This document shows positions 1 to 64,000 of a stretch of DNA of 64,000 bases, in pieces (the stretch's first letter is position 1; each line of letters begins with the position of its first letter). The stretch lies in assembly GCA_017451385.1 (NCBI GenBank), contig JAFSPS010000042.1, positions 124,001 to 188,000 of the forward strand, read 5' to 3'. The position numbers and the translations under genes are program-made. The notes under the pieces were generated by a model. That model made no database searches, was not told the origin of the DNA, and was given only the letters and a program-made list of their open reading frames with translations. This DNA is from Bacteroidales bacterium (GTDB lineage Bacteria > Bacteroidota > Bacteroidia > Bacteroidales > P3).

Positions 1-1
1 G

Positions 2-3000
2 ATTCAGGTAGAGGTTATAGGCGAAGAGCAGGGCGATGACGGGCTGACTTACGTGAGAGTGCGTGAGGTAGGCGGCAAGGAGGAGATGAGCCTGAGAGAG
101 GACGTGCTGAGCGAGCTGGCGTTGCAGGCCAACGAGCAGCAGGCTGCCAACGAGCAGGAGGAAGAGGGCAAGGGAGAGTACCGAGGTGTGTTTGCCGCGG
201 GCAGCAGACGGCGTATGATGGATGCCTTCGGCACGTTCCACGATATAGAGATAGTGAGCGACAACAATGACGGCAGTGTGATGGTGCGTGAGGAAGGCGT
301 AGAGTACCCATTGGCGAAAGCCAAGATACTTGACGGCATAGAGCGTGCCGGACGTTATGACGCTACACATAGGACGAGCCGTTATAATCAGGGCGACGAA
401 CTATGGCTTGACGACGGAGAGGGCGAGCATCGTGTGCAGGTGTTAAGTGTGCAGGCCGACGGCACTGTCAGTGTTTACGACCCAGAGACGGGCGAGATTG
501 TGGATATTGACGAAAAGAGTCTTGACGAGGCGGTAGAGGCGACGAGAGCGAAGTACAAGGTATCGCTTGATGCTGACAGCAGTTATGATGGGCTGAACGA
601 CGAGGGCGAGAGTGTTAAGATGACCATACAAGGAGAGAGTGTTAATGAAGGTGGAGAGACGATGTATGATGTGGTGCTTACCGATGGCGACGGGAAGGAA
701 AGTCTGGTAACTCTCAGCGAAGCCGACATACAGCATTATGTAGATAACGAGCGTCATGCGCGGATGGGAGCCGACAAGGCGGCAAAGGCTACGGCTGACG
801 CTATGCCGCTGACGGAGGAGGGGAAGCCTGACTACGAGGCGGCGGATGTGGCGCGGACGGTGCGTTATGTGTATGAGGAGAGCGGGCTTGACGAGGAGGT
901 GGCGGACCAGTTTGTGGAGAACAAGGGCAAGGAGGCGCAGGGCGCGCTGGAGAAGGTGATGAGGAAAGAACCTAAGATAGGCACTGACATAGACGAGTAC
1001 AAGGCGGCACACGAGCGGTGGGCGGCAGAGGTTGAGGCGGCGCGGAAGAGCAAGGAGTACTGGGATGCCGTAAAGGCCGAGCGAGAGAGGGTGAAGACGG
1101 AGAAGGTGCGTGTGGCTGACGATAACGCATATAAAGCCGCCGTGGCTCAAGGACGTACAGAGGCTTTCGAGGAATATCTGAACAGCTACCCCGACGGCAT
1201 CCACGCCGAGGAGGCGAAGCAGATGATAGCGTTTGCCAAGCGCAAGGGACACAAGCAGATTATGGCAGCAAAGAAGAAGTTGCAAGAGGCTGGCGACGTG
1301 ATGGAGAAAGCGCAGGCCATCAGTGACTTCATATACAATGTCTATCATGGTGCTGAGGCCACGGAGGAGGAGAATGCGATGTTTGACGAGGCGCGGCGAG
1401 AGCTTGCCTCACAAGGCTACGAGATAGTGGATGTGTTAGGCCAGCCGTATCATGAAGGCATGAAGGCGCAGGCGCAATTCGTTACTGATACGAGTCTGCC
1501 TGTAGGCACGGCGGTTATCACGGGAGTGCGCAAGCCGCAGGTGAACAAGGACGGCAGGATGGTGCAGGCGGCAGAGGTCACTGTGACGCAGGCGGCGTTT
1601 GGCGACCAAGGAGAAGTGGACGAGGCTATCAGGAAGGCGAGGGCAGGCGACAAGGATGCGCAGGCGCTGCTTGACGAGTGTGGCATAGAGTGGGTAGATA
1701 AGGATGTGCCGGACTGGAAGGCGGATAAGGCATCCGATGCGCGAGCAAGGGGCTACCGCATGGCTGACGGCGTGCGCTATGACCGACAGCAGCCCACGGA
1801 GGGCGTGTATGGTGATGAGGTGGATATAGACTTCACAACGCAAGAGAAGCCAGTGAGAGGGCGCTACAAGGTAGTAGAAGCATCGAGTGTGCAGCCGTCA
1901 CACACGTCAGGACATAGAAATGTGTATCACTTCATCAGCGAGGCACAACCTAAGGAACGTACCGATAAGACCTCAGAGGCAGAGAGTACGAGGATAGCGT
2001 CGGACATGAAGCCGGACCGCATCACAGGAGGCACTAACGCCTACGGCGGAGCACCAGTAGTGAACGCACGAGGCGAGGTGATACAAGGCAACAACCGAGC
2101 CATAGCGTTGCGCAAGATGTGGGGAGAAAGACACGAGGAATCGCAAGCATCATACAGGCAGTACCTAATAGAGCATGCTGCGGAGTTTGGGCTGGACGCT
2201 GATGCAGTAGCACAGATGGAGAATCCTGTGCTGGTGAGAGAGTTGGATGTAGAGGATGAGGAGGCAATACGTCTTGGTCAGTTTGCTGCTACGGACTTGG
2301 AGACGGGAGGCATAGTACGCATAGAGCCACGCTCGACAAATGCCAAGATGACTGCGGAGCAGGTGGTAAGGAGCTACGGCATACTGTTCAACACGGATAA
2401 TAGCGAAGCGACAATAGGAGAGTTGATAGAAGCAAATGGAGACCGCTATCTTGCATATCTGCATCAGGTGGGGGCGATAAGCAGCACGCAGATGCAGAGT
2501 GCCTATAAGCGTGACGGCAAGACGTTGACGGAGGATGCACGCAGCGACATAAGGAAGATGATGTTATTCAACATCCTCAATGGCGGAGCCGACGGTATAG
2601 AGGCTGCCTTTGAGAGTCTGCCCGATAGGGTGAAGAAGGCGCTGCCACAATCAATGGCAGGCGACATGAGGCTTGAAGAGGGCGACCGACTGCTGCCCGA
2701 TGTGCAGAAGGCGATTATGGCGTGCGTGGAGGTGACGAACAGCGACCTCATGCGAAAAGCCATAGAGGGCATGGGGAAGAAGCAGATGAAGCTGGAAGAC
2801 TATCAGTCAGTGATAGGCTCGCTGGCAGGACAGATGAGTCTGACGGACAGACCGCTTGGGGAGCGTTATACGGAGTTGCAGCTGGAGATAGCGGCGCACT
2901 TGCTGGCGGACACGCAGACGAGGCTAAAGGAAATATTTGCGGAATATCAGCGTTTAATATTAGGAGAGTCGGGCAACATGTTCCAAGAGACGGAGAAGTT

Positions 3001-6000
3001 GTCGCGCGAGGAGGCTATAGAGCGAGTTTTTGAAGTTAAACCTAATAAAGCATCAAGCAATGACACAAGAAGAGAAACTAAGAATCTTCCAACAGGCGGT
3101 GAAGAACGTGGAGGAGAGGGAGCGTCAGGCGGAAGAGCAGGCACAGCAGACGGCCGAGCAGGCAGAGAGCGAGCCGCAAAGTCCTCGCGAGGACGAGTAG
3201 GCGGAGAGTCTGCCGACGATAGCGGCAGCGAGAAGGGCAAGCAAGAATCACCCTCGGCAGAGAAGGCCGAGGGTAATGGTGTGTTGTCTGCTGAGAACGG
3301 CGGAAAGGATAATGCAAGCAATAGCAAGGCGGCGGCAAGGGTAGCCAAGGCGAAGGAGATTGCCGAGCGGCTTGTCAGGGCTGACAATGCCGACAATGGG
3401 GACTATTTAGAAGAACACGAAGCAAAGCAGGAGCTGCTTGCCCATCTGCGCACGATGACTGATGAGGAGCGTGCGCAGGCGTTTCCGTGGTATAAGAGAG
3501 GGGAGAAGGGTAATGCGCCCGATGGCGGAGGGGCGGTCGAGGTGGCACTCGCCGAGGACGACGTCCGCAGGGAGGTGAGTGCGAACTTGCAGACGGTCAT
3601 TGACGAGGGCGAGCGTCCTCAGCGGACAGGCAAGACTTTGGACGGCAAGCAGTCGGGCGTGGCCTCGTTCGCTATGAGTGTCAAAGAGGCCAAGAAAGAT
3701 AGTCGCCTTGTTCTGACGGGCATCCATCACGATGCTGAGGAGCGCGTGGCTGTGGCCACGGATGGTCACCTCATGGTCTGGAGCAGTGACGAGTACGACG
3801 AGAAGCACGCAGGACAGACGATAGCGACGGCTACGGCGGAGAATAACGGCGAGCGTGTGCAGAAAGGGGAGCCTATAGAGGGTAGATACCCGAAATGGAA
3901 GAATGTTGTCGAGAGTAATGCTAACAAGCATGGCAAGCACGCACAGGAGATAGACCTGCAGGGCCTTGCCGACTTTCTGGCTGACTTGCAGGAGCGGATA
4001 AAGGCCGATTATGCGGCTCTCAAGGAGCTTTATCCGAACTACAAGGTGAAGCTTTCGGAATACGAGCAGAACACGCGCGTGGTGATGCGGATGCATGACG
4101 GCACTGTTGTCGTCGTGCCATACAGCGGGTTGAAGGCTATGACGGAGGCGGCAGTGCGGATGGAGGCACGACAGATGGTGTGGAACGGCGAGGAGAGTGC
4201 CGTGATGCTGCGTGGCGAGCGAGGAGGGGCTATGCTTATGCCTATAGCCACAGACAATTTCAGAGATAAGGAGGCGGTGCGGAAGCTCATGACGCTGGAT
4301 GGTTACGGCGAGGAGAGTGCTGGCCGCCTGTGGGGCTATGCCGTCAAGGGCATGGAAGATGAGAAGAACGAGGAAAAGGGCGAAGAGAAGGGCGAGGAGA
4401 AGAAGAAGGACTTGTCCGGATTTGTAGAGGGCATGACGAAGATGCAGCGAGGGAGGACGGAGAAGGTTCTTGGCGAGCGATTCAATTATAGTGAGGGCGG
4501 GGTCATGACGCGTGCCGAGCGTATGGAGCGCAAGGTTTCGGAGGGTGCCGTTTTTAGCAAACACTTGGATGACAAGGGTAAGACGGTCTATTCGTTTGAG
4601 AATAGTGATGGCTCATATACGATAATCACCAAGACGGAGTATGACTACGCCGCGTATCTTGGCGGCAAGGCTGCGAGCGAGGAGGCGTTTGAGGGCGAAC
4701 GCAGGCGTTTTAGGCGTGGCGAGTTGTCGGCGAAGTTCGATTATCCCACGATGGAGAGGATAGAGAAAATGATTGAATGGAAGGAACGAACGTTGCGCGT
4801 TATCAATCCTAATGGCACGGAGGGGCAGAGAGTCACCAAGGAGTTGGAAGAGCTGAAGGAGTTAAAGTCGTTGAGAGAGGAGGATGCAAAAACCTCTAAT
4901 GAGGTGACGGAGCAGGGTGAAAGCGGAAGTGGAAATGGCGAGCGTCAACAGCGAGTGGATAGTGCTGGCAAGGCGAGCAGGGTTAGCAAGGTGGAGAAGG
5001 CGTTGCGTGACGGCGTGGTGAGGCTGCTGCGGAAGATGGGCATAGAGGTGAGCGAAGACTGGAAAGAGGGGGAAAGAGTACTGGCGGCGGCGGAGGATAT
5101 GGTACGCGAACAGGTTGTCGAGGAAACCAAAAATAAGGTGTTGAGTGAATTTGAGAGAGCAAAGCAGGGGAATGCAGCCGGTGAAAGAATACCTATAGGC
5201 AAACTAACGAAACAAGGACGCGAGTACCTGCAAGACATATCAGGCATAAGCATAAAGCCTGATGTTGATTTTATCCTTAACAGTTCTGACCTAAGACATA
5301 TATACAATGACCATTACGGCGAGAATGAGAAAGACAAGGGGAATAATATTCCTCTGACAGACGAGGATATTAGGTCGATGGTTGATACAATTACTTCGCC
5401 AGACAAGGTTGTGTTTGGTACTGACAAGGAAGACGGACGCAAACTGTTTTTCTTCATCAAGCAAGCCGCTGACGGGACATATAATCTTACGGAAGTTTAT
5501 GCTGACAGAAGGGGCAATCTTACGGCTAAAAGCTTCTTCAAATCAAAAAAGAGTATCGCCCAACGAGCAGATGAACTATTGAATAGTCCCAAGCTCAAAA
5601 CGTCCGAAACGGGTGGGGAATCCTCTTTTTCGAGTGCAAAGATACCACAAATATTTGAACCGGCAAAAAATAATTCCGTTCGCGAGATGCGTGTCTATCA
5701 TGGCACGGCGGCGGACTTTGACCGCTTTGACCACCGCCACATGGGCGAGGGCGAGGGGGCGCAGGCCTACGGCTGGGGGACGTATGTCACGCAGGTGGAA
5801 GGGATAGGGAAAGCCTATGCTCATACTGCTGTCAGTGTCAATGAACCATACAATGATGTCAAATATGTAGGCACGACGCTTAGTGAGTCCGATGCCAAAG
5901 TGTTGGCTGGTTTGTTTAACGGTGGTAGAAGAGACTGGCAAGGAGTGCTTGATTTCTTGCAAGCGTCGGCAGAGAAAGGTTCGGAACGAAGCCGACGCTA

Positions 6001-9000
6001 TATAGAAAAGTTTAAGTCCACACGTCCCGAAGACTGGGTTGCACCGACAAGCGGACGCAGATACCTCTATACGGTTGAGATTCCCGACGACAACGGGAGC
6101 AACTACTTGGAGTGGAACAAACCAATAAAACAAAAGCAGTTGACTAAAATAGCATCTGCATTGGCGAAAGAAAAGGGGAAAGAATATGGCGACTACCTAA
6201 AAGAGAAGAAAGGAAGCTATGGAGAGAATATATATTATGAACTCTACACATCTCTTGGCTCAAAACAGGCAGCGTCCGAGTTGCTGCATTCCGCTGGCTT
6301 TACCGGCATCAAAGTTCCTACGGGATTTATAAGTGGAGAGAGCGTTGAGGGTAAATATAACTACGTCATCTTCAACGAGAGTGATGCTCGGATAACGGGC
6401 AAGACGAAGTTTATGCGCACGCCTGACGGGGGCGAGGCCTACGGCTTCACGAAGGATGGCGTGATACATCTTGACCCGCGTATAGCGACGAGCGAGACGG
6501 CGGTGCATGAGTATGCGCACTTGTGGTCGGAGGCTTTGCGGCGGGCTAATCCTGCGGCGTGGGAGCGTCTGAAGGAGGAGATGCTTGGGCAGGAGGATGT
6601 GCTGGAGTATGTGAAGCGGCTGTACCCGGAGTTGGAGGGTGACGAGCTGATGGAGGAGGTGTTTGCGCACTATGCCGGTCGCAGGGGTGCCGAGCGTCTG
6701 CGTGCGGAGATGGCAGAGGAGATGGAGAAGGCAGAGGGAGTGTTTGCGAAGGGGATGGTGGCAAGGGTGTTTGCGAAGATACGTAATGCCGTGCGTGCGT
6801 TCTGGAACCAGACGCGCCAGCTGTTTGCGGGCCGTGTGGAGGGTCTGGACAAGGTGAGTGCGGAGGATTTTGCTGATATGACTTTGGCTGATTTGCTGGG
6901 CGGATATAATCCACGCACAGGGCGGACTGCCGAGGAGCGGAGGATAGAGGAGGAGGCCAAAATGGACGGCACGTGGATGCAGGCGCCTAACGGCAAGAAG
7001 AGTAATCTGACGGAGCGTCAGTGGGTGCAGGTGAGGACGGCGGCGTTCAAGCGTTGGTTCGGTGACTGGGAGAAGGCGCAGCTTATACGACAGGCGCGCA
7101 ATGCATGGAATGACCCAGAAAGCAAAAACAAGTTTACATTCTCAATTTCCGACAGGCTTGCGGAGGCATTCAGCAACTTGCTGGGACACGAGATAAAGAC
7201 AGTAACTATCACCGATGATGCAATACGGCACATAAAGAAGGGACACAGCAGTGGCGAGGAAAAACGGGGGCAGGTAAACCTTACGCCCGAAGATATTGCG
7301 ATTATACCTTACATCTTAAACAACTATGACGCAATAGAGCGGTCGCCCGAGTATGACGACCGGATGGGCAATCGTGCGATAACGGTAAGAAAGCGCATCA
7401 ACGGTGTGTCGGTTGTTGCGACTATAGAGCAAGGGAAGAACAAGGAATTTGTTGTTACCCAATGGCAATATATGAGGTCGGATGCCTTAGATGCTGCTGT
7501 TGCAACCCCGGGGCCCAACGTCCGAAACGACTCCGACTCTGACGCTGCAAAGATACGAAAAGAAATTGAAACGCTGAAAAAATCGGTAGAAAAATGCTCT
7601 GCGGTGGTAGATGAGAATGGGGAGCCGAGGGTGGTGTATCATCAGACGGGCAATGAGTTTACCGTGTTTGATACGAGGCATAGCGGAGCAGGTACAACAG
7701 ACATGCAGATGCCATTCGGCATATTCCTGAAGCCAACGGAGCGAAACATAGGCATACAAGGGAGCAGACAGATGGCCTTGTTTGCACGGATAACTAATCC
7801 GCTACGTCTTGCGAATAGGGATGTGCTAAAACAATACCTGTCGGATAACGTGCCAGGCTATCGGGAAGCACAAGAAGCCTATGAAAGGATAGACCGAGAG
7901 TACCAGATGCAATTGGATGCGATAGAGGCAGAGGAAGATAGGGAATATAAAGAAGTGTGGCAGAAGCGTCGTGATGGCGAGATGAGCGAAGAGGAGTATC
8001 AGGAACGGATAAAAAAAATATATGCGAAGTCGGAACAGATATTAAACGAATGGACGACGAAGAGTAATGAGCAGGGTGCCGTCATGAAGCAGATGGTTGA
8101 TGAGTATATGCGAGGCGGCGAATATGACGGGATAGTACTTGAACAGGATGAGGGCAGTTTCGGGCGTTCGACGATGACGCTTTTGGCCTACGAGCCTACG
8201 CAGGTGAAGAGTGCCGAGGAGAACGTTGGTACGTATGACGGGGCGAACGCAGACGTGCGGTATCAGATAAGCGACATGGACGAGGAGTATATGGATGCGG
8301 TCGAACGTGGTGATATGGAAACGGCGCAACGCTTGGTGTATGAGGCCGCAAGGCTTGCGGGGTATATGCCCGACTCGGACTACAGAGCGACCCACACCGC
8401 ACCCACAGGGCGAGACGGTTTCTCTGTTTCAATAAATGATGCCACAAAAGGGATATATCCAGAAGACCTTTATAGTCCTGACGGCTACCGCTATTACGGT
8501 TCCGGCAGGGCTATGGATATGCAGAGTTGGAGTATCTTCAAGAGGGTGAAAGGAAATCCTGACGCACAGGTTGCCATTTACCGTGCCGTTCCAAAATCAG
8601 TAAAGGAGACAAAGCTGCGCAACGGCGACTGGGTTACAATCAACGAGGATTATGCAAGACAGCATGGTGAGGCACACATTAAAGGGCCATATAAAATCAT
8701 AAAAGACACCGTTCCCGCAAAGTATGTTTTCACGAACGGGGATTCCTTGCATGAGCAAGGCTATGACGATGGAGGCAACTATGCCTATAAGGACACCAAG
8801 AATAACCGTAAATTACTTGATGCTGTTACTTATGACGACGAGGGGAATGTAATACCACTAAGCAAACGCTTTAATAAGCGCAACGGCGACGTGCGGTATC
8901 ATCGCAGGAGTGGTGGAGAGACGGCGGGTCAGCTGAGCCTGTTTGGCGATGAGGAGGTGGAGAATGCGAGGGGTAAGGCTGAGCGGGGGGCAGCGGCCCA

Positions 9001-12000
9001 GTCGCGGTTGCCGCGGTTGCGCAGGTTGCGAGAGGGAGAGAAATGCTATGTGGAGCGACGGCTGAGTGAGGATAAATCGTTCACGCTCGTAGGGCGCAGC
9101 GAGAAGGTGGAGACGGTGGATGATGTGGCATACATTTTCCGTTGTCTTGAGGACAAGGCTGTGGAGCATACTTTCCTTGTGTTTGTGAAGGATGGAGTGC
9201 CTACGATAGTGCATGCAGGGATGGGCAGTGCCGTGCAATCAGCAATGGACCTCTCAACGCTGGCGCCGATGATAGAGCAGATGAAGCCAGATGCAATATA
9301 CAGCGTACATAACCATCCGAGCGGCAAGCTCACTGCATCGGCGAATGACCAGCAATTATATTCGGCAATACGCTCGACAGTGCCGGCAGGGGTAAGGGTG
9401 GAGCATGTGATAATAGATACCTACCGACACGACTACAACGTGATAAGGCATACGGGGTATGCTAATCAGGATTTTGCTGTGGAGACGCGTCGTCAGGGCG
9501 AAGAGAGCGGAAGCGGCGAGAAGATGAAGTTGTATGCGTTTGACAGCAAGAAGTATAATGAAGATTATAAAGAGCGGCATGTATCAGATGCGGCGGATGT
9601 GGCAGCGTATGTGTCCTCGTTGCGATTGGGTGATGCCAAGAAGGTGGGCGTGCTGGTGTTGGACAATGCGAATAATATCTGTGGTGTTGTTTGTCCGAAC
9701 GTGAACAGCATGGACGAGATAGAGGAAGAGGGAGTGATTAGGGGATTGCTGTCCGATGCGATGATGATGGGAGGTCGTCAGGTTATGGTGTTTGGAACGG
9801 GAGTAGATATGGCTAACACGAGCAGAGAGCAGGTGAGCCGGTTGAAGCAGAGGATAAGAAGTTTGAGCGGTATGTCTATGTCGCTACTTGATATTGTGGA
9901 GACAGGCAAGTGGGGAGGATATTACGTTAGTGCGCAGTTAGAAGGGAAGCTGAGGGAGAGCGGAGCAGAGTATGAGGGAGAGCGGAGAGAGGAGTCGGAG
10001 GTGGGAGAAAATTCTTCATCGGAGGAGGACGGCTTGCTGTTCAGGGATGAGGAGGGAGAGATGTTTTATTCTCCCGCGCGTCGAGCTGTGGAGGGTGTGA
10101 AGCAGGGCAAGGCAACGGGCGAGCAGTGGCTTCGTATGATAGAGAAGGCTGGCGGGCTGAAGGCAGGCGAGGACAAGTGGACGGGGCTGAGCGAGTGGCT
10201 GAAGGAGAACAAGGACAAGAGCCTTACGAAGGAAGATGTGCTGGAGTATCTGGCGGAGAACGAGGTGCAGGTTGAGGAGGTGGAGTATGAAGATGCTGCG
10301 GACAATGCTGATTTCGAGTCGTTGAAGAAGGAATACGACAAGATGTTACGCGACGAAGGCTATGATTATGCCTGGGAGCAGTTGCGTGAACGTTTCGGTG
10401 ACGATGCAGAGATTGCGTTCACGGACATAGGCGGAGAGCTGGGGATTGATAACGGGGAGGCTGCCAGCGTATTGCTTCGAATGAACCGTCCTATCCAAGA
10501 GACGCGACTGGAATATACTACCGAAGGTTTGGAAAACAAACGCGAGATAGCACTGACGGTGCCGACGATTGAGCCATGGAACGAGAATGACGAGATACAC
10601 TTCGGTGATGCTGACGGAGGCCGTGCCGTGGCATGGGTGCGTTTCGGCGAGACGCGTGATGCTGACGGGCGGCGAGTGCTGGTGATAGACGAGGTGCAGA
10701 GCAAGCGTCATCAGGAGGGGAGAGAGAAGGGGTATGCGAATGTAACGGATTGGCAGTATCGGGAGCGTTTGTTAAAAGCAAAGGGTGATGCTTGGGACGA
10801 ACTTCAGGGGTACAATAAAGAACTCGAAAAGAAAGGTGTTAGGTATCCTTCTGAAAGAAGCGAGGAAGAGCAGCGAAAACACGAAAAACTGGTTAAGGCA
10901 TATAAAGAGGCAGAGGAGAAACTAATAGTATGGGAACAGCAGTTTGGTTATCATGGTAGTGTCCCTGACGCCCCCTTTGAGAAGAACTGGCATGAGTTGG
11001 CGATGAAGCGAATGCTACGCTATGCTGCCGAAAACGGTTATGACAAAGTGGCATGGACTAAGGGCGAGCAGCAGGCAGCACGGTACAATATCGGAAACGC
11101 AGTTAGGAATATAGATGCAGGTATTGACCAGAATGGTAATCGTGTAATGCTTATACATCTGAACCAAGGTGGCACTGTGGATATTACCCATGACAACGAG
11201 GGTAACATCACCCACATGAACAACATTGGCAAGGATGTAGGACTTGGAGAAGCTAAAAACATTCGCGATATTGTGGGCAAGGATATTGCTTTACAAGCCC
11301 TGACTATTACTGACAAAGGTACAGAGAACATGAAGAATTGGAAAGGTAACGGCCTCCGTATCGGTGGCGAGGGCATGAAGGGATTTTACGACCAGATGCT
11401 GCCGCGGTTCATGGACAAGTACGGCAAGCGGTGGGGCGTGAGGACTAAGGATGTCGTGTTGCCGGATGTGGAGGCGTCAGGGCGAGTGATGCACTCGGTG
11501 GATGTGACGGAGGAGATGAAGGAGAGCGTGATGGCGGGGCAGCCGCTGTTCAGAGAGGTGACGGACGAGGATGAGATAGAGCGTTTGGAGGGCGAGCCGA
11601 CGATACGGGTGTACCGTGCGATGCAGGTGATAGACGGACAGTTGTACCCGCCGATGAGTGCTAAGGTGAACGGGCGCCTTCGAGAGCCGTCGCACTTGGG
11701 CAGATGGGAGCGTGCCGACGAGAACCCAGAGCTGGCGACTGAGGATGGCAAGTTCAAGTTGGATAAGGGCAATAGGAAGAGTGTGCCGGCGGCATATAAT
11801 CCGTATCTTCATACGAGTACGACGATGCTTAACGACCAGTTCAGCGAGGCGCAGAACCGACCGAACTTGGTGGTGGTGGAGATGGAGGTGCCGGTGAGCG
11901 AGCTGACGAGCGGCTACAAGGCGGAGCGGGCAAAGGATGGCGTGGGTGTCCACGACTGGAAGGCCGGCGTGGTGCAGGGGAAGCTGACGGGGATGCGCGA

Positions 12001-15000
12001 GGTGATACTGAGCCGCTGGGCAAAGCCTGTGCGCGTGGTGCCAGCAAGCGAGGTGGCGGAGAGCATCATGGAGCAGATAGACGGCGAGCTGGAGAGCCTG
12101 CCGAGCAACGTGCTGACACCCGATGTGCGTGCGGAGTTGGAGAAGAGGGGTGTGCGGATAGTGGAGACGGACACGAAAGGGCGCATCGTGGAGGGTGCGG
12201 ACAAGGGCAAGACATGGAGCGAGACGCAGAAGGGTGTGAAGCCGGCAGACATGGTGCGCAGCACGGTGAATCGTTTGGCTGGCAAGCTGGGTACTAAGGT
12301 AAGGATAATAGAGAGCAGGGACGAGCTGCCGCAGGGATGGACGGAGAGGCAGAAGCGTACGCGTCGCGGCTGGTACGACAGCAGGACTGGCGAGGTGGTG
12401 GTGATACTGCCTAACCAGACGTCTGCGGCGGATGCGGAGCGTACGGTGCTTCACGAGGTGGTGGGGCATAAGGGGCTGCGCCGTCTCTTCGGCGAGGATT
12501 TCGACACGATGCTCGACAACGTGTATGAGAATGCCACGGATGAGATACGGAGCCGCATAGATGCCGACGTGAGGAGCGGCAAGCTCAACCGGCGCGAGGC
12601 TACGGAGGAGTACATGGCGCGTCTGGCGGAGGATGAGAAGGCGATGAAGGAGGCGCAGCGCAGCGGCTTGTGGGACAAGATAAAGGGGTGGCTGATGGAT
12701 ATGCTGCGCAAGGCAGGCGTGCGGCTGCCGCATAGGCTGACGGATAACGACTTGCGCTATATCCTGTGGGCGAGCCGTAAGAATATGGAGGAGCGCGACG
12801 CGATGAGCAAGGCGGAGGATATAGTGATGCGTCAGCGTCTGGGCGTAGAGGGCGAGAGCCGCGAGGAGGACAGGGTGTATGCTGGGAGGAGCGGAGAGCG
12901 AGAGGACATGGAGGATGAGAGACATCTGTGGGAGGATAATTTAGATTTAGAAATGGAGCAAGATGCGTTTAACGAGTTTTTTGAAGGAGCCAAGGCGCGC
13001 AACGAGAGACCCGAGAGGGAGGAAGATTATAGCGAAGAGGAGTATCAGGAAGAGTTGTCGTACTGGGAGAGGGAGTGTGCAGAAGAGGCGTTTGAGAGGC
13101 AGAGAATGTCGTATGACGAACGTCAGATGGACGATGGTGTGAGCGAAAAAGATATTATAGATTTTGCAGATGCTTACGAGCTGGTAAAGACGGACGACGG
13201 ATATACGGTAGAGCCCAAGAAGGACAATCAGGGCAGACTGACGGAAGATGCCAAAAGGGCATTAGGCATCACGAGACAGCCTACGCAGTACGAGCGTCAG
13301 ACAAAGACGATAGAGGAGTTGCAGTCGGCAATGGGATTGAGTAAGGTACGCACGAGGACACAGTATGTGAGAGGAGAGACCAAGGACGGAGACAAGTGGG
13401 TGATAAGGATAGGAGACCATGCGGCTAACGCCAATAATTTTAGGATGTACGACCCCGATGCGGATTATGTGCTAAGTATCGTGGTGGATAACGAGTTTGA
13501 CCCACATCGGCAGCGACAGGAGAGGATGCAAGACGAGATGAGAGATAGACATCAGATAGTAATAACATCGGATTTGTGGGAGAGCGACAAGGAAGGACTA
13601 TTGTCGGAGATAGAGAAGTTTAAGGAGACTGGCGTGTTTGAGTACGACGATGGGCTGCTGTTTAGAAACGATGATGTGGAGGATGTGAACCGCCTTTTCA
13701 ACGAGGAACTGGAGAAGCAGATAGACGGGACATTGCCTGCTGGACATGTGTACAACATGGGGTTTCCGAGCGCAATATTGCGGAGTACGGGATTTCCTGA
13801 TGTGCCTATTGAACTTTCAGCAAGTCATCTTGCCAAGAAAGCACAAGCCTCGCACCATCCATTTGATATTAGCGAAATCAAAGACCTTGTTCAATCACTT
13901 CAAAATCCTATGGCAGTATTTGTCTATGGAGAAAAAGGGAAGGCTCAAAATGTTATTATAGAGATACAGCACGATGGCAAGAGCTTTGTCGTTGGCATCC
14001 ATTTCAATCAAAAAAGAGGAAATGCCGAAGTGTCAAGCATACGAGGGTTATATCCTAAAGATAATGCCGAGTGGCTGAATTGGATTAGTCAGGGGAAAGC
14101 CTTGTATATAGACAAAGAAAAAATCCAAACCCTTATAGACCAACAGCGAAAGAATCTCGCTGACGTGGAGTATCTGGATTTGGAAGATGTTGCAAAGATA
14201 GTAAATAATTTTGAAAACCCGGAGATAAAAGATGATGGTCTGCTGTTTCGGGAGGAGGATGGCTCTGAATCCTCTGATGGCTCTGAATCCTCTGATGGCT
14301 CTGATGGCTCGGAGGTGGCTGATGAGGCTATGGAGACTACGCCGATGACGCTGTATGAGAAGATGACGGATGCTCTTATACGTTTGGCGAAGGAGCGTGG
14401 GGACAATGTGCGTCTGTGGAAGGGCGTGCATCGTGCGTTGCGTGAGAAGCTGAACGAGATAGGTGTAGAAATGGTAGGCAAGAGGACTTTTGACAGAGGG
14501 ACGCTTGCAGACCTTGTGAGTGTGGCAAAGATGATGGTGAGGGGCGACATAGTGGAAGAAAGCGAGGTGAGGCCGCTGATAGAGAGCATAAGCAACGGGA
14601 CGGATGCCGACGGCGCAACGGTGCAGCTGAAGACGATACTGGACAAGGCGCAGAAGAGGGACGAGGAGAACACGGTGCTATTTGGCGGCGACGACTACAC
14701 GCAGCGCGACCGAGTGATAGCAAGAGAGGCATACGAGCGCATGGTAAGCAGCGGCAGGTTCCAGTTCCGCGAGGCGATGCAGGACAGCATGCTTGGCTTG
14801 CGCAGGCTGTACGAGGCGGTGCTTGGCAAGGGGACGAGGATAGAGGATGTGGAGGACGGAATGAACGCCTACACGGCGGAGAACCGTATGAGCAGCATGA
14901 ACGCCGCGGAGCAGCACGAGTATTTCAGGGTATATATGAACGCCATACTGGAGGCTATACACGAGATAGCAGGCAGCAACAAGGAGGAGCGTCAAGCACT

Positions 15001-17737
15001 GACGGACTACATGATGGCGAAGCACGGCTTGGAGCGCAACGAGAGGTTTGCGGCGCGCGATGCGAGAGCAGCAGAGAAAGAGGGGGCAGACTATGACGAG
15101 ACCTACGGACAGAACCGCAAGCGGGACTATGCAGGACTGACGGCACTGACGGGCGAGAAAGATGTAGAGAAGGCGGAAGAGAAGGCGCGGCAGATGGTAG
15201 ATGAGTTTGAGGCAAAGCACGACACGCGGAAGTTGTGGGACAGCACGAATGCTGCCACGAAAGCCACGTTGAAGAAGCTGTATGACAGCGGCGTGCTGAG
15301 TGCGGAGAGTTACGGAGAGATAAGCCAGATGTTCGAGTACTATATACCGTTGCAGGGTTGGGACGAGACGACGAGCGACGAGGTGTATGGCTACCTGACG
15401 AGCAAGGACGGCCCGCTGCGCGGCAGCCCTATAAAGCATGCAAAGGGGCGCAGCAGCAAGGCTGATGACCCGATAGCGACGATAGCGATGATGGCTGACG
15501 CGGCGATACAGCAGGGCAACAGGAACGAGATGAAGCAGAGGTTTCTGAACTTCGTGCTGAGCCATCCGAGCGATGCTGTGAGCGTGAGCGGACTATGGCT
15601 GGAGAAGAGACTGGGCAGCGACGAGTGGGTGCCTGCATTCCCCGAGATAGCGGACAGCGACACGCCCGAAGAGGTGGAGAACAAGGTGGCGGCATTCGAG
15701 GCAAGGATGGAGGCGGCAAAGGCGGTGAATCCCAACATGGTGAAGCATGGCGGCGAGGCGGCAAATATACCGTACAAGGTGAAACCGGGGATGATAAGCG
15801 AGCATCAGGTACTGGTGAAGCGAGGGGGCATGACATACGTGCTGACGATAAACGGCAACCCGAGGGCAGCACAGGCTTTGAACGGGCTGACTAACCCCGA
15901 CACGAAGGTGGGCGGCATATTTGACGCTGTGATAAAGAGCGGCGAATGGGTAAACCGTCAGCTGAGCGCGGCATATACGACGCGTAACCCCGACTTCATG
16001 CTGAGCAACTTCCTGCGCGATGCTATATACAGTAATAGTATGGTGTGGGTAAAGGAGAAAGGCAACTATGCCTTGAAGTTTCACAAGAACTTCGGCAAGT
16101 TTAACCCGGGTACTATGGCCGTGCTGTTTACGAAATGGGAGCGCGGCACGCTGGACGAGAACAACTACATGGAGAGTATGTTCAAGGATTTTATGATGAA
16201 CGGCGGCGAGACGGGCTATACCAACGTGAAGGATATAGAGAAGCACAAGAAGGAGATAGCGAAGGTGCTGAAACGTCAGAGTGACAAGACGAGGGCTGCA
16301 CTGAGCGCGCTGGGGATAGGGCTTGACGTGCTGAACAGGAGCGTGGAGAACTGTGCAAGGTTTGCGGCGTTTGTGACATCGAGGGAGTTAGGGCGCAGCA
16401 TGGGCAGGAGCATCTATGATGCCAAGGAGGTGAGCGTGAACTTCAACAAGAAGGGTGCTGGCGACCGTTTTATGCGGGCCGAGGGGCAGACGGTGCTGGG
16501 CAAGATAGGGGCTATAGGCAGCGGCGCGGGGCGCGGGCTGTTTGTGTTCTGGAATGCTGGCATGCAGGGCATGACGAATTTCGGGCGCGCCTTCAAGCAT
16601 CATCCCGTAAAGGCCACGGCAGGGGCGGCGGCGATGTTCAGCCTCGGTGTGGTAGTGCCGCTGATAGCAAAGGCTATGACGGCAGGGGGCGACGACGATG
16701 ACAAGAACGCCTACTATAACCTGCCCGAATACATACGGCGCAGCAACATCTGCATCTATGCCGGCGACAAGTGGGTGACGATACCGCTGCCGATAGAGTA
16801 CAGGGCTATCTACGGTTTGGGCGAGCTGGCGACGGGCGTGCTGACGGGCGAGGAGCATTATAGCGATGGCGAGATGGCGAAACAGTTTATAAGCCAGATG
16901 AGCCAGGTGCTGCCGTTGGACTTCATGGAGGGCGGCGGAGGCTGGCACGCCTTCGTGCCGAGCGCGGTGAAGCCTTTTGTGGAGGCGCAGGGCAACCGCC
17001 GTTGGACGGGGCTGCCGCTGTACAGGGACAATCCATACGACGAGGACAAGGAACTTCCAGAATGGACGAAGGCGTACAGCAGCACTGACAAGCATTTTGT
17101 GGAGGCTGCCAAAGGCATTAGCGATATGACTGGCGGCGATGACTACGTAGAGGGGTGGATAGACATCAACCCCGCAAAGGTGGAGTATATGCTCAACGGT
17201 TATCTGGGCGGCTATTTCAGCACGCCGGCGAAGCTGGTGAAGATGACGGAGACAGCGTTTGGAGAGAGGGATTTCGACTGGCGGAATATGCTGTTTGCCA
17301 ACCGAGTGATAAAGACGGGCGACGAGACCACGAAGATGCGTAAGATACAGAACGATTATTTCAGATACAAGGACGAGTATGAGGAGACGAAGCGACGCTA
17401 TAAGGCATACGAAAAAGAGGCGAACGCTGGGGTTGAGAGGTATGCGGAGAAACTAAACGACCTTAACTATTCGGAGAGGTATGCGCGGTATCTGATATTT
17501 GATGATTACGGCAAGGCGGTGGAGCGGCTGTACAAGATGAAGGAATACGAGAAAGACGAAGAGATGAAAGCCTTGATAGCGGAGGAGCATGACGAGATGA
17601 TGCGGCTGCTTGTGGAGACGATACGCGAGTATGACAAGACGGAACGAGTGCCTGAGCAGAAGGAGATGAATGAGCATATAAGGGAGGTCAATGAGAAGAT
17701 AAATGAAGCCTATAATAAGAAAAGAAAGAGTAGTTGA
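2..17737 (+). CDS. Giant phage polyvalent (DNA-ejection/effector) protein, 5' end outside window
   Basis: The frame is already open at base 2, so the protein begins outside the window; the GTG at 53 is only the first internal start, and the visible part exceeds 5,900 residues. Modules by nucleotide position: SH3-like and coiled-coil stretches (to about 1,600); DdrB/ParB-like domain with GNNR (2,087-2,098); Gly/Ser-rich linker (3,110-3,290); clamp-like segment (3,660-4,300); RNase-like HIYNDHYG (5,288-5,320); ART-like VYHGT...GWGTYVT (from 5,686); HEYAH zinc site (6,505-6,519); second RNase-like IRHIKKGH (7,222-7,245); ART-like VVYHQTG (7,631); IYRAVP module (8,575); JAB/RadC HNHPSG (9,308-9,325); large polyvalent-associated domain with DEVQSKRHQ (10,600-11,400); HEVVGH zinc site (12,452-12,469); MuF-C-like (13,650-14,230); LPD38-like C-terminus (14,340-17,300) with a hydrophobic helix (16,610-16,680). 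By analogy with polyvalent proteins it is probably packaged and ejected with the DNA. Module names are motif-level inferences; the polyvalent nature itself is secure. Confidence 0.88.
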   Translation: MQVEVIGEEQGDDGLTYVRVREVGGKEEMSLREDVLSELALQANEQQAANEQEEEGKGEYRGVFAAGSRRRMMDAFGTFHDIEIVSDNNDGSVMVREEGVEYPLAKAKILDGIERAGRYDATHRTSRYNQGDELWLDDGEGEHRVQVLSVQADGTVSVYDPETGEIVDIDEKSLDEAVEATRAKYKVSLDADSSYDGLNDEGESVKMTIQGESVNEGGETMYDVVLTDGDGKESLVTLSEADIQHYVDNERHARMGADKAAKATADAMPLTEEGKPDYEAADVARTVRYVYEESGLDEEVADQFVENKGKEAQGALEKVMRKEPKIGTDIDEYKAAHERWAAEVEAARKSKEYWDAVKAERERVKTEKVRVADDNAYKAAVAQGRTEAFEEYLNSYPDGIHAEEAKQMIAFAKRKGHKQIMAAKKKLQEAGDVMEKAQAISDFIYNVYHGAEATEEENAMFDEARRELASQGYEIVDVLGQPYHEGMKAQAQFVTDTSLPVGTAVITGVRKPQVNKDGRMVQAAEVTVTQAAFGDQGEVDEAIRKARAGDKDAQALLDECGIEWVDKDVPDWKADKASDARARGYRMADGVRYDRQQPTEGVYGDEVDIDFTTQEKPVRGRYKVVEASSVQPSHTSGHRNVYHFISEAQPKERTDKTSEAESTRIASDMKPDRITGGTNAYGGAPVVNARGEVIQGNNRAIALRKMWGERHEESQASYRQYLIEHAAEFGLDADAVAQMENPVLVRELDVEDEEAIRLGQFAATDLETGGIVRIEPRSTNAKMTAEQVVRSYGILFNTDNSEATIGELIEANGDRYLAYLHQVGAISSTQMQSAYKRDGKTLTEDARSDIRKMMLFNILNGGADGIEAAFESLPDRVKKALPQSMAGDMRLEEGDRLLPDVQKAIMACVEVTNSDLMRKAIEGMGKKQMKLEDYQSVIGSLAGQMSLTDRPLGERYTELQLEIAAHLLADTQTRLKEIFAEYQRLILGESGNMFQETEKLSREEAIERVFEVKPNKASSNDTRRETKNLPTGGEERGGEGASGGRAGTADGRAGRERAAKSSRGRVGGESADDSGSEKGKQESPSAEKAEGNGVLSAENGGKDNASNSKAAARVAKAKEIAERLVRADNADNGDYLEEHEAKQELLAHLRTMTDEERAQAFPWYKRGEKGNAPDGGGAVEVALAEDDVRREVSANLQTVIDEGERPQRTGKTLDGKQSGVASFAMSVKEAKKDSRLVLTGIHHDAEERVAVATDGHLMVWSSDEYDEKHAGQTIATATAENNGERVQKGEPIEGRYPKWKNVVESNANKHGKHAQEIDLQGLADFLADLQERIKADYAALKELYPNYKVKLSEYEQNTRVVMRMHDGTVVVVPYSGLKAMTEAAVRMEARQMVWNGEESAVMLRGERGGAMLMPIATDNFRDKEAVRKLMTLDGYGEESAGRLWGYAVKGMEDEKNEEKGEEKGEEKKKDLSGFVEGMTKMQRGRTEKVLGERFNYSEGGVMTRAERMERKVSEGAVFSKHLDDKGKTVYSFENSDGSYTIITKTEYDYAAYLGGKAASEEAFEGERRRFRRGELSAKFDYPTMERIEKMIEWKERTLRVINPNGTEGQRVTKELEELKELKSLREEDAKTSNEVTEQGESGSGNGERQQRVDSAGKASRVSKVEKALRDGVVRLLRKMGIEVSEDWKEGERVLAAAEDMVREQVVEETKNKVLSEFERAKQGNAAGERIPIGKLTKQGREYLQDISGISIKPDVDFILNSSDLRHIYNDHYGENEKDKGNNIPLTDEDIRSMVDTITSPDKVVFGTDKEDGRKLFFFIKQAADGTYNLTEVYADRRGNLTAKSFFKSKKSIAQRADELLNSPKLKTSETGGESSFSSAKIPQIFEPAKNNSVREMRVYHGTAADFDRFDHRHMGEGEGAQAYGWGTYVTQVEGIGKAYAHTAVSVNEPYNDVKYVGTTLSESDAKVLAGLFNGGRRDWQGVLDFLQASAEKGSERSRRYIEKFKSTRPEDWVAPTSGRRYLYTVEIPDDNGSNYLEWNKPIKQKQLTKIASALAKEKGKEYGDYLKEKKGSYGENIYYELYTSLGSKQAASELLHSAGFTGIKVPTGFISGESVEGKYNYVIFNESDARITGKTKFMRTPDGGEAYGFTKDGVIHLDPRIATSETAVHEYAHLWSEALRRANPAAWERLKEEMLGQEDVLEYVKRLYPELEGDELMEEVFAHYAGRRGAERLRAEMAEEMEKAEGVFAKGMVARVFAKIRNAVRAFWNQTRQLFAGRVEGLDKVSAEDFADMTLADLLGGYNPRTGRTAEERRIEEEAKMDGTWMQAPNGKKSNLTERQWVQVRTAAFKRWFGDWEKAQLIRQARNAWNDPESKNKFTFSISDRLAEAFSNLLGHEIKTVTITDDAIRHIKKGHSSGEEKRGQVNLTPEDIAIIPYILNNYDAIERSPEYDDRMGNRAITVRKRINGVSVVATIEQGKNKEFVVTQWQYMRSDALDAAVATPGPNVRNDSDSDAAKIRKEIETLKKSVEKCSAVVDENGEPRVVYHQTGNEFTVFDTRHSGAGTTDMQMPFGIFLKPTERNIGIQGSRQMALFARITNPLRLANRDVLKQYLSDNVPGYREAQEAYERIDREYQMQLDAIEAEEDREYKEVWQKRRDGEMSEEEYQERIKKIYAKSEQILNEWTTKSNEQGAVMKQMVDEYMRGGEYDGIVLEQDEGSFGRSTMTLLAYEPTQVKSAEENVGTYDGANADVRYQISDMDEEYMDAVERGDMETAQRLVYEAARLAGYMPDSDYRATHTAPTGRDGFSVSINDATKGIYPEDLYSPDGYRYYGSGRAMDMQSWSIFKRVKGNPDAQVAIYRAVPKSVKETKLRNGDWVTINEDYARQHGEAHIKGPYKIIKDTVPAKYVFTNGDSLHEQGYDDGGNYAYKDTKNNRKLLDAVTYDDEGNVIPLSKRFNKRNGDVRYHRRSGGETAGQLSLFGDEEVENARGKAERGAAAQSRLPRLRRLREGEKCYVERRLSEDKSFTLVGRSEKVETVDDVAYIFRCLEDKAVEHTFLVFVKDGVPTIVHAGMGSAVQSAMDLSTLAPMIEQMKPDAIYSVHNHPSGKLTASANDQQLYSAIRSTVPAGVRVEHVIIDTYRHDYNVIRHTGYANQDFAVETRRQGEESGSGEKMKLYAFDSKKYNEDYKERHVSDAADVAAYVSSLRLGDAKKVGVLVLDNANNICGVVCPNVNSMDEIEEEGVIRGLLSDAMMMGGRQVMVFGTGVDMANTSREQVSRLKQRIRSLSGMSMSLLDIVETGKWGGYYVSAQLEGKLRESGAEYEGERREESEVGENSSSEEDGLLFRDEEGEMFYSPARRAVEGVKQGKATGEQWLRMIEKAGGLKAGEDKWTGLSEWLKENKDKSLTKEDVLEYLAENEVQVEEVEYEDAADNADFESLKKEYDKMLRDEGYDYAWEQLRERFGDDAEIAFTDIGGELGIDNGEAASVLLRMNRPIQETRLEYTTEGLENKREIALTVPTIEPWNENDEIHFGDADGGRAVAWVRFGETRDADGRRVLVIDEVQSKRHQEGREKGYANVTDWQYRERLLKAKGDAWDELQGYNKELEKKGVRYPSERSEEEQRKHEKLVKAYKEAEEKLIVWEQQFGYHGSVPDAPFEKNWHELAMKRMLRYAAENGYDKVAWTKGEQQAARYNIGNAVRNIDAGIDQNGNRVMLIHLNQGGTVDITHDNEGNITHMNNIGKDVGLGEAKNIRDIVGKDIALQALTITDKGTENMKNWKGNGLRIGGEGMKGFYDQMLPRFMDKYGKRWGVRTKDVVLPDVEASGRVMHSVDVTEEMKESVMAGQPLFREVTDEDEIERLEGEPTIRVYRAMQVIDGQLYPPMSAKVNGRLREPSHLGRWERADENPELATEDGKFKLDKGNRKSVPAAYNPYLHTSTTMLNDQFSEAQNRPNLVVVEMEVPVSELTSGYKAERAKDGVGVHDWKAGVVQGKLTGMREVILSRWAKPVRVVPASEVAESIMEQIDGELESLPSNVLTPDVRAELEKRGVRIVETDTKGRIVEGADKGKTWSETQKGVKPADMVRSTVNRLAGKLGTKVRIIESRDELPQGWTERQKRTRRGWYDSRTGEVVVILPNQTSAADAERTVLHEVVGHKGLRRLFGEDFDTMLDNVYENATDEIRSRIDADVRSGKLNRREATEEYMARLAEDEKAMKEAQRSGLWDKIKGWLMDMLRKAGVRLPHRLTDNDLRYILWASRKNMEERDAMSKAEDIVMRQRLGVEGESREEDRVYAGRSGEREDMEDERHLWEDNLDLEMEQDAFNEFFEGAKARNERPEREEDYSEEEYQEELSYWERECAEEAFERQRMSYDERQMDDGVSEKDIIDFADAYELVKTDDGYTVEPKKDNQGRLTEDAKRALGITRQPTQYERQTKTIEELQSAMGLSKVRTRTQYVRGETKDGDKWVIRIGDHAANANNFRMYDPDADYVLSIVVDNEFDPHRQRQERMQDEMRDRHQIVITSDLWESDKEGLLSEIEKFKETGVFEYDDGLLFRNDDVEDVNRLFNEELEKQIDGTLPAGHVYNMGFPSAILRSTGFPDVPIELSASHLAKKAQASHHPFDISEIKDLVQSLQNPMAVFVYGEKGKAQNVIIEIQHDGKSFVVGIHFNQKRGNAEVSSIRGLYPKDNAEWLNWISQGKALYIDKEKIQTLIDQQRKNLADVEYLDLEDVAKIVNNFENPEIKDDGLLFREEDGSESSDGSESSDGSDGSEVADEAMETTPMTLYEKMTDALIRLAKERGDNVRLWKGVHRALREKLNEIGVEMVGKRTFDRGTLADLVSVAKMMVRGDIVEESEVRPLIESISNGTDADGATVQLKTILDKAQKRDEENTVLFGGDDYTQRDRVIAREAYERMVSSGRFQFREAMQDSMLGLRRLYEAVLGKGTRIEDVEDGMNAYTAENRMSSMNAAEQHEYFRVYMNAILEAIHEIAGSNKEERQALTDYMMAKHGLERNERFAARDARAAEKEGADYDETYGQNRKRDYAGLTALTGEKDVEKAEEKARQMVDEFEAKHDTRKLWDSTNAATKATLKKLYDSGVLSAESYGEISQMFEYYIPLQGWDETTSDEVYGYLTSKDGPLRGSPIKHAKGRSSKADDPIATIAMMADAAIQQGNRNEMKQRFLNFVLSHPSDAVSVSGLWLEKRLGSDEWVPAFPEIADSDTPEEVENKVAAFEARMEAAKAVNPNMVKHGGEAANIPYKVKPGMISEHQVLVKRGGMTYVLTINGNPRAAQALNGLTNPDTKVGGIFDAVIKSGEWVNRQLSAAYTTRNPDFMLSNFLRDAIYSNSMVWVKEKGNYALKFHKNFGKFNPGTMAVLFTKWERGTLDENNYMESMFKDFMMNGGETGYTNVKDIEKHKKEIAKVLKRQSDKTRAALSALGIGLDVLNRSVENCARFAAFVTSRELGRSMGRSIYDAKEVSVNFNKKGAGDRFMRAEGQTVLGKIGAIGSGAGRGLFVFWNAGMQGMTNFGRAFKHHPVKATAGAAAMFSLGVVVPLIAKAMTAGGDDDDKNAYYNLPEYIRRSNICIYAGDKWVTIPLPIEYRAIYGLGELATGVLTGEEHYSDGEMAKQFISQMSQVLPLDFMEGGGGWHAFVPSAVKPFVEAQGNRRWTGLPLYRDNPYDEDKELPEWTKAYSSTDKHFVEAAKGISDMTGGDDYVEGWIDINPAKVEYMLNGYLGGYFSTPAKLVKMTETAFGERDFDWRNMLFANRVIKTGDETTKMRKIQNDYFRYKDEYEETKRRYKAYEKEANAGVERYAEKLNDLNYSERYARYLIFDDYGKAVERLYKMKEYEKDEEMKALIAEEHDEMMRLLVETIREYDKTERVPEQKEMNEHIREVNEKINEAYNKKRKSS

Positions 17738-17757
17738 TGAGTGATGTAAGTTTGCAG

Positions 17758-17792
17758 GAGGGTGTCATGTAAGGTGATGCCCTCTTTTTTTT
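17758..17792 (+). terminator. Intrinsic terminator after the giant gene
   Basis: A 10-base-pair stem (GAGGGTGTCA with TGATGCCCTC, two G-T wobbles, 7-base loop) is followed by eight T residues. It lies 21 bases after the stop codon of the giant gene and should separate its transcript from the terminase gene. Confidence 0.85.
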
Positions 17793-17852
17793 GCGAGAGG
17801 GGGAGGGATGCTGATGAATAACAGATAAAAGGGTAAAAAGGCGGCATGTGTA

Positions 17853-17860
17853 TAATTTTG
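17853..17860 (+). promoter_or_regulatory. Candidate -7 element for the terminase gene
   Basis: TAATTTTG matches the Bacteroidetes -7 consensus TAnnTTTG and lies between the upstream terminator and the terminase start, 27 bases before the ATG. No good TTTG -33 element is visible at the expected 19-base spacing, so this is a weak call supported mainly by position. Confidence 0.4.
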
Positions 17861-17887
17861 CGATTTAGTTAGGGATATAGTGTCTAA

Positions 17888-19981
17888 ATGAGGCGAGAAT
17901 GGACAATAGCGGAAATGCTGGCGGAGAACGAGCGACGAAAGAGAGAGTTTGCGTCGCCTTTCAATCCACTTACAGGGGAGGGCAGCATAGGAAAGCGGTG
18001 CAAGGTGGCGATAGATGGTCTTGCGCCGCATGAGCAATGGTTGCCTGAGGAGATGCTTGAGGTGCCGTTGGTGCGTGCGTTGATGCGGCGTGGCAGTGTC
18101 AAGGCGTTTTTGGAGAAGGATTTGAGAGTAAGCGATAGTGCGATGGACCGAAGCAAGGTGGCGGAGCAGTTCATCAGAGTGCGGATGAAGTACGATTTTG
18201 CGTTTTGGGCTGCATTGCTGGCATATATAAAGAATAAGGGAGGAGGAGACGATGTGCTTTTCCGTCTGAACAGGCCTCAGAGGCGGCTGATAGAGCGTTT
18301 TGAAGAGAGGCGACGAGCCGATGAGCCAATACGACTGATATTGCTGAAGGCGCGTCAGTGGGGCGGTTCTACGGCGATACAGATATACATGGCGTGGTTG
18401 CAGTTGGTGCATGAGGTAGGCTTAAATTCACTGATAGTAGGCTTGCAGAACTCTGTGGCAGATGAGATAAAGGATATGTTTGACAGGCTTGTGAGGAATT
18501 ATCCTATAGAGTTGCTTTATGAGATTGGCGAGCGCTATGATGCGAGGGCGGCGAAGATGACGGGAGTTGGCAAGAGTGGGTACATACACCGCATTCCGCA
18601 GCGCAACTGCAAGATAAAGATAGGTTCGGCGGAGCGTCCGGACAGTGTGCGAGGAGGTGATTATAATCTTGTGCATTGTTCGGAGGTAGGGCTATGGCGG
18701 AAGACGGAGGGTAAGTCGCCAGAGGATATGGTGCGGAGTGCTTGTTCTGGCGTGTTGCTGAAAGGGTACACGATGATAGTGTATGAGAGTACTGCTAACG
18801 GCACGGGGAATTTTTTTCATACGGAGTATGAGAGTGCTAAGAGGGGTGAGAGCCAGTTTGAGGCGATGTTTGTTGCGTGGTATGAGATAGAGCAGTATAG
18901 GCTTGCTGTGGAGGATGAGGAGGATTTTGCGCGGAGGCTTATAGCGGGGCGAGAGAGGGAGAGTGCGGAAAATGACCGACGGGCCAGTGGCCGCTACTTA
19001 TGGTCGCTTTGGGAGAGGGGTGCTACGTTGGAGGCGATAGCATGGTACATAGAGGAGCGAGCTAAGTTTCATGATGATGGGGATATGGCGAGTGAGTTTC
19101 CGAGTGATGATATAGAGGCTTTTGTGCATAGCGGGGCGCGAGTTTTCGACCGGTATAAGGTGGAGCAGTTGCGCGGAGGGTGCCGGATGCCACGATGGAG
19201 GGGAGAGTTGGTTGCCGACGGGGAGCAGGGAGCAAAGGCAATGGAGGGATTGCGTTTTGCAGAGGATAGTCAGGGTGCGTTGTGGATATGGGAGATGCCG
19301 GAGGCTGACGATGATGGGAGTTGGATAACGGACCGTTATTTGGTGACGGTGGATATAGGAGGGCGCGGCATGAAGAGTGACTGGAGTGTGATTGTTGTGT
19401 TTGACCGGCTGATGCAGATGGAGGGTGGCAAGCCGATGGTTGTGGCGCAGTGGTATGGTCATATAGATATGGATTTGCTGGCATGGAAGGCGGCGCAGGT
19501 GGCGGCGTATTATAATGACGCGTTGTTGGTGATAGAGAGCAACACGTTGGAGACGCACGACCCTGAGCGTCGAGACAAGGTGGAGGGAGATATGAGTGGA
19601 TATATACTGAATCAGATAAAGGGGGTCTATCCTAATTTGTATGCACGGACGCAGACGGAGGATGAGATAAGGGATAAGGTGCCGTTGAAGTATGGTTTTC
19701 ATACTAATGTGGCGACGAAGCCGATGGTAATATCGACGTTGGTAAAGGTGTTGCGTGAGGGATTGTACACGGAGCGAGACGAGCGGTGTCTGGATGAGTA
19801 TTTATGTTATGAGCGGAAGCCGAATGGGGCATACGGAGCGATTAGTGGCAAGCATGATGACTTGTTGATGACGCGTGCGATAGGATTGCATATAGCGATG
19901 AACGAGATGCCGTTGCCGAGGATAGTGACGAGTGGGTCGGTGAGAGTCGGTCATCGGGATGGCGGCATGGCGGCGATATGA
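17888..19981 (+). CDS. terL: Phage terminase large subunit
   Basis: 697 residues. This is the packaging motor that translocates phage DNA into the procapsid and cuts the concatemer. The ATPase half shows a variant Walker A (LLKARQWGGST, about residues 152-162), a Walker B-like run ending in HCSE (NLVHCSEVGLW) and the coupling motif ESTANGTG. The nuclease half shows the RNase H-fold pattern TVDIGGRG...SDW (about 486-500), VIESNTLE (about 547) and KHDDLLMT (about 655). The first 120 residues before the ATPase are longer than in many terminases and may carry an interaction domain. No separate small-terminase gene is seen next to it, so one may lie left of the window. The 3' end overlaps the convergent minus-strand gene by 31 bases. 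Confidence 0.9.
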   Translation: MRREWTIAEMLAENERRKREFASPFNPLTGEGSIGKRCKVAIDGLAPHEQWLPEEMLEVPLVRALMRRGSVKAFLEKDLRVSDSAMDRSKVAEQFIRVRMKYDFAFWAALLAYIKNKGGGDDVLFRLNRPQRRLIERFEERRRADEPIRLILLKARQWGGSTAIQIYMAWLQLVHEVGLNSLIVGLQNSVADEIKDMFDRLVRNYPIELLYEIGERYDARAAKMTGVGKSGYIHRIPQRNCKIKIGSAERPDSVRGGDYNLVHCSEVGLWRKTEGKSPEDMVRSACSGVLLKGYTMIVYESTANGTGNFFHTEYESAKRGESQFEAMFVAWYEIEQYRLAVEDEEDFARRLIAGRERESAENDRRASGRYLWSLWERGATLEAIAWYIEERAKFHDDGDMASEFPSDDIEAFVHSGARVFDRYKVEQLRGGCRMPRWRGELVADGEQGAKAMEGLRFAEDSQGALWIWEMPEADDDGSWITDRYLVTVDIGGRGMKSDWSVIVVFDRLMQMEGGKPMVVAQWYGHIDMDLLAWKAAQVAAYYNDALLVIESNTLETHDPERRDKVEGDMSGYILNQIKGVYPNLYARTQTEDEIRDKVPLKYGFHTNVATKPMVISTLVKVLREGLYTERDERCLDEYLCYERKPNGAYGAISGKHDDLLMTRAIGLHIAMNEMPLPRIVTSGSVRVGHRDGGMAAI

Positions 19982-20379
19982 CGTTTGCGGCATCGGATGC
20001 GGCTAATGATAACGTTAGCCGATTTGGGTGTAATGTAAAAAGAGGGGGCCGGAGAGCTGACGACCTCCGACACAGCCTGCGAGACACTCATGTCGGGATG
20101 AAGCGCACGTAGGCGGCAGACGCGCTGATAAATCTCCATATACATAGAACGTCGCAGAGGGAGCATCGACGACAAGTCGTCGCCCTTAGAAATCATGTTC
20201 ACCACAATAGTAGCGCGTTCCTCGCTGACGTAGAAGCGTTCTGCCGGCAACGACACAAGACGGTCGAAGATGTCAGGCAGGAATACTTCTTTTGCCTCGC
20301 CAATAAGATGGCGGTAAGCTTTCTCCAAGGCTGTATCGCGTTCACGAGTGTAGTAGTTGTGGGAATTAAGATGCCTCAT
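19951..20379 (-). CDS. Conserved phage protein of unknown function, convergent to terminase
   Basis: 142 residues from the chosen ATG at 20,379; a longer start at 20,409 adds ten residues but looks less natural. The protein is basic and helical, with the run AKEVFLPDIFDRL near the N-terminus and PAPSFYIT followed by a basic tail near the C-terminus. The composition suits a nucleic-acid-binding protein, but no classical helix-turn-helix is obvious and I cannot name a function. It is the only minus-strand gene in the visible phage and overlaps the terminase end by 31 bases, so the two transcripts are antisense to each other there. It is divergent from the scaffold gene, and the intervening 111 bases could hold promoters for both. 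Confidence 0.7.
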   Translation of the reverse strand: MRHLNSHNYYTRERDTALEKAYRHLIGEAKEVFLPDIFDRLVSLPAERFYVSEERATIVVNMISKGDDLSSMLPLRRSMYMEIYQRVCRLRALHPDMSVSQAVSEVVSSPAPSFYITPKSANVIISRIRCRKRHIAAMPPSR

Positions 20380-20490
20380 TGATATATGCTGATGGAAGGT
20401 GTAAGACAAAATTATGTGAAATGGATAAACGGATAAAATGTAGTGAGATAGAAAGAGAGGTAGATTTGCATTAGAAGAAAAAGCAGAATC

Positions 20491-21246
20491 ATGGCATTAA
20501 CGACACAAAACACTGACAGCCAGATGCGTAAGAGCAAGCGGGACGCATTGAAAGAGCGTATGGCAACGAAATATCCCGACAAGCAGTTTGAGGATGATGA
20601 GGCCTTATTCGGTCAAATTGACGATGATTACGACCAATACGACCAAGACATAGCGCGCTACAAAGAGCATGACGACAAGCTGGCAGACATGTTTACGAGT
20701 GACCCTCGCAGTGCTGCGTTCCTCATCAACTGGCGTGATGGAGGCGACCCTGCCGTTGAGTTGGTTCGTCTGTTTGGAGACGAGATACGTGATGCGTTGG
20801 ACGACCCCGAGCGCCAAGAGGCCATAGCCGAGGCTAACAAGGAGTTCGTACAGAAAGTAGCCAAAGAGAAAGAGTTGGAAGAGCAGTATCAGAGCAATCT
20901 ACAAGAGAGCCTGCGACTGATTGACGAGTACGAGTCCAAGAATGGCTTGACAGACGAGCAGGTGGACCAAGCGATGTCGTGGCTGATGCGCATAGTGAGT
21001 GATGGTGTTATGGGCAAGTTCAGCCCAGAGACCATAGACATGGCAATGAAAGCCATCAATCATGATGGCGATGTGGCGATAGCAGACAGAGAGGGCGAGG
21101 TGCGAGGGCGCAACGCCAAGATAGACGAGCGTCTGCGACAGCGAGAGAGCAGCGATGGCATGCCGCAACTGGATGGGAGCAACGGAGCTGCCGGAGGGAG
21201 CGGAAGAGCGAGAAGCATCTTTGACCTTGCTGAAGAGGCGAGATAA
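20491..21246 (+). CDS. Putative capsid scaffolding protein
   Basis: 251 residues, very acidic and predicted almost wholly helical, with long Glu/Lys/Gln-rich segments (for example KEKELEEQYQSNLQESL). It ends in a Gly/Ser-rich linker and a short tail (SIFDLAEEAR) that could be a capsid-binding hook. It sits immediately before the major capsid gene with a 45-base gap, the usual place of a scaffold. Charge, coiled-coil content and position support a scaffold. No serine-protease motif is seen, so a protease-scaffold fusion is not supported. Confidence 0.65.
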   Translation: MALTTQNTDSQMRKSKRDALKERMATKYPDKQFEDDEALFGQIDDDYDQYDQDIARYKEHDDKLADMFTSDPRSAAFLINWRDGGDPAVELVRLFGDEIRDALDDPERQEAIAEANKEFVQKVAKEKELEEQYQSNLQESLRLIDEYESKNGLTDEQVDQAMSWLMRIVSDGVMGKFSPETIDMAMKAINHDGDVAIADREGEVRGRNAKIDERLRQRESSDGMPQLDGSNGAAGGSGRARSIFDLAEEAR

Positions 21247-21291
21247 ATACGGAAACAGGACAAATAATAACCAAATAAAAAAGAAAGAACT

Positions 21292-22866
21292 ATGGCAGTA
21301 ACAACTAACCCTCTCGGCCCTAACGAGAGTGTAGCTACGGCGAGTGGCAATTATGACGCAAGTACGGGTTCGGTAGGCCTTGACACGAGAGTGCCAGGAG
21401 CCCCCACCACCGTGTCGGCAACAGCAAGTGCAGATAGTGGCGGCATCGGCAATGGCGGTCTTATTGAGGCTGACATTGATGACGATTTATTCAGATTTAA
21501 CTCTGAGGACACGCCCCTGATGAACCTGATGTTAAAAGCAAAAAAGGTAAAAGTAAATTCACCAGAGGTGGACCATTACATGATTGACGAGGCTCGCAGT
21601 GAGGTGACCGTGACCACAGACAGCAGCGGTAACAACTTTGGCGGCAGTCAACTTATGCAAGGAGCGCTGCCGTTGGTGCCAAATGATGTCAATATTCCAC
21701 GTCCCTATGGCACGTTGCTTGTAGATGGCATAGATGGCTACACGGAGGACGGACAAAGCCAAACGCCTGGCAAACCCCTGATGCTCTTTGTTACGGGAAT
21801 AGATGCAACCACAGGCTATCCCATAGTGCGTGCCGTGAACGGACAGAAAAGCAGTTCTACCGATGAGTACGGCTATCTGCCGATAATACCAGCAGGGACG
21901 AAATGCAAGGTCATGTCCAATGCGCTCTATGAGACGCAGAAAGAGGTGGACCCCGACCTCATCATCCCCCAGCCCACGCGAGTCTATTTGCAGAAGCGCG
22001 GAATGAATCAAATTGTAAGCGACTACTTTGAGAGTCAGCGCAAGCGTATTCCTTTCACCAAGGCACTCATAGCGGAGCAGGCTATTTTGAACTTCAAGAC
22101 GAAGGGCAACCGTACGTTATGGGCAGGCCGCAAAGGCAAATTCAAAGTCAACGTGCCTAAGATGGGCATGCAGTACGTCTATTTCACCGAAGGCGTGCGC
22201 TGGCAGTTCAAGCGCGAACTACAGCACGCAGGCCTATGGACCTTCGAGCAACTCATAGCATTAGCCAAAATGTTCTATGCCGGAGAGGACGTGCCAAAAA
22301 GCGCCATGCTGCTGGCAGGAAAGAATCTGCTTGAGTCGTTGCAGTGCATTGATTTCTCAAATCATCCCGAGGTGAGTATCACCAATATTACCCATGCCAA
22401 ACTGGGATGGAGCATGACGCGTATTCACACTGTGTTTGGTGATATAGACATCAAGAGAGAGCCAACACTTGACAAGTTAGGATGGGAAAACAGCGGCGCC
22501 CTCATAGGAGAAGACCGTTTGGTACACTATCAGCGTACCGCCGAACACTCATTCAATGACCGTGTCGATGGTGAAGAGGCTACCCGCAGCGGCGTGTTGG
22601 TGTGGGACGCTTTGGCTTTGAAAGGTTCGTGCCACATCTGGATTGACGGTGAGGGTGGCAGCACACAGTCGAGAACGGGTGTCGTCACCATAGTTATGCT
22701 GAGTGAGCTTAATTCTACTGGGGCACCGCAAGATGGCGTCGTGTATTATGTTGATAGTGCCAACGCAACTCTGCCGAACGGTACGCCTGTAGCACAGGGT
22801 ACGATGTGGCAGTATGACGCAATGAACACCACCTATACGGAGTACACGGGACAGCTGACGTTCTGA
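21292..22866 (+). CDS. Major capsid protein
   Basis: 524 residues. This gene lies just after the scaffold-like gene and before the connector genes, the standard head-module order. The first 60 residues are Gly/Ser/Thr/Ala-rich and disordered; then comes a body with an N-arm-like segment (DDDLFRFNSEDTPLMNLML), a central region rich in aromatics and Lys/Arg (FESQRKRIPFTKALIAEQ) and beta-rich segments typical of phage capsids. The last 65 residues (from about VVTIVMLSELN) look like a separate small beta domain appended at the C-terminus, possibly a decoration or spike. A hairpin terminator follows at once, as expected for a highly expressed gene. The call rests on size, context and composition rather than a signature motif. 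Confidence 0.75.
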   Translation: MAVTTNPLGPNESVATASGNYDASTGSVGLDTRVPGAPTTVSATASADSGGIGNGGLIEADIDDDLFRFNSEDTPLMNLMLKAKKVKVNSPEVDHYMIDEARSEVTVTTDSSGNNFGGSQLMQGALPLVPNDVNIPRPYGTLLVDGIDGYTEDGQSQTPGKPLMLFVTGIDATTGYPIVRAVNGQKSSSTDEYGYLPIIPAGTKCKVMSNALYETQKEVDPDLIIPQPTRVYLQKRGMNQIVSDYFESQRKRIPFTKALIAEQAILNFKTKGNRTLWAGRKGKFKVNVPKMGMQYVYFTEGVRWQFKRELQHAGLWTFEQLIALAKMFYAGEDVPKSAMLLAGKNLLESLQCIDFSNHPEVSITNITHAKLGWSMTRIHTVFGDIDIKREPTLDKLGWENSGALIGEDRLVHYQRTAEHSFNDRVDGEEATRSGVLVWDALALKGSCHIWIDGEGGSTQSRTGVVTIVMLSELNSTGAPQDGVVYYVDSANATLPNGTPVAQGTMWQYDAMNTTYTEYTGQLTF

Positions 22867-22888
22867 TGGTAGTTATCAGATGTGTATC

Positions 22889-22920
22889 AAAGGGGCAGTG
22901 GGGGGACCCTCTGCCCTTTT
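22889..22920 (+). terminator. Hairpin terminator after the capsid gene
   Basis: AAAGGGGCAG pairs with CTGCCCTTTT (one G-T wobble) around a 12-base loop and ends in four T residues. It starts 22 bases after the capsid stop codon. It probably attenuates rather than stops transcription into the next head genes. Confidence 0.7.
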
Positions 22921-22945
22921 CAATAATAAAACAATACAAAGGGTT

Positions 22946-23419
22946 ATGACAATGACAAGAAAGACTTACGGAGTGTCGGGGTTGATGGAGTGGCAGGCTG
23001 TTATCCGCTGCGGTAGGGCTACGGTGAATGTGCTGTTTACTGGTGGCAGCGTGACGGGTTATGGTGTGTCGCCGGCAGAGTACACGACGGAGAACCCTGT
23101 GGTGCAGGCTATCATAGAGGGTAGCGAGTACTACAAGAGCGGACGAATACGGCTGTTGAGACAGAGCGGCGTGGCTGCTACTGCTGATGCGTCTGCTACT
23201 GTGGCAAGGGAGGTGTCGTCTGCTGATGCGTCTGCTGCTGTGGCTGACGTGAGTGATGACATAGCACTGCAGCGTGTATCGGTAGCCTCGTTGGAGGAGG
23301 CGCGCGATTATTTGGCTGATAGTTTTGACGATGTGCGTCGCAAAGATTTGATGAGCAAGCGTGCCATTAAGGAAGTTGCGGCAGCACATAGTGTTGTGTT
23401 TGATGGTATAGATTTGTAG
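22946..23419 (+). CDS. Conserved phage head-module protein, function unknown
   Basis: 157 residues from the ATG at 22,946; a second ATG two codons later is equally possible. Starts further upstream would place the capsid terminator inside the gene. The N-terminal half is a compact beta-rich segment (RCGRATVNVLFTGG, then GYGVSPAEYTT). The middle is a low-complexity Ala/Asp/Ser/Val linker encoded by short DNA repeats (23,172-23,250), and the C-terminal helix region (SLEEARDYLADSFDD) may form an interaction module. Placed between capsid and adaptor, it is probably a minor head protein. I do not recognise an enzymatic motif. Confidence 0.7.
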   Translation: MTMTRKTYGVSGLMEWQAVIRCGRATVNVLFTGGSVTGYGVSPAEYTTENPVVQAIIEGSEYYKSGRIRLLRQSGVAATADASATVAREVSSADASAAVADVSDDIALQRVSVASLEEARDYLADSFDDVRRKDLMSKRAIKEVAAAHSVVFDGIDL

Positions 23420-23423
23420 GCTG

Positions 23424-24089
23424 ATGCTTTACCTCATAGATGATTTGAAGAGGGATGTGCGCATCACGCTGGATGAGAATGATACGTCTGGGGTGCTTGC
23501 TGGTCTTGGTGACCCTGACACGCTGACGTTGGAGGAGATAATAGATAGCAAGATTATTGATGCGGCGCGGACGGTGACGAGCGTGGCACCGAATGTCATG
23601 TTGGAGAGTGGGCGTAGTTTTGCTAATGCGCCTATCACATGGAGTGAGGTGCAGAACCCGGGATATGGGATGGGTTACCTGAAGCTGCCTGCGGATTTTC
23701 TGCGCCTTGTTGTGTTCCGCATGAGTGACTGGGACTATGGCGTTACGATGCCGATACGAGAGGGTGACGCGCTCTATGGGCGTCAGTTCTCGCGTTTCCC
23801 TGGCATCAGGGGTAATCCGCAGCGTCCTGTCGTCGCGCTCGTCAATAGGCAGGATGGTCTCTATTTGGAGTTTTTCACTTGTAATAGCGGGCAGGGAGTG
23901 CATATACGTCATGCGCAGTATATAGCGCAGCCTACAAGGATAAACCAAGGCACTCAGATAGAGATATGCGAGAAGCTGCGTCCAGCAGTAGTTTACTATA
24001 CCGCTTATATGGTCGCTCTATCCCAAGGGGAGACTGCGCTGGCGCAGACCCTACAGGCAACGGCGAAGGAGTTGATGCAAATGCCATAA
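23424..24089 (+). CDS. Head-tail adaptor / connector protein
   Basis: 221 residues, starting four bases after the previous stop and sharing a base with the next start (TAATG), so translation is likely coupled. The pattern fits adaptors that bind the portal: a helical N-terminus (LEEIIDSKIIDAARTV), a beta-rich middle with GYLKLPADFLRL, and a C-terminal helical segment (RPAVVYYTAYMVALSQG). Similar layouts are seen in podophage gatekeeper or adaptor proteins of the P22 gp4 / T7 gp11 type. Position after the capsid and before structural genes supports this. Exact homology is inferred. Confidence 0.65.
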   Translation: MLYLIDDLKRDVRITLDENDTSGVLAGLGDPDTLTLEEIIDSKIIDAARTVTSVAPNVMLESGRSFANAPITWSEVQNPGYGMGYLKLPADFLRLVVFRMSDWDYGVTMPIREGDALYGRQFSRFPGIRGNPQRPVVALVNRQDGLYLEFFTCNSGQGVHIRHAQYIAQPTRINQGTQIEICEKLRPAVVYYTAYMVALSQGETALAQTLQATAKELMQMP

Positions 24090-24730
24090 TGAAAAAAATG
24101 ATAGATTCACAATATCTTAGTACCAGTAGTGCGATGCGCATAGCAGCCCTCGCCGAAGAGGCAACGAAGAACAGCCGTGAAGCCTCCGCACTCAGAGATG
24201 CGATAAAAGAAACATCCTCACCCGCCAGCTCGCCCTGTGGCAGTTGCCATATAGTCGAGATAGCGGTGACGGACCTCATGATGGACGGATGGACACGCGC
24301 GGACGAAAATCTCTTCACTCGTACAGGCCTTTCCGGTAGGATACAGCCGTTGCTCACAGCGGTGACGCTGCTCTCCCTCCCCACGCGATGGGAAGAACGT
24401 CTGATAGGCCTATTTGCCGACGGACTCTACCTGCATCAAAGAAAGCGTGTAAGAGAATGGGCGGGAGAAGAACAGAACGTCGTCATTACAGGCGACGACA
24501 GATGGCTGCTGACAGAACAAGCTGCGGACACACGGCAAAGCCACCAAGGCAACAACCTCTATGCGCTGAGCATAGAGGTAGGCACATTCCGATACGAGAA
24601 AACGATAGACGAAGAACACCTTATCCTGAACGTGCCAAAAAAGGTGACACTCATGCTATGCCTATGCGGACAGGAAAAAGCAGAAGTGACGACGCAGAAT
24701 CACCAAAGCGTAATAAGATTGCTGGGTTAA
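24089..24730 (+). CDS. Phage structural protein with CGSCH motif, function unknown
   Basis: 213 residues from the ATG at 24,089, which overlaps the upstream stop codon; this start is preferred over earlier in-frame ones because of the coupling. The N-terminus is helical, followed by a CxxCH sequence (PCGSCH) near residue 50. The middle contains ERLIGLFADGL, which resembles EKLIGVYIEGL in the next gene. The C-terminus is a beta-rich segment with LCLCGQE, resembling LCACSQD in the gene at 25,574. The three genes therefore look related or co-adapted. A virion role is inferred from position. With no export signal, the CxxCH is more likely metal-binding or structural than heme-binding. Confidence 0.65.
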   Translation: MKKMIDSQYLSTSSAMRIAALAEEATKNSREASALRDAIKETSSPASSPCGSCHIVEIAVTDLMMDGWTRADENLFTRTGLSGRIQPLLTAVTLLSLPTRWEERLIGLFADGLYLHQRKRVREWAGEEQNVVITGDDRWLLTEQAADTRQSHQGNNLYALSIEVGTFRYEKTIDEEHLILNVPKKVTLMLCLCGQEKAEVTTQNHQSVIRLLG

Positions 24731-24748
24731 AAAAAAACGACAAGAAAT

Positions 24749-25555
24749 ATGATACTACAGAAAACAGTCTTCCTCGGCACCTATCCGAGCATTGAAGCCG
24801 TGTGGGCCAAATACCCTGCCGGAGGTATAGAAGGAGAGTACGTCGTCGTGGACGGCGTAGAATACGGATGGAACAAATATGACCGCATCTGGGACGTGAT
24901 AGACGAGAACGGCAACACGGCAGGCGCAGGCACAAGCACTGGCGGTGGAAGTGGCACCGGCACGAGTGGCGGCACGGGTAGCACTGGCGTGCCGACCAAT
25001 GGCGGCAGCACGACAAAAGATGACTGCTGCGGATGCCATCAAGTAGTGAACGTCTATGGTGGCGGATGCTGCGACGGCAATTCGGGTAGTCTGATAGACC
25101 TGGCCATCACGGTAGGCCGAACGAGCGCAGAGATAGAGTCGTTAAAAGAAAAAATAGAGCAATGTGGCGGAACATCCGGCACAGAGGGATGCACCAACTG
25201 TCGTCCTATGCGCATCGAGTTAACACCCGAGGACTTCTGCGAGGTGCAGCTGACGTATGCCGAAGCCGTAGAGCAGGGCATCGTCATCGACACACCGAGA
25301 GACAGCGAGATGGAAAGCGATGGCGACAACCAAAGCCAAAGCGAGAGTGAGAGCGACAACCAAAGCCAAAGCGACCCCCTCCCCACCTCAACCACCACAC
25401 TACAGCAACCCTACGTACGCACCCTGTTCTCAGCACCTGACGGCATCATAGAAGAAAAGCTGATAGGCGTATATATCGAGGGGCTGCTGAGCGAGAGTGC
25501 GAAAGCCAATAACACTGGCAATAGCAGCGGTGTCCTGCGACCATTGTTAGGATAG
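24749..25555 (+). CDS. Cysteine-rich phage protein with Gly/Thr and Ser/Gln linkers
   Basis: 268 residues. An N-terminal folded domain (GTYPSIEAVWAKYPAGG, then VDGVEYGWNKYDRIW) resembles small carbohydrate-binding-like or fibre-head domains seen in Bacteroidetes phages. It is followed by a Gly/Thr/Ser linker, a cysteine cluster (DDCCGCH, then GGGCCDG), a second cluster (GGTSGTEGCTNC), a Ser/Gln/Asp repeat linker (about 25,315-25,380) and a C-terminal motif EEKLIGVYIEGLL shared with the preceding gene. Seven or more cysteines within about 70 residues is unusual for a phage virion protein. A short appendage or fibre-like role is guessed from the linker-domain layout; function is unknown. Confidence 0.6.
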   Translation: MILQKTVFLGTYPSIEAVWAKYPAGGIEGEYVVVDGVEYGWNKYDRIWDVIDENGNTAGAGTSTGGGSGTGTSGGTGSTGVPTNGGSTTKDDCCGCHQVVNVYGGGCCDGNSGSLIDLAITVGRTSAEIESLKEKIEQCGGTSGTEGCTNCRPMRIELTPEDFCEVQLTYAEAVEQGIVIDTPRDSEMESDGDNQSQSESESDNQSQSDPLPTSTTTLQQPYVRTLFSAPDGIIEEKLIGVYIEGLLSESAKANNTGNSSGVLRPLLG

Positions 25556-25573
25556 AAACAAAAAAAACATACA

Positions 25574-25900
25574 ATGATAACAGTAAGCAATCATCTAAAC
25601 ATGGCGGGAGGCTACATCATAGAGAGAATAGGTAGCGACCCCGACCGACCAGGCAATGCCATATACAAACTCTGCGTCCCAGCCAAGATAACCGAAAAAG
25701 GCGAAGCCTTAGAGGGAGAAGAAACCCAAGTCACCGCCGTAGTACTCAATGGGCGACAAACCGCCGTAGTACTCTGCGCATGCAGCCAAGACACCGTAGA
25801 AGTGCTGGGGCCACCCCAACAGTGCGAAGCCGAATACCTCACCAAATATACCGGCAACAACATCCTTGAGGACAACAGCACCTTGTCCCCATTAGAGTAA
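25574..25900 (+). CDS. Small phage structural protein, function unknown
   Basis: 108 residues, predicted beta-rich. The segment RQTAVVLCACSQDTVEVLG parallels the C-terminal segment of the gene at 24,089 (VTLMLCLCGQEKAEV), suggesting the same small domain occurs alone here. It lies in a tight series of genes with gaps of 16-18 bases. I recognise no enzymatic motif. Confidence 0.6.
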   Translation: MITVSNHLNMAGGYIIERIGSDPDRPGNAIYKLCVPAKITEKGEALEGEETQVTAVVLNGRQTAVVLCACSQDTVEVLGPPQQCEAEYLTKYTGNNILEDNSTLSPLE

Positions 25901-25916
25901 TGGAAAGGCAAGAGGC

Positions 25917-26288
25917 ATGGAAATACTGCAAATAATACTATCCGCATTAGGTGGCGGGATGCTGACAGCCATAGGCACCCTGCCGGCAGTCATACGCAAA
26001 ACCCGTGCCGAAGCGCGAGCGGCAGACCTTGAAAACCTTCAGAAAGCCATAGAAGGCTGGAGAAGCATAGCAGATGAGCGACAGGAAGAAGTAACGACGC
26101 AGCATGAGCGGATAAACCTGCTAAACAACAAGATAGACACGCTCTACGGGCAGATAGAGAGGTTACGGAACGACCTCTCATCGGAACTGCTCATAAACAA
26201 CCAACTGAGAATAGAAGCAGCGCGTGACGAGGTGAAAATGTGTCAGAAACGAGGCTGTGCCGAGCGCACACCGCCTACTGGATTTTGA
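25917..26288 (+). CDS. Membrane-anchored coiled-coil protein (holin/spanin-like)
   Basis: 123 residues. A single N-terminal transmembrane helix (about residues 3-25, ILQIILSALGGGMLTAIGTL) is followed by a basic stretch, a long coiled coil (about 35-105) and a short C-terminal cysteine motif (CQKRGCAERTPP). One transmembrane segment plus a coiled coil fits an inner-membrane spanin or a small holin-type lysis protein. An Rz-like lipoprotein and an endolysin lie about 3 kb downstream, so it may belong to the lysis set, though separated by structural genes. Function is inferred from topology only. Confidence 0.6.
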   Translation: MEILQIILSALGGGMLTAIGTLPAVIRKTRAEARAADLENLQKAIEGWRSIADERQEEVTTQHERINLLNNKIDTLYGQIERLRNDLSSELLINNQLRIEAARDEVKMCQKRGCAERTPPTGF

Positions 26289-26296
26289 GAAGAGTT

Positions 26297-26773
26297 ATGA
26301 CGATAAACCTTGAAATAACAAAAATATACGTCTTTGACGATGTACGAATGTATAGTTCGTATAGTGGGGCGAAAAATAGCGACGAAGAAGCCTATGAGCG
26401 CATCCGTGCGGTGGATGACGATGACTACCTGTTGCAACGTTTCTGGACGGAGGCCTGCAACGGAGCCACGGAGCGGCTGAAGCCTTTTCTACGCAGCGTG
26501 TCGGCGCAGCCCACGCAATCGGCACGGCAACGTATAGATATGACGCAGGACTACAAGGTGACGCTGGAGGTGAGTAGCAGCTATGACGCTACGCTGACGG
26601 AGAGCGTGCAGACATCGCTACATAGTTACTTTGTAAACTACATGGTATCTCGCTGGTACAAGTTCACGAACAAGGAGGAGACGGAGAACTATGGCAACGA
26701 TGCCGTGGCAGCGATGGACGATGTGATGAGGAAGATATACAACAAAAAGAAACCTGTACGAATAGTCGTATGA
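26297..26773 (+). CDS. Phage protein, member 1 of a three-gene family
   Basis: 158 residues from the ATG at 26,297, nine bases after the previous stop. It is acidic in the middle and ends with YFVNYMVSRWYKFTNKEE, an acidic/helical run and a basic tail (NKKKPVRIVV). The two following genes share this ending: a Y-hxY-Val/Ile-containing helix, a Trp-Tyr or Trp-Met, a Thr, then a basic C-terminus. The three probably arose by duplication and may form a hetero-oligomeric part of the connector or tail. I cannot name the function. Confidence 0.65.
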   Translation: MTINLEITKIYVFDDVRMYSSYSGAKNSDEEAYERIRAVDDDDYLLQRFWTEACNGATERLKPFLRSVSAQPTQSARQRIDMTQDYKVTLEVSSSYDATLTESVQTSLHSYFVNYMVSRWYKFTNKEETENYGNDAVAAMDDVMRKIYNKKKPVRIVV

Positions 26774-26803
26774 TTATAGACAGAAAGGAGCAAAAAGAAA
26801 AAT

Positions 26804-27391
26804 ATGGCACGAATACCATTAAAAATAACACTCTATAAATCGGAAATCATCTACGACATACAGAACAAGAGCATGCTCTTGGCGCGCAGCCGTAACACGG
26901 GCGACAACTACGAGGACGTAGCCCACATGCAGGCCAATGACGATGAGGAGAACGAGAACCAGATAATGCGGAGCATAGGTAACGCATGGACTTCGTTGCA
27001 GTCGAAATTGTCGGAGTATGTAGATGTAGGGATAGAGGACTATGAGCGAGTAAATGCGGCAGGCGACACCGAGATAACGTGGCACCGCTATGGTGACCCT
27101 ACGGCAACACCGGCCACAGGAGACGGTATGGCGACAGCGACGAACCGCTTGTTTGACACGCAGGGGCGGTTGCTGGCCTACCTGCTGATGCCAGAGAACT
27201 ACAACGAGGCATCGAAAGAGTTGATAGCCACGGCTATGCACCAGTACATTGTCAATATGTCGCTTGCGGAGTGGTATGTGCTGACCAACAAGGCGGAAAG
27301 CGACACGTTCCTGACGATGGCGACAGGCAATTTCTCGCAGTTGCGAGAGGCATTGCATAGGAGAAAAAGACCCAGCCGCAGACCAGTATAA
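26804..27391 (+). CDS. Phage protein, member 2 of a three-gene family
   Basis: 195 residues. The C-terminal part contains HQYIVNMSLAEWYVLTNKAE followed by a helical run and a strongly basic tail (RRKRPSRRPV). This aligns by eye with the neighbours on both sides (YFVNYMVSRWYKFTNKEE and HEYMVCAALSDWMSITLP). It differs in a longer central segment containing a Gly/Thr/Ala-rich loop (about 27,100-27,130). A structural role is inferred from position among head/tail genes. Confidence 0.65.
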   Translation: MARIPLKITLYKSEIIYDIQNKSMLLARSRNTGDNYEDVAHMQANDDEENENQIMRSIGNAWTSLQSKLSEYVDVGIEDYERVNAAGDTEITWHRYGDPTATPATGDGMATATNRLFDTQGRLLAYLLMPENYNEASKELIATAMHQYIVNMSLAEWYVLTNKAESDTFLTMATGNFSQLREALHRRKRPSRRPV

Positions 27392-27403
27392 CGAAGAAGA
27401 GAG

Positions 27404-27949
27404 ATGTTATCCGACAGCATCACATATACGCTGACCAATCTTACAGCGAGAGATAAGACGGTTCGCATCCTGATAAACCGCAGTGAGTTGCTACACGACA
27501 TAAGCAACATGGCCTATGTAGAAGGCGACATTATGGAGACTGAGGATGACCACCAGCGTCATCAAGTGTTCGACATAATACAAGACGGGAACATAGACAG
27601 GATAGAGCGAGTGCTGAACAAGAGCTATACAGAGATAGAGGAGGCTACCTATCCGTACAGCAAGCGCGAGGTACAGCATGGCACCACCTTGTCGGACATG
27701 CACGAGGGGCCGCGGGTCTATAGCCTGCTGCTGACACTGCCGAAGGACTTTGCCGAGGCGACGTTAGACCACATGGTGCATCTGATACACGAGTATATGG
27801 TCTGTGCCGCCTTGTCGGACTGGATGAGCATCACCCTGCCGACAGCTGCGGACAAATGGACAATGAAGAAAGAGACAGCAATGGACGATTTGCGGAGGGC
27901 GGTGAATTTCCGCATACGCAGGGTGCGACGTACGATGTCACCTTTTTAA
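27404..27949 (+). CDS. Phage protein, member 3 of a three-gene family
   Basis: 181 residues. The N-terminal half is beta-rich with a central acidic segment. The C-terminal half contains the shared family pattern (HEYMVCAALSDWMSIT, then an acidic helix and the basic tail RIRRVRRTMSPF). Spacing to its paralogue is 12 bases. As for the other two, a minor structural role is the most likely reading. Confidence 0.65.
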   Translation: MLSDSITYTLTNLTARDKTVRILINRSELLHDISNMAYVEGDIMETEDDHQRHQVFDIIQDGNIDRIERVLNKSYTEIEEATYPYSKREVQHGTTLSDMHEGPRVYSLLLTLPKDFAEATLDHMVHLIHEYMVCAALSDWMSITLPTAADKWTMKKETAMDDLRRAVNFRIRRVRRTMSPF

Positions 27950-27972
27950 TCAAAATAAAAAAATTAGATACT

Positions 27973-28863
27973 ATGGAAGTAAAGCTAACCATTCAGAAAA
28001 CGCGCAACGGCTATACGACGCGTTACGCCACTACTGACGGACAGGGGCAGGAAACCGTGACCATTGGTCGTCAGCTTGAAGTGGCATTGATAGAGCTGTT
28101 AGAGTATTCGCAGATAGCGACAGATGTCATGGCGCAGATAGCAAGAGAGGGGCGCTGTGACTTATTGCTCAACACACGTTTCCCCGAGCCCGAACCCGAG
28201 CCTGAACCCGAGCCTGAACCCGAACCCGAGCCCGAACCCGAACAGTTTGCAACCACATGGACGGAGGCTGACATAGAGGCACGAACAGGCGGAGCAGTGC
28301 AGAAGATAGACCTACACGGGGCGCGAGTAAGAGATGACAACGGCATCCTTAGAATAATGTATCTCGATGGTACTACGCCAAGCAGCGTCACCTTTGTTGC
28401 AAAGAAAGTGGAGAACGAGCCCTTGAAATTTGACATTGACACACAGGAGGCTGATGTTGCCCAGCTGCTGGCATCTTCTTTTAATAATAACTTGTTGCCG
28501 TTCCTTGTCAGCAATAATAACGAGCAAGAGAGTTATGGGCAGATGCAAATAAATGAGCCTATGTCGGATGAACCTACCACGGAACGTAGGCTGGTATTCT
28601 CCGGTGCAGAATACTTCACCACAGACCTCGATGCAGAAACAGCAGAGACAAGCACGCTCACCGTGCATTTCATCCCCACACACGAATATGCGCTACCATC
28701 TGATTCTAATATCACAACTGACAACCAGACCGTCTATGTGAACCGAGTAATACAGTCAGAAGGCGGTCGCCTGCTCATAAACGGTCAGGAAGTGCTATTT
28801 GCCACCTGGGATTATCGTACCACAATAGCCACCATACACACAATACCAGACGCACTACCCTAA
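27973..28863 (+). CDS. Phage virion-type protein with Glu-Pro hinge
   Basis: 296 residues from the ATG at 27,973; the earlier in-frame start would overlap the previous gene by about 95 bases. A small N-terminal domain (KLTIQKTRNGYTTRYATTD, about 70 residues) is joined by a Glu-Pro dipeptide repeat (28,185-28,243) to a larger beta-rich C-terminal region. Glu-Pro repeats form stiff extended rods, so this looks like two folded heads held apart by a spacer, as in fibre, decoration or attachment proteins. A hairpin terminator follows. Function is not established. Confidence 0.65.
   Translation: MEVKLTIQKTRNGYTTRYATTDGQGQETVTIGRQLEVALIELLEYSQIATDVMAQIAREGRCDLLLNTRFPEPEPEPEPEPEPEPEPEPEQFATTWTEADIEARTGGAVQKIDLHGARVRDDNGILRIMYLDGTTPSSVTFVAKKVENEPLKFDIDTQEADVAQLLASSFNNNLLPFLVSNNNEQESYGQMQINEPMSDEPTTERRLVFSGAEYFTTDLDAETAETSTLTVHFIPTHEYALPSDSNITTDNQTVYVNRVIQSEGGRLLINGQEVLFATWDYRTTIATIHTIPDALP
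28185..28243 (+). repeat. Glu-Pro coding tandem repeat
   Basis: About ten copies of the six-base unit GA(A/G)CC(C/T), encoding alternating Glu and Pro inside the preceding gene. Slipped-strand changes in whole units would lengthen or shorten the hinge without breaking the frame. Confidence 0.9.
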
Positions 28864-28888
28864 ACAAGCCAATAAACAACAATCATTC

Positions 28889-28920
28889 GGATGGGGAACC
28901 TCCTACGGGATTCCCCATCC
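28889..28920 (+). terminator. Strong hairpin before the endolysin gene
   Basis: A perfect 10-base-pair stem (GGATGGGGAA with TTCCCCATCC) has a 12-base loop. Only two T residues follow, so it is a moderate terminator or a processing/attenuation site. It separates the structural genes from the lysis genes. Confidence 0.65.
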
Positions 28921-28940
28921 TTGCAAAATATCAGATAGCC

Positions 28941-29393
28941 ATGAAATACTTCACACTTGACGAACTCTCCCGCTCATCCACAGCCGAGAAAAACAACATC
29001 AAAAACAAACCCACCACCGACGACATCGTCGCCCTCACCGCCCTCGTCGATAACATCCTCGACCCAGCAAGGCAGAAAATAGGCGCACCCATCACCGTCA
29101 CCTCCGGCTACCGCTGCCCACAACTCAACCGCCTCGTAGGCGGCTCCCCAACCAGCCAGCACACACGCGGCGAAGCCGCCGACCTCACCATGGCCAGCGG
29201 CAAAGAAAACCTCCAACTCGCACGCGTCATATACAAACTCGGCACCTTCGACCAACTCATCATCGAAAACGCCGACCCCTCCGTCACACAATGCCAGTGG
29301 GTACACGTCTCCTACTCCCGCTCCGGCAACCGCCGACAAGTCCTCGTCAAACACAAAGGACAAAAAGGCTACAAACCATACAACCTCGCATGA
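28941..29393 (+). CDS. M15-family peptidase, phage endolysin
   Basis: 150 residues. The Peptidase_M15A pattern is complete: SGYRC (residues 55-59), then SQHTRGEAADL with zinc ligands H74 and D81, and WVHVSY with H122. Such enzymes cleave D-Ala-containing peptide cross-links in peptidoglycan and act as phage endolysins. No signal peptide is seen, so release needs a holin. The plus strand of this gene is strikingly poor in G and rich in C and A compared with the early phage genes. Its stop codon overlaps the start of the lipoprotein gene, a common endolysin/spanin arrangement. Confidence 0.9.
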   Translation: MKYFTLDELSRSSTAEKNNIKNKPTTDDIVALTALVDNILDPARQKIGAPITVTSGYRCPQLNRLVGGSPTSQHTRGEAADLTMASGKENLQLARVIYKLGTFDQLIIENADPSVTQCQWVHVSYSRSGNRRQVLVKHKGQKGYKPYNLA

Positions 29394-29773
29394 CCATGAG
29401 ACAATACATAACAATACTCATCGCAGCCCTCGCATGCGCCGCCTGCTCCCCGACACAACAACTCGTACGCCATCGCACCGACACCATCCGCGTCGAGACA
29501 CAAGTGCGGGACAGCATCGACCGGTGGCACTTTGTCACCACCTCGCAAAAAGGCGACACCGTCTATCATACGGACAGCATAATCATAAACCGCTGGCACG
29601 TGCGCTGGCGCGACAGCGTGCGCCTCGTCCAAGACACCGTGCGGCAGACCATAGCACGCACCGTAGAGCGTCCGCTGACAACTTGGCAGAACCTGCGGCT
29701 GACACTCTTCTGGCCGCTCGCCGTAGCCGTGGCGCTACTACTACTCCTCCTCGCATACCTCGCAAAAAAATGA
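29390..29773 (+). CDS. Rz-like lysis lipoprotein
   Basis: 127 residues from the ATG overlapping the endolysin stop; a second ATG at 29,396 is possible. An N-terminal lipoprotein signal (ITILIAALACAACS, lipobox Cys about residue 20) is followed by a polar region with Asp/Thr/Arg-rich heptads (DTIRVETQVRDSIDRWH) and a C-terminal transmembrane helix (WPLAVAVALLLLLLAYL) with a Lys-Lys end. Having both a lipid anchor and a membrane helix suggests a unimolecular spanin that links outer and inner membranes for the last lysis step. Position directly after the endolysin supports this. Confidence 0.75.
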   Translation: MTMRQYITILIAALACAACSPTQQLVRHRTDTIRVETQVRDSIDRWHFVTTSQKGDTVYHTDSIIINRWHVRWRDSVRLVQDTVRQTIARTVERPLTTWQNLRLTLFWPLAVAVALLLLLLAYLAKK

Positions 29774-29777
29774 AACC

Positions 29778-30098
29778 ATGAACCCCGAGACACGCCTGCT
29801 CCTCATCAACTACTACCAAGGCCTTGCCGACGCACTGCGACAAGGCACACTGCAATTCACCGAGGAGCAGGCGTTCATGATACTGCGTGGCATAGCCCCA
29901 GCGCAAGGCGAGCATCAGCGCAGGCTGCGACTGTGCAGCATCAGTCAGGCGTGCCGCTACCTCGGCATCAGCCAGCCCACCTTCCGCAAGCTCGTGAAAC
30001 AAGGCGAGCTGCCGCAGGGTCGCAAGATAGCAGGCATAAGAGAAAAGATTTGGAACAAGGAAGACATAGAAGAGTATGCGAGGAAAAACGGGAAATAG
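29778..30098 (+). CDS. Small helix-turn-helix (excisionase/MerR-type) DNA-binding protein
   Basis: 106 residues, five bases after the lipoprotein gene. The C-terminal half has a clear winged helix-turn-helix of the excisionase family: SISQACRYLGISQPTFRKLVKQG (split here as SISQACRYLGIS and QPTFRKLVKQG), then LPQGRKIAGI and IWNKEDIEEYARKNGK. The N-terminal 50 residues are helical and may dimerise. Lying between lysis and tail genes, it could be a late regulator; an inverted-repeat cluster just downstream (30,111-30,160) is a candidate binding site. Excisionase function is possible, but no integrase is visible. Confidence 0.75.
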   Translation: MNPETRLLLINYYQGLADALRQGTLQFTEEQAFMILRGIAPAQGEHQRRLRLCSISQACRYLGISQPTFRKLVKQGELPQGRKIAGIREKIWNKEDIEEYARKNGK

Positions 30099-30110
30099 CA
30101 GATAAGTATA

Positions 30111-30160
30111 TGTTACTTTTTAACATAAAAAGTAACATTAGAACATTCTTATGTTAAGAA
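30111..30160 (+). promoter_or_regulatory. Inverted-repeat cluster, candidate operator or terminator
   Basis: Two perfect palindromes lie between the helix-turn-helix gene and the tail gene: TGTTACTTTT / AAAAGTAACA (30,111-30,120 with 30,128-30,137) and TTCTTA-TGT-TAAGAA (30,146-30,160). The pentamer AACAT/ATGTT recurs four times across the cluster. There is no T tract, which favours a protein-binding site over a terminator. Confidence 0.5.
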
Positions 30161-30189
30161 AAAACAGATTTCATAACACGGGGAACAGT

Positions 30190-33100
30190 ATGAATAAAGA
30201 TATAAGATATAACGGCATTACCGAAAACACATCGGACTATAATGCGAAAGACGGAGACCTCACAACAGCAATCAATCTTATTGCAGACACTGATGGTCTC
30301 AAACCATTCATTGCCCCCACCAAGATGTTTTCGTTGCCCTATGGGTCGCTGCGCTACATCCACAACACAGCACAATACAAACACTATATAGCGGAAACAG
30401 TGTCGGGCAACATACACACTATCTGTCATTACATTCCTGACACGCAAACGTTCACGCTTGTCAAGACCTTTGATGCTGGTGTCGCTATCCATGATGTCAG
30501 CGGCATGGGGAATACCTTAGTGATACTGGCTTCAGACGGCATACATTATATATTATGGAGACAAGAGGGCGCATCATACATATATCTCGGACAGAAACCG
30601 CCCGAATTAGACATGCGTTTTTCTATGTCATACAATCTTCCCGCGCCCTATGATATGTCGCCTTTTGCTAATCCTGGCAGTAACACATCCCGCTGGGACC
30701 CCATCAACCCTCATGAGAAGACATACGGCTATGCTTGCCGTATGTCGCCACACGATGGCTCAACAATCGTCTCGCCGTCGGGCAAATTTTTCGAGAACGT
30801 ACGGACAGACCTGAATAACACGATATGGGCGCTCGTCAATTCTGCCAATGCGGTCATAAGCAGTTTGGGACACTTCTATGCACCATTCTTTGTGCGCTAT
30901 TGCTATAGGCTCTATGATGGAACGCAGTTCATGCACTCCGTACCTATCTTCATGCCCCTCTCTGGACCTTTTCAATATTTTGTTATCTGCAACAGCCGTT
31001 CTATATCTTCTGTGGATGGCTCCATGCGCGACGTGTTACAAGACCCGTATGGCGATGGCCACCTGAAACTATACATCTGGTATTGGGATGAGGATGGCAG
31101 CGACCCCACAGGCAACGGCAGCAACGTCCGTCGCTTTGATACAGACCACAATACGTTATTCTCCTATTTCCCGATTAACGAGGCTCTACAATACTCGCTT
31201 GGGCACCTCTCCACCACCGTTGCAGACACTCTCAGGGACTGGGCGGACATCATTACATCTGTTGATATTTTCGTCTCTCCTCCCTTCATACGCGAAAAGG
31301 TTGATGAACCTATTGAAGGCCTTACGCACCGACCTTTGCAGACTGCCATGCGCGACCAGTTTGAAATCGTCACACACTGGTATCATCAACATGGTAATAT
31401 TGATGAACCTTATGCCGATGTTGATTTTCCCCTTGAAGATATAGAATCCTATTGCACGCGGCTCTCCGAGGTAAATACCTTCTACAAGGTTAAGTCAATC
31501 CCGATAAACACTATCATCGAGGCTGTAGGGCAAACAGGGTTCAGGGACGTGGATATACCAAGCAACGTCCTGCCTATCCTTGCCACGCAGGAAGCGATGA
31601 CAGACGACTATAAGTCGCACAACAGGCTTTTGCCGTTCAGTTCGTCATCGTCGGACTGCATAACATCCCTCTTTGCATACAATGCCAAACTCAATATTGC
31701 GGCACCCGTAGAGAGGTTTCACGGCTTTCCCTTCTACGCGCTGACACGCTCGAATGACGAATTTGAGGGGCATCCACTCTCCGCCACAAACATATCACAC
31801 CCCGACCTACAGATGGATATTGAATGGGTTATAGTCAGCGAGGTATATGTTACACTCCGCACATCGGAGGGTTTGAAATATGTGAAGGCGAACTCACCTT
31901 ACGGCAACATCGCCAACGGGCAGGCATACATCTCTACCACGTTCTACAGCATCTTCTGCTCCCCTATCTTTTATCCAGACAGTCGTGCCATCTCGCTGAC
32001 GCTGAAACTATCGTACAAGGTGACAAATAACAGCACGCCGTTTGAGCGGTTTTATACTGCGAAGATGACACCATCGCCATTCCTCAACGCCAGTTGCACA
32101 CAACCTCTGGCACTCATAAGTCATCATGTGCTGACATCATCTACACCAATCTCGACAGAGATAAACAATCAAGTCAATATACATTCCGTTCTGACAACGA
32201 CACCGCCAACGTTCATTGCCGACCAAGATACCGTCGCATATCCTAATAAGCTATACACATCAGAGACAAACAACCCCTTTGTGTTTCCACCGACAAGTAT
32301 CAATACCGTTGGTTCAGGCGTTATCATAGGACTGTCGGCAGCAGCCAAAGCATTGTCGCAAGGGCAGTTTGGACAGTTTCCGCTCTACGCCTTCACAGAT
32401 GAAGGCATCTGGTCGCTGGCAGTCTCCTCGACGGGAGGGTATAACTCTGTTCAGCCTCTCAGTCGAGATGTGTGCATCAACAAGAAGTCCATCACACAAC
32501 TTGATTCGGCAGTTCTCTTCTGCTCTCAGCGCGGGCTCATGCTGGTTAGCGGCAGCGATGTGTCGTGCATTTCAGAGGCAATACAAAACATACGCCACTT
32601 CAACCCTGTCACGGAACTCCCGTTGTCGGCACACCTCGCCATCCTCTCCGGACTACCTACCTCATCGTCCATCTATCCGGACATACCGTTTAGAGAATAC
32701 CTTTCCAAGGCAGATATTTTCTACATCTATACACGACAACTAATCATAGTCTATCGTTCTGACAAGAATTATAGCTATGCTTATTCCCTCTCTGGGAAAC
32801 AATGGACGACCATTGTAGAAGACGAACCCATCACAAACCACTTGAACTCATATCCCGATGCTATCGCGCTGCGCAATGTCCCCTATCGGACCGTGTATGG
32901 TACTATTGCATATACACAAGATGTTTACAACTACAGCCGAGAGGACTATAACACCGACCCTGCCGAAGGTCCTGTTTTCTTCTCTCGTTCCTTGCTTCTC
33001 TCACGTGCTATCAATCTTGACTATCCGAACTCACTAAAAACAATCACATCACTTATCCAGCGTGGCGATTTCGAGCGAGGACACGTCCGAACGATTCTCT

Positions 33101-33285
33101 ATGGCTCACGAGACCTGCGGCACTGGATATATGTTGCTTCCAGCCGCGACCATTTTGTGAGGGGGTTCTCTGGCACGCCGTACAAGTATTTCCGTATAGC
33201 ACTGCTTATCAACCTCTATGCTGATGAGACCATTTATGGAGCATCGTGTCAGTTCAACGTACGAGAGAGCAATAAACCAAGATAA
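30190..33285 (+). CDS. Large phage tail / tail-stabilisation protein
   Basis: 1,031 residues from the ATG at 30,190; an in-frame start 13 codons earlier lies inside the palindrome cluster. The N-terminal pattern (DIRYNGITENTSDYNAKDGDL...AINLI) is typical of a large structural family in Bacteroidetes podovirus-like phages. The body is beta-rich, with repeated segments suggesting a propeller, including YAFTDEGIWSLAVSSTGGY and AVLFCSQRGLMLVSG. The C-terminus (YKYFRIALLINLYADET) resembles a jelly-roll end. It lies directly upstream of the portal gene. I read it as a tail hub or tail stabilisation protein like P22 gp10; this is by size and context, not sequence proof. Confidence 0.65.
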   Translation: MNKDIRYNGITENTSDYNAKDGDLTTAINLIADTDGLKPFIAPTKMFSLPYGSLRYIHNTAQYKHYIAETVSGNIHTICHYIPDTQTFTLVKTFDAGVAIHDVSGMGNTLVILASDGIHYILWRQEGASYIYLGQKPPELDMRFSMSYNLPAPYDMSPFANPGSNTSRWDPINPHEKTYGYACRMSPHDGSTIVSPSGKFFENVRTDLNNTIWALVNSANAVISSLGHFYAPFFVRYCYRLYDGTQFMHSVPIFMPLSGPFQYFVICNSRSISSVDGSMRDVLQDPYGDGHLKLYIWYWDEDGSDPTGNGSNVRRFDTDHNTLFSYFPINEALQYSLGHLSTTVADTLRDWADIITSVDIFVSPPFIREKVDEPIEGLTHRPLQTAMRDQFEIVTHWYHQHGNIDEPYADVDFPLEDIESYCTRLSEVNTFYKVKSIPINTIIEAVGQTGFRDVDIPSNVLPILATQEAMTDDYKSHNRLLPFSSSSSDCITSLFAYNAKLNIAAPVERFHGFPFYALTRSNDEFEGHPLSATNISHPDLQMDIEWVIVSEVYVTLRTSEGLKYVKANSPYGNIANGQAYISTTFYSIFCSPIFYPDSRAISLTLKLSYKVTNNSTPFERFYTAKMTPSPFLNASCTQPLALISHHVLTSSTPISTEINNQVNIHSVLTTTPPTFIADQDTVAYPNKLYTSETNNPFVFPPTSINTVGSGVIIGLSAAAKALSQGQFGQFPLYAFTDEGIWSLAVSSTGGYNSVQPLSRDVCINKKSITQLDSAVLFCSQRGLMLVSGSDVSCISEAIQNIRHFNPVTELPLSAHLAILSGLPTSSSIYPDIPFREYLSKADIFYIYTRQLIIVYRSDKNYSYAYSLSGKQWTTIVEDEPITNHLNSYPDAIALRNVPYRTVYGTIAYTQDVYNYSREDYNTDPAEGPVFFSRSLLLSRAINLDYPNSLKTITSLIQRGDFERGHVRTILYGSRDLRHWIYVASSRDHFVRGFSGTPYKYFRIALLINLYADETIYGASCQFNVRESNKPR

Positions 33286-33316
33286 ACGGATATTTAACTA
33301 CCTGCCACACCTCTAA

Positions 33317-33324
33317 CTAATTTT
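33317..33324 (+). promoter_or_regulatory. Candidate -7 element for the portal gene
   Basis: TAATTTTG matches TAnnTTTG and lies 21 bases before the portal ATG. A TTTA lies roughly where a -33 TTTG is expected. Weak, position-based call. Confidence 0.3.
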
Positions 33325-33345
33325 GTAGAAAAATAATAGACGATT

Positions 33346-35298
33346 ATGAATGACGAACGCCTGATGCCTATGTCCCGTATCAGTGATAGCAACAAGAGGG
33401 GCCACAAAGGTATTAAGAGAAGACATAATGACCGACGTGCTTTTGATATACTTATCGAGGCACAGAATCACTGGACCAACATGAGTCGCTTCCGTAGAGA
33501 ACGAGAGCGGAACAAGCGTTATGTCTATGGAGACCAATGGATGGACACTATTGACGTTGATGGGCAAAGGATTACGGAGGAAGAATATATACGGCAACAG
33601 GGCAACGTCCCACTTAAGAACAACATGATACGTCGCCTCGTCAATACCGTCATCGGTGTGTATCGTTCACAATCCAAAGAGCCTATCTGCACAGCGCGCG
33701 ACCGCGATGAGCAGAAATTAGGCGAGACTATGAGTACCGTCTTGCAATATAATATGCAACTCAATCGTCTCAAAGATGTGTATGCACGCACAATGGAAGA
33801 GTTTCTAATAGGGGGGCTCATAGTCCATCGCAAATGGTATGGCTGGAGAAACGACAAACTTGACTGCTGGACAGACTACATCAACCCCAACAATTTTTTT
33901 ATCGACTCCAATATGCGAGACTTTCGTTGTTGGGATTGCTCCTTTGTAGGAGAGATTCACGACATCAGCTTTGCATCCCTTTGCCAACAGTTCGCACACA
34001 ATAACGCCGACTGCAAACGTCTTGCAGAGATTTACCGTGGTTGCAATGATAGAACTACCTTCCATAACTTATACTCCGAGTTTGGTTACTCACAGCTGAA
34101 GAATTACGACTTCTTCTTGCCTTTCAACAATGGCATGTGCCGTGTTATAGAGGTGTGGCGCAAGGAGAGCAAGGCACGCTACCGCTGCCACGACTACAAT
34201 AGTGGCGAAATATTCAAATGTGAAATATCCGACAAGGCGACACTTGTTGATGCCGTTAATAGCCAACGCTTACAACGCGGCATTGCTGCTGGTATGCAAC
34301 CTGACGACATCCCACTCATCACCGCAGAATGGTTCATTGACAACTATTGGTACTACTATTTCCTTTCTCCTACAGGCGACATCCTTGATGAAGGCGAGAC
34401 ACCCTACGAACATAAGTCTCATCCTTATGTGTTCCGTGCATATCCATATATTGATGGTGAGATACACTCTTTTGCAAACGATGTGATAGACCAGCAAAGA
34501 TATACCAACCGACTAATAACCATGTACGATTGGGTATTGCGTTCCTCTGCCAAAGGAGTCCTTCTCGTCCCAGAGGATGCTATCCCACGAGGCATGGATG
34601 TCTCGGAGTTTGCCGACGAGTGGTCAAGGACTGATGGAGTCATCATCTATCAAGCCAAACCTGGAGTGCCTACGCCGCAACAAGTGGCTGCAAATACAAC
34701 GAATATAGGAATCTCCGAGTTGCTCAATCTACAAATAAAATTCTTTGAAGACATCAGTGGTGTCAATGGCGCATTGCAAGGCAAGCAGGGATGGTCAGGC
34801 ATGAGTGCTGCCCTATACAGCCAGCAGACGCAGAACGCCACCACGAGTCTTCTCGACATCTTAGAAAGTTTCTCCGAGTTCGTTGTTGAGGCAGCCTACA
34901 AGGATGTGAAGAATATACAACAGTATTACGACCAAAAGAGAGTGTTCAACATCGCAGGACGGAATAGCAGCCTCATAGAGTACGACCCTGCCAAGATACG
35001 TGACATCGAGTTTGACCTCAGTATAGTAGAAAGTACCGCTACACCAGTCTATCGGGCTATCAATAATGAGTTCTTGATGAAAATATGGGAGAGTCAGCAG
35101 ATTTCACTTCAGCAACTATTGGAGTTCGGTGATTTCCCATTTGCCGACGCTTTGCTGCAATCCCTCAAAAGCCAGCAAGAACAGATGGAACAAGGACAGC
35201 AACCGGAAGGTATATCGCCAGAGCTCATGCGGCAGATGCAGCAAAATGCCGACATGAACGCTGTCAATCGTGCCGACCAACTGTTAAAAGCCTCCTAA
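33346..35298 (+). CDS. Phage portal protein
   Basis: 650 residues, the size of large podophage portals. The portal ring sits at one capsid vertex, is the DNA channel and binds the terminase during packaging. Telling segments are YGDQWMD near residue 60, PLKNNMIRRLVNTVIGVYRSQ (about 87-107), and the stem/wing region with NQQG-like turns (about 440-520, including DISGVNGALQGKQGWSGMSAALYSQQ), which is characteristic of these proteins. The C-terminus is Gln-rich and helical (SLKSQQEQMEQGQQ, about 605-625), fitting a barrel. It follows the tail gene with a 60-base gap and is far from the terminase gene, unlike most phages. Confidence 0.85.
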   Translation: MNDERLMPMSRISDSNKRGHKGIKRRHNDRRAFDILIEAQNHWTNMSRFRRERERNKRYVYGDQWMDTIDVDGQRITEEEYIRQQGNVPLKNNMIRRLVNTVIGVYRSQSKEPICTARDRDEQKLGETMSTVLQYNMQLNRLKDVYARTMEEFLIGGLIVHRKWYGWRNDKLDCWTDYINPNNFFIDSNMRDFRCWDCSFVGEIHDISFASLCQQFAHNNADCKRLAEIYRGCNDRTTFHNLYSEFGYSQLKNYDFFLPFNNGMCRVIEVWRKESKARYRCHDYNSGEIFKCEISDKATLVDAVNSQRLQRGIAAGMQPDDIPLITAEWFIDNYWYYYFLSPTGDILDEGETPYEHKSHPYVFRAYPYIDGEIHSFANDVIDQQRYTNRLITMYDWVLRSSAKGVLLVPEDAIPRGMDVSEFADEWSRTDGVIIYQAKPGVPTPQQVAANTTNIGISELLNLQIKFFEDISGVNGALQGKQGWSGMSAALYSQQTQNATTSLLDILESFSEFVVEAAYKDVKNIQQYYDQKRVFNIAGRNSSLIEYDPAKIRDIEFDLSIVESTATPVYRAINNEFLMKIWESQQISLQQLLEFGDFPFADALLQSLKSQQEQMEQGQQPEGISPELMRQMQQNADMNAVNRADQLLKAS

Positions 35299-35304
35299 GG
35301 ACTT

Positions 35305-35748
35305 ATGGAGATAATACTATGTGACAGTTATGCCGAACACGGGCAACGAGTGACGCACATAGTGCGTCGTGACGGCATCATTAACATCATTACTCCGGTG
35401 CAGGGTGGTCGTTATGTAGTAGCACTTGACAATGTCGGTCCAGTGATGCGACAAGCGAACGAATGGGTTGCTGTAACAATAGATATATATGGAATAGCCA
35501 GCATCCGCAGACCGTATCAGCATGTTGCTGTTCCATACGAGTTCTGCACTCGCAAGCCGTGGCATGGATGGGTATATTACGAATATTACCCCCAACGACA
35601 ACTTCGCGCACTGTCGGCGTTCATTGATGACATCCGTCGGCAGGGACAGTCCGTCACGGTTACACCCATCTACAAACTGCTCCCCGAACGATGCGACCCG
35701 CACCCCCAACCCGAATTACTGAAAATAATACGCCATGCCATGATATAA
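35305..35748 (+). CDS. Last recognisable phage gene, function unknown
   Basis: 147 residues starting six bases after the portal stop. It begins with a beta-rich segment (MEIILCDSYAEHGQRVTHIV) and has an aromatic middle (KPWHGWVYYEYYP) followed by helices (LRALSAFIDDIRRQG). No known motif is recognised. The tight spacing ties it to the portal transcript. It marks the right-hand limit of clear phage coding sequence in the window. Confidence 0.6.
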   Translation: MEIILCDSYAEHGQRVTHIVRRDGIINIITPVQGGRYVVALDNVGPVMRQANEWVAVTIDIYGIASIRRPYQHVAVPYEFCTRKPWHGWVYYEYYPQRQLRALSAFIDDIRRQGQSVTVTPIYKLLPERCDPHPQPELLKIIRHAMI

Positions 35749-35908
35749 TAAAAAGATTGTACGAGTGTCGGAAACACATAACCTCAAAAGTGCGACACGA
35801 AAACGACACGATTTTTTGAAAAAAAAAGAAACAAAAACATTTTTATATCGTTTTACAATTGTCGGAATAATCTCATAATAAACATATAATAAATGTATTT
35901 GAAACAAA
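35749..35908. other. Gene-free phage/host boundary segment with TGTCG/CGACA boxes
   Basis: 160 AT-rich bases. Four related boxes occur: GTGTCGG (35,765-35,771), GCGACACGA (35,792-35,800), ACGACACGA (35,803-35,811) and TTGTCGG (35,859-35,865); the middle two form direct repeats with an 11-base period. The first two form an inverted pair enclosing about 20 bases. Such clustered short repeats are typical of integrase arm sites or Mu/Tn7-type transposase ends. No tRNA or long duplicated core is seen on this side. Confidence 0.5.
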
Positions 35909-38287
35909 ATGGCACAGCTAATTCAAATCCTTAACAGATATACTGTTTCTTACGACTATGGTGTCTATTTTTTAGCCCCCTCGGGTTATCGCTGCAGAGT
36001 TGACCTCGCAGACAATGCGTCGGATGCCATATTGCAGATTATGAATTTGATATTTAACTATCCCGATGAGAGCCAGATTCCTCAGCTTAATATAACAGGT
36101 CCCAAACGGGCATCGGTGAATAATGCTGAGCAGTATGTGGCAGAAGTCACATCCTCTACACCTACGATGGGCATTGAATGGGTAGGAGCACACGGGGTGG
36201 AACTCTCATGTACGGACTGCGGTAACCCTACTGTGAGGTTCAGCAACAGTCGTTACAATTGGATTGAAGCTGTCGTCAGAAACCAATACAGTGTTGTGCG
36301 CAAACGAGTAAGCGTAGAGGTTCGTAATGAGTGGGAGAAAGGGTTCTACAATAGCTACTGCATGGACGACTCGTATAAGGGAGAGATAAATTCGAGTATG
36401 GGTATTGAGGAATACGGCATGAGGATGGAACGTGGTACATCATTGGATAACAATAAGCTGGTAGGCGTCATGCACTATGTCAATACTCCTGGCGATTATA
36501 CGCTCAAAATCTATACGGGCGGGATAGGCCATCCTGAAAATCTGGCATTCTCCAAGACCTACCATATAGAAGAGTATAGCGATTGGATGTCGTTCAAGAC
36601 CGACACTATTCCTATTGACGAGAATGCATACTATTGGGTTACGTTCAGTGTTACGGGTGCTTCCAGACTGGGTGCTTTTTCGCAGTACAGCGGTAATCCT
36701 AACGGGGCTTTTTATCGTGTGGGGACGACGTGGGACAAGTTCCATGACCGCACATGGATGATAAAGGCTCTGACGATAAAACGGGACAACATGGTTGTTG
36801 ATTTCAATCTCAAGGGTAATGAAGATGGTGTTGTGGGACGGTCGTACACGTTCGTTGCCGACGGTCCTGAGGATGCCACGTATAGATGGTTCGCGCCGCA
36901 AGCAAGTACCCAGGAGGCTACGGGACGTCAGATAGAGCTGGGGTGGGAGAGACCTGGTGACTACACTGTCGGATGTGTGGCAACAATAGGTTCACGCCAA
37001 GTTACTAAGGAGATGACGGTAAACATAATAGAATGTCCCGAACGATTGGAGGTGCCTATGCACGAGAGCTTTGAAGACATCACTTGTCAGTGCTGGACTA
37101 CGAGCGACGGTGATGGCGACGGTAGCTCATGGATGGTGCCAGAGACAACGGGCGATGCAACCGATGGGGAGCGGGTGGCTGCTTCGTCCTCGGTGGATGG
37201 CAATCATGTGCTTACACCCTCCAACTGGCTTATCAGTCCTCGTATCCATATCCCTAATGGCGGTGCCGAAGTGAGCTGGTGGGACTTTTCGCCGAGTGCA
37301 ACAGCCTATGCCGAGAACTATCGTGTGCTGGTCTCAACAACGGGCAACGATATCGCCGATTTTGATAATGAGCTGGTTCAGGTTGAGTTGCTTGAAGGTC
37401 AACAGTGGGTTAAGCACAATGCGGGCCTCTATGAATACCTTGGCCAAGACATATACATTGCCTTTGTCCACGATGGCTCAGATAATGGCAGCCAGCTATA
37501 TATAGACAATATTAGTCTTTCGGGTGCCGACTGCTGGAATATTGAGTTGCCTTACGAAGAGCGCTTCGAGAATGGCGACTTTACATATTGTTGGCGCTTT
37601 GTAGATGGTGACGGAGACAGACTCGGCTGGACACCGTCAACGCAGTTCTTCTCGGGGCATATGGGCTACAACAGCAAGGCGTGTGCCGCATCAGCCTCAT
37701 GGCATCAAGAAGCACTGACACCAGATAACTGGCTCATCACGCCATCCATTAGCTTGCCAGAGGAGACGTCACAGTTGGAATGGTGGGAGTCCTCGCCACG
37801 CGATGACGACTATGCCGAGCATTACGCGGTGCTACTCTCAACGAAAGGCAACGACATTGCAGATTTCGACTACACGCTTTACGAAGCCACCGTCAGCGCC
37901 CCTAACACGTGGAGACAGCGGCAGGTGTCACTTGCTGACTTTGCCGGACAAACGGTCTATGTCGCATTCCGTCACTTTGACTGTACTGACCAGTTCTTCT
38001 TGCTTATAGACAACGTGAAACTGACGGCTGACAATGGTGGCGATAAAACAGATGGTATTGATGAAGCCTCACAGGAGAATGTATGCGTCTATCCTAATCC
38101 GACCAATAGCAAGTTACACATTGTCGCCGAAGGGCTGCGGCGAGTGGAATTGCTTGATATGACGGGACGCACGCTGCTAAGTACGTCGGATGCCGTCGTA
38201 AATATGGAGGATTACGCCAGCGGTGTATATTTTGTCCGCATTACAGCCAAAAACAGTACGATGATGGAACGCGTTACCAAACGGTGA
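35909..38287 (+). CDS. T9SS-sorted adhesin-like protein lacking a signal peptide
   Basis: 792 residues. After an odd N-terminus comes a PKD-like beta domain (about 58-130), a beta-sandwich (about 150-300), a second PKD-like segment (about 305-370), two choice-of-anchor-J-type domains (about 380-540 and 545-710, each with NWLI(S/T)P and a WW(D/E) motif) and a type A T9SS sorting domain (about 720-792: YPNPTNSKL...SGVYFVRI). Such proteins are exported by Sec, cross the outer membrane by T9SS and are anchored at the cell surface. The first 60 residues contain no signal peptide, and an in-frame TGA sits three codons before the ATG. The gene abuts the phage end, so its 5' part may have been lost or displaced. 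It may now be non-functional. Confidence 0.8.
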   Translation: MAQLIQILNRYTVSYDYGVYFLAPSGYRCRVDLADNASDAILQIMNLIFNYPDESQIPQLNITGPKRASVNNAEQYVAEVTSSTPTMGIEWVGAHGVELSCTDCGNPTVRFSNSRYNWIEAVVRNQYSVVRKRVSVEVRNEWEKGFYNSYCMDDSYKGEINSSMGIEEYGMRMERGTSLDNNKLVGVMHYVNTPGDYTLKIYTGGIGHPENLAFSKTYHIEEYSDWMSFKTDTIPIDENAYYWVTFSVTGASRLGAFSQYSGNPNGAFYRVGTTWDKFHDRTWMIKALTIKRDNMVVDFNLKGNEDGVVGRSYTFVADGPEDATYRWFAPQASTQEATGRQIELGWERPGDYTVGCVATIGSRQVTKEMTVNIIECPERLEVPMHESFEDITCQCWTTSDGDGDGSSWMVPETTGDATDGERVAASSSVDGNHVLTPSNWLISPRIHIPNGGAEVSWWDFSPSATAYAENYRVLVSTTGNDIADFDNELVQVELLEGQQWVKHNAGLYEYLGQDIYIAFVHDGSDNGSQLYIDNISLSGADCWNIELPYEERFENGDFTYCWRFVDGDGDRLGWTPSTQFFSGHMGYNSKACAASASWHQEALTPDNWLITPSISLPEETSQLEWWESSPRDDDYAEHYAVLLSTKGNDIADFDYTLYEATVSAPNTWRQRQVSLADFAGQTVYVAFRHFDCTDQFFLLIDNVKLTADNGGDKTDGIDEASQENVCVYPNPTNSKLHIVAEGLRRVELLDMTGRTLLSTSDAVVNMEDYASGVYFVRITAKNSTMMERVTKR

Positions 38288-38382
38288 TTTTTTCCCCTCA
38301 ATGTTTGTACTCCACAATGATACTATAACAGAACAGAAGGTAGTTGATTGTGGTGTGCAAGAAGTCAGGTATTATTATGACG

Positions 38383-38410
38383 TTTGTTTGTGAAAAAATG
38401 TGTATTATTG
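38383..38410 (+). promoter_or_regulatory. Candidate promoter for the LemA-like gene
   Basis: TTTG at 38,383-38,386 and TATTATTG at 38,403-38,410 roughly match the Bacteroidetes -33 and -7 elements (spacing 16, slightly short). The site lies 45 bases before the ATG. Confidence 0.4.
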
Positions 38411-38454
38411 CATTTCGTTAAAATAGATTATCAATTAATAAATTATTTATCGTT

Positions 38455-38964
38455 ATGATTACTACTATTGTTATTGTTTCGGCGGTTGTCGTGATAATCA
38501 TTATGTACATGAGTTACAACAATCGTGAGGTGGCTCTGCGTAAAGAGGCAGAGGCTCAGGAGGGTAAGATTACCACAGTGCACGACACGATGTGGAAAAT
38601 ACTGAAGGATAAGGCTGGCGTCACCGACCAATATCGCGAGACCTTTGAAAAGATTTATCCAGAGCTTATCGCGGGTCGCTATTCGGGAGATAACGCATCT
38701 ATGAAATGGATTCAAGAGGCCAACCCTGAGTTCGACACGTCGCTCTATAAGGACCTGATGCAGTCCATAGAGGTGCAGCGTACAGCTTTCGCTCATGCAC
38801 AGCAACGTATGCTTGACATCATCCGCGAACACTCCACATTGTTGGAGACCATGCCTGCCTGCTGGTTTATCCGCAATAAGAATAAGATTGAATACGTGGT
38901 TATTTCGTCTGACCGCACCAACAATGTCATTGCATCGCGTAAGGACAACGACACGTTGTTTTAA
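38455..38964 (+). CDS. LemA-family-like membrane protein
   Basis: 169 residues. An N-terminal transmembrane helix (about 3-20) is followed by YNNREVALRKEAEAQEGKI, then a helical bundle with HDTMWKILKDKAGV and IYPELIAGRYS, and the C-terminal SIEVQRTAFAHAQQRMLDIIREHSTLL. This is the LemA layout: one membrane anchor and a long antiparallel helical domain. LemA-family proteins have no settled molecular function and often sit beside membrane proteins. Here the partner is the gene at 39,096. Confidence 0.75.
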   Translation: MITTIVIVSAVVVIIIMYMSYNNREVALRKEAEAQEGKITTVHDTMWKILKDKAGVTDQYRETFEKIYPELIAGRYSGDNASMKWIQEANPEFDTSLYKDLMQSIEVQRTAFAHAQQRMLDIIREHSTLLETMPACWFIRNKNKIEYVVISSDRTNNVIASRKDNDTLF

Positions 38965-39095
38965 TCTTGCGTAGTTCATAAGTGTTTGCTGATGCGGCAT
39001 AGTATGACTATCAGTGTGGGTAGTCGAGGTTGCTATGCAATGGTTGAGAGTGCTAAGTGTCTCACAATAGGAGTCGCTAATAACTGAAAAGAAAA

Positions 39096-40184
39096 ATGTT
39101 ATATATTCCATATTTATTTCCTCTTGTGGCTGCGTTAATCGCTGCTGTTGTGCGAGGTGACATCTCGGATTACTGGTTTCTGTACCTCATTGGTGTGGTA
39201 GCGTGCGACCTCATTATTTGGATTTTCTATTTTTTCTTGACAACATGCAATGAATATTTGAGTGGCTATGTCGTGAAGATGGTTCATGAAAACGCATGGG
39301 TGGAACGTGTGAGAACGCGTGAGACGAGGACGGAGAATGGCAAGACTGTGACGGAAACCAAGATTAAATATGTGCACCACCCAGACAAGTGGTACGAAGT
39401 GTTGAATACTGGAGAGATCATCACTGTGACATCGAGATTCTACGACTATTATCGCAATATGTGGGGTGGTGAATACTATATAAGTGTTCATCATTCGAAT
39501 TTGGAGTCGGGTGGCGGCGGATATGAGTTCAAGTGGAATGGTGATGAGGGTCAGTCCTGCACGGCGACTTATACTGGACGTTATCGCAATCCGTTGCGTA
39601 ACACCAACTCCATTTTTCGTGGTACGCGCATGAAGCGTAAAATGGCGAAAAAAATCGGTCTCTTCGACTACCCGTCGGTGAAGGATTCTGAGCAGCAGGT
39701 GATATTGCGTCACGAAGCTGTAAACTGTCCAGATGATTTTTTCATGGCCAACGTAGCGCTGCAACGTCTCAACGCTTTCTGCGGAAGCAAGCATCAGATA
39801 CATGTCTTCATATTGCTTTTTCCAGCCGATATGGGTATTGGTATCAGCCAGCAGCAATATGACTATTGGAAGAGTCTGAATAAAAACGAGCTGGTCGTAT
39901 GTCTCGGCATCGACGATGGCAAGGTTAAGTGGACTCGTGCTATGTGCTGGGGCGGAGAACCAAAAGAACTTGACATCCTCTATCGCGACTACTATATATC
40001 AGACAGCCGGTTGCGGCTTACGGAGTTTGTTTATTTTATGCGTGACAATATTGATAAGTGGAAGCGTGTGGAGGCTAAGGATTTCAAATACCTTGGTACC
40101 CATATGAGTTTCGGTGGCGGTATGTTGTATCTCTTTATCTCGTTGATTTTAAGTGCTGTGATACTATATGTGGCACTCAGTTAA
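39096..40184 (+). CDS. Membrane protein of unknown function paired with LemA
   Basis: 362 residues. Two transmembrane helices near the N-terminus (about 4-20 and 26-48) and one at the C-terminus (about 342-360) flank a soluble domain of about 290 residues with beta-rich segments (KYVHHPDKWYEVLNTGE, GGYEFKWNGDEGQSC) and an alpha/beta region (IHVFILLFPADMGIG). LemA genes are often next to TPM-domain or similar membrane proteins; this one shows no TPM signature I can recognise. The 131-base gap shows no terminator, so the two are probably co-transcribed. Confidence 0.7.
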   Translation: MLYIPYLFPLVAALIAAVVRGDISDYWFLYLIGVVACDLIIWIFYFFLTTCNEYLSGYVVKMVHENAWVERVRTRETRTENGKTVTETKIKYVHHPDKWYEVLNTGEIITVTSRFYDYYRNMWGGEYYISVHHSNLESGGGGYEFKWNGDEGQSCTATYTGRYRNPLRNTNSIFRGTRMKRKMAKKIGLFDYPSVKDSEQQVILRHEAVNCPDDFFMANVALQRLNAFCGSKHQIHVFILLFPADMGIGISQQQYDYWKSLNKNELVVCLGIDDGKVKWTRAMCWGGEPKELDILYRDYYISDSRLRLTEFVYFMRDNIDKWKRVEAKDFKYLGTHMSFGGGMLYLFISLILSAVILYVALS

Positions 40185-40187
40185 ACA

Positions 40188-40231
40188 AAAGATGCCGATA
40201 ACAAACATCGTTAACGGCATCTTTTTTTTTG
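40188..40231 (+). terminator. Intrinsic terminator after the membrane protein gene
   Basis: AAAGATGCCG pairs with CGGCATCTTT and an inner TAAC/GTTA extends the stem; ten T residues follow. It begins four bases after the stop codon. Confidence 0.85.
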
Positions 40232-40267
40232 TTTGAACGACAAATAGCATTTTTATTTCATCGTTTT

Positions 40268-41335
40268 TCAGGCAAGATTTGCAAGTTGGTCTTCGGATAA
40301 TCCGGTAACGGCTTTTATTGTATTTTTGTCAATACCCAATTCTTTCATTTTTCTTGCCGTATCAATCTTTGTCTCAAGAATCCCTTTTGCCACTCCTTTT
40401 TCCAAGCCCTCAGCCATACCTTTTTCCATACCCTCGGCCATGCCTTTTTCCATACCTTTTTCCATACCCTCGGCCATACCTTTTTCCAAGCCCTCAGCTA
40501 TACCTTTTTCCATACCCTCGGCCATACCTTTTTTCATGCCCTCGGCCATACCTTTTTCCATGCCCTCGGCCATGCCTTTTTTCATACCCTCGGCCATGCC
40601 TTTTGCTATACCGGACGCCAAGCCTCGACGTTCGGCAGCATCAAAGAGAGTCTTTTCAACGCGTACGTTATCCCAAAATTTGTCGTAACCAGCCATTTGT
40701 GCTTCGTTATATGCAGACTCCTCTATGGTGGCAAGGGCTTTGCTTATATTCTCATCCGACAATAGCTCGGGGTCAACATCTTTGGTGCGTTCATCTATTT
40801 CTGTCAGATAGCGAAGCCAAAGTACTTGCATCCGTTTTCCAATATATGCTGTAGGATTAAATTTGGGCAGTTCTATAAAGACAAGATGCAGACCTTCGAT
40901 AATTTTGTCTGTATGCATCTCATGTACCATGCGGTAGCTGTGGTAATAGTCGGGCAGTTCGGGTTCAAAGATGTCGTTAATCAGATTGAGCGAATAGACA
41001 GGTTGCAGGAGGTGGTAGTTCTCGCTATGGTCTAACTGTCTCACGTAGGCTTTTGAAGCGTTAAACAACACGCGCTGTTTGAATTCAGACGTCCATATCA
41101 TCTGCATCTCAACAATGAATTGACGTCCTTTTTGGTCACGGCAGCGTACATCCACGATACTGTTTTTCTTCAATGGCGTATCGGGCACCATCTCTGCTGG
41201 AAGATATTCTATGCTTTCTATCTGCTCGTCGTCGGCAAGGGGTAGCAGGGCATTGAGAAAGCTCATCACGATGGCAGGGTGTTCGCCGAAGACGCGCTTG
41301 AAGGTCATGTCTGCTTTGGGATTCAAATACTTCAT
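40268..41335 (-). CDS. Rpn-family nuclease with 24-base repeat tail
   Basis: 355 residues. The N-terminal PD-(D/E)xK nuclease core is intact: D62 in SIVDVRC and E76-x-Q78 in FIVEMQM. This family (TIGR01784, historically 'putative transposase') includes Rpn proteins that cut DNA and, in E. coli, act in recombination and phage defence. Residues about 238-322 are a tandem array of (M/L)(A/E)(E/K)G units, rich in Met, followed by a helix-turn-helix-like tail (MKELGIDKNTIKAVTGLSEDQLANL). The array contains many in-frame ATG codons, so a short C-terminal product could be translated internally, as with intragenic Rpn antitoxins. It lies between a terminator and a T9SS remnant; a second, divergent member sits at 60,299. 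Confidence 0.85.
   Translation of the reverse strand: MKYLNPKADMTFKRVFGEHPAIVMSFLNALLPLADDEQIESIEYLPAEMVPDTPLKKNSIVDVRCRDQKGRQFIVEMQMIWTSEFKQRVLFNASKAYVRQLDHSENYHLLQPVYSLNLINDIFEPELPDYYHSYRMVHEMHTDKIIEGLHLVFIELPKFNPTAYIGKRMQVLWLRYLTEIDERTKDVDPELLSDENISKALATIEESAYNEAQMAGYDKFWDNVRVEKTLFDAAERRGLASGIAKGMAEGMKKGMAEGMEKGMAEGMKKGMAEGMEKGIAEGLEKGMAEGMEKGMEKGMAEGMEKGMAEGLEKGVAKGILETKIDTARKMKELGIDKNTIKAVTGLSEDQLANLA
40374..40622 (-). repeat. 24-base tandem repeat array within the Rpn gene
   Basis: Roughly ten imperfect copies of a 24-base unit (read on the plus strand as variants of CATACCTTTTTCCATACCCTCGGC), encoding eight residues of the type MAEGMEKG; one half-unit (12 bases) is also present. All changes keep the frame. 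Confidence 0.92.
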
Positions 41336-41460
41336 ATCTCGTCTTTATTAGATTTGCAACAAGGTAAAAGTTGGTGTTTCTCATCTTTATAAACGGACAA
41401 AACAAGATTTAATTTTGTCACAGAGCGTTATCAAATATTTTTTTACCCTTCGCTGTAAAA

Positions 41461-41736
41461 TCATTTTTTTGAAATCTTTACAGAAGAGATACCTTGTTTT
41501 GTCGTTATGCGTAGGTAATAGATTCCCGAAGGCTGGTCGGCAAGATTTACGATGTTTTCGTTTGTTGTTTGAATCCTATGTCCCACGATATCCATCAGTT
41601 CTGTGTATAATAGGCCTTCGGCAGATACGTGAACAGTGTTGGTGGTCGGGTTTGGGTAGATGTTCACGGGAATATTGTCCACATCGTTAATGCCCTGAGG
41701 ATTGTTGTCGCCGCCGTCATCATCTCCGCTATTGTT
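41461..41736 (-). pseudogene. Orphan T9SS C-terminal sorting domain remnant
   Basis: An open frame of 91 codons, bounded upstream by an in-frame TAA at 41,737-41,739, encodes a Gly/Asp/Asn linker (GDDDGGDNNPQG) and a complete type A sorting domain (VNIYPNPTTNTVHVSAEG...QPSGIYYLRIT). It has no signal peptide, start or cargo domain. It closely resembles the end of the T9SS protein at 35,909, including the linker. It is most likely the 3' end of a secreted-protein gene whose rest has been deleted or moved. Confidence 0.75.
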
Positions 41737-42043
41737 TTATAGAGATATGTGATTGTTTGTGTTAATGCTGAAGTTAATTGATAATAAGTAAAAAACACAG
41801 CTATTGAGAGTGTTTTTGATAGGTTGTTTCTCATTCACAAAAATAGATATATTTTTCTGAATACGAGAAAAAAAAGCGAACAGTGGCGATCTTGTTTTTC
41901 CCCATGTTGTTGGCTATAACATAGCGGCAAATAATGCAATCTGGGCAAAATGAATTATCCTGCGGATGAATTTATAAAAAAATGATATATTTGCAGAAGA
42001 AAAAAAAGGATGAGAGATTGATAACCTATTATGTTCTTTATAT
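41737..42043. other. AT-rich gene-free stretch with a candidate -7 element
   Basis: No gene is visible. TATATTTG at 41,986-41,993 fits TAnnTTTG and could serve the gene at 42,044 (51 bases downstream), but a -33 TTTG at the right distance is missing. The remainder is AT-rich and stop-rich in all frames. Confidence 0.5.
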
Positions 42044-43981
42044 ATGAAGAAGTCAAAAATTGCAAAAATTTTGCCGCTAAAGACTGGCTATAATTGGCAG
42101 TATTGCTCGCTTGGTGGTGTCACGCGTGTGCGCATATCGTCTGGCGAGGATATAGCGCATCTTGGTGAGTTGGACCGCAAGTTGTGGACCGTCCTCTCAT
42201 GCCCTGTCAAAGGGCTGGAGTTCGACAGTCGCACGTTGCAGCTGCTTGACGTTGACGGTGACAACAAGATACGTATTGATGAGGTCGTGGAGGCCGCCCA
42301 GTGGATTACGGGCGTCTTGGCCAACAGCGACGACCTGCTGCTGGGTAGCGACACGCTGCGCCTCGAACAGCTTGGCAGCAGCGAGTCTGCCGTGGCCCTG
42401 CGTAATCATTGTGTCAAGATTCTTGAAGAGCTTGAGCGCCCCGCCGAGGCTATCTCCATGAAGGATTTGTCAGATTACCGGACTTTGCTTGACAAGCGTT
42501 TTGCCGATGAGGCTGCCGCAGCCGTAGTGGTTGATATGCGCCCCTATGGCGACGATACGGCATCCATTGTCGATGCTGTCACTGCTTTGCGCGACAAAGT
42601 GGCGGACTTCTATATGCGGTGTCATCTGGTACGCTTTGATGCCGACTGTCGTGATGCAGTGGATGTCAGTGTGGAACGAATAGCAGCCATTGCGGCAGGT
42701 GATGTCGCCAAACAGGCTGCCGACATAGCCACCTATCCGTTGGCGCGTCCTGCTGCCGACGGATTGCTGCACCTGCGCAATATCAATCCAGCATGGACTG
42801 ACCAGATGGCTGTCATTGCCGACAAGGCGTTACATGCCGAGGGTGATGATGCCGTGATGACGAGTGACCAGTGGAATGAGATTGTTGGCAAGGTGGATGC
42901 TTATACCACCAACTTGACTCAGCAGGCCGACGGCCATGCAGCACAGATGAGCGAGTCGCAAAAAGAGGCTACCGAACGATATGCTGCCGTAGAGAAACTG
43001 TTGCATATCTATCGTGACTTCTACACGCTGCTGAAGAACTATGTATTCTTCCGCGACTTTTATCAGAAGGATAGCGATGTGAAGGCCATCTTCCAGAACG
43101 GACGCCTCTTCATCGACCAACGTTGCTGCGAGCTCTGTATGAGAGTGGACAATATCGATGCTCATGCCGCCATGGCGTCGGCAAGCGGTATGTATCTGCT
43201 CTACTGCACCTGCACCTCGCGTGTCAAGAATGAGACGATAAACATCGTGGCTGTGCTTACCGACGGCGATGTTGATAATCTCTCTGTGGGAAAGAATGCG
43301 GTCTATTACGACCGCTCTGGTCTGGGTTGGGATGCCGTGGTGACCAAGATAATTGATAATCCTATCAGCATCCGACAGGCTTTTTGGAGTCCCTACCGCA
43401 AGTTCTGGAATTGGTGTACCGACAAGATTAACAAGTCGGCGGCCGAGAAGGAGGATAAGGCGTTCAACGACCTGACTGCCAAAGCAGAGACTACCACAGA
43501 GTCGGTGAAGGCTGGTGCTGAGGGCGAAAAGGCAGAAGCGCCCAAGAAGGTCCCGTTTGATATTGCCAAGTTTGCCGGTATCTTTGCCGCCATCGGCATG
43601 GCTGTTGGCTATATAGCCAGTGCCGCTACAGGGCTGACGAAGTCCATTGGCGATAATCCGTGGAATCTGCTTATCCTTGTTGCCGGCATCATTATCGTCA
43701 TCTCCGGACCCTCGATGTTCATTGCATGGACCAAGTTGCGCAAGCGCAATCTCGGCCCGATGCTCAACGCCAACGGCTGGGCAGTCAATGCCGTGGTGCT
43801 GGTCAATGTGCGTTTCGGCGCAACGCTTACCAGCATAGCACAGTATCCCAAGTTGGTGCTTGACGACCCATTCGTAGATAAGAAGATGCCAAAGTGGAAG
43901 AAATGGACTATAGCCATCTGTTCCATCCTTGCCGCTGCCGCCATCACGCTGCAGATTCTCTATTGGTGCAATGTCATCTAA
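42044..43981 (+). CDS. Large EF-hand and membrane-domain protein, function unknown
   Basis: 645 residues. Near residues 68-80 lies a textbook 12-residue calcium-binding EF-hand loop (DVDGDNKIRIDE), directly after a beta-rich start (NWQYCSLGGVTRVRISSG). A long helical middle follows (about 90-340), then an alpha/beta segment (YLLYCTCTSRVKNETINIVAVLTDGD, about 385-410), an Ala/Glu/Lys-rich linker (about 470-505) and two to three transmembrane helices (about 512-535, 543-562 and 623-642). With no N-terminal signal, the large domain is probably cytoplasmic. It precedes the SIMPL gene by 81 bases. I do not recognise the family by name. Confidence 0.75.
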   Translation: MKKSKIAKILPLKTGYNWQYCSLGGVTRVRISSGEDIAHLGELDRKLWTVLSCPVKGLEFDSRTLQLLDVDGDNKIRIDEVVEAAQWITGVLANSDDLLLGSDTLRLEQLGSSESAVALRNHCVKILEELERPAEAISMKDLSDYRTLLDKRFADEAAAAVVVDMRPYGDDTASIVDAVTALRDKVADFYMRCHLVRFDADCRDAVDVSVERIAAIAAGDVAKQAADIATYPLARPAADGLLHLRNINPAWTDQMAVIADKALHAEGDDAVMTSDQWNEIVGKVDAYTTNLTQQADGHAAQMSESQKEATERYAAVEKLLHIYRDFYTLLKNYVFFRDFYQKDSDVKAIFQNGRLFIDQRCCELCMRVDNIDAHAAMASASGMYLLYCTCTSRVKNETINIVAVLTDGDVDNLSVGKNAVYYDRSGLGWDAVVTKIIDNPISIRQAFWSPYRKFWNWCTDKINKSAAEKEDKAFNDLTAKAETTTESVKAGAEGEKAEAPKKVPFDIAKFAGIFAAIGMAVGYIASAATGLTKSIGDNPWNLLILVAGIIIVISGPSMFIAWTKLRKRNLGPMLNANGWAVNAVVLVNVRFGATLTSIAQYPKLVLDDPFVDKKMPKWKKWTIAICSILAAAAITLQILYWCNVI

Positions 43982-44062
43982 ATGTACGATAATATTCTGT
44001 CGGCTTTTTCCGGTACAAGTTAATAAATCAATTGAAAAATAACTTATTAAATATAATATAAA

Positions 44063-44800
44063 ATGTCAGAACAAGAAAACACAAAACAATGCCACCATGG
44101 CCATCACGGTTTTATGGGGTTCGGTATCTCTATGGTTCTCGCTGCCGCCGTCTTTGGCGCATTCCTCCTTCTCTGCGTGAACAACTTTAAGAGCTATGAC
44201 CGTAGCGTCAGCGTGCGCGGGCTCTGTGAGCGCGAGGTTATGGCAGACCGTGCCATCTATCCTATCACCTTCAAGGAGAATGGCGATAATCTCACCTTGC
44301 TCTATACTACTGTTGATAACAAGAACCAGACGGTATGCAATTTCCTGCGAGAGCAAGGCCTGACGGACGATGAGTTCAGTATCGGAGCACCACAAATCAC
44401 GGACAACTATTCCAATGCTTACAACACCAATGCCCGTAGCCGCTACATCATCACCTCGGTGATAACTATCTACTCCACAAATGTTGAGACGGTTCTCAAG
44501 ATACAGTCTAACCTCTCCAAATTGCTTGAGCAGGGTGTGGCCATAGGTTCCGGTGAGAGCTGGGAGAACCCTGTGCAATTCCTTTTTGAGGGACTCAACA
44601 ATATCAAGCCAGAGATGATAGAGGAGGCTAACGGCAATGCACGTCTCGCTGCCGAGCAGTTTGCCAAGGACTCTCACAGTCGTCTGGGCAAGATTAAGAA
44701 TGCTACGCAAGGCTATTTCACCATTGAGGACCGTGACAGCAATACTCCGCATATTAAGAAGGTGCGTGTGGTTACCAATGTCGATTTCTATTTGCGATAG
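44063..44800 (+). CDS. SIMPL-domain (DUF541) membrane-anchored protein
   Basis: 245 residues. A His-rich cytoplasmic start (CHHGHHGF) precedes one transmembrane helix (about 17-40), followed by a SIMPL domain: SVSVRGLCEREVMADRAIYPITF, then ITDNYSNAYNTNARSRYIITSVITIYS and a C-terminal KKVRVVTNVDFYL. SIMPL proteins are periplasmic or surface proteins of uncertain role, some linked to stress tolerance. The anchor here should hold it at the inner membrane facing the periplasm. Confidence 0.85.
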   Translation: MSEQENTKQCHHGHHGFMGFGISMVLAAAVFGAFLLLCVNNFKSYDRSVSVRGLCEREVMADRAIYPITFKENGDNLTLLYTTVDNKNQTVCNFLREQGLTDDEFSIGAPQITDNYSNAYNTNARSRYIITSVITIYSTNVETVLKIQSNLSKLLEQGVAIGSGESWENPVQFLFEGLNNIKPEMIEEANGNARLAAEQFAKDSHSRLGKIKNATQGYFTIEDRDSNTPHIKKVRVVTNVDFYLR

Positions 44801-44925
44801 TTTGTCGCAGTCCCGACAGAATGGCATATGAACTTTAAGCTATAATGATATCGTAAGTGTTGATACTGAGATTGTTTGTCTCCCGACTCACTATTGCTTG
44901 ATATCGTTTCCTTTATTTCAAACTC

Positions 44926-45408
44926 ATGGCAAAACTCTCAAAAACCAATGCGGCGCGCTTGCTTGACCAGCACCATGTGGCCTACGAGCTAATCCCCTAT
45001 GAGGTGGATGAGAACGACCTCAGCGCTACGCATATCGCTGTGCAGCTGAATGAACCTATAGAGCAGGTATTCAAGACGTTGGTGCTGTGTGGCGACCGCA
45101 CTGGGCATTTTGTCTGTGTCGTGCCGGGGGCTTGCGAGGTGGACCTCAAAAAAGCGGCTAAGGTGTCGGGCAACAAAAGGTGCGACCTCATAGCCATGAA
45201 GGAACTCCTCCCGCTGACGGGCTATATGCGTGGCGGATGCAGCCCTGTGGGCATGAAGAAGCCGTTTCCCACCTATTTCGATGAGACGTGTCTGCTGTAC
45301 GGGCATATCTACGTTAGTGCCGGTCAGCGCGGGCTACAATTCCGCATCAATCCGCAGGATTTGCTCCGTGTGGTGAACGGCACAACAGCAGACCTGATAG
45401 CCGTATAG
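44926..45408 (+). CDS. ybaK: Cys-tRNA(Pro)/Ser-tRNA deacylase, YbaK type
   Basis: 160 residues, the usual family length. YbaK hydrolyses Cys-tRNA(Pro) made in error by prolyl-tRNA synthetase, acting in the cytoplasm. Diagnostic segments are FKTLVLCGDRTGHFVCVVPG (about 49-68), DLKKAAKVSGNKRCDLI (conserved catalytic-region Lys) and LTGYMRGGCSPVGMKKPFPT, the GG-SP-G loop. A strong terminator follows. The neighbouring tRNA gene is Glu, not Pro, so the adjacency has no obvious meaning. Confidence 0.9.
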   Translation: MAKLSKTNAARLLDQHHVAYELIPYEVDENDLSATHIAVQLNEPIEQVFKTLVLCGDRTGHFVCVVPGACEVDLKKAAKVSGNKRCDLIAMKELLPLTGYMRGGCSPVGMKKPFPTYFDETCLLYGHIYVSAGQRGLQFRINPQDLLRVVNGTTADLIAV

Positions 45409-45446
45409 CATATAGTTTTGTATTGTCATTTGTCTTTTTTTAGCAT

Positions 45447-45483
45447 AGAGCAGCCCCGAATTCAGTCTCGGGGCTGCTCTTTT
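45447..45483 (+). terminator. Intrinsic terminator after ybaK
   Basis: A perfect 13-base-pair stem (AGAGCAGCCCCGA with TCGGGGCTGCTCT), 8-base loop and three further T residues. Confidence 0.85.
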
Positions 45484-45572
45484 GATGTATGTAATAGATG
45501 AAATAATGTTTTTTTTTATCTTTGATATTTAGGAGGATAAAGAAGCTAATGGAACGTAATGTGAAAGTTTTT

Positions 45573-45603
45573 TTTGCTGGTTTGAAAAAAAGACGTATCT
45601 TTG
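45573..45603 (+). promoter_or_regulatory. Promoter of tRNA-Glu
   Basis: TTTG at 45,573-45,576 and TATCTTTG at 45,596-45,603, spaced by 19 bases, exactly fit the Bacteroidetes primary-sigma consensus. Transcription should start about 15 bases before the tRNA 5' end. Confidence 0.85.
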
Positions 45604-45622
45604 CAACCGATTTCAGAACAAC

Positions 45623-45696
45623 GCCGCATTCGTCTAGTGGTCCAGGACATCTGCCTCTCACGCAGAAGATCATCAGTTCGACTCTGATATGCGGTA
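45623..45696 (+). tRNA. tRNA-Glu (anticodon CTC)
   Basis: 74 bases fold as a cloverleaf: acceptor stem GCCGCAT (45,623-45,629) with ATGCGGT (45,689-45,695), D arm in CGTCTAGTGGTCCAGGAC, anticodon stem TCTGC/GCAGA around CTCTCAC (anticodon CTC at 45,657-45,659) and T arm ATCAG-TTCGACT-CTGAT. The D-arm text is typical of tRNA-Glu. The first acceptor pair is G-U. CCA is not encoded. It has its own promoter and terminator. No second tRNA follows. Confidence 0.88.
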
Positions 45697-45703
45697 CGAA
45701 GAA

Positions 45704-45737
45704 GAATCTCAAATAATATTTGAGGTTCTTTTTTTTT
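45704..45737 (+). terminator. Intrinsic terminator of tRNA-Glu
   Basis: GAATCTCAAAT pairs with ATTTGAGGTTC around a three-base loop and is followed by nine T residues, starting eight bases after the tRNA. Confidence 0.85.
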
Positions 45738-45843
45738 GATTCAAGGTGAAACAATCATACGATGGTTAGCTATTCATTCATTTTTGAGTTGTCGGTCTGA
45801 CATGTCGTTGTGCAAACAATGCCGAGCGGAGAAGAATGACAGC

Positions 45844-45880
45844 AAAAGAGCCGCCCTCGATATTATGATGGCGGCTCTTA
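45844..45880 (-). terminator. Terminator of the hydrolase gene
   Basis: On the minus strand, AAGAGCCGCC pairs with GGCGGCTCTT and ends in four T residues. It lies 23 bases beyond the hydrolase stop codon. Confidence 0.8.
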
Positions 45881-45903
45881 TTGGAAATAATCTGAAGTAC
45901 GTG

Positions 45904-47001
45904 TTATTTAAGGTAAGCCTTGAAGAAAGCTTCCATCTTGTCGTACGGAATCACACCTGCCACATCGTCGTAGAGGTCCACATGGGTGGCACCGGGGATA
46001 ATCATGATTTCCTTGTTGCCTATGGTTTTGCTTTTTCCGTCGCATTTCTGGCCTGTTATCTGCTCAAAGGCTGTCTCGCCAAAATAGCGGCTGTGGGCTT
46101 TCTCTCCGTGTATGATGAGAACGGCGTTGTCAATCTCGTTGGCGAAGCAAAGGATGGGCTGGTTAAGAAACGACTGGGTCCCGATGACCGTCCATCCTGT
46201 GGTGGAATTGCCGCTTCGGGGATGGTAGCCGCGTTCGTGAGCGTAGTAGTCGCTATAGTCTTTTAGAAACTGAGGCGCATCCTCTGGCAGCTCTGCAGGG
46301 ACGCCGCCAGCCTGTGCGTAGGTCCCGTTTTTGTAGTCCTCGATGCGTTGCTTGGCTATGGCTTTGCGTTTTTCCATGCGTTGGGCGGGGGAGTCTTCGC
46401 TCTTGAAATAGCCTTCTACGCTAATCTGGCTCATGTTGTACATAGTGCTTGCCACTGTGGCTTTGATGCGCGGGTCTATGGCGGCAGCGTTGATGGCCAT
46501 GCCGCCCCAACCGCAGATTCCTATGATGCCTATGCGCTCAGGGTCCACATTGGGCTGTGTGCTGAGGAAATCTACGGCGGCGAGGAAGTCTTCGGTGTTG
46601 ATGTCGGGACTTGCCATGCGTCGTGGTTCTCCGCCGCTCTCTCCAGTAAAGGATGGGTCAAAGGCTATCGTTAGAAAACCGCGTTCGGCCATGTGCTGGG
46701 CATAGAGGCCGCTACTCTGCTCCTTCACAGCCCCGAAAGGTCCGGAGACAGCTATGGCTGATAGTTTGCCGTCAGCTTCCTTTGGTGTGTACATGTCGGC
46801 AGCCAGCTCGATGCCGTAACGATTGTGGAAAGTGATTTTGCGATGCTCCACTTTGTCGCTCTTAGGGAATTTTTTGTCCCACTCTTGGGTCAGTTCTAAT
46901 TGTTTCATATTGTCTTGTTTTTGATTGTTGCTTTCTTGACTGCTACATGCCACCAAAAAACCTGTTAGCACGATAGCCGTTGAAAGAAATAGTCTCTTCA
47001 T
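45904..47001 (-). CDS. Lipoprotein alpha/beta hydrolase (dienelactone-hydrolase-like)
   Basis: 365 residues from the ATG at 47,001; an in-frame start 12 codons earlier would spoil the signal. A lipoprotein signal (LFLSTAIVLTGFLVACSS) is followed by an alpha/beta hydrolase fold: nucleophile elbow GICGWGG with cysteine instead of serine, a later Asp region (NEIDNAVLIIHGEKAHSRY) and the catalytic His in PGATHVDLYD. Cys nucleophiles are known in dienelactone hydrolases, but this could also be a peptidase-like or esterase member. It is probably lipid-anchored in the periplasm. It is transcribed away from the AraC regulator 150 bases away, which may control it. Confidence 0.85.
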   Translation of the reverse strand: MKRLFLSTAIVLTGFLVACSSQESNNQKQDNMKQLELTQEWDKKFPKSDKVEHRKITFHNRYGIELAADMYTPKEADGKLSAIAVSGPFGAVKEQSSGLYAQHMAERGFLTIAFDPSFTGESGGEPRRMASPDINTEDFLAAVDFLSTQPNVDPERIGIIGICGWGGMAINAAAIDPRIKATVASTMYNMSQISVEGYFKSEDSPAQRMEKRKAIAKQRIEDYKNGTYAQAGGVPAELPEDAPQFLKDYSDYYAHERGYHPRSGNSTTGWTVIGTQSFLNQPILCFANEIDNAVLIIHGEKAHSRYFGETAFEQITGQKCDGKSKTIGNKEIMIIPGATHVDLYDDVAGVIPYDKMEAFFKAYLK

Positions 47002-47135
47002 AATGCTTATTGTTTGGTTGATAATGATTTGAATCAATTTTTAATGTTCTTTTGTAAAAACAAAAGTATCAACATATTTTATATCAAATGCAATACTATT
47101 TCGTGCTATTTCTACCAAAAAAGCAGAAAATCTCT

Positions 47136-47143
47136 TATTTTTG
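47136..47143 (+). promoter_or_regulatory. -7 element directly before the AraC gene
   Basis: TATTTTTG fits TAnnTTTG and ends only eight bases before the ATG at 47,152. A start about five bases downstream would leave a nearly leaderless mRNA. A clear -33 TTTG is not visible. Confidence 0.5.
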
Positions 47144-47151
47144 CATTTGCT

Positions 47152-48045
47152 ATGAAAAGAATACTAAAGGTTGACAATCCAAACGTATATGCTCGTCATG
47201 TCGGAGCACCTGTTCTGCATCCGCTGTTGAGTGTCGTCCACTTTGATGAGGTTTCGCCTTTGCGCAACAGTTTGAATAATTATGGTGTTTACGGTTTGTT
47301 TATTCAGCGCGAATTTCCGAACAATCTGAGCTATGGTATGAAGAAGTTGCAGGTTGGCGACAATTCGATAGTGGCTGTGGCTCCTGGACAGATAGGTGGT
47401 GGTGAGGACAACGGCGAGGAGCTGTATTTGAGCGGGTGGGCTGTGTTGTGGTCGCCCGAATTGATGGGTAATTCAGACCTCGAGGAGCGCATCAGGGAAT
47501 ATCAGTTCTTTTCTTATTTTGCCATAGAACCGTTGCATACCACCGAGTCGGAATGGAGTAGCATCACGCAGTTGTTTGCGATGATGCGTGACGAGCTGCT
47601 GACGCAGGAGGATTCGCCCTCGTTGCAGGATGTGCTTCTGGGCTACTTGCGGCTCATCCTTGAATACTGTAGCCGTATTTATCAGCGTCAGATAGCCAAT
47701 GAAGATATGGACATCGGCGACCTGCTCAAACGTTTCAATGCCCTTTTGGAACAGTACTACCATGAAGGATGGCAGATGGAGAAGGGGGTGCCTACGGTGT
47801 CATATTGTGCACGCGAGCTGGCCTATTCTTCGCATTATTTTGGCGACCTTATCCATCGAGCTACTGGCTCTACGGCAATTCGCTATATTCACTCCTTTGT
47901 GATAAATCAAGGAAAAAACCTGCTGATGACTGGTCACAATGTTAATGAGACTTCGCATCTGCTCGGCTTTGACTATCCGCATCATTTCACCCGTCTGTTC
48001 AAGAAGATAGTAGGCATTACCCCCTCAGATTTTTTAAGGGGATAG
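47152..48045 (+). CDS. AraC-family transcriptional regulator
   Basis: 297 residues from the ATG at 47,152; earlier in-frame starts lie in the promoter region. An N-terminal sensing domain (about 1-190; PVLHPLLSVVHFDEV, a cupin-like segment) is followed by a C-terminal two-helix-turn-helix AraC domain: VSYCARELAYSSHYFGDLI (first HTH) and ETSHLLGFDYPHHFTRLFKKIVGITPSDF (second HTH, ending in the family signature). It is divergent from the lipoprotein hydrolase, so that gene is a natural target; the 150-base gap would hold the operator. The inducer cannot be told. Confidence 0.9.
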   Translation: MKRILKVDNPNVYARHVGAPVLHPLLSVVHFDEVSPLRNSLNNYGVYGLFIQREFPNNLSYGMKKLQVGDNSIVAVAPGQIGGGEDNGEELYLSGWAVLWSPELMGNSDLEERIREYQFFSYFAIEPLHTTESEWSSITQLFAMMRDELLTQEDSPSLQDVLLGYLRLILEYCSRIYQRQIANEDMDIGDLLKRFNALLEQYYHEGWQMEKGVPTVSYCARELAYSSHYFGDLIHRATGSTAIRYIHSFVINQGKNLLMTGHNVNETSHLLGFDYPHHFTRLFKKIVGITPSDFLRG

Positions 48046-48058
48046 TGAGGGTATGATG

Positions 48059-48547
48059 TCAGGCGATGAGGACAATCATGTGTATCAGCAGTACTATGCC
48101 GTAGGCGAGCTTGATGAAAGTGCCGGTGAGGAATCCGAAGAAGGCTCCGCAAGCTGCTTTGAGCGCCTTGCGGAAATCCTTGCAGCCTATCATTTCGCCA
48201 ACGAAAGCACCGGCAAAAGGCCAAAAGATGAGTCCGAGGAGCCCCTGCGGGCCGAAGGGAAGTCCTATAATGGATATTAAAAGGCCAATGTTGCAACCCC
48301 ACACGCCGAGTCGGCTGCCACCGAAACGTTTGGTGAAGGTGGAGGGTACCACATAATCTATGACGGTGATGATGGCGGCAATGACGCCATATAGTATTAA
48401 TGCCAACGTGCTGACATGGGGTGTAGAGAGGAATAGTATCAGCAGGCCGAGCCACGCTACGGGAGGCCCTGGCAGTCCTGGCACGACGGCTCCGATGATG
48501 CCAATGACAACGCAAATAAAGGCAAGTACGATGAGTGCTATATCCAT
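48059..48547 (-). CDS. DUF456 membrane protein
   Basis: 162 residues, nearly all hydrophobic, with four to five transmembrane helices and the family features VVPGLPGPPVAWLGLL near the N-terminus and PFGPQGLLGLIFWPFAGAFVGE in the middle. The Gly-rich helices suit a small pore or glycine-zipper-like membrane protein; the family function is unknown. It is convergent with the AraC gene, with 13 bases between stops. Confidence 0.88.
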   Translation of the reverse strand: MDIALIVLAFICVVIGIIGAVVPGLPGPPVAWLGLLILFLSTPHVSTLALILYGVIAAIITVIDYVVPSTFTKRFGGSRLGVWGCNIGLLISIIGLPFGPQGLLGLIFWPFAGAFVGEMIGCKDFRKALKAACGAFFGFLTGTFIKLAYGIVLLIHMIVLIA

Positions 48548-48682
48548 GATGTGATTTTTTTTACTTTTTTGATAAGTAATCGGAACTTAGAGGTTGGGGG
48601 TTAGGCCAGACTTCAGTAATTAGTCGTTTGTTATCGGGGTTCGCTGAATAGTGATTCTGGAATAGATGTTGTTTAACTTTTG

Positions 48683-48729
48683 CAAAGATATATCTATTAT
48701 CTGAAAAAGGCAAAAAAAGATTATCTTTG
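48683..48729. promoter_or_regulatory. Divergent promoters for DUF456 and the S8 protease
   Basis: Minus strand: TATCTTTG (complement of 48,683-48,690) with TTTG (complement of 48,711-48,714) at 20-base spacing. Plus strand: TATCTTTG at 48,722-48,729, with only a partial -33 around 48,701. The two promoters interlock, so RNA polymerase at one may hinder the other. Confidence 0.65.
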
Positions 48730-48753
48730 CACCCTATTTAATCATACTAAATA

Positions 48754-50160
48754 ATGAAAAAGTTTACTTTTATCCTTTTGTTTTTCGTGTCATTGGCTGC
48801 TATGGCGCAGAATGATACTAATGAGTATTACTGGGTTGGTTTTGCCGACAAGACGGGAACTCCGTATTCTGTTGACAAGCCTGCCGATTATCTTTCGCCT
48901 CGTGCATTGCAGCGTCGTATGCGTTTGAATATTGCTGTTGATAGCATTGATTTGCCTGTGGTGCCCAACTATGTTAAGCAGGTGGCTGCCACGGGGGCGC
49001 AGGTTTTCAACGTGAGCAAGTGGCTTAATGGTACGACGGTGATTGCTACTGCTGACGAGGCGGAGAAGATAGGAGAGTTATCCTTTGTTACGGAGGTAAT
49101 GCACATAAACCGTCGTGCCGCTATGGTGGACACTACGCGACATAACTACTCGGCTGGCGAGGAATTGGAACGCACGAAGTATGTAATCTTTGACAGTAGC
49201 TACTACGGACATGGCATAGAGCAGATAAGCCAGTTGCATGGTCAGCCTTTGCATCAGATGGGCTATGAGGGACAGGGCGTGCTGGTAGGCGTATGCGACG
49301 GTGGGTTCCCCGGCGTGGACACTCTCTCGCTTTTCGCCTCGTTGCGCAACGAGGGTCGCCTGAAAGGCTGCCGCGATTTCGTTACACACAACGCTTCTGT
49401 GTTTCGTGCCAACGACCATGGCACTATGGTATTGAGCACTATGGCTGGCAATATACCTGGCAAGTATGTGGGCACAGCACCTCAGGCCAACTACATCCTT
49501 TGCATCACTGAGGACACCTATACAGAGAGTCCTTTTGAGGAGTACAACTGGGTGTCGGCTGCCGAGTATCTTGACAGTATGGGTGTGGATGTCATCAATA
49601 GCTCGCTGGGGTATCTTGGTTTTGGCGATACATCGCTGAACCACCATTTTGCAGACCTCGATGGCAATACTGCACCGATGTCTATAGGTGCCGAGATAGC
49701 AGCCTCGCGTGGCATACTGTGTGTGAATAGTGCTGGCAACGAGGGACGCAATGGTGCCAGTAGCATATCGGTGCCTGCCGATGCCGAGCACATCCTGTCG
49801 GTGGGTGCGGTATGGAACAATGGCACACTGGTTGGTTTCAGTTCGTATGGCCCCACATACGACAGCCGTGTGAAGCCGGATGTATGTGCGCAGGGGGTAT
49901 TGGTTACGGTGGCATCACCAATGGGTGGTTATATCAAGGCTAACGGAACCTCGTTCTCTTCGCCTATCATGGCTGGCATGGTGGCCTGCCTGCGTCAGGC
50001 CTGTCCGAATGGTTCTGTCGTTGACGTATGGCGCGCCTTGCGTCTGGCTGGTGATATGGCAGACAGAGCAAACAACCGCTACGGCTACGGCATCCCGGAC
50101 TGCACTAAGGCTCTTCACCTGCTTAAAGAAAGAAGTCATCGCCACGAGCGTAAAAAATAG
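48754..50160 (+). CDS. Secreted subtilisin-like (S8) serine protease
   Basis: 468 residues. A signal peptide (about 1-19, ending AMAQ) and an inhibitor-like propeptide (about 20-150) precede the S8 domain with the Asp-His-Ser triad: D182 in GVCDGGFPG, H222 in NDHGTMV, S400 in NGTSFSSPIMAG. The oxyanion Asn is in NSAGNEGRNG. There is no T9SS sorting domain; the C-terminus is short and basic (HRHERKK), so it is probably periplasmic or released by another route. Start chosen for the signal peptide and the promoter 25 bases upstream. Confidence 0.92.
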   Translation: MKKFTFILLFFVSLAAMAQNDTNEYYWVGFADKTGTPYSVDKPADYLSPRALQRRMRLNIAVDSIDLPVVPNYVKQVAATGAQVFNVSKWLNGTTVIATADEAEKIGELSFVTEVMHINRRAAMVDTTRHNYSAGEELERTKYVIFDSSYYGHGIEQISQLHGQPLHQMGYEGQGVLVGVCDGGFPGVDTLSLFASLRNEGRLKGCRDFVTHNASVFRANDHGTMVLSTMAGNIPGKYVGTAPQANYILCITEDTYTESPFEEYNWVSAAEYLDSMGVDVINSSLGYLGFGDTSLNHHFADLDGNTAPMSIGAEIAASRGILCVNSAGNEGRNGASSISVPADAEHILSVGAVWNNGTLVGFSSYGPTYDSRVKPDVCAQGVLVTVASPMGGYIKANGTSFSSPIMAGMVACLRQACPNGSVVDVWRALRLAGDMADRANNRYGYGIPDCTKALHLLKERSHRHERKK

Positions 50161-50175
50161 AAATGATGATAGGAT

Positions 50176-50208
50176 ATAGCACGTTATTATTGATTACCTG
50201 TGTGCTAT
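50176..50208 (+). terminator. Weak hairpin after the protease gene
   Basis: ATAGCAC pairs with GTGCTAT around a 19-base loop and is followed by a T-rich but interrupted tract, 16 bases after the stop. Candidate only. Confidence 0.4.
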
Positions 50209-50419
50209 TCTATTTTCGTTTCGTAAAAGAGAAGATGTTTTATGATATGTAAGCCCAAAACAGGGCGGGATTTCGGAATAATGGTTTTTTGCTACCAACA
50301 AACCCCAACGTTTTTTTTTGCAGAAGATTCTATATTCTAATATATTGAAGTCTCGTTTGTTGTGGGTTGTCGTAGAATTAAGAACAGATACTTAGGAACG
50401 GAGCAGGCTGCGTGATGGG

Positions 50420-50689
50420 TTACTCAGCTTGCTTTGTCTCATAGTATTGTAGGAGGTTGTAAAGGGCGTCTTGCGAGAGTACACCGCGAGGCATGGATGC
50501 GGGAAGGAGTCCGCGTTCATCGGCCTCGTAGTCCTGCAGCCATAGTCCACTCGACATATAGTCGCTGAGTTGCTGGTAATAGTCGTTGACGCAGGATGGC
50601 AAGGCGTCAAAGGAAGTGCCATTGTTCAGCATGGACTGCAATTCGTTGTATAGTCGTTCCATGTGGATGATACGTTCTATCTGGTCCAT
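50420..50689 (-). CDS. DUF4298 protein
   Basis: 89 residues. It matches the DUF4298 layout: an N-terminal helix QIERIIHMERLYNELQSML, a middle helix ending LSDYMSSGLWLQDYEADERG, and the conserved RGVLSQDALYNLLQYYE at the C-terminus. The family is small, helical and of unknown function. No neighbour suggests a role. Confidence 0.85.
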   Translation of the reverse strand: MDQIERIIHMERLYNELQSMLNNGTSFDALPSCVNDYYQQLSDYMSSGLWLQDYEADERGLLPASMPRGVLSQDALYNLLQYYETKQAE

Positions 50690-50982
50690 AGTAGATTCTG
50701 CTTTTTGTGTTTTTGTAACGTGGCGAGGGGTTCAGATATTGTATGCATTGGCTGGTAAAGGTATTTGGATGTTAGTATGATTTTGTAGTGTCTTTAATGA
50801 TTCATCCAGAGGAATATACGCTGATTAGAAAAAAAACGATAAACTATCGGTTGACTGGCGGTTGCCTGCTGGTTAACTATTGGTTGCCTGTTGGTAAAAT
50901 GGGACTTATTTAGCAATTAAATGGTGGCTATTCTTTAAGAATGGCTAAGTCAGACTGTCAGATGTGGGTGAATGAAATTCTA
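50690..50982. other. Gene-free stretch with short GGTTG repeats
   Basis: No gene is supported. Around 50,850-50,896 the text GGTTGACTGG, GGTTGCCTGCTGG, GGTTAACTA and GGTTGCCTGTTGG gives four related near-repeats. I see no promoter of the host type. Confidence 0.5.
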
Positions 50983-50983
50983 T

Positions 50984-51012
50984 GAAAAAAAAGGGATGCC
51001 CGAAGGCATCCC
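50984..51012 (-). terminator. Terminator of the vor operon
   Basis: On the minus strand GGGATGCC pairs with GGCATCCC around a four-base loop (TTCG), followed by nine T residues, 30 bases past the last gene of the operon. Confidence 0.88.
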
Positions 51013-51041
51013 TCGCTGTGTACGAAATTGCTCAATTTATA

Positions 51042-51593
51042 TTAGAGCGTCTGGACTGCTTGGATAAGCCCCTTGCCAATCTCGATAGCCTCGATGTTCT
51101 GAGGAATGAGTTTGTGATGGCGTGCGGGGAGGGCCTTCATGAGACCTTTCTCGATGAACTCGCTGCTGACGATGGGCTTCAGCTTGAGGTAGCCACCCAG
51201 CACCATCATGTTGAACACCTTGGAGATTCCCATTTCCTGAGCTTTCTCAGTAGCGGCAATCTTGTAGATGTTGATGTCCTTGCGCGTAGGCTCGTGGGTG
51301 ATGCCGTTGGGGTCGAAGATGAGCGTGCCGCCAGGCTTCACAGCACTCTCGAATTTGTCAAGGCTCTGCTGGTTGAGTACTATAGCGGTGTCAAACTTGC
51401 TGAGGATAGGCGAGCTGATGCGTTCGCTGCTGACGATGACCGTGACGTTGGCGGTACCGCCGCGCTGCTCGGGGCCGTAGGCAGGCATCCAGAGGACCTC
51501 TGAGCCTTCTTCGGCGGCGCAGTAAACAAGGATTTTGCCCATAGAGAGGACACCCTGTCCTCCAAAACCGGCGATAATTAATTCTTCTGTCAT
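51042..51593 (-). CDS. 2-oxoacid:ferredoxin oxidoreductase, gamma subunit
   Basis: 183 residues. The start contains IIAGFGGQGVLSMGKILVYC, the gamma-domain signature. With the TPP, alpha and ferredoxin subunits upstream it forms an enzyme that oxidatively decarboxylates a 2-oxoacid to an acyl-CoA, reducing ferredoxin. VorB-type context suggests branched-chain 2-oxoacids (2-oxoisovalerate), though 2-oxoglutarate cannot be excluded. Last gene of the operon, with a 28-base gap to the beta gene. Confidence 0.92.
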   Translation of the reverse strand: MTEELIIAGFGGQGVLSMGKILVYCAAEEGSEVLWMPAYGPEQRGGTANVTVIVSSERISSPILSKFDTAIVLNQQSLDKFESAVKPGGTLIFDPNGITHEPTRKDINIYKIAATEKAQEMGISKVFNMMVLGGYLKLKPIVSSEFIEKGLMKALPARHHKLIPQNIEAIEIGKGLIQAVQTL

Positions 51594-51621
51594 TGCTTAT
51601 TTGAGTTTTAGAGGATTACTA

Positions 51622-52458
51622 TTATTGATTGACAACGGTGAGAGGATGGTCAACCACGATGCGGTTGATATCAACATTCTCAACAATCTTGCCATCGACC
51701 TTGATGTCGCCGACAGGATAGTTGGGGAACATGTTCTCTTCCATCCACTTGTTGGCTTGTACGGGGGTCATTTTCCATCCGCTGTTGCAGCTGGAGAGGA
51801 TTTCGATGAAGGAGACACCTTTTTTCAGTTTCTGGTTTTCGAAGCCTTTCTTGATGGCTGCTTTGGCCTTGCGCACTGCTGCGGGAGTGTGTACGGACTG
51901 GCGTGTCACGTAGTAGGTGCCGGGTAGAGTGGCGAGGAGCTCGGTGATGCGCAGAGGGTAGCCGTTGCGCTCCACGTTGCGGCCGAAAGGAGTGGTCTGC
52001 GACTTCATGCCAATCAGCGTGGTGGGGGCCATCTGACCGCCCGTCATGCCGTAGATACCGTTGTTGATGAACACCATCGTGATATTCTCGCCACGGTTGC
52101 AGGCGTGGATGGTCTCGGCGGTTCCGATAGCGGCGAGGTCGCCATCTCCCTGATAGGTGAAGACAAAGAGGTCGGGGTTGAGGCGCTTGACGGCGGTGGC
52201 CAGAGCGGGAGCACGACCGTGGGCTGCTTCTTCGAAATCGACGTCAAAATAGTTGTAGGCCAAGACGGAGCATCCCACAGGGGCGATGCCGACAGTCTTG
52301 TCTTGTATGCCGAGTTCGTCGATAACTTCGGCTACGATGCGGTGCGTGGTGCCATGGCCGCAACCAGGGCAGTAGTGCATGACGGCATCGGTGAGAACTT
52401 TGGTCTTGGTGTAAACCAAGTTTTCGGGCTTAACTATATCTTGATTCATTATTGCCAT
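51622..52458 (-). CDS. 2-oxoacid:ferredoxin oxidoreductase, TPP-binding beta subunit
   Basis: 278 residues; a start three codons in (MNQDIV) is also possible. It binds thiamine diphosphate and magnesium: CPGCGHGTTHR near the N-terminus, GDGDLAAIGTAE and FINNGIYGMTGGQ. It performs the decarboxylation step with the alpha subunit. No own iron-sulfur motif beyond the first cysteines; electrons pass to the small ferredoxin subunit. The alpha gene stops eight bases before its start, so translation is probably coupled. Confidence 0.92.
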   Translation of the reverse strand: MAIMNQDIVKPENLVYTKTKVLTDAVMHYCPGCGHGTTHRIVAEVIDELGIQDKTVGIAPVGCSVLAYNYFDVDFEEAAHGRAPALATAVKRLNPDLFVFTYQGDGDLAAIGTAETIHACNRGENITMVFINNGIYGMTGGQMAPTTLIGMKSQTTPFGRNVERNGYPLRITELLATLPGTYYVTRQSVHTPAAVRKAKAAIKKGFENQKLKKGVSFIEILSSCNSGWKMTPVQANKWMEENMFPNYPVGDIKVDGKIVENVDINRIVVDHPLTVVNQ

Positions 52459-52466
52459 GGCGATAC

Positions 52467-53549
52467 TTATTTAATGATTTGTTTTTCAAGGGCTTCAAGG
52501 ACTTCTTCGGAGGTGGGGATGATGCCACCAAAACGGCCGAAGTGCTCGATGGGGATGCTGCAGTTGGCAGCGAGTTTGACGTCCTCAATCATCTGGCCGG
52601 CGCTCATTTCAACGCAGAGCATGCCTTTGACGTGTTTAGCGAGGTCGTTGATTTCCTTCTTTGGGAAGGGGAAGAGGGTGATGAGGCGGAAGACGCCAAT
52701 CTTCAGACCCTTCTCACGACCGAGTTGCATGGCCTTCATGGCAATACGCGAGGAGGTGCCGTAGGCTACGAGCACATAGTCGGCATCGTCGCAGTTGAGG
52801 GCTTCGTAGCGCACCTCTTTCTGCTCCATTTCGCGGTATTTGGCTTGCAATTTGAGGTTGAACACCTCCTGGCGGGAGGACTCGAGTTCGAGGGATGTCA
52901 CTACGTTGTGACCGCGTGTGGCGGGTTTGCCCCAGCAGCCCCACGGTGCGTTCTTGCGACGCTCCTCTTCTGTCCAGCGAGGGACGTAGTCGCGCACATA
53001 GCATTTCTCCATGCACTGACCGATAGCGCCATCGGTGAGGATGAGGACGGGAATGCGATATTTGAAGGCGATGTCCCAAGCGTCGAATACGAAGTCGTAC
53101 ATCTCCTGCACGCTGGCGGGAGCAATGGTGTAGAGCTGATAGTCGCCATGACCACCACCCTTAACGCTCTGGAAATAGTCGCTCTGTGCAGGCTGTATGG
53201 TACCGAGGCCGGGGCCGCCGCGCATGGCGTTCATGATGAGGCAGGGTACCTCTGCGCCGGCGAGGTAGGTGAGACCTTCCTGCATCAGCGAGATTCCGGG
53301 CGACGAAGAAGAGGTGGCAACTTTTTTGCCGGTGGCGGCACCACCATAGACCATATTGATAGAGGCCAACTCGGACTCGGCCTGCAGGACCACCATGCCG
53401 GTAGTCTCCCACGGCTGCTCTGCCATGAGTGTCTCCATAACTTCCGACTGCGGGGTAATCGGGTAGCCGAAATAGCCGTCCGTACCGCTGGCAATCATTG
53501 CGCGGGCAATAGCCTCATTGCCCTTCATCAGTTTCATTTCTTTTGCCAT
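52467..53549 (-). CDS. vorB: 2-oxoacid:ferredoxin oxidoreductase, alpha subunit (VorB-type)
   Basis: 360 residues from the ATG at 53,549; a start nine codons earlier would overlap the ferredoxin gene. Shows MKGNEAIARAMIASGTDGYFGYPITPQSEVME, the alpha start, then GMVVLQAESELASINMVYGG and ATSSSSPGISLMQEGL, and a C-terminal domain with VAYGTSSRIAMKAM and EMSAGQMIEDV. This matches the alpha subunit called VorB (3-methyl-2-oxobutanoate dehydrogenase) in many Bacteroidales. Part of the four-gene operon; fermentative branched-chain acid metabolism is the likely role. Confidence 0.92.
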   Translation of the reverse strand: MAKEMKLMKGNEAIARAMIASGTDGYFGYPITPQSEVMETLMAEQPWETTGMVVLQAESELASINMVYGGAATGKKVATSSSSPGISLMQEGLTYLAGAEVPCLIMNAMRGGPGLGTIQPAQSDYFQSVKGGGHGDYQLYTIAPASVQEMYDFVFDAWDIAFKYRIPVLILTDGAIGQCMEKCYVRDYVPRWTEEERRKNAPWGCWGKPATRGHNVVTSLELESSRQEVFNLKLQAKYREMEQKEVRYEALNCDDADYVLVAYGTSSRIAMKAMQLGREKGLKIGVFRLITLFPFPKKEINDLAKHVKGMLCVEMSAGQMIEDVKLAANCSIPIEHFGRFGGIIPTSEEVLEALEKQIIK

Positions 53550-53569
53550 AGTATCTTCTTTTTCGGGGG

Positions 53570-53788
53570 TTAACATTTAACTTTGTAGACAGAGATTACG
53601 CCGTCGGGGCATATCAGTGCGCAGCTGGCGCAGCCGATGCAACCCTCTTTGACGGGCTCGGAATAGTTGTATCCCTTGCCGTTCACGTGTTTCGACAGCT
53701 CGATAACATGCATCGGGCATGCCTCGACGCACAGCCCACAGCCTTTGCAATGGTCAGTGTCGACAACGATTTGTCCTTTAAATGCCAT
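53570..53788 (-). CDS. Ferredoxin-type 4Fe-4S subunit of the oxidoreductase
   Basis: 72 residues with two 4Fe-4S motifs: CKGCGLCVEACP and CIGCASCALICP. It is the electron-transfer (delta) subunit of the vor enzyme and the first gene of the operon. It carries electrons from the TPP site to free ferredoxin. Confidence 0.93.
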   Translation of the reverse strand: MAFKGQIVVDTDHCKGCGLCVEACPMHVIELSKHVNGKGYNYSEPVKEGCIGCASCALICPDGVISVYKVKC

Positions 53789-53891
53789 AATTTTAGTTTT
53801 ATAGGTTAATAATTAATGTTTTATTTTCTTCTTTGTATTCGAGTAGATATGGAAATAACAAACACTGTTTCCGTATGCTCGAAAACATTTG

Positions 53892-53922
53892 CAAATTTAA
53901 TCTTTTTTTTTTGATTGGCAAA
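53892..53922 (-). promoter_or_regulatory. Promoter of the vor operon
   Basis: On the minus strand TTTG (complement of 53,919-53,922) and TAAATTTG (complement of 53,892-53,899), spaced by 19 bases, fit the host consensus well. This gives a leader of about 100 bases before the ferredoxin gene. Confidence 0.8.
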
Positions 53923-53957
53923 AAAAGTATGTTTTTTGTCGTGGTGAGTTTTTTTTG

Positions 53958-53987
53958 TTTGTTTATTGTGAAAAAATAGTACCTTTG
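53958..53987 (+). promoter_or_regulatory. Promoter of the DUF1573 gene
   Basis: TTTG at 53,958-53,961 and TACCTTTG at 53,980-53,987, spaced by 18 bases. The predicted 5' leader is about 165 bases, long for this host and free of an obvious gene. Together with the vor promoter it accounts for the 369-base gap between the divergent genes; the rest of that gap is AT-rich with nothing recognisable. Confidence 0.8.
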
Positions 53988-54157
53988 CAGATTGTTTCGT
54001 GAGGTTGATGTGTGGTGGCTACTTGTACGGGGTGATGGAGTATGACGCAATAAAGTGTGTTGAGTGGTCACTAATAGATAAGGACGTGAAATGGTAATTG
54101 CAGGTTCGACTCGTTTTGTCAATAATAAAAGCTAATAAACAAAAAAACAATAAAGTT

Positions 54158-54598
54158 ATGAAGAAACTCTTTTTTATGGCATTGTTAGCCATCGCTACTC
54201 TGGGTGTCGCTAATGCGCAAGTGGTCTCCGGCAACGAGCAGGCTGCTGACCAGCAGACGGCAAATCTTCCCGGTCCTAAGATTTCTTTTGCCGAGATGGA
54301 GCATGACTATGGCACCATTGAGAAAGGCGGCGACGGCACTTACACTTTCGAGTTCACCAACAACGGCAATGAGCCGCTCATCCTTTCTAATGTGCGTGCC
54401 AGTTGTGGATGTACTACTCCGGAATGGACGCAGAAACCTATCATGCCCGGCAAGAAGGGTAGCATACAGGTGCGCTATAACACCAACAACGTTGGTTCAT
54501 TCAATAAGACCGTTACGGTGCAGAGCAACGCTGTGGATAACGCACGCATTGTGCTGCGCATCAAAGGTAACGTCGTGACTACGGAAGTACAGGAATAA
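54158..54598 (+). CDS. DUF1573 secreted protein
   Basis: 146 residues from the ATG at 54,158, chosen for the signal peptide (FFMALLAIATLGVANAQ). The rest is one Ig-like beta domain with the family signature: HDYGTIEKGGDGTYTFEFTN, LILSNVRASCGCTTPEW and PGKKGSIQVRYNTNNVGSFNKTVTV. DUF1573 proteins are common in Bacteroidetes periplasm or surface; the CGC cysteine pair is conserved. Function unknown. Confidence 0.9.
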   Translation: MKKLFFMALLAIATLGVANAQVVSGNEQAADQQTANLPGPKISFAEMEHDYGTIEKGGDGTYTFEFTNNGNEPLILSNVRASCGCTTPEWTQKPIMPGKKGSIQVRYNTNNVGSFNKTVTVQSNAVDNARIVLRIKGNVVTTEVQE

Positions 54599-54619
54599 TC
54601 GTATATTAAAGCGATAGCG

Positions 54620-54667
54620 TTTTTCGGCTCACCAAGGGACATAATATGTTTTTTGCGAGCCGAAAAA
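54620..54667 (+). terminator. Hairpin after DUF1573
   Basis: TTTTTCGGCTC pairs perfectly with GAGCCGAAAAA (11 base pairs) around a 26-base loop. The long loop and lack of a following T run make it a moderate terminator; it could work in both directions. Confidence 0.6.
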
Positions 54668-54750
54668 TGTTTTTTGTGGCATCCTGCATATATGCGTCCG
54701 GATGTATAATAAAGGAAAAACAAATATAAAATAACAATTACAAATCTATC

Positions 54751-55953
54751 ATGCCTCAGATTTCAAAAAAAGGACTCGAACTGCCGCAGTCGGCAATTCG
54801 CAAGCTTGTACCATTCTCCGATGCTGCCAAACAGCGTGGCATTCACGTCTATCACCTCAATATCGGCCAGCCGGATATAGAGACCCCGAAGGGTGCGTTG
54901 CAGACACTTGCAGACACCAAAATTGGTGTTTTGGCCTACAGTCACAGCGCTGGCAATCTCTCCTACCGTAAGAAACTCGTCGAGTACTATGCCAAGCACG
55001 ATATCCACATTACTCCGGAGCAGATAATCGTTACTACGGGTGGCAGTGAGGCTCTGCAGTTTGCCTTCACTGTCTGCCTCAACCCCGGCGACGAAATCCT
55101 CATCCCCGAGCCGTACTACACCAACTACAACACCTTTGCCAAGCTGTGTGATGCGACTATTAAGACCATCCCCAGCGATATCAAGACGGGGTTCGCCTTG
55201 CCTCCTATTGAGGACTTTGAGAAGGCCATCACGCCGCGCACTCGCGCCATCATGATATGCAACCCCAACAACCCTACGGGCTACCTCTACACTAAGGAAG
55301 AGCTCCTGAAGGTGGCTGAGATAGTGAAGAAGCACGACCTCTTCCTCTTTGCTGACGAGGTCTATCGTGAGTTCTGCTATGACGGCCACGAGCATTTCAG
55401 CGTCATGCAACTCGATGGGCTGGAGAAGAACGTGGTGCTATTTGACTCCGTTTCCAAGCGTTATAGTGCCTGTGGAGCCCGTATAGGCTGCATGGTGACC
55501 AAAAACGAGGAGGTCTATAGCATTGCCATGCGTCTTGCGCAGGCTCGCCTCTCACCTCCTTCGTTTGGTCAAATATTTGGTGAAGCAGCTGTCGATACCC
55601 CGCAGGAGTATTTTGATGCAGTCAGCAAGGAGTACGTGGCGCGTCGTAACGTCATCGTAGAGGGAATAAACAAAATACCCGGATGCTTCTGCCCCAACCC
55701 CAAGGGTGCTTTCTACACTGTCGTAGAGTTGCCCGTTGACGACAGCGACAAGTTCTGCCAGTGGTTGCTCACTGATTTCAACTATAATGGCGAGACGCTG
55801 ATGATGGCTCCAGCCACCGGTTTCTATGCTGACCCCGAAAAGGGTCGTCATCAGGCTCGCATCACTTATTGCCTATGCATAGAAGACCTGAAACACGCCG
55901 TGAAGTGCCTCGAAGAGGCTCTGAAGGTATATCCGGGTCGTATAGCCAAATAA
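54751..55953 (+). CDS. Class I pyridoxal-phosphate aminotransferase
   Basis: 400 residues, normal for fold-type I enzymes. Visible motifs: NIGQPDIETP near the start, TTGGSEALQFA (cofactor phosphate region), NPNNPTGYLYT with the Asn that contacts the cofactor, DEVYREF (Asp to the pyridine nitrogen), and SVSKRYSACGARIG with the Schiff-base Lys, followed by the substrate-carboxylate Arg region near the C-terminus (KGRHQARITY). Resembles aspartate/aromatic aminotransferases of Bacteroidales; exact substrate unknown. Followed by a strong terminator. Confidence 0.92.
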   Translation: MPQISKKGLELPQSAIRKLVPFSDAAKQRGIHVYHLNIGQPDIETPKGALQTLADTKIGVLAYSHSAGNLSYRKKLVEYYAKHDIHITPEQIIVTTGGSEALQFAFTVCLNPGDEILIPEPYYTNYNTFAKLCDATIKTIPSDIKTGFALPPIEDFEKAITPRTRAIMICNPNNPTGYLYTKEELLKVAEIVKKHDLFLFADEVYREFCYDGHEHFSVMQLDGLEKNVVLFDSVSKRYSACGARIGCMVTKNEEVYSIAMRLAQARLSPPSFGQIFGEAAVDTPQEYFDAVSKEYVARRNVIVEGINKIPGCFCPNPKGAFYTVVELPVDDSDKFCQWLLTDFNYNGETLMMAPATGFYADPEKGRHQARITYCLCIEDLKHAVKCLEEALKVYPGRIAK

Positions 55954-55974
55954 GCATTATCCACTATACAATAG

Positions 55975-56011
55975 GCGACCATGACCGTGGTGGTCATGGT
56001 CGCTTTTTTTT
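55975..56011 (+). terminator. Terminator after the aminotransferase
   Basis: GCGACCATGACC pairs perfectly with GGTCATGGTCGC around a five-base loop and is followed by eight T residues. Confidence 0.92.
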
Positions 56012-56087
56012 AATTTGTTTTGTGGTTTAGTCAAGGGTTGGCGTGTTTGTCATGGAGTGAAGCAGATACAGACAAAAGAACATAAAG

Positions 56088-56552
56088 ATGAAAAAAAGTA
56101 TGGACAAGAAAGAACAGCGACAGAAAGTGGTGGCTGCCTGCATAGCGCAGCAGCAGCATATAGCCGACATAGCCAAACAGGAGATGGACTCGGCGCAGCA
56201 ACAGAGCAACGACTACGGTGCCAACGTGGACCGTTACGACTCTTTCCGTACCAAGATGATGCGTTCGCGCGATATGTATGCCAAGCAGCTCAGCAACGCC
56301 CTCGGCGGCATACGCTATCTGCAAGAGCTACTCAAAATGCCTCCATTCGAGACGGCTGAACATGGAGCCTGTGTGCGTACTGACAAGCAGAACTTTCTGC
56401 TAAGCATAGGTGCCGGAAAGTTCATGGTGGGACATGAGGTATGGTTTGCTATAAGTGCGCAGACACCCATCTATGCGGCTTTGAAAGGATGCGGAGTGGG
56501 CGATGAGATAGTGTTCAACGGTTTGCGGCAGGTTATCAAAGAGATATATTGA
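56088..56552 (+). CDS. GreA-like coiled-coil protein
   Basis: 154 residues; an ATG at 56,100 is an alternative start. The N-terminal 85 residues are a helical, Gln-rich coil (QRQKVVAACIAQQQHIADIAKQEM), and the C-terminal part resembles the globular end of GreA/GreB: NFLLSIGAGKFMVGHEVWFAISAQTPIYAALKGCGVGDEIVFNG, which parallels the ISP-x-SP-x-G-x-AL-x-G-x-x-x-GD signature. GreA factors enter the RNA polymerase channel. Here the acidic coil-tip pair is not evident, so it may regulate polymerase without transcript-cleavage activity. Inference from shape and motif. Confidence 0.7.
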   Translation: MKKSMDKKEQRQKVVAACIAQQQHIADIAKQEMDSAQQQSNDYGANVDRYDSFRTKMMRSRDMYAKQLSNALGGIRYLQELLKMPPFETAEHGACVRTDKQNFLLSIGAGKFMVGHEVWFAISAQTPIYAALKGCGVGDEIVFNGLRQVIKEIY

Positions 56553-57010
56553 TTGCCGCAGGCTGAGCGAAACCTAATGTGGGCGCAGTCATATAAAGAT
56601 GAAAAATAGAACTGCGATAAGTCGGAATGATGTTATCGAGCCTGCTACACGACTGGCAATGCGGATGCCGCTATAATTGCGGAGACGTTTAATGATGCAA
56701 ACCTTGTGAGGCCAACGAGGCGGTTTCGGTGTATATGGATAAAAGGTGAGTTTTTCTATTCGTTTTATCTCGTATTGTTTTTTTTTGTATTTTTGTAGAT
56801 TGCTACGACGACAAAAATGATGGATGCGGGCTTAGGCTGTGGGGCATGGAGTTGCGGGGCATGGAGTTCTGTTTTTGTCCATATTTTGTCGTAGGGAAGC
56901 ATGGTCGGTAATTTGTTATCAGAGAATAGCATGATAAGCAAATTCAATGTCAAGAGGATATATATTAATGCTATAATTGGCATGTGCTAAAAAAATAAAT
57001 ACTAATCAAT
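56553..57010. other. Gene-free 458-base stretch with -7 element and hairpin-forming leader
   Basis: A -7 element TATTTTTG (56,788-56,795) precedes an inverted repeat CTACGACGACAAAAAT (56,803-56,818) / ATTTTGTCGTAG (56,883-56,894), inside which a 13-base direct repeat GGGGCATGGAGTT occurs twice (56,841-56,853 and 56,856-56,868). This could be the leader of the peptidase mRNA or a small RNA. The first 200 bases show nothing recognisable. Confidence 0.45.
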
Positions 57011-58402
57011 ATGTTCAGTAAAGAAACTTATATCGCTCGTCGGGCGCAACTATGTCGCGACCTCGGTAGCGGACTCATCCTCATTCAGGGTAACAACGAA
57101 GCTCCATGCAACTATGTTGACAACACCTACTGGTTCCGTCAGGATAGTACGTTCCTTTATTTCTTCGGCATACAGCGTGAAGGCTTGGTCGGCGTCATAG
57201 ACTGCGACAACGGCAAGGAGTATCTTTTCGGCAACGACTACGACATAGAGGATGTCGTATGGACGGGTCCGTTGCCAACGGTATGTGAGTTGGCAAAGAG
57301 TGTCGGTGTGGACAACAGTGGAGACATGAGAGCCTTGCAGACCCTTTGCACAAAGACTATAGGCGAGGCGCGCAAGATACATTACATCTCGCCTTATCGT
57401 TCGGACAACCAGCGTCAGCTCAGTGTGCTGCTGGGTATCAAGTATGATGCTGTGTTGCGCTACGGCTCTCTCGACCTAATTAAGGCCTGTGTCAAGCAAC
57501 GTAGTATCAAGAGCGACGAAGAGGTGGCAGAGATAGAGAAAGCCATTGATACGGCGTACAATATGCATGTAGGAGCCATGAAGATGGCTGTGGCTGGTCG
57601 CTACGAGTACGAACTGGCTGGATTCATGGAAGGCGAGGCTCGCAAAGGAAATGGCCCCGTGTCGTTCCCCGTAATTATGACTATACATGGCGAGACGCTC
57701 CACAACCATAACCACAGCAACCAGTTGAGCGAGGGTCGAATGTTGGTGATGGATGCGGGGTGTGAGACGGCTATGAACTACTGCTCCGACATTACACGTT
57801 CGGTGCCTGTGGGGGGCAGATTCAATGACCGCCAGCGCACTATATATGAGATAGTCCTTGCGGCGCAGATGGAGACGATACGTCTGAGTCGGCCTGGCAT
57901 CACCTATCAGGAGGTGCATACCGCTATCAGCAAGGTGCTTGCCGAAGGCTACCGCTCTCTCGGCATTCTCAAAGGTAACACAGATGACATCGTGGCGGCA
58001 GGTGCTCACAGTCTGCTGATGCCTCATGGTCTTGGCCACATGATGGGCCTTGACGTGCATGATATGGAGAACTACGGACAGATATATGTGGGCTACGATG
58101 AGGAGACACGTCCCAGCAACCAGTTCGGCCTTGCCAGCCTGCGCTGTGGCCGCCGTTTGGAGAAGGGGTTTGTGGTTACCGACGAGCCGGGATGCTACTT
58201 CATACCGGCACTGATAGACAAATGGAACGCCGAGGGCTTGCATCGCGATTTCATAAACTACGATGAGTTGGAGCATTGGAAAGACTTTGGCGGCATACGC
58301 ATAGAGGACGACATCCTGATAACGGACAATGGCTGCCGCGTGCTGGGCAAGCCCATCCCCAAGACAGTGGCAGAGATAGAGTCAACAATGGCTGGCTGCT
58401 GA
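57011..58402 (+). CDS. pepP: Xaa-Pro aminopeptidase (aminopeptidase P, M24B)
   Basis: 463 residues. An N-terminal AMP_N-type domain (about 1-170, including NNEAPCNYVDNTYWFRQDSTFLYFFG) is followed by the pita-bread M24 domain. Metal ligands: Asp in VMDAGCETAMNYCSDITR (two Asp), His in PHGLGHMMGLDVHD, Glu in VVTDEPGCYF and Glu in GGIRIEDDILIT. It removes N-terminal residues before proline in the cytoplasm. The leader upstream may carry a structured element. Confidence 0.93.
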   Translation: MFSKETYIARRAQLCRDLGSGLILIQGNNEAPCNYVDNTYWFRQDSTFLYFFGIQREGLVGVIDCDNGKEYLFGNDYDIEDVVWTGPLPTVCELAKSVGVDNSGDMRALQTLCTKTIGEARKIHYISPYRSDNQRQLSVLLGIKYDAVLRYGSLDLIKACVKQRSIKSDEEVAEIEKAIDTAYNMHVGAMKMAVAGRYEYELAGFMEGEARKGNGPVSFPVIMTIHGETLHNHNHSNQLSEGRMLVMDAGCETAMNYCSDITRSVPVGGRFNDRQRTIYEIVLAAQMETIRLSRPGITYQEVHTAISKVLAEGYRSLGILKGNTDDIVAAGAHSLLMPHGLGHMMGLDVHDMENYGQIYVGYDEETRPSNQFGLASLRCGRRLEKGFVVTDEPGCYFIPALIDKWNAEGLHRDFINYDELEHWKDFGGIRIEDDILITDNGCRVLGKPIPKTVAEIESTMAGC

Positions 58403-58552
58403 CACATGTTGCTATCCTCAGTCTTATAGCAATGCTGCTTACTAAAACAATAATGACGAAGTGAGGGTGAGACCAGATTTTTCTTGGTAGATGCTGTGAG
58501 AATGACGGCAAGTCATCAGATAACCCAATACATCAGATAAAACAAGAACATC

Positions 58553-60211
58553 ATGCAAAAAAAAATAGAAGTAACGATAGTAAATACAGGAGAAAAAAAA
58601 CTCGTGACGCCAGGGACGCCACTTTCGTCGCTGGCCCCCAAGAGCAAGAAACCTATCCTCGGAGCTTTGGTCAATAATCGTGCGCAAGCACTATCCTACT
58701 GCATCTACCGTCCAAAGACCATACAGTTTTTCGACCTCGGACACAGGCAGGGCTGGTTTGCCTATGAGAGTTCGCTATGCTTCATGCTACACAAGGCGGT
58801 GCGCGACTGTTTCCCCAATGCACGCCTTCATGTGGAGCACACTATGATTGTTGGTTTTTTCTGTCGCATCATTCCCAAAGACAGTGAGAGCGCCCCGTTG
58901 CCTGACCAGGCTACCATAGTCAGCACCATAAAGCGGCGCATGCAGGTGTTGCAGCAGCGTGATATGCCTTTTGAGATAAAGACAATGTGTAAGGACGAGG
59001 CCTTGCAGATGCTTGAGCAGGCAGACCTGCCTAAGACGCAGATGTTGCTGGAACACATGAACAAACTCTATGTAGATATGTGTTTTCTCGACGACACGAT
59101 GCACGTGCTGAACACTATACCGGTGCCATCCACAGGATGCTTGACAAACTGGGATTTTGAAGCCTACGAGACAGGATTTCTGCTGCGCTGCTATGAGGAC
59201 AAGCCAGAACCTGTCAATGCGCCAGTTAAGCTGTTTGAAGTCTTTCAGGAGCACCGCAAGTGGGTGCGCTTGTTGCATCTGCCGACTATTACGGAACTCA
59301 ACCGCATAGTGCGTGACAAAGGGGCCAACCATCTTATCCAAGTTTCGGAGGCACTCCACGAGAAGAAATATGCCGAGATAGCAGACACAATCTATCAGCG
59401 CAAGGGCGATGTGAAGATGGTGCTGCTGGCAGGTCCATCGTCCTCGGGCAAGACAACATCGTGCCGTCGCTTGAGCGTTCAGCTGAGCGTGCTTGGTTTT
59501 GATGTGCAGCAAATATCTCTTGACGATTATTTCGTATGTCGTGCGCGTACTCCTAAGCTGCCCAATGGCGAGTATGACTTTGAGAGTGTGAGGGCACTTG
59601 ACATCCCGCTACTCAATGAGCACCTGTTGCGTCTCTTCCGTGGTGAGCGCGTTGAAATACCGACGTTTGATTTCATCAAAGGTGACCCATACTATACGGG
59701 CAAGAGCATACAGATGCGCGCTGATAGCATCCTCGTGGTAGAAGGCATTCACGCCCTCAATCCCGAGCTGACCAAAGAGATAGACGATAGTCTGAAATTT
59801 CGCGTCTATGTCAATGCCATAACGCAGATAGCCATAGACAACCAGACCGTCATGCACAGCAGCGACAATCGCTTGATACGTCGCATAGTGCGCGACAATA
59901 ATTTCCGCGGATGGGATGCCTTCAACACATTGCACCGGTGGGACGAGGTGCGCAATGGAGAACTAAAGCACATCTTTCCATTTCAGAAATATGCCGACGT
60001 GATGTTCAATTCCGCCCTGCTCTATGAACTTGGGGTGTTGCGCAACTATGCAGAACCGCAACTGAAGCATGTTGCTGAGACTGTGGAAGAGTATGCCGAG
60101 GCCAAACGATTGCTTTCACTGCTTGAATATGTTGATCCAATCGACGCTAAGTATGTGCCACCGACATCGATAATGCGTGAGTTCCTTGGCGGAAGCAGTT
60201 TTGAGTATTGA
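58553..60211 (+). CDS. Nucleoside (uridine) kinase with TGS-like N-terminus
   Basis: 552 residues. A TGS/ThrRS-like N-terminal region (TPGTPLSSL, later RLHVEHTMIVGFFCRI) precedes a uridine-kinase-type P-loop domain: GPSSSGKTTSCRRLS (about 293-307), SLDDYFVCR and EGIHALNP. This fused architecture is known in Bacteroidetes and Firmicutes nucleoside kinases, which phosphorylate uridine/cytidine for salvage. 150 bases after pepP, possibly its own unit. Confidence 0.88.
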   Translation: MQKKIEVTIVNTGEKKLVTPGTPLSSLAPKSKKPILGALVNNRAQALSYCIYRPKTIQFFDLGHRQGWFAYESSLCFMLHKAVRDCFPNARLHVEHTMIVGFFCRIIPKDSESAPLPDQATIVSTIKRRMQVLQQRDMPFEIKTMCKDEALQMLEQADLPKTQMLLEHMNKLYVDMCFLDDTMHVLNTIPVPSTGCLTNWDFEAYETGFLLRCYEDKPEPVNAPVKLFEVFQEHRKWVRLLHLPTITELNRIVRDKGANHLIQVSEALHEKKYAEIADTIYQRKGDVKMVLLAGPSSSGKTTSCRRLSVQLSVLGFDVQQISLDDYFVCRARTPKLPNGEYDFESVRALDIPLLNEHLLRLFRGERVEIPTFDFIKGDPYYTGKSIQMRADSILVVEGIHALNPELTKEIDDSLKFRVYVNAITQIAIDNQTVMHSSDNRLIRRIVRDNNFRGWDAFNTLHRWDEVRNGELKHIFPFQKYADVMFNSALLYELGVLRNYAEPQLKHVAETVEEYAEAKRLLSLLEYVDPIDAKYVPPTSIMREFLGGSSFEY

Positions 60212-60256
60212 TGAATACTGTTCATGCTTAAGAGAATGGTGAGAAGTGCTTTATTA

Positions 60257-60285
60257 TTGAAAAGTTAAAAAAAAGATTATTTTTG
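60257..60285 (+). promoter_or_regulatory. Promoter of the second Rpn gene
   Basis: TTG(A) at 60,257-60,260 and TATTTTTG at 60,278-60,285 with 18-base spacing fit the host consensus. The start codon lies 14 bases downstream, so the leader is very short. Confidence 0.7.
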
Positions 60286-60298
60286 CAAAAAAAATGTT

Positions 60299-61279
60299 AT
60301 GACGACTATAGGACGATACATAAGATTTGACTGGGCAATGAAGCGTCTGTTGCGCGACAAGGCTAATTTTGGCATCATCGAGGGACTGCTGACCACGTTG
60401 CTCGGCGAGAAGATAAAAATAAAGGAGATGCTGGAGAGCGAGAGCAATCCCGAGTCTGAGTATAGCAAGCAGAACCGCGTGGACGTGCTGGCAGAAGGCG
60501 AAAATGGCGAACTGTACCTCATAGAGGTGCAGAATAATAACGACATAGCGTACTTCCAGCGTATGCTCTTTGGCACATCACAACTCGTTACGCAGTATCT
60601 TCACCGCGGTGAGAGCTATCAGAGCATAAGGAAGATCTACAGCGTGAACATCGTATATTTCCATCTCGGCAACGGCAGCGACTATGTGTATCATGGCACT
60701 ACGGAGTTTCGTGGCATACACAACAACGATATACTCAACCTATCGCGCTATCAGATGCAACGTTTCCAGACGGATACGGTGTCAGGTCTTTTCCCAGAGT
60801 ACTATATCTTGAAGGTAAACGACTTCAATATTGTGGCGCGCACACCGTTGGAGGAGTGGATATCGTTCTTACGTTCAGGCGAGATACCTGAGAATGCGTC
60901 GGCACCTGGACTTGACGTGGCTCGCGAGAGGCTGAACGTTATGAACATGAGTGACGAGGAACGCAGAGCCTATTATAAGCAGGTTGACGACCTCGTAGTC
61001 TTGCAGAACAATATTGAGACCGAGAGGGCAGAGAGTCGTGCGGAAGGTCGAGCGGAAGGTCGAGCGGAAGGTCGAGCAGAAGGTCGAGCAGAAGGTCGAG
61101 CAGAAGGTCGTGCGGAAGGTCGTGCGGAAGGTCGTGCGGAAGGTCGTGCGGAAGGTCGTGCAGAAGGCATAGCAGATATGATAAAAGCGATGTATAAAAA
61201 TGGTATGTCTATAGAACAGATATCAAATATATCACAACTGACGTTTGATGAAGTTAATAGAATTATAGCAGAACAGTAA
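60299..61279 (+). CDS. Rpn-family nuclease with 12-base repeat tail
   Basis: 326 residues. PD-(D/E)xK core: D62 in NRVDVLAEGE and E76-x-Q78 in LYLIEVQNNND, the same positions as in the first Rpn protein although the sequences differ widely. The middle contains QRMLFGTSQLVTQYL and RKIYSVNIVYFHLG. Residues about 244-291 are a near-perfect (GRAE) repeat, followed by a helix-turn-helix-like tail (MIKAMYKNGMSIEQISNISQLTFDEVNRII). DNA-cleaving and phage-defence roles are known for relatives. It has its own promoter and terminator. Confidence 0.87.
   Translation: MTTIGRYIRFDWAMKRLLRDKANFGIIEGLLTTLLGEKIKIKEMLESESNPESEYSKQNRVDVLAEGENGELYLIEVQNNNDIAYFQRMLFGTSQLVTQYLHRGESYQSIRKIYSVNIVYFHLGNGSDYVYHGTTEFRGIHNNDILNLSRYQMQRFQTDTVSGLFPEYYILKVNDFNIVARTPLEEWISFLRSGEIPENASAPGLDVARERLNVMNMSDEERRAYYKQVDDLVVLQNNIETERAESRAEGRAEGRAEGRAEGRAEGRAEGRAEGRAEGRAEGRAEGRAEGIADMIKAMYKNGMSIEQISNISQLTFDEVNRIIAEQ
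61026..61170 (+). repeat. 12-base tandem repeat array within the second Rpn gene
   Basis: About twelve copies of GGTCG(T/A)GC(G/A)GAA, differing only at two wobble positions and grouped in blocks of identical variants. The blocks suggest recent slippage or unequal exchange. Frame is kept. Confidence 0.95.
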
Positions 61280-61304
61280 AACAGTATCTATTTGTCACTA
61301 AAAG

Positions 61305-61342
61305 AAAACCTCCACACGTTGCTTCCGCACGGTGGAGGTTTT
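61305..61342. terminator. Bidirectional terminator between Rpn and outer-membrane genes
   Basis: AAAACCTCCAC pairs perfectly with GTGGAGGTTTT (11 base pairs, 16-base loop). The A-rich 5' and T-rich 3' flanks fit termination from both sides of this convergent pair. Confidence 0.8.
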
Positions 61343-61417
61343 CCCCTTTATAACCAACAAAAACTTACAAGGGTCTTATTTTTGAGAGTTTTTTGCTATA
61401 CAATAGTATGAAGGCTC

Positions 61418-64000
61418 TTATTCGCTTGTGGAGGAAGAAGTATCGCTCTCAATACCTTCGGCTTTGCGTTCAAGTTCCATCTTACCGAAGCGGAATGTCA
61501 GTCCGGCGCTGATGAAGCGACTGTTGACGGTCTTGCTCGTAACATCTGTGATATAAAGTGGGTTGGTGTTTTTTGAGCCACTGCCAATGTTTTTCCCCCA
61601 GTTGAAGATGTCTTGGATATTGATGAATGCCGTCATTTTGCGTTTGAAGAAATCGGCGCGCACACCAAAGTTAATGTTATAGTTCTCCTTGCGTTCGGAT
61701 GCAAGAGCTATGGTTGGCGACGTATATCCGCCAGAGATATAGAACTGGTATTTGTTGAACACCTTAGCCCAGATATTGAGACGTATGCTGTATGACAGTT
61801 TGCTGTTTTCCAGTACCGTGCCGTTAGGACGCTCCATGCGGTAGCCGTAATCGTAGATGTTGCTGTAAAGGCGGATGTTGATGAATCCCGAAGGGCGATA
61901 GGTCATGTGGATGGTGCCGCCCAGTCGGTAGGATGACCCCATGTTGTAGGGAGTGGAGTAGTTGATGATGCGTTGCAGGTAGAAGTCCTCCTCATCGCTG
62001 CTCTCTGTCAGAGAGCTGATTTCGTTGACGGAGTAGCGCCCATAGCCTTCAATGCCAACAGAACCGAAGGATTCGAAGAACTTAGTCCATCCGGCTTCCA
62101 TAGAGTGCGTTGTTGACGATTTCAGGCTGCTGTTGCCAGTAGAGTATGCTGTCTCGCTGTATTTCTTGAAAGAGGTTAGTTGAGCTTCGGTAGGATTGCT
62201 CATGCGCATGGAGTAGTTGAGCTTGAAGTTATGCATGTCCTCGGTGCGATAGCTTGTATGTATGGACGGGTTGAGCGTGAAGAAGTTGAAGGTCTGTTCG
62301 TCACTGAAGCCTTTCATTTCGCTGATGTAGTTGAAGTAAATGTTGTCGTAGCGTCCGCCTAATCCGAGTTCGAGAGTGAAGCCGCCCCAGCGGTGTGTCC
62401 AATTGACATCGGCATTGATGCGCGAGTCGTTGCCCTTGAATTCGTAGGCACGCAGGATGTCGTTCATAGAGTATCTGTCGGGCAGGGTATCATAGAGACG
62501 GCTGTAGATGTTGTGGCTGTTAGAACGACTTGCTCCTAATCCGTAACTCATCTCGCCTTGTTCGCCGTAGGGACGATTGTAGCGAGCGTTGAGGCTATAG
62601 CTCTGCTTGGAGGTCGTGTTTTCGTAGTATTTGTATTCATCGCCAAACACATTGTCATATATGCGAGTCATGTAGTTATCAACGTTGCCGTTGTTGAAGT
62701 TGCCGTCAAAGGTGACGCGCAGGTTGTGTCCCTTGTTGTCAAATTTGTGCGTGATATTAGCACCAAACATACCGAAACGCCCCTTGTTGTCGTTGTCTGT
62801 TGTGTCAAAGAGGTTATAGGTGTAAGGGTTATCAACGATAAAGTGTTGGTCGTACCACTCGTGTGATGATGAGATGGCTTTGTTGCGGTTGATATTGAAC
62901 ATGCCGTGCACGTTGAGGTCTGTCATCGAGTCGATAGCATAGTCTATATGTGCGCCTATATTGCCGCTGAGTCGTTTGCTCTCTGACTCGCTGTCGTTGG
63001 TTGCCATAGACGTTGTGTCGTAATCTTGAGTGGTGCCGTATTTGCGCGAGATGGCGCTGCTGTGCGAGTTAGTCTCGCTGTAGTTGTAGCGTCCGCCGGC
63101 GTGGATGTTGATAGACAGCCGTTCGTTGGCCCACATATATGAAAGCCACGGGCCTATGGATGGCTGTGAAGAGCCAAAGAGCCCGAAGCTGATGAAATGG
63201 TTGCTCTTGATGTGTGCCGATGTTACAATGTTAATCACCGCTTCGGCATCTGTGGCATACTTGGCTGACGGATTGGTGATTGTCTCTATACGTGCCAGAG
63301 CGTTTGCAGGCAGCGTTTCCAAATAAGTTTTTAGGTTCTCCTCTGTGAGTTTCGAGGGTTTGTCGTTAATCCAAATTTCTACGCTTGTGACGCCACGCAG
63401 CGTGATGTTGCCCTCCACATCAACCTCCACGCCGGGTGCATTTTGCAAGGCATCGTTGGTTGTGCCAGTTTGTATGCTGGGGTCATCACTTACGTTGTAT
63501 ATCGTCTTCTCTCCATCCATAGCATAGAGCGGCTTAGCTGCAGTCACAACTACTTCGTTGAGAGTTGTGGCTCCTTGTTTGAGTCGTATGGTGCCGAGGG
63601 CTGTGTTATTGCTTACATGGAATGGGATAAAAACATTCTGGTAGCCTATGGCAGATACACGCAGTAAGAATCCGCCAGCGGGAATCTCGCTGACCTCGAA
63701 ATATCCATCGCCGTTGGTGGCGGCACCTTTCACAAAAGTGCTGTCCACGCTGTCCAGCACGCTTACATTGACGAATGGCAGAAATTCGCCCGTGGTGCTG
63801 TCGCGCAATGACCCCACGACCTTAAAGGTTGAACCGTCTGTGACGCGTTTTTTCTTTTTCACGGTAGTTGCCTTGCTGTCATCGGCGCTGTTGTTAAATC
63901 TTGGTGTGCCAGTCTGGTTGTATGGACGTCCCCCTCCCGGGGGTGGACCCATAGGTCCACGTCCGCCAAATCCACCAGGCTGTGCTATTGCGCAAACAGC
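61418..64000 (-). CDS. Outer-membrane beta-barrel protein with CarboxypepD_reg domain, 5' end cut
   Basis: At least 860 residues; the frame is open to the right edge and its first visible residues (AVCAIAQPGGFGGRG) are the end of a signal peptide, so only about 15-20 residues are missing. A Gly/Pro-rich start is followed by a CarboxypepD_reg-like domain (VVGSLRDSTTGEFLPFVNVSVLD), a plug-like region (LNEVVVTAAKPLYAMDGEKTIYNV...GVEVDVEGNITLRGVTSVEIWIND) and a long beta-barrel (OMP_b-brl_3 type) with many aromatic-ended strands, ending in FRFGKMELERKAEG and an acidic Ser tail. No SusD partner is visible, so it is probably a stand-alone barrel rather than a glycan porin. Confidence 0.88.
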   Translation of the reverse strand, partial: AVCAIAQPGGFGGRGPMGPPPGGGRPYNQTGTPRFNNSADDSKATTVKKKKRVTDGSTFKVVGSLRDSTTGEFLPFVNVSVLDSVDSTFVKGAATNGDGYFEVSEIPAGGFLLRVSAIGYQNVFIPFHVSNNTALGTIRLKQGATTLNEVVVTAAKPLYAMDGEKTIYNVSDDPSIQTGTTNDALQNAPGVEVDVEGNITLRGVTSVEIWINDKPSKLTEENLKTYLETLPANALARIETITNPSAKYATDAEAVINIVTSAHIKSNHFISFGLFGSSQPSIGPWLSYMWANERLSINIHAGGRYNYSETNSHSSAISRKYGTTQDYDTTSMATNDSESESKRLSGNIGAHIDYAIDSMTDLNVHGMFNINRNKAISSSHEWYDQHFIVDNPYTYNLFDTTDNDNKGRFGMFGANITHKFDNKGHNLRVTFDGNFNNGNVDNYMTRIYDNVFGDEYKYYENTTSKQSYSLNARYNRPYGEQGEMSYGLGASRSNSHNIYSRLYDTLPDRYSMNDILRAYEFKGNDSRINADVNWTHRWGGFTLELGLGGRYDNIYFNYISEMKGFSDEQTFNFFTLNPSIHTSYRTEDMHNFKLNYSMRMSNPTEAQLTSFKKYSETAYSTGNSSLKSSTTHSMEAGWTKFFESFGSVGIEGYGRYSVNEISSLTESSDEEDFYLQRIINYSTPYNMGSSYRLGGTIHMTYRPSGFINIRLYSNIYDYGYRMERPNGTVLENSKLSYSIRLNIWAKVFNKYQFYISGGYTSPTIALASERKENYNINFGVRADFFKRKMTAFINIQDIFNWGKNIGSGSKNTNPLYITDVTSKTVNSRFISAGLTFRFGKMELERKAEGIESDTSSSTSE

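Follow-up and report, generated by a model that had tools for sequence, protein, structure and literature searches.

The question raised by this locus is how one phage protein of several thousand residues is put together, whether it travels with the virion, and what its unlike parts might do. The window, that is, the whole stretch of 64,000 nucleotides analysed here, begins inside an uninterrupted frame of 5,911 residues (2-17737, plus strand) that is open at the left edge. A preliminary description made from the sequence alone had proposed a single frame of more than 17.7 kb and more than 5,900 residues, and this was borne out; the gene is actually longer: its start is an ATG at contig position C22:120474, 3.5 kb beyond the left edge of the window, and it runs over 21,264 bp and 7,087 residues with no internal stop.

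2..17737, plus strand: giant polyvalent-protein gene, window part (residues 1177-7087 of 7,087)

About one third of a podovirus-type prophage is taken up by this gene; the 21-bp repeat at its flanks gives the prophage a length of ~63.5 kb, and two related isolates measure 64.3 and 65.0 kb. A repressor-like gene and a tyrosine integrase lie upstream of it, and genes for a terminase, a probable capsid protein and a portal lie within 18 kb downstream.

17888..19981, plus strand: terminase large subunit of the same prophage (PHROG 2, E 1.3e-17)
21292..22866, plus strand: probable major capsid protein, SU10-like, a weak match (Pfam SU10_MCP, E 5e-4, below cut-off)
33346..35298, plus strand: P22-type portal protein (Pfam P22_portal, E 2.6e-44; PHROG 156, E 4e-92)
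35791..35811, plus strand: candidate attachment site, a 21-bp direct repeat in its right copy (the left one is at C22:96251)

The probable capsid protein also matches PHROG 26635 (function unknown, E 4.1e-14). The giant combines at least two unrelated enzymatic or conflict domains with LPD38 and ddrB-ParB domains and a portal-terminase neighbourhood, as is found in phage-type polyvalent proteins, and it is almost certainly the polyvalent protein of a prophage. Its domain repertoire, late-gene setting and embedded metallopeptidase motifs are those of the polyvalent class in the excerpted text of Iyer et al. 2017 (PMC5512222).

An assembly artefact is unlikely as the origin of the frame because homologous frames of 3.2-6.9 kaa are carried by independent contigs and isolates. 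The source genome is a 54-contig draft, which would favour a misassembly or the inert leftover of a decayed prophage; the 21 kb open frame, its setting among terminase and portal genes and between flanking repeats, and the long homologues in independent records, sequenced isolates among them, make that explanation extremely improbable. Great length is a trait of the family: among 31 non-redundant long relatives, whose median is 5,635 residues, the giant ranks first with 7,087, ahead of one of 6,884. It is also longer than eight other polyvalent proteins that were read (up to 5,000 residues), than every member of a 42-protein test set (maximum 5,598, some members possibly being cut by locus ends) and than JC1 gp69 (4,515 residues), and within these comparisons its placement at the extreme of the polyvalent class holds for length.

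The modules recognised in the window part are as follows.

1844..2245, plus strand: ddrB-like ParB domain (residues 1791-1924; Pfam PF18763, E 2.1e-28)
3677..4117, plus strand: clamp-like module, weak (residues 2402-2548; PHROG 3007, E 7e-9; PHROG 6615, E 8e-4)
5234..5554, plus strand: PBECR3 predicted RNase, copy 1 (residues 2921-3027; Pfam PF18812, E 1.8e-11)
5669..6421, plus strand: ART-type module 1 (residues 3066-3316; Pfam PF18760, E 3.7e-6; BLAST matches to other polyvalents)
6455..6913, plus strand: cargo zincin-like region by motif, HEYAH at residue 3345 (residues 3328-3480)
6959..8275, plus strand: ART-type module 2, split (residues 3496-3555 and 3706-3934; Pfam PF18760, E 6.3e-18)
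7148..7471, plus strand: PBECR3 copy 2, nested inside ART module 2 (residues 3559-3666; Pfam E 4e-14 for the slice)
8276..8902, plus strand: ART-like module 3 (residues 3935-4143; PHROG 2579, E 7e-34)
9032..9916, plus strand: RadC-type JAB module (residues 4187-4481; Pfam RadC, E 1.7e-7)
10064..11551, plus strand: unnamed polyvalent module (residues 4531-5026; 48-54% identity to relatives L107 and L108)
11549..12223, plus strand: module of unknown kind (residues 5026-5250; BLAST, L085 62%, L053 44%)
12224..12853, plus strand: chassis zincin-like region, HEVVGH (HExxxH) at 12452-12469, residue 5327
13835..14128, plus strand: MuF_C domain (residues 5788-5885; Pfam PF18819, E 2.5e-21)
14729..17734, plus strand: C-terminal chassis (residues 6086-7087; LPD38 at 16706-17293, Pfam E 4.2e-39)

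Seven Pfam matches of six kinds lie above cut-off in the window part (ddrB-ParB, PBECR3 twice, ART-PolyVal copy 2, RadC, MuF_C and LPD38), in agreement with the ddrB/ParB-like, two RNase-like, JAB, MuF-C and LPD38-like modules of the preliminary description. The other modules it had named stood in part. For its "at least three" ART-like modules, copy 2 scores 64-66 bits against a cut-off of 31.2, copy 1 falls below that cut-off (25-28 bits), and the third, which has no ART profile match, is suggested by PHROG 2579 and by L014, one stretch of which can be aligned to this module and to copy 2 alike. The halves of copy 2 lie almost side by side in BF1-TP2, in an Acinetobacter plasmid protein and in phages Y7/Y11. 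One of the two supposed HExxH motifs is of that form (HEYAH, residue 3345), in a region that aligns with L014 (53%, residues 3277-3480) and L108 (33%); the other (HEVVGH, residue 5327) is HExxxH, a variant of the metallopeptidase motif described by Iyer et al. 2017 (PMC5512222). No profile or fold match confirmed either region as a zincin, the modelled slice stopping just past HEVVGH. The clamp-like assignment is weak: PHROG 3007 is annotated RusA-like and PHROG 6615 "DNA polymerase", Pfam DNA_pol3_beta_2 matched at E 0.11, and the searches gave neither a PDB sequence match nor a viral relative.

The RadC/JAB fold match to 2qlc (E 8.8e-4, TM 0.77 on target) was the sole usable PDB match of the second structure model (residues 4150-5345, pLDDT 63.3); weak acetyltransferase fold matches in that model (E about 0.6) were not counted. 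In the excerpted text of PMC5512222 RadC occurs only in polyvalent proteins of conjugative elements, whereas the giant is a phage-type protein with RadC. The unnamed module shows 27% identity to a Dolichospermum phage protein and has structural matches among uncultured phage proteins, and the model of residues 5026-5250 is mostly of low confidence. For the C-terminal chassis the model is of moderate quality (pLDDT 66.8), and a fold search with it gave no match in the PDB (best E 0.62).

Comparison with relatives separates these modules into two kinds. The family has 31 non-redundant long members, three of them from sequenced Bacteroides phages. Residues 6101-7000 are present in 31-32 of 32 relatives at ~53% identity (18/32 beyond residue 7000), the HExxxH region at residues 5301-5400 in 30/32 and residues 801-1100 in 26-27/32; cargo blocks of residues 2301-5200 are found in 0-5 of the 32, and residues 5701-5900 in eight. 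These alignments show, at the level of sequence, a conserved chassis made up of an N-terminal region, the HExxxH region and a C-terminus of ~1,000 residues with LPD38, and cargo that differs between members; modular exchange of the cargo is very probable. The link through the N-terminal region is a weak one (~25% identity in a small custom database) because the first 1,175 residues of the giant had no match in the phage records searched. Among other ATG-started frames of at least 90 residues, none with the KLYD-type N-terminal tag was found in the 13 sequences scanned.

The cargo also bears on the proposal that the protein delivers a complete counter-defence kit, which was not upheld: profiles for InPase, methylase and helicase found nothing in the window part with E up to 1, and the N-terminal 1,175 residues were scanned with NCBIfam profiles alone. 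In scans of 22 relatives (3,633-4,953 residues of 21 and 980 of one, the BS-TP4 and L059 rows being 99% identical), the InPase profile matched in 17 and the methylase profile in two; Helicase_C, Helicase_C_4 and AAA_34 were each matched by 4-6 of 11 relatives per set. The cargo of BS-TP4 carries both InPase and helicase profiles, unlike the window part of the giant.

Homologues in three phages share the C-terminal chassis with the giant: BS-TP4 gp3 (5,391 aa, 51.5% identity), BKO1-TP3 gp55 (5,553 aa, annotated "DarB-like antirestriction", 46.0%) and BF1-TP2 gp68 (3,633 aa, 30.6%). The giant is ~1,500-3,450 residues longer than these. In all three genomes, which are 64-68 kb, the homologue adjoins portal and other virion genes; an integrase gene lies upstream of it in BKO1-TP3 and BF1-TP2, and none was found in the examined part of BS-TP4. 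More distantly, the C-terminus of the giant matches DarB-like proteins of Burkholderia phages BcepIL02 (E 7e-22) and DC1 (E 5e-21). The DarB-like gp69 of the Bcep22-type podovirus JC1 is likewise very large (4,515 aa) and has distant C-terminal chassis homology, with 22-24% identity; its best matches are other family members (C-termini E 5e-35, and E 3.5e-167 over a further stretch of ~1,600 residues of other members), and the giant is not among the 14 matches listed. According to the excerpted text of PMC9144972, JC1 gp69 has been detected in JC1 virions by mass spectrometry.

Phage P1 offers a second comparison, since its DdrB and DarB are head-packaged antirestriction proteins and the ddrB-ParB region of the giant aligns with P1 DdrB (tblastn, 25.5% identity, E 1e-11, over a wider stretch than the Pfam domain). 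The homology is confined to the ParB region, and P1 is not among the matches listed for the C-terminus of the giant. In P1 DarB the N-terminal 30 residues direct the protein to the head (PMC9024508, excerpted text). P1 has several smaller proteins, unlike the one giant chain here. By analogy with these systems the giant is probably carried in the virion, and its delivery together with the DNA is plausible, packaging and injection being inferred from homologues found in virions.

How such a chain might be divided is suggested by a short motif, [VILMP][RL][FY][R/S/Q], that often coincides with the borders of cargo homology. Six copies lie at junctions in the window.

8255..8266, plus strand: junction motif 1, VRYQ (residue 3928)
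8891..8902, plus strand: junction motif 2, VRYH (residue 4140)
10034..10045, plus strand: junction motif 3, LLFR (residue 4521; model confidence is low here)
11543..11554, plus strand: junction motif 4, PLFR (residue 5024)
13655..13666, plus strand: junction motif 5, LLFR (residue 5728)
14240..14251, plus strand: junction motif 6, LLFR (residue 5923)

In a first set of 43 other proteins, 47 of 58 motif copies fell within 10 residues of a homology border, with 17.2 expected. In the 42 proteins fetched afterwards the count was 31 of 53 (null 11.0), a value that 0 of 5,000 rotations reached, and the border ratio was higher than that of each of the 274 random patterns counted. For the giant alone the rotation test was modest (38/203 HSP ends, p 0.011). 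The form D[IVL]R[FY][RS] occurred 17 times in the 42-protein set (0.7 expected) versus once in 240 control frames (0.9 expected), and five times in the eight other polyvalents (0.15 expected); a looser pattern in the same eight gave 6 versus 2.26, inside the shuffle range. In its loose first form the motif showed hardly any enrichment over whole-protein shuffles (48 versus 34.1), a version with polar flanks, chosen post hoc, gave 32 versus 9.3, and exact tetra- and tripeptide enrichment across the family gave no sharp signature. The full pattern M was not over-represented (53 versus 44.7 in the 42-protein set; 42 versus 55.8 in control frames), so position, and less firmly coherence, carry the joint claim.

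By coherence we mean agreement among the joints of one protein. The residue after F/Y was identical in 49 of 64 within-protein pairs (22.7 expected), and in 28 of 43 (13.8 expected) when L109 was left out; in the first set alone without L109 the agreement was not significant (16/29 versus 13.1, p 0.17). The joints of the giant itself are mixed at this residue (Q, H, R, R, R, R). The motif is absent from some relatives and is not enriched in JC1 gp69 (1 copy versus 1.6 expected). The RefSeq name "PLxRFG domain" denotes a different motif, which does not stand at the DIRYS joints of the proteins read. We found no described joint, cutting site or giant polyvalent protein in titles and abstracts of the open-licence literature, nor a linker or processing-site description in the excerpted text of PMC5512222 or PMC9503650.

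The R form of the joint is associated with one type of HExxxH motif. HExxxH is present in 29 of the 31 long family members. All 14 proteins with R-form joints also carry HExxxHxG, as against 9 of 29 non-R proteins (p 1.1e-5), an association of motif matches that was noticed after L109 had been examined and is confounded with lineage. Outside the family, HE...H.G is found in 4/4 R-type proteins versus 7/26 others (p 0.012). S- or Q-type joints stand in 20 proteins without HExxxHxG in the stretch read, a count that takes in the H-free L014 and all non-R types, and in L109, a relative that shares the chassis, each of the seven joints is of the S form and the 3,800-residue stretch contains no HExxxH motif of this kind.

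The reading that we favour, with a rough probability of 0.45, is that the giant is a virion-delivered polyprotein with a conserved chassis and changeable cargo, cut at the joints by its own zincin. A tandem N-terminal tag of ~31 residues, together with the N- and C-terminal chassis regions, would probably place the protein in the virion head, and it would enter the next host together with the phage DNA. The conserved HExxxH region, taken to be a zincin protease, would cut at [VILMP][RL][FY][R] joints to release separate tools, and the cargo (predicted RNases, ADP-ribosyltransferases, RadC/JAB, zincin-like region and ParB-type domain) may act early on host nucleic acids and proteins. Cutting by the embedded putative zincin is, taken by itself, a tentative prediction, and one supporting test leans largely on a single protein. 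Equally tentative is the extension to giant phage polyvalents in general as punctuated polyproteins, in which a virion-borne chassis would carry effectors that can be swapped, with a cutting signal of four residues, specific to the lineage, between them and the R form having co-evolved with the HExxxH zincin of the same chain.

The strongest competing explanation, a serious possibility that we hold to be short of probable, is that the motif is a structural remnant, a final strand or tail with which ART-type and other modules end and which moves with them, and that after injection the chain stays whole and works as a flexible string. About half of the 75 border joints (all but 37) come after an ART-type module, many with an "IKSA...DIRFS" tail, and part of the joint signal may therefore be a conserved ART tail; without these joints the border signal in the 42-protein set weakens to 10/29 versus 5.0 (p 0.016), and the N4 virion RNAP is packaged unprocessed despite a metallopeptidase domain (Iyer 2017, PMC5512222, excerpted text). 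Yet in the giant the motif also follows the JAB module, MuF_C and two other stretches, and where one shared module ends the residue goes with the protein, being PLFR in L107, L110 and the giant but PLFS in L109, which has FS at every one of its seven joints. Among border tripeptides of an ART-selected set the ART start motifs WFG and EWF lead, with DIR and RFS lower.

Processing by a separate phage or host protease is unlikely. The S/Q-type joints of proteins lacking HExxxHxG in the stretch read would suit such an enzyme, but no head protease was recognised among those phage genes that were scanned, and the R-type joints are accompanied by HExxxHxG in all 14 proteins that have them. Still less likely are recombination linkers, short shared sequences for module exchange that have no role in the protein. 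Homology borders do coincide with joints, and third-position GC ranges from 0.52 to 0.78 among 500-codon blocks over residues 3001-7000 of the giant, as expected of a mosaic; the four LFR joints of the giant nevertheless differ in their codons, with only short DNA matches by eye, and selection on the peptide fits better.

Polyvalent proteins were predicted in 2017 to be processed into working parts (Iyer et al., PMC5512222, excerpted text). For the polyprotein reading, a motif common to the joints, with its R form tied to one HExxxH type, supplies concrete candidate cutting sites in the deposited isolates BS-TP4, BKO1-TP3 and BF1-TP2. If the reading is true, the borders of modules could be recognised straight from the sequence of many phage proteins that lack annotation, and the chassis would lend itself naturally to delivering several proteins together with DNA.

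The last joint was also compared among the long members. It has the form [FY]R[DETPS] in 24 of the 30 with a readable junction (by eye; a scripted flag was stricter for 2 of 16 partial rows). L014 and L057 have neither HExxxH nor this form, and L017, L085, BKO1-TP3 and the giant have HExxxH and lack the form; in the giant the last joint reads VLFGGDD.

The single open frame of more than 17.7 kb at the left edge, noted in the preliminary description, was confirmed without interruption and, when the same contig (C22) is read leftwards, begins with an ATG at C22:120474, giving a polyvalent protein of 7,087 residues (the giant). The window covers C22:124001-188000, and the source genome is 2.57 Mb in 54 contigs; the giant's relatives suggest a Bacteroidales host. 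Upstream of the giant gene are a tyrosine integrase and a repressor-like gene; downstream are a P22-type portal, a terminase, a peptidase/endolysin of M15 type, and a probable capsid protein (SU10-like) and adaptor, whose Pfam scores are under the cut-off.

L002:10495-10671, left of the window: N-terminal repeats of the giant, in tandem, ~31 residues each
C22:96251 and window 35791-35811: 21-bp direct repeat, candidate attachment site, bracketing the prophage gene set
2-17737, forward strand: giant, residues 1177-7087
9146-9415: RadC/JAB, within a phage-type polyvalent protein
40268-41335, right of the prophage: PD-(D/E)XK family transposase-like gene (Pfam PDDEXK_2, E 4e-43)

Because the 21-bp repeats bracket the gene set, we delimit a prophage of ~63.5 kb, compared with 64.3 kb for BS-TP4 and 65.0 kb for BKO1-TP3, sequenced Bacteroides phages with long homologues; the giant gene takes up about 33.5% of it. 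A cleaved-adhesin/Por secretion-tail gene (Por_Secre_tail) starts at 35909, ~100 bp right of the repeat, and an adjacent gene pair at 26804-27949, both matching PHROG 19255 (function unknown), is perhaps a tandem duplication.

Scans of the window part recovered ddrB-ParB, two PBECR3, RadC, MuF_C and LPD38 from the modules initially proposed. The claim of at least three ART-like modules became two ART-PolyVal matches (one below cut-off) and a third module with weaker support, and support for a clamp-like module was weak. The two supposed HExxH modules are recognised by homology and the motifs HEYAH (cargo) and HEVVGH (chassis), and profile scans found no zincin match for either region. P1 DdrB aligns with the ParB region (E 1e-11), and a predicted structure model backs the RadC fold. 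At 6959-8275 one effector sits within another: a predicted RNase domain, PBECR3, interrupts an ART module. The ART halves, ~150-170 residues apart in the giant with PBECR3 between them, almost adjoin in phages Y7 and Y11, the Bacteroides phage BF1-TP2 and an Acinetobacter plasmid protein. The region 8276-8902 matches PHROG 2579, annotated 'ParB C-terminal domain'. The module there looks ART-like, from an alignment shared with ART 2 in the homologous locus L014, and the annotation may be wrong. RadC was given by Iyer et al. 2017 (PMC5512222) as exclusive to polyvalents of conjugative elements, whereas here it sits in a phage-type polyvalent; of the 11 relatives in one scanned set 2 also have it, and it is not among the listed matches of the other 11.

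Relatives were sought with the C-terminal 1,011 residues, which found 32 loci in viral contigs and 18 in species genomes, and matched 4 of 99 genomes (the giant's own counted) and 154 phage records. Vibrio phages make up 118 of these records, at ~25% identity among the matches listed. Frames were assembled for 30 loci and three isolates, and L034, whose frame had 1,018 residues, was then left out; with the giant, 33 sequences exceeded 3,000 residues, and removal of two near-duplicates left a family set of 31 (median 5,635 residues, range 3,193-7,087), in which the 5' end of L011 is cut off and L058 appears incomplete. Conservation along the giant, with E-values referring to a small custom database, divides it into chassis and cargo. 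Residues 6101-7000 are present in 31-32 of 32 others (~53% identity), block 5301-5400 in 30 and residues 801-1100 in 26-27 (~25% identity); ParB residues 1701-2200 are found in 14-18, 5701-5900 in eight, and blocks in 2301-5200 in only 0-5. A domain scan covering part of each of 22 relatives matched LPD38 in 22, InPase in 17, MuF_C in 6, ART-PolyVal in 4 and RadC in 2, with helicase, kinase, LPD, PBECR and MutS-I profiles in varying numbers. It follows that cargo is where relatives mainly differ. In blocks of 500 codons, as far as residue 7000, third-position GC ranges from 0.52 to 0.78, which fits a mosaic.

The giant's cargo contains six copies of a short motif, [VILP][RL][FY][RQHS], at points where BLAST alignments with other proteins begin or end; of 203 HSP ends, 38 are no more than 10 residues from such a joint (6.6 expected, rotation p 0.011), and 47 of 58 joint copies in the first set's 43 other proteins are equally near a border (17.2 expected). 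A second set of ART-bearing proteins was fetched later to test this position (63 loci gave 52 frames with 1,000 residues or more, and 42 proteins were kept after removing six family-like and five duplicate frames, one counted in both lists). In this test 31 of 53 copies were at borders (null 11.0, 0 of 5,000 rotations), and none of the 274 random patterns counted reached as high a ratio. Since the joint sequence is part of the ART tail, choosing proteins by ART favours the motif; joints not following ART-type modules were at borders in 10 of 29 cases (5.0 expected, p 0.016), and a crude regular expression counts 37 of the 75 border copies in both sets as not following ART. The form D[IVL]R[FY][RS] occurred 17 times in the second set (0.7 expected) and once in 240 control frames (0.9 expected), which are longest non-overlapping frames rather than curated genes.

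The residue after F/Y agreed in 49 of 64 within-protein pairs of border copies (22.7 expected), 21 of which come from L109 alone, a locus with the giant's chassis at 49% identity and FS at all seven joints. Without L109 agreement was 28 of 43 (13.8 expected): 12 of 14 in the second set (7.6 expected, p 0.02) and a non-significant 16 of 29 in the first (13.1 expected, p 0.17), so that much of the coherence lies between lineages. R follows F/Y in 17 of 23 cases in the giant's family versus 2 of 39 in other polyvalents, which have S or Q. Among 43 proteins with border copies, HE...H.G occurs in all 14 R-type proteins versus 9 of 29 others (p 1.1e-5) and, outside the giant's family, in 4 of 4 versus 7 of 26 (p 0.012); this is a motif count devised after L109, L107 and L110 had been seen, and lineage confounds it. 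The 3,800-residue stretch of L109, whose contig ends upstream, has neither HExxH nor HExxxH.

We give a probability of about 0.45 to a virion-delivered chassis with swappable cargo and predicted cutting at joints, lowered from 0.5 after pair agreement was re-checked without L109. Cutting by the embedded zincin-like region, predicted from motif patterns, was lowered likewise and is the more doubtful part. The giant would be packaged in the virion and injected with the DNA, and its parts would be released by its own embedded metallopeptidase, much as Iyer et al. (PMC5512222) proposed for polyvalents. JC1 gp69, a DarB-like homologue of the giant's chassis, was seen in virions (PMC9144972); gp69 has no enrichment of the joint motif (1 copy, 1.6 expected). 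Polyvalent proteins as a kind were already known; new are the giant's size, its family with the chassis/cargo split, and the joint code with its candidate cutting site and HExxxH link.

The first 1,175 residues of the giant had no match among phage records. Many long relatives open with a tandem ~30-residue repeat, of two alternative kinds as judged by eye. According to PMC9024508, the N-terminal 30 residues of P1 DarB suffice for head packaging, which makes the family's N-terminal repeats, purely by analogy, candidate packaging signals.
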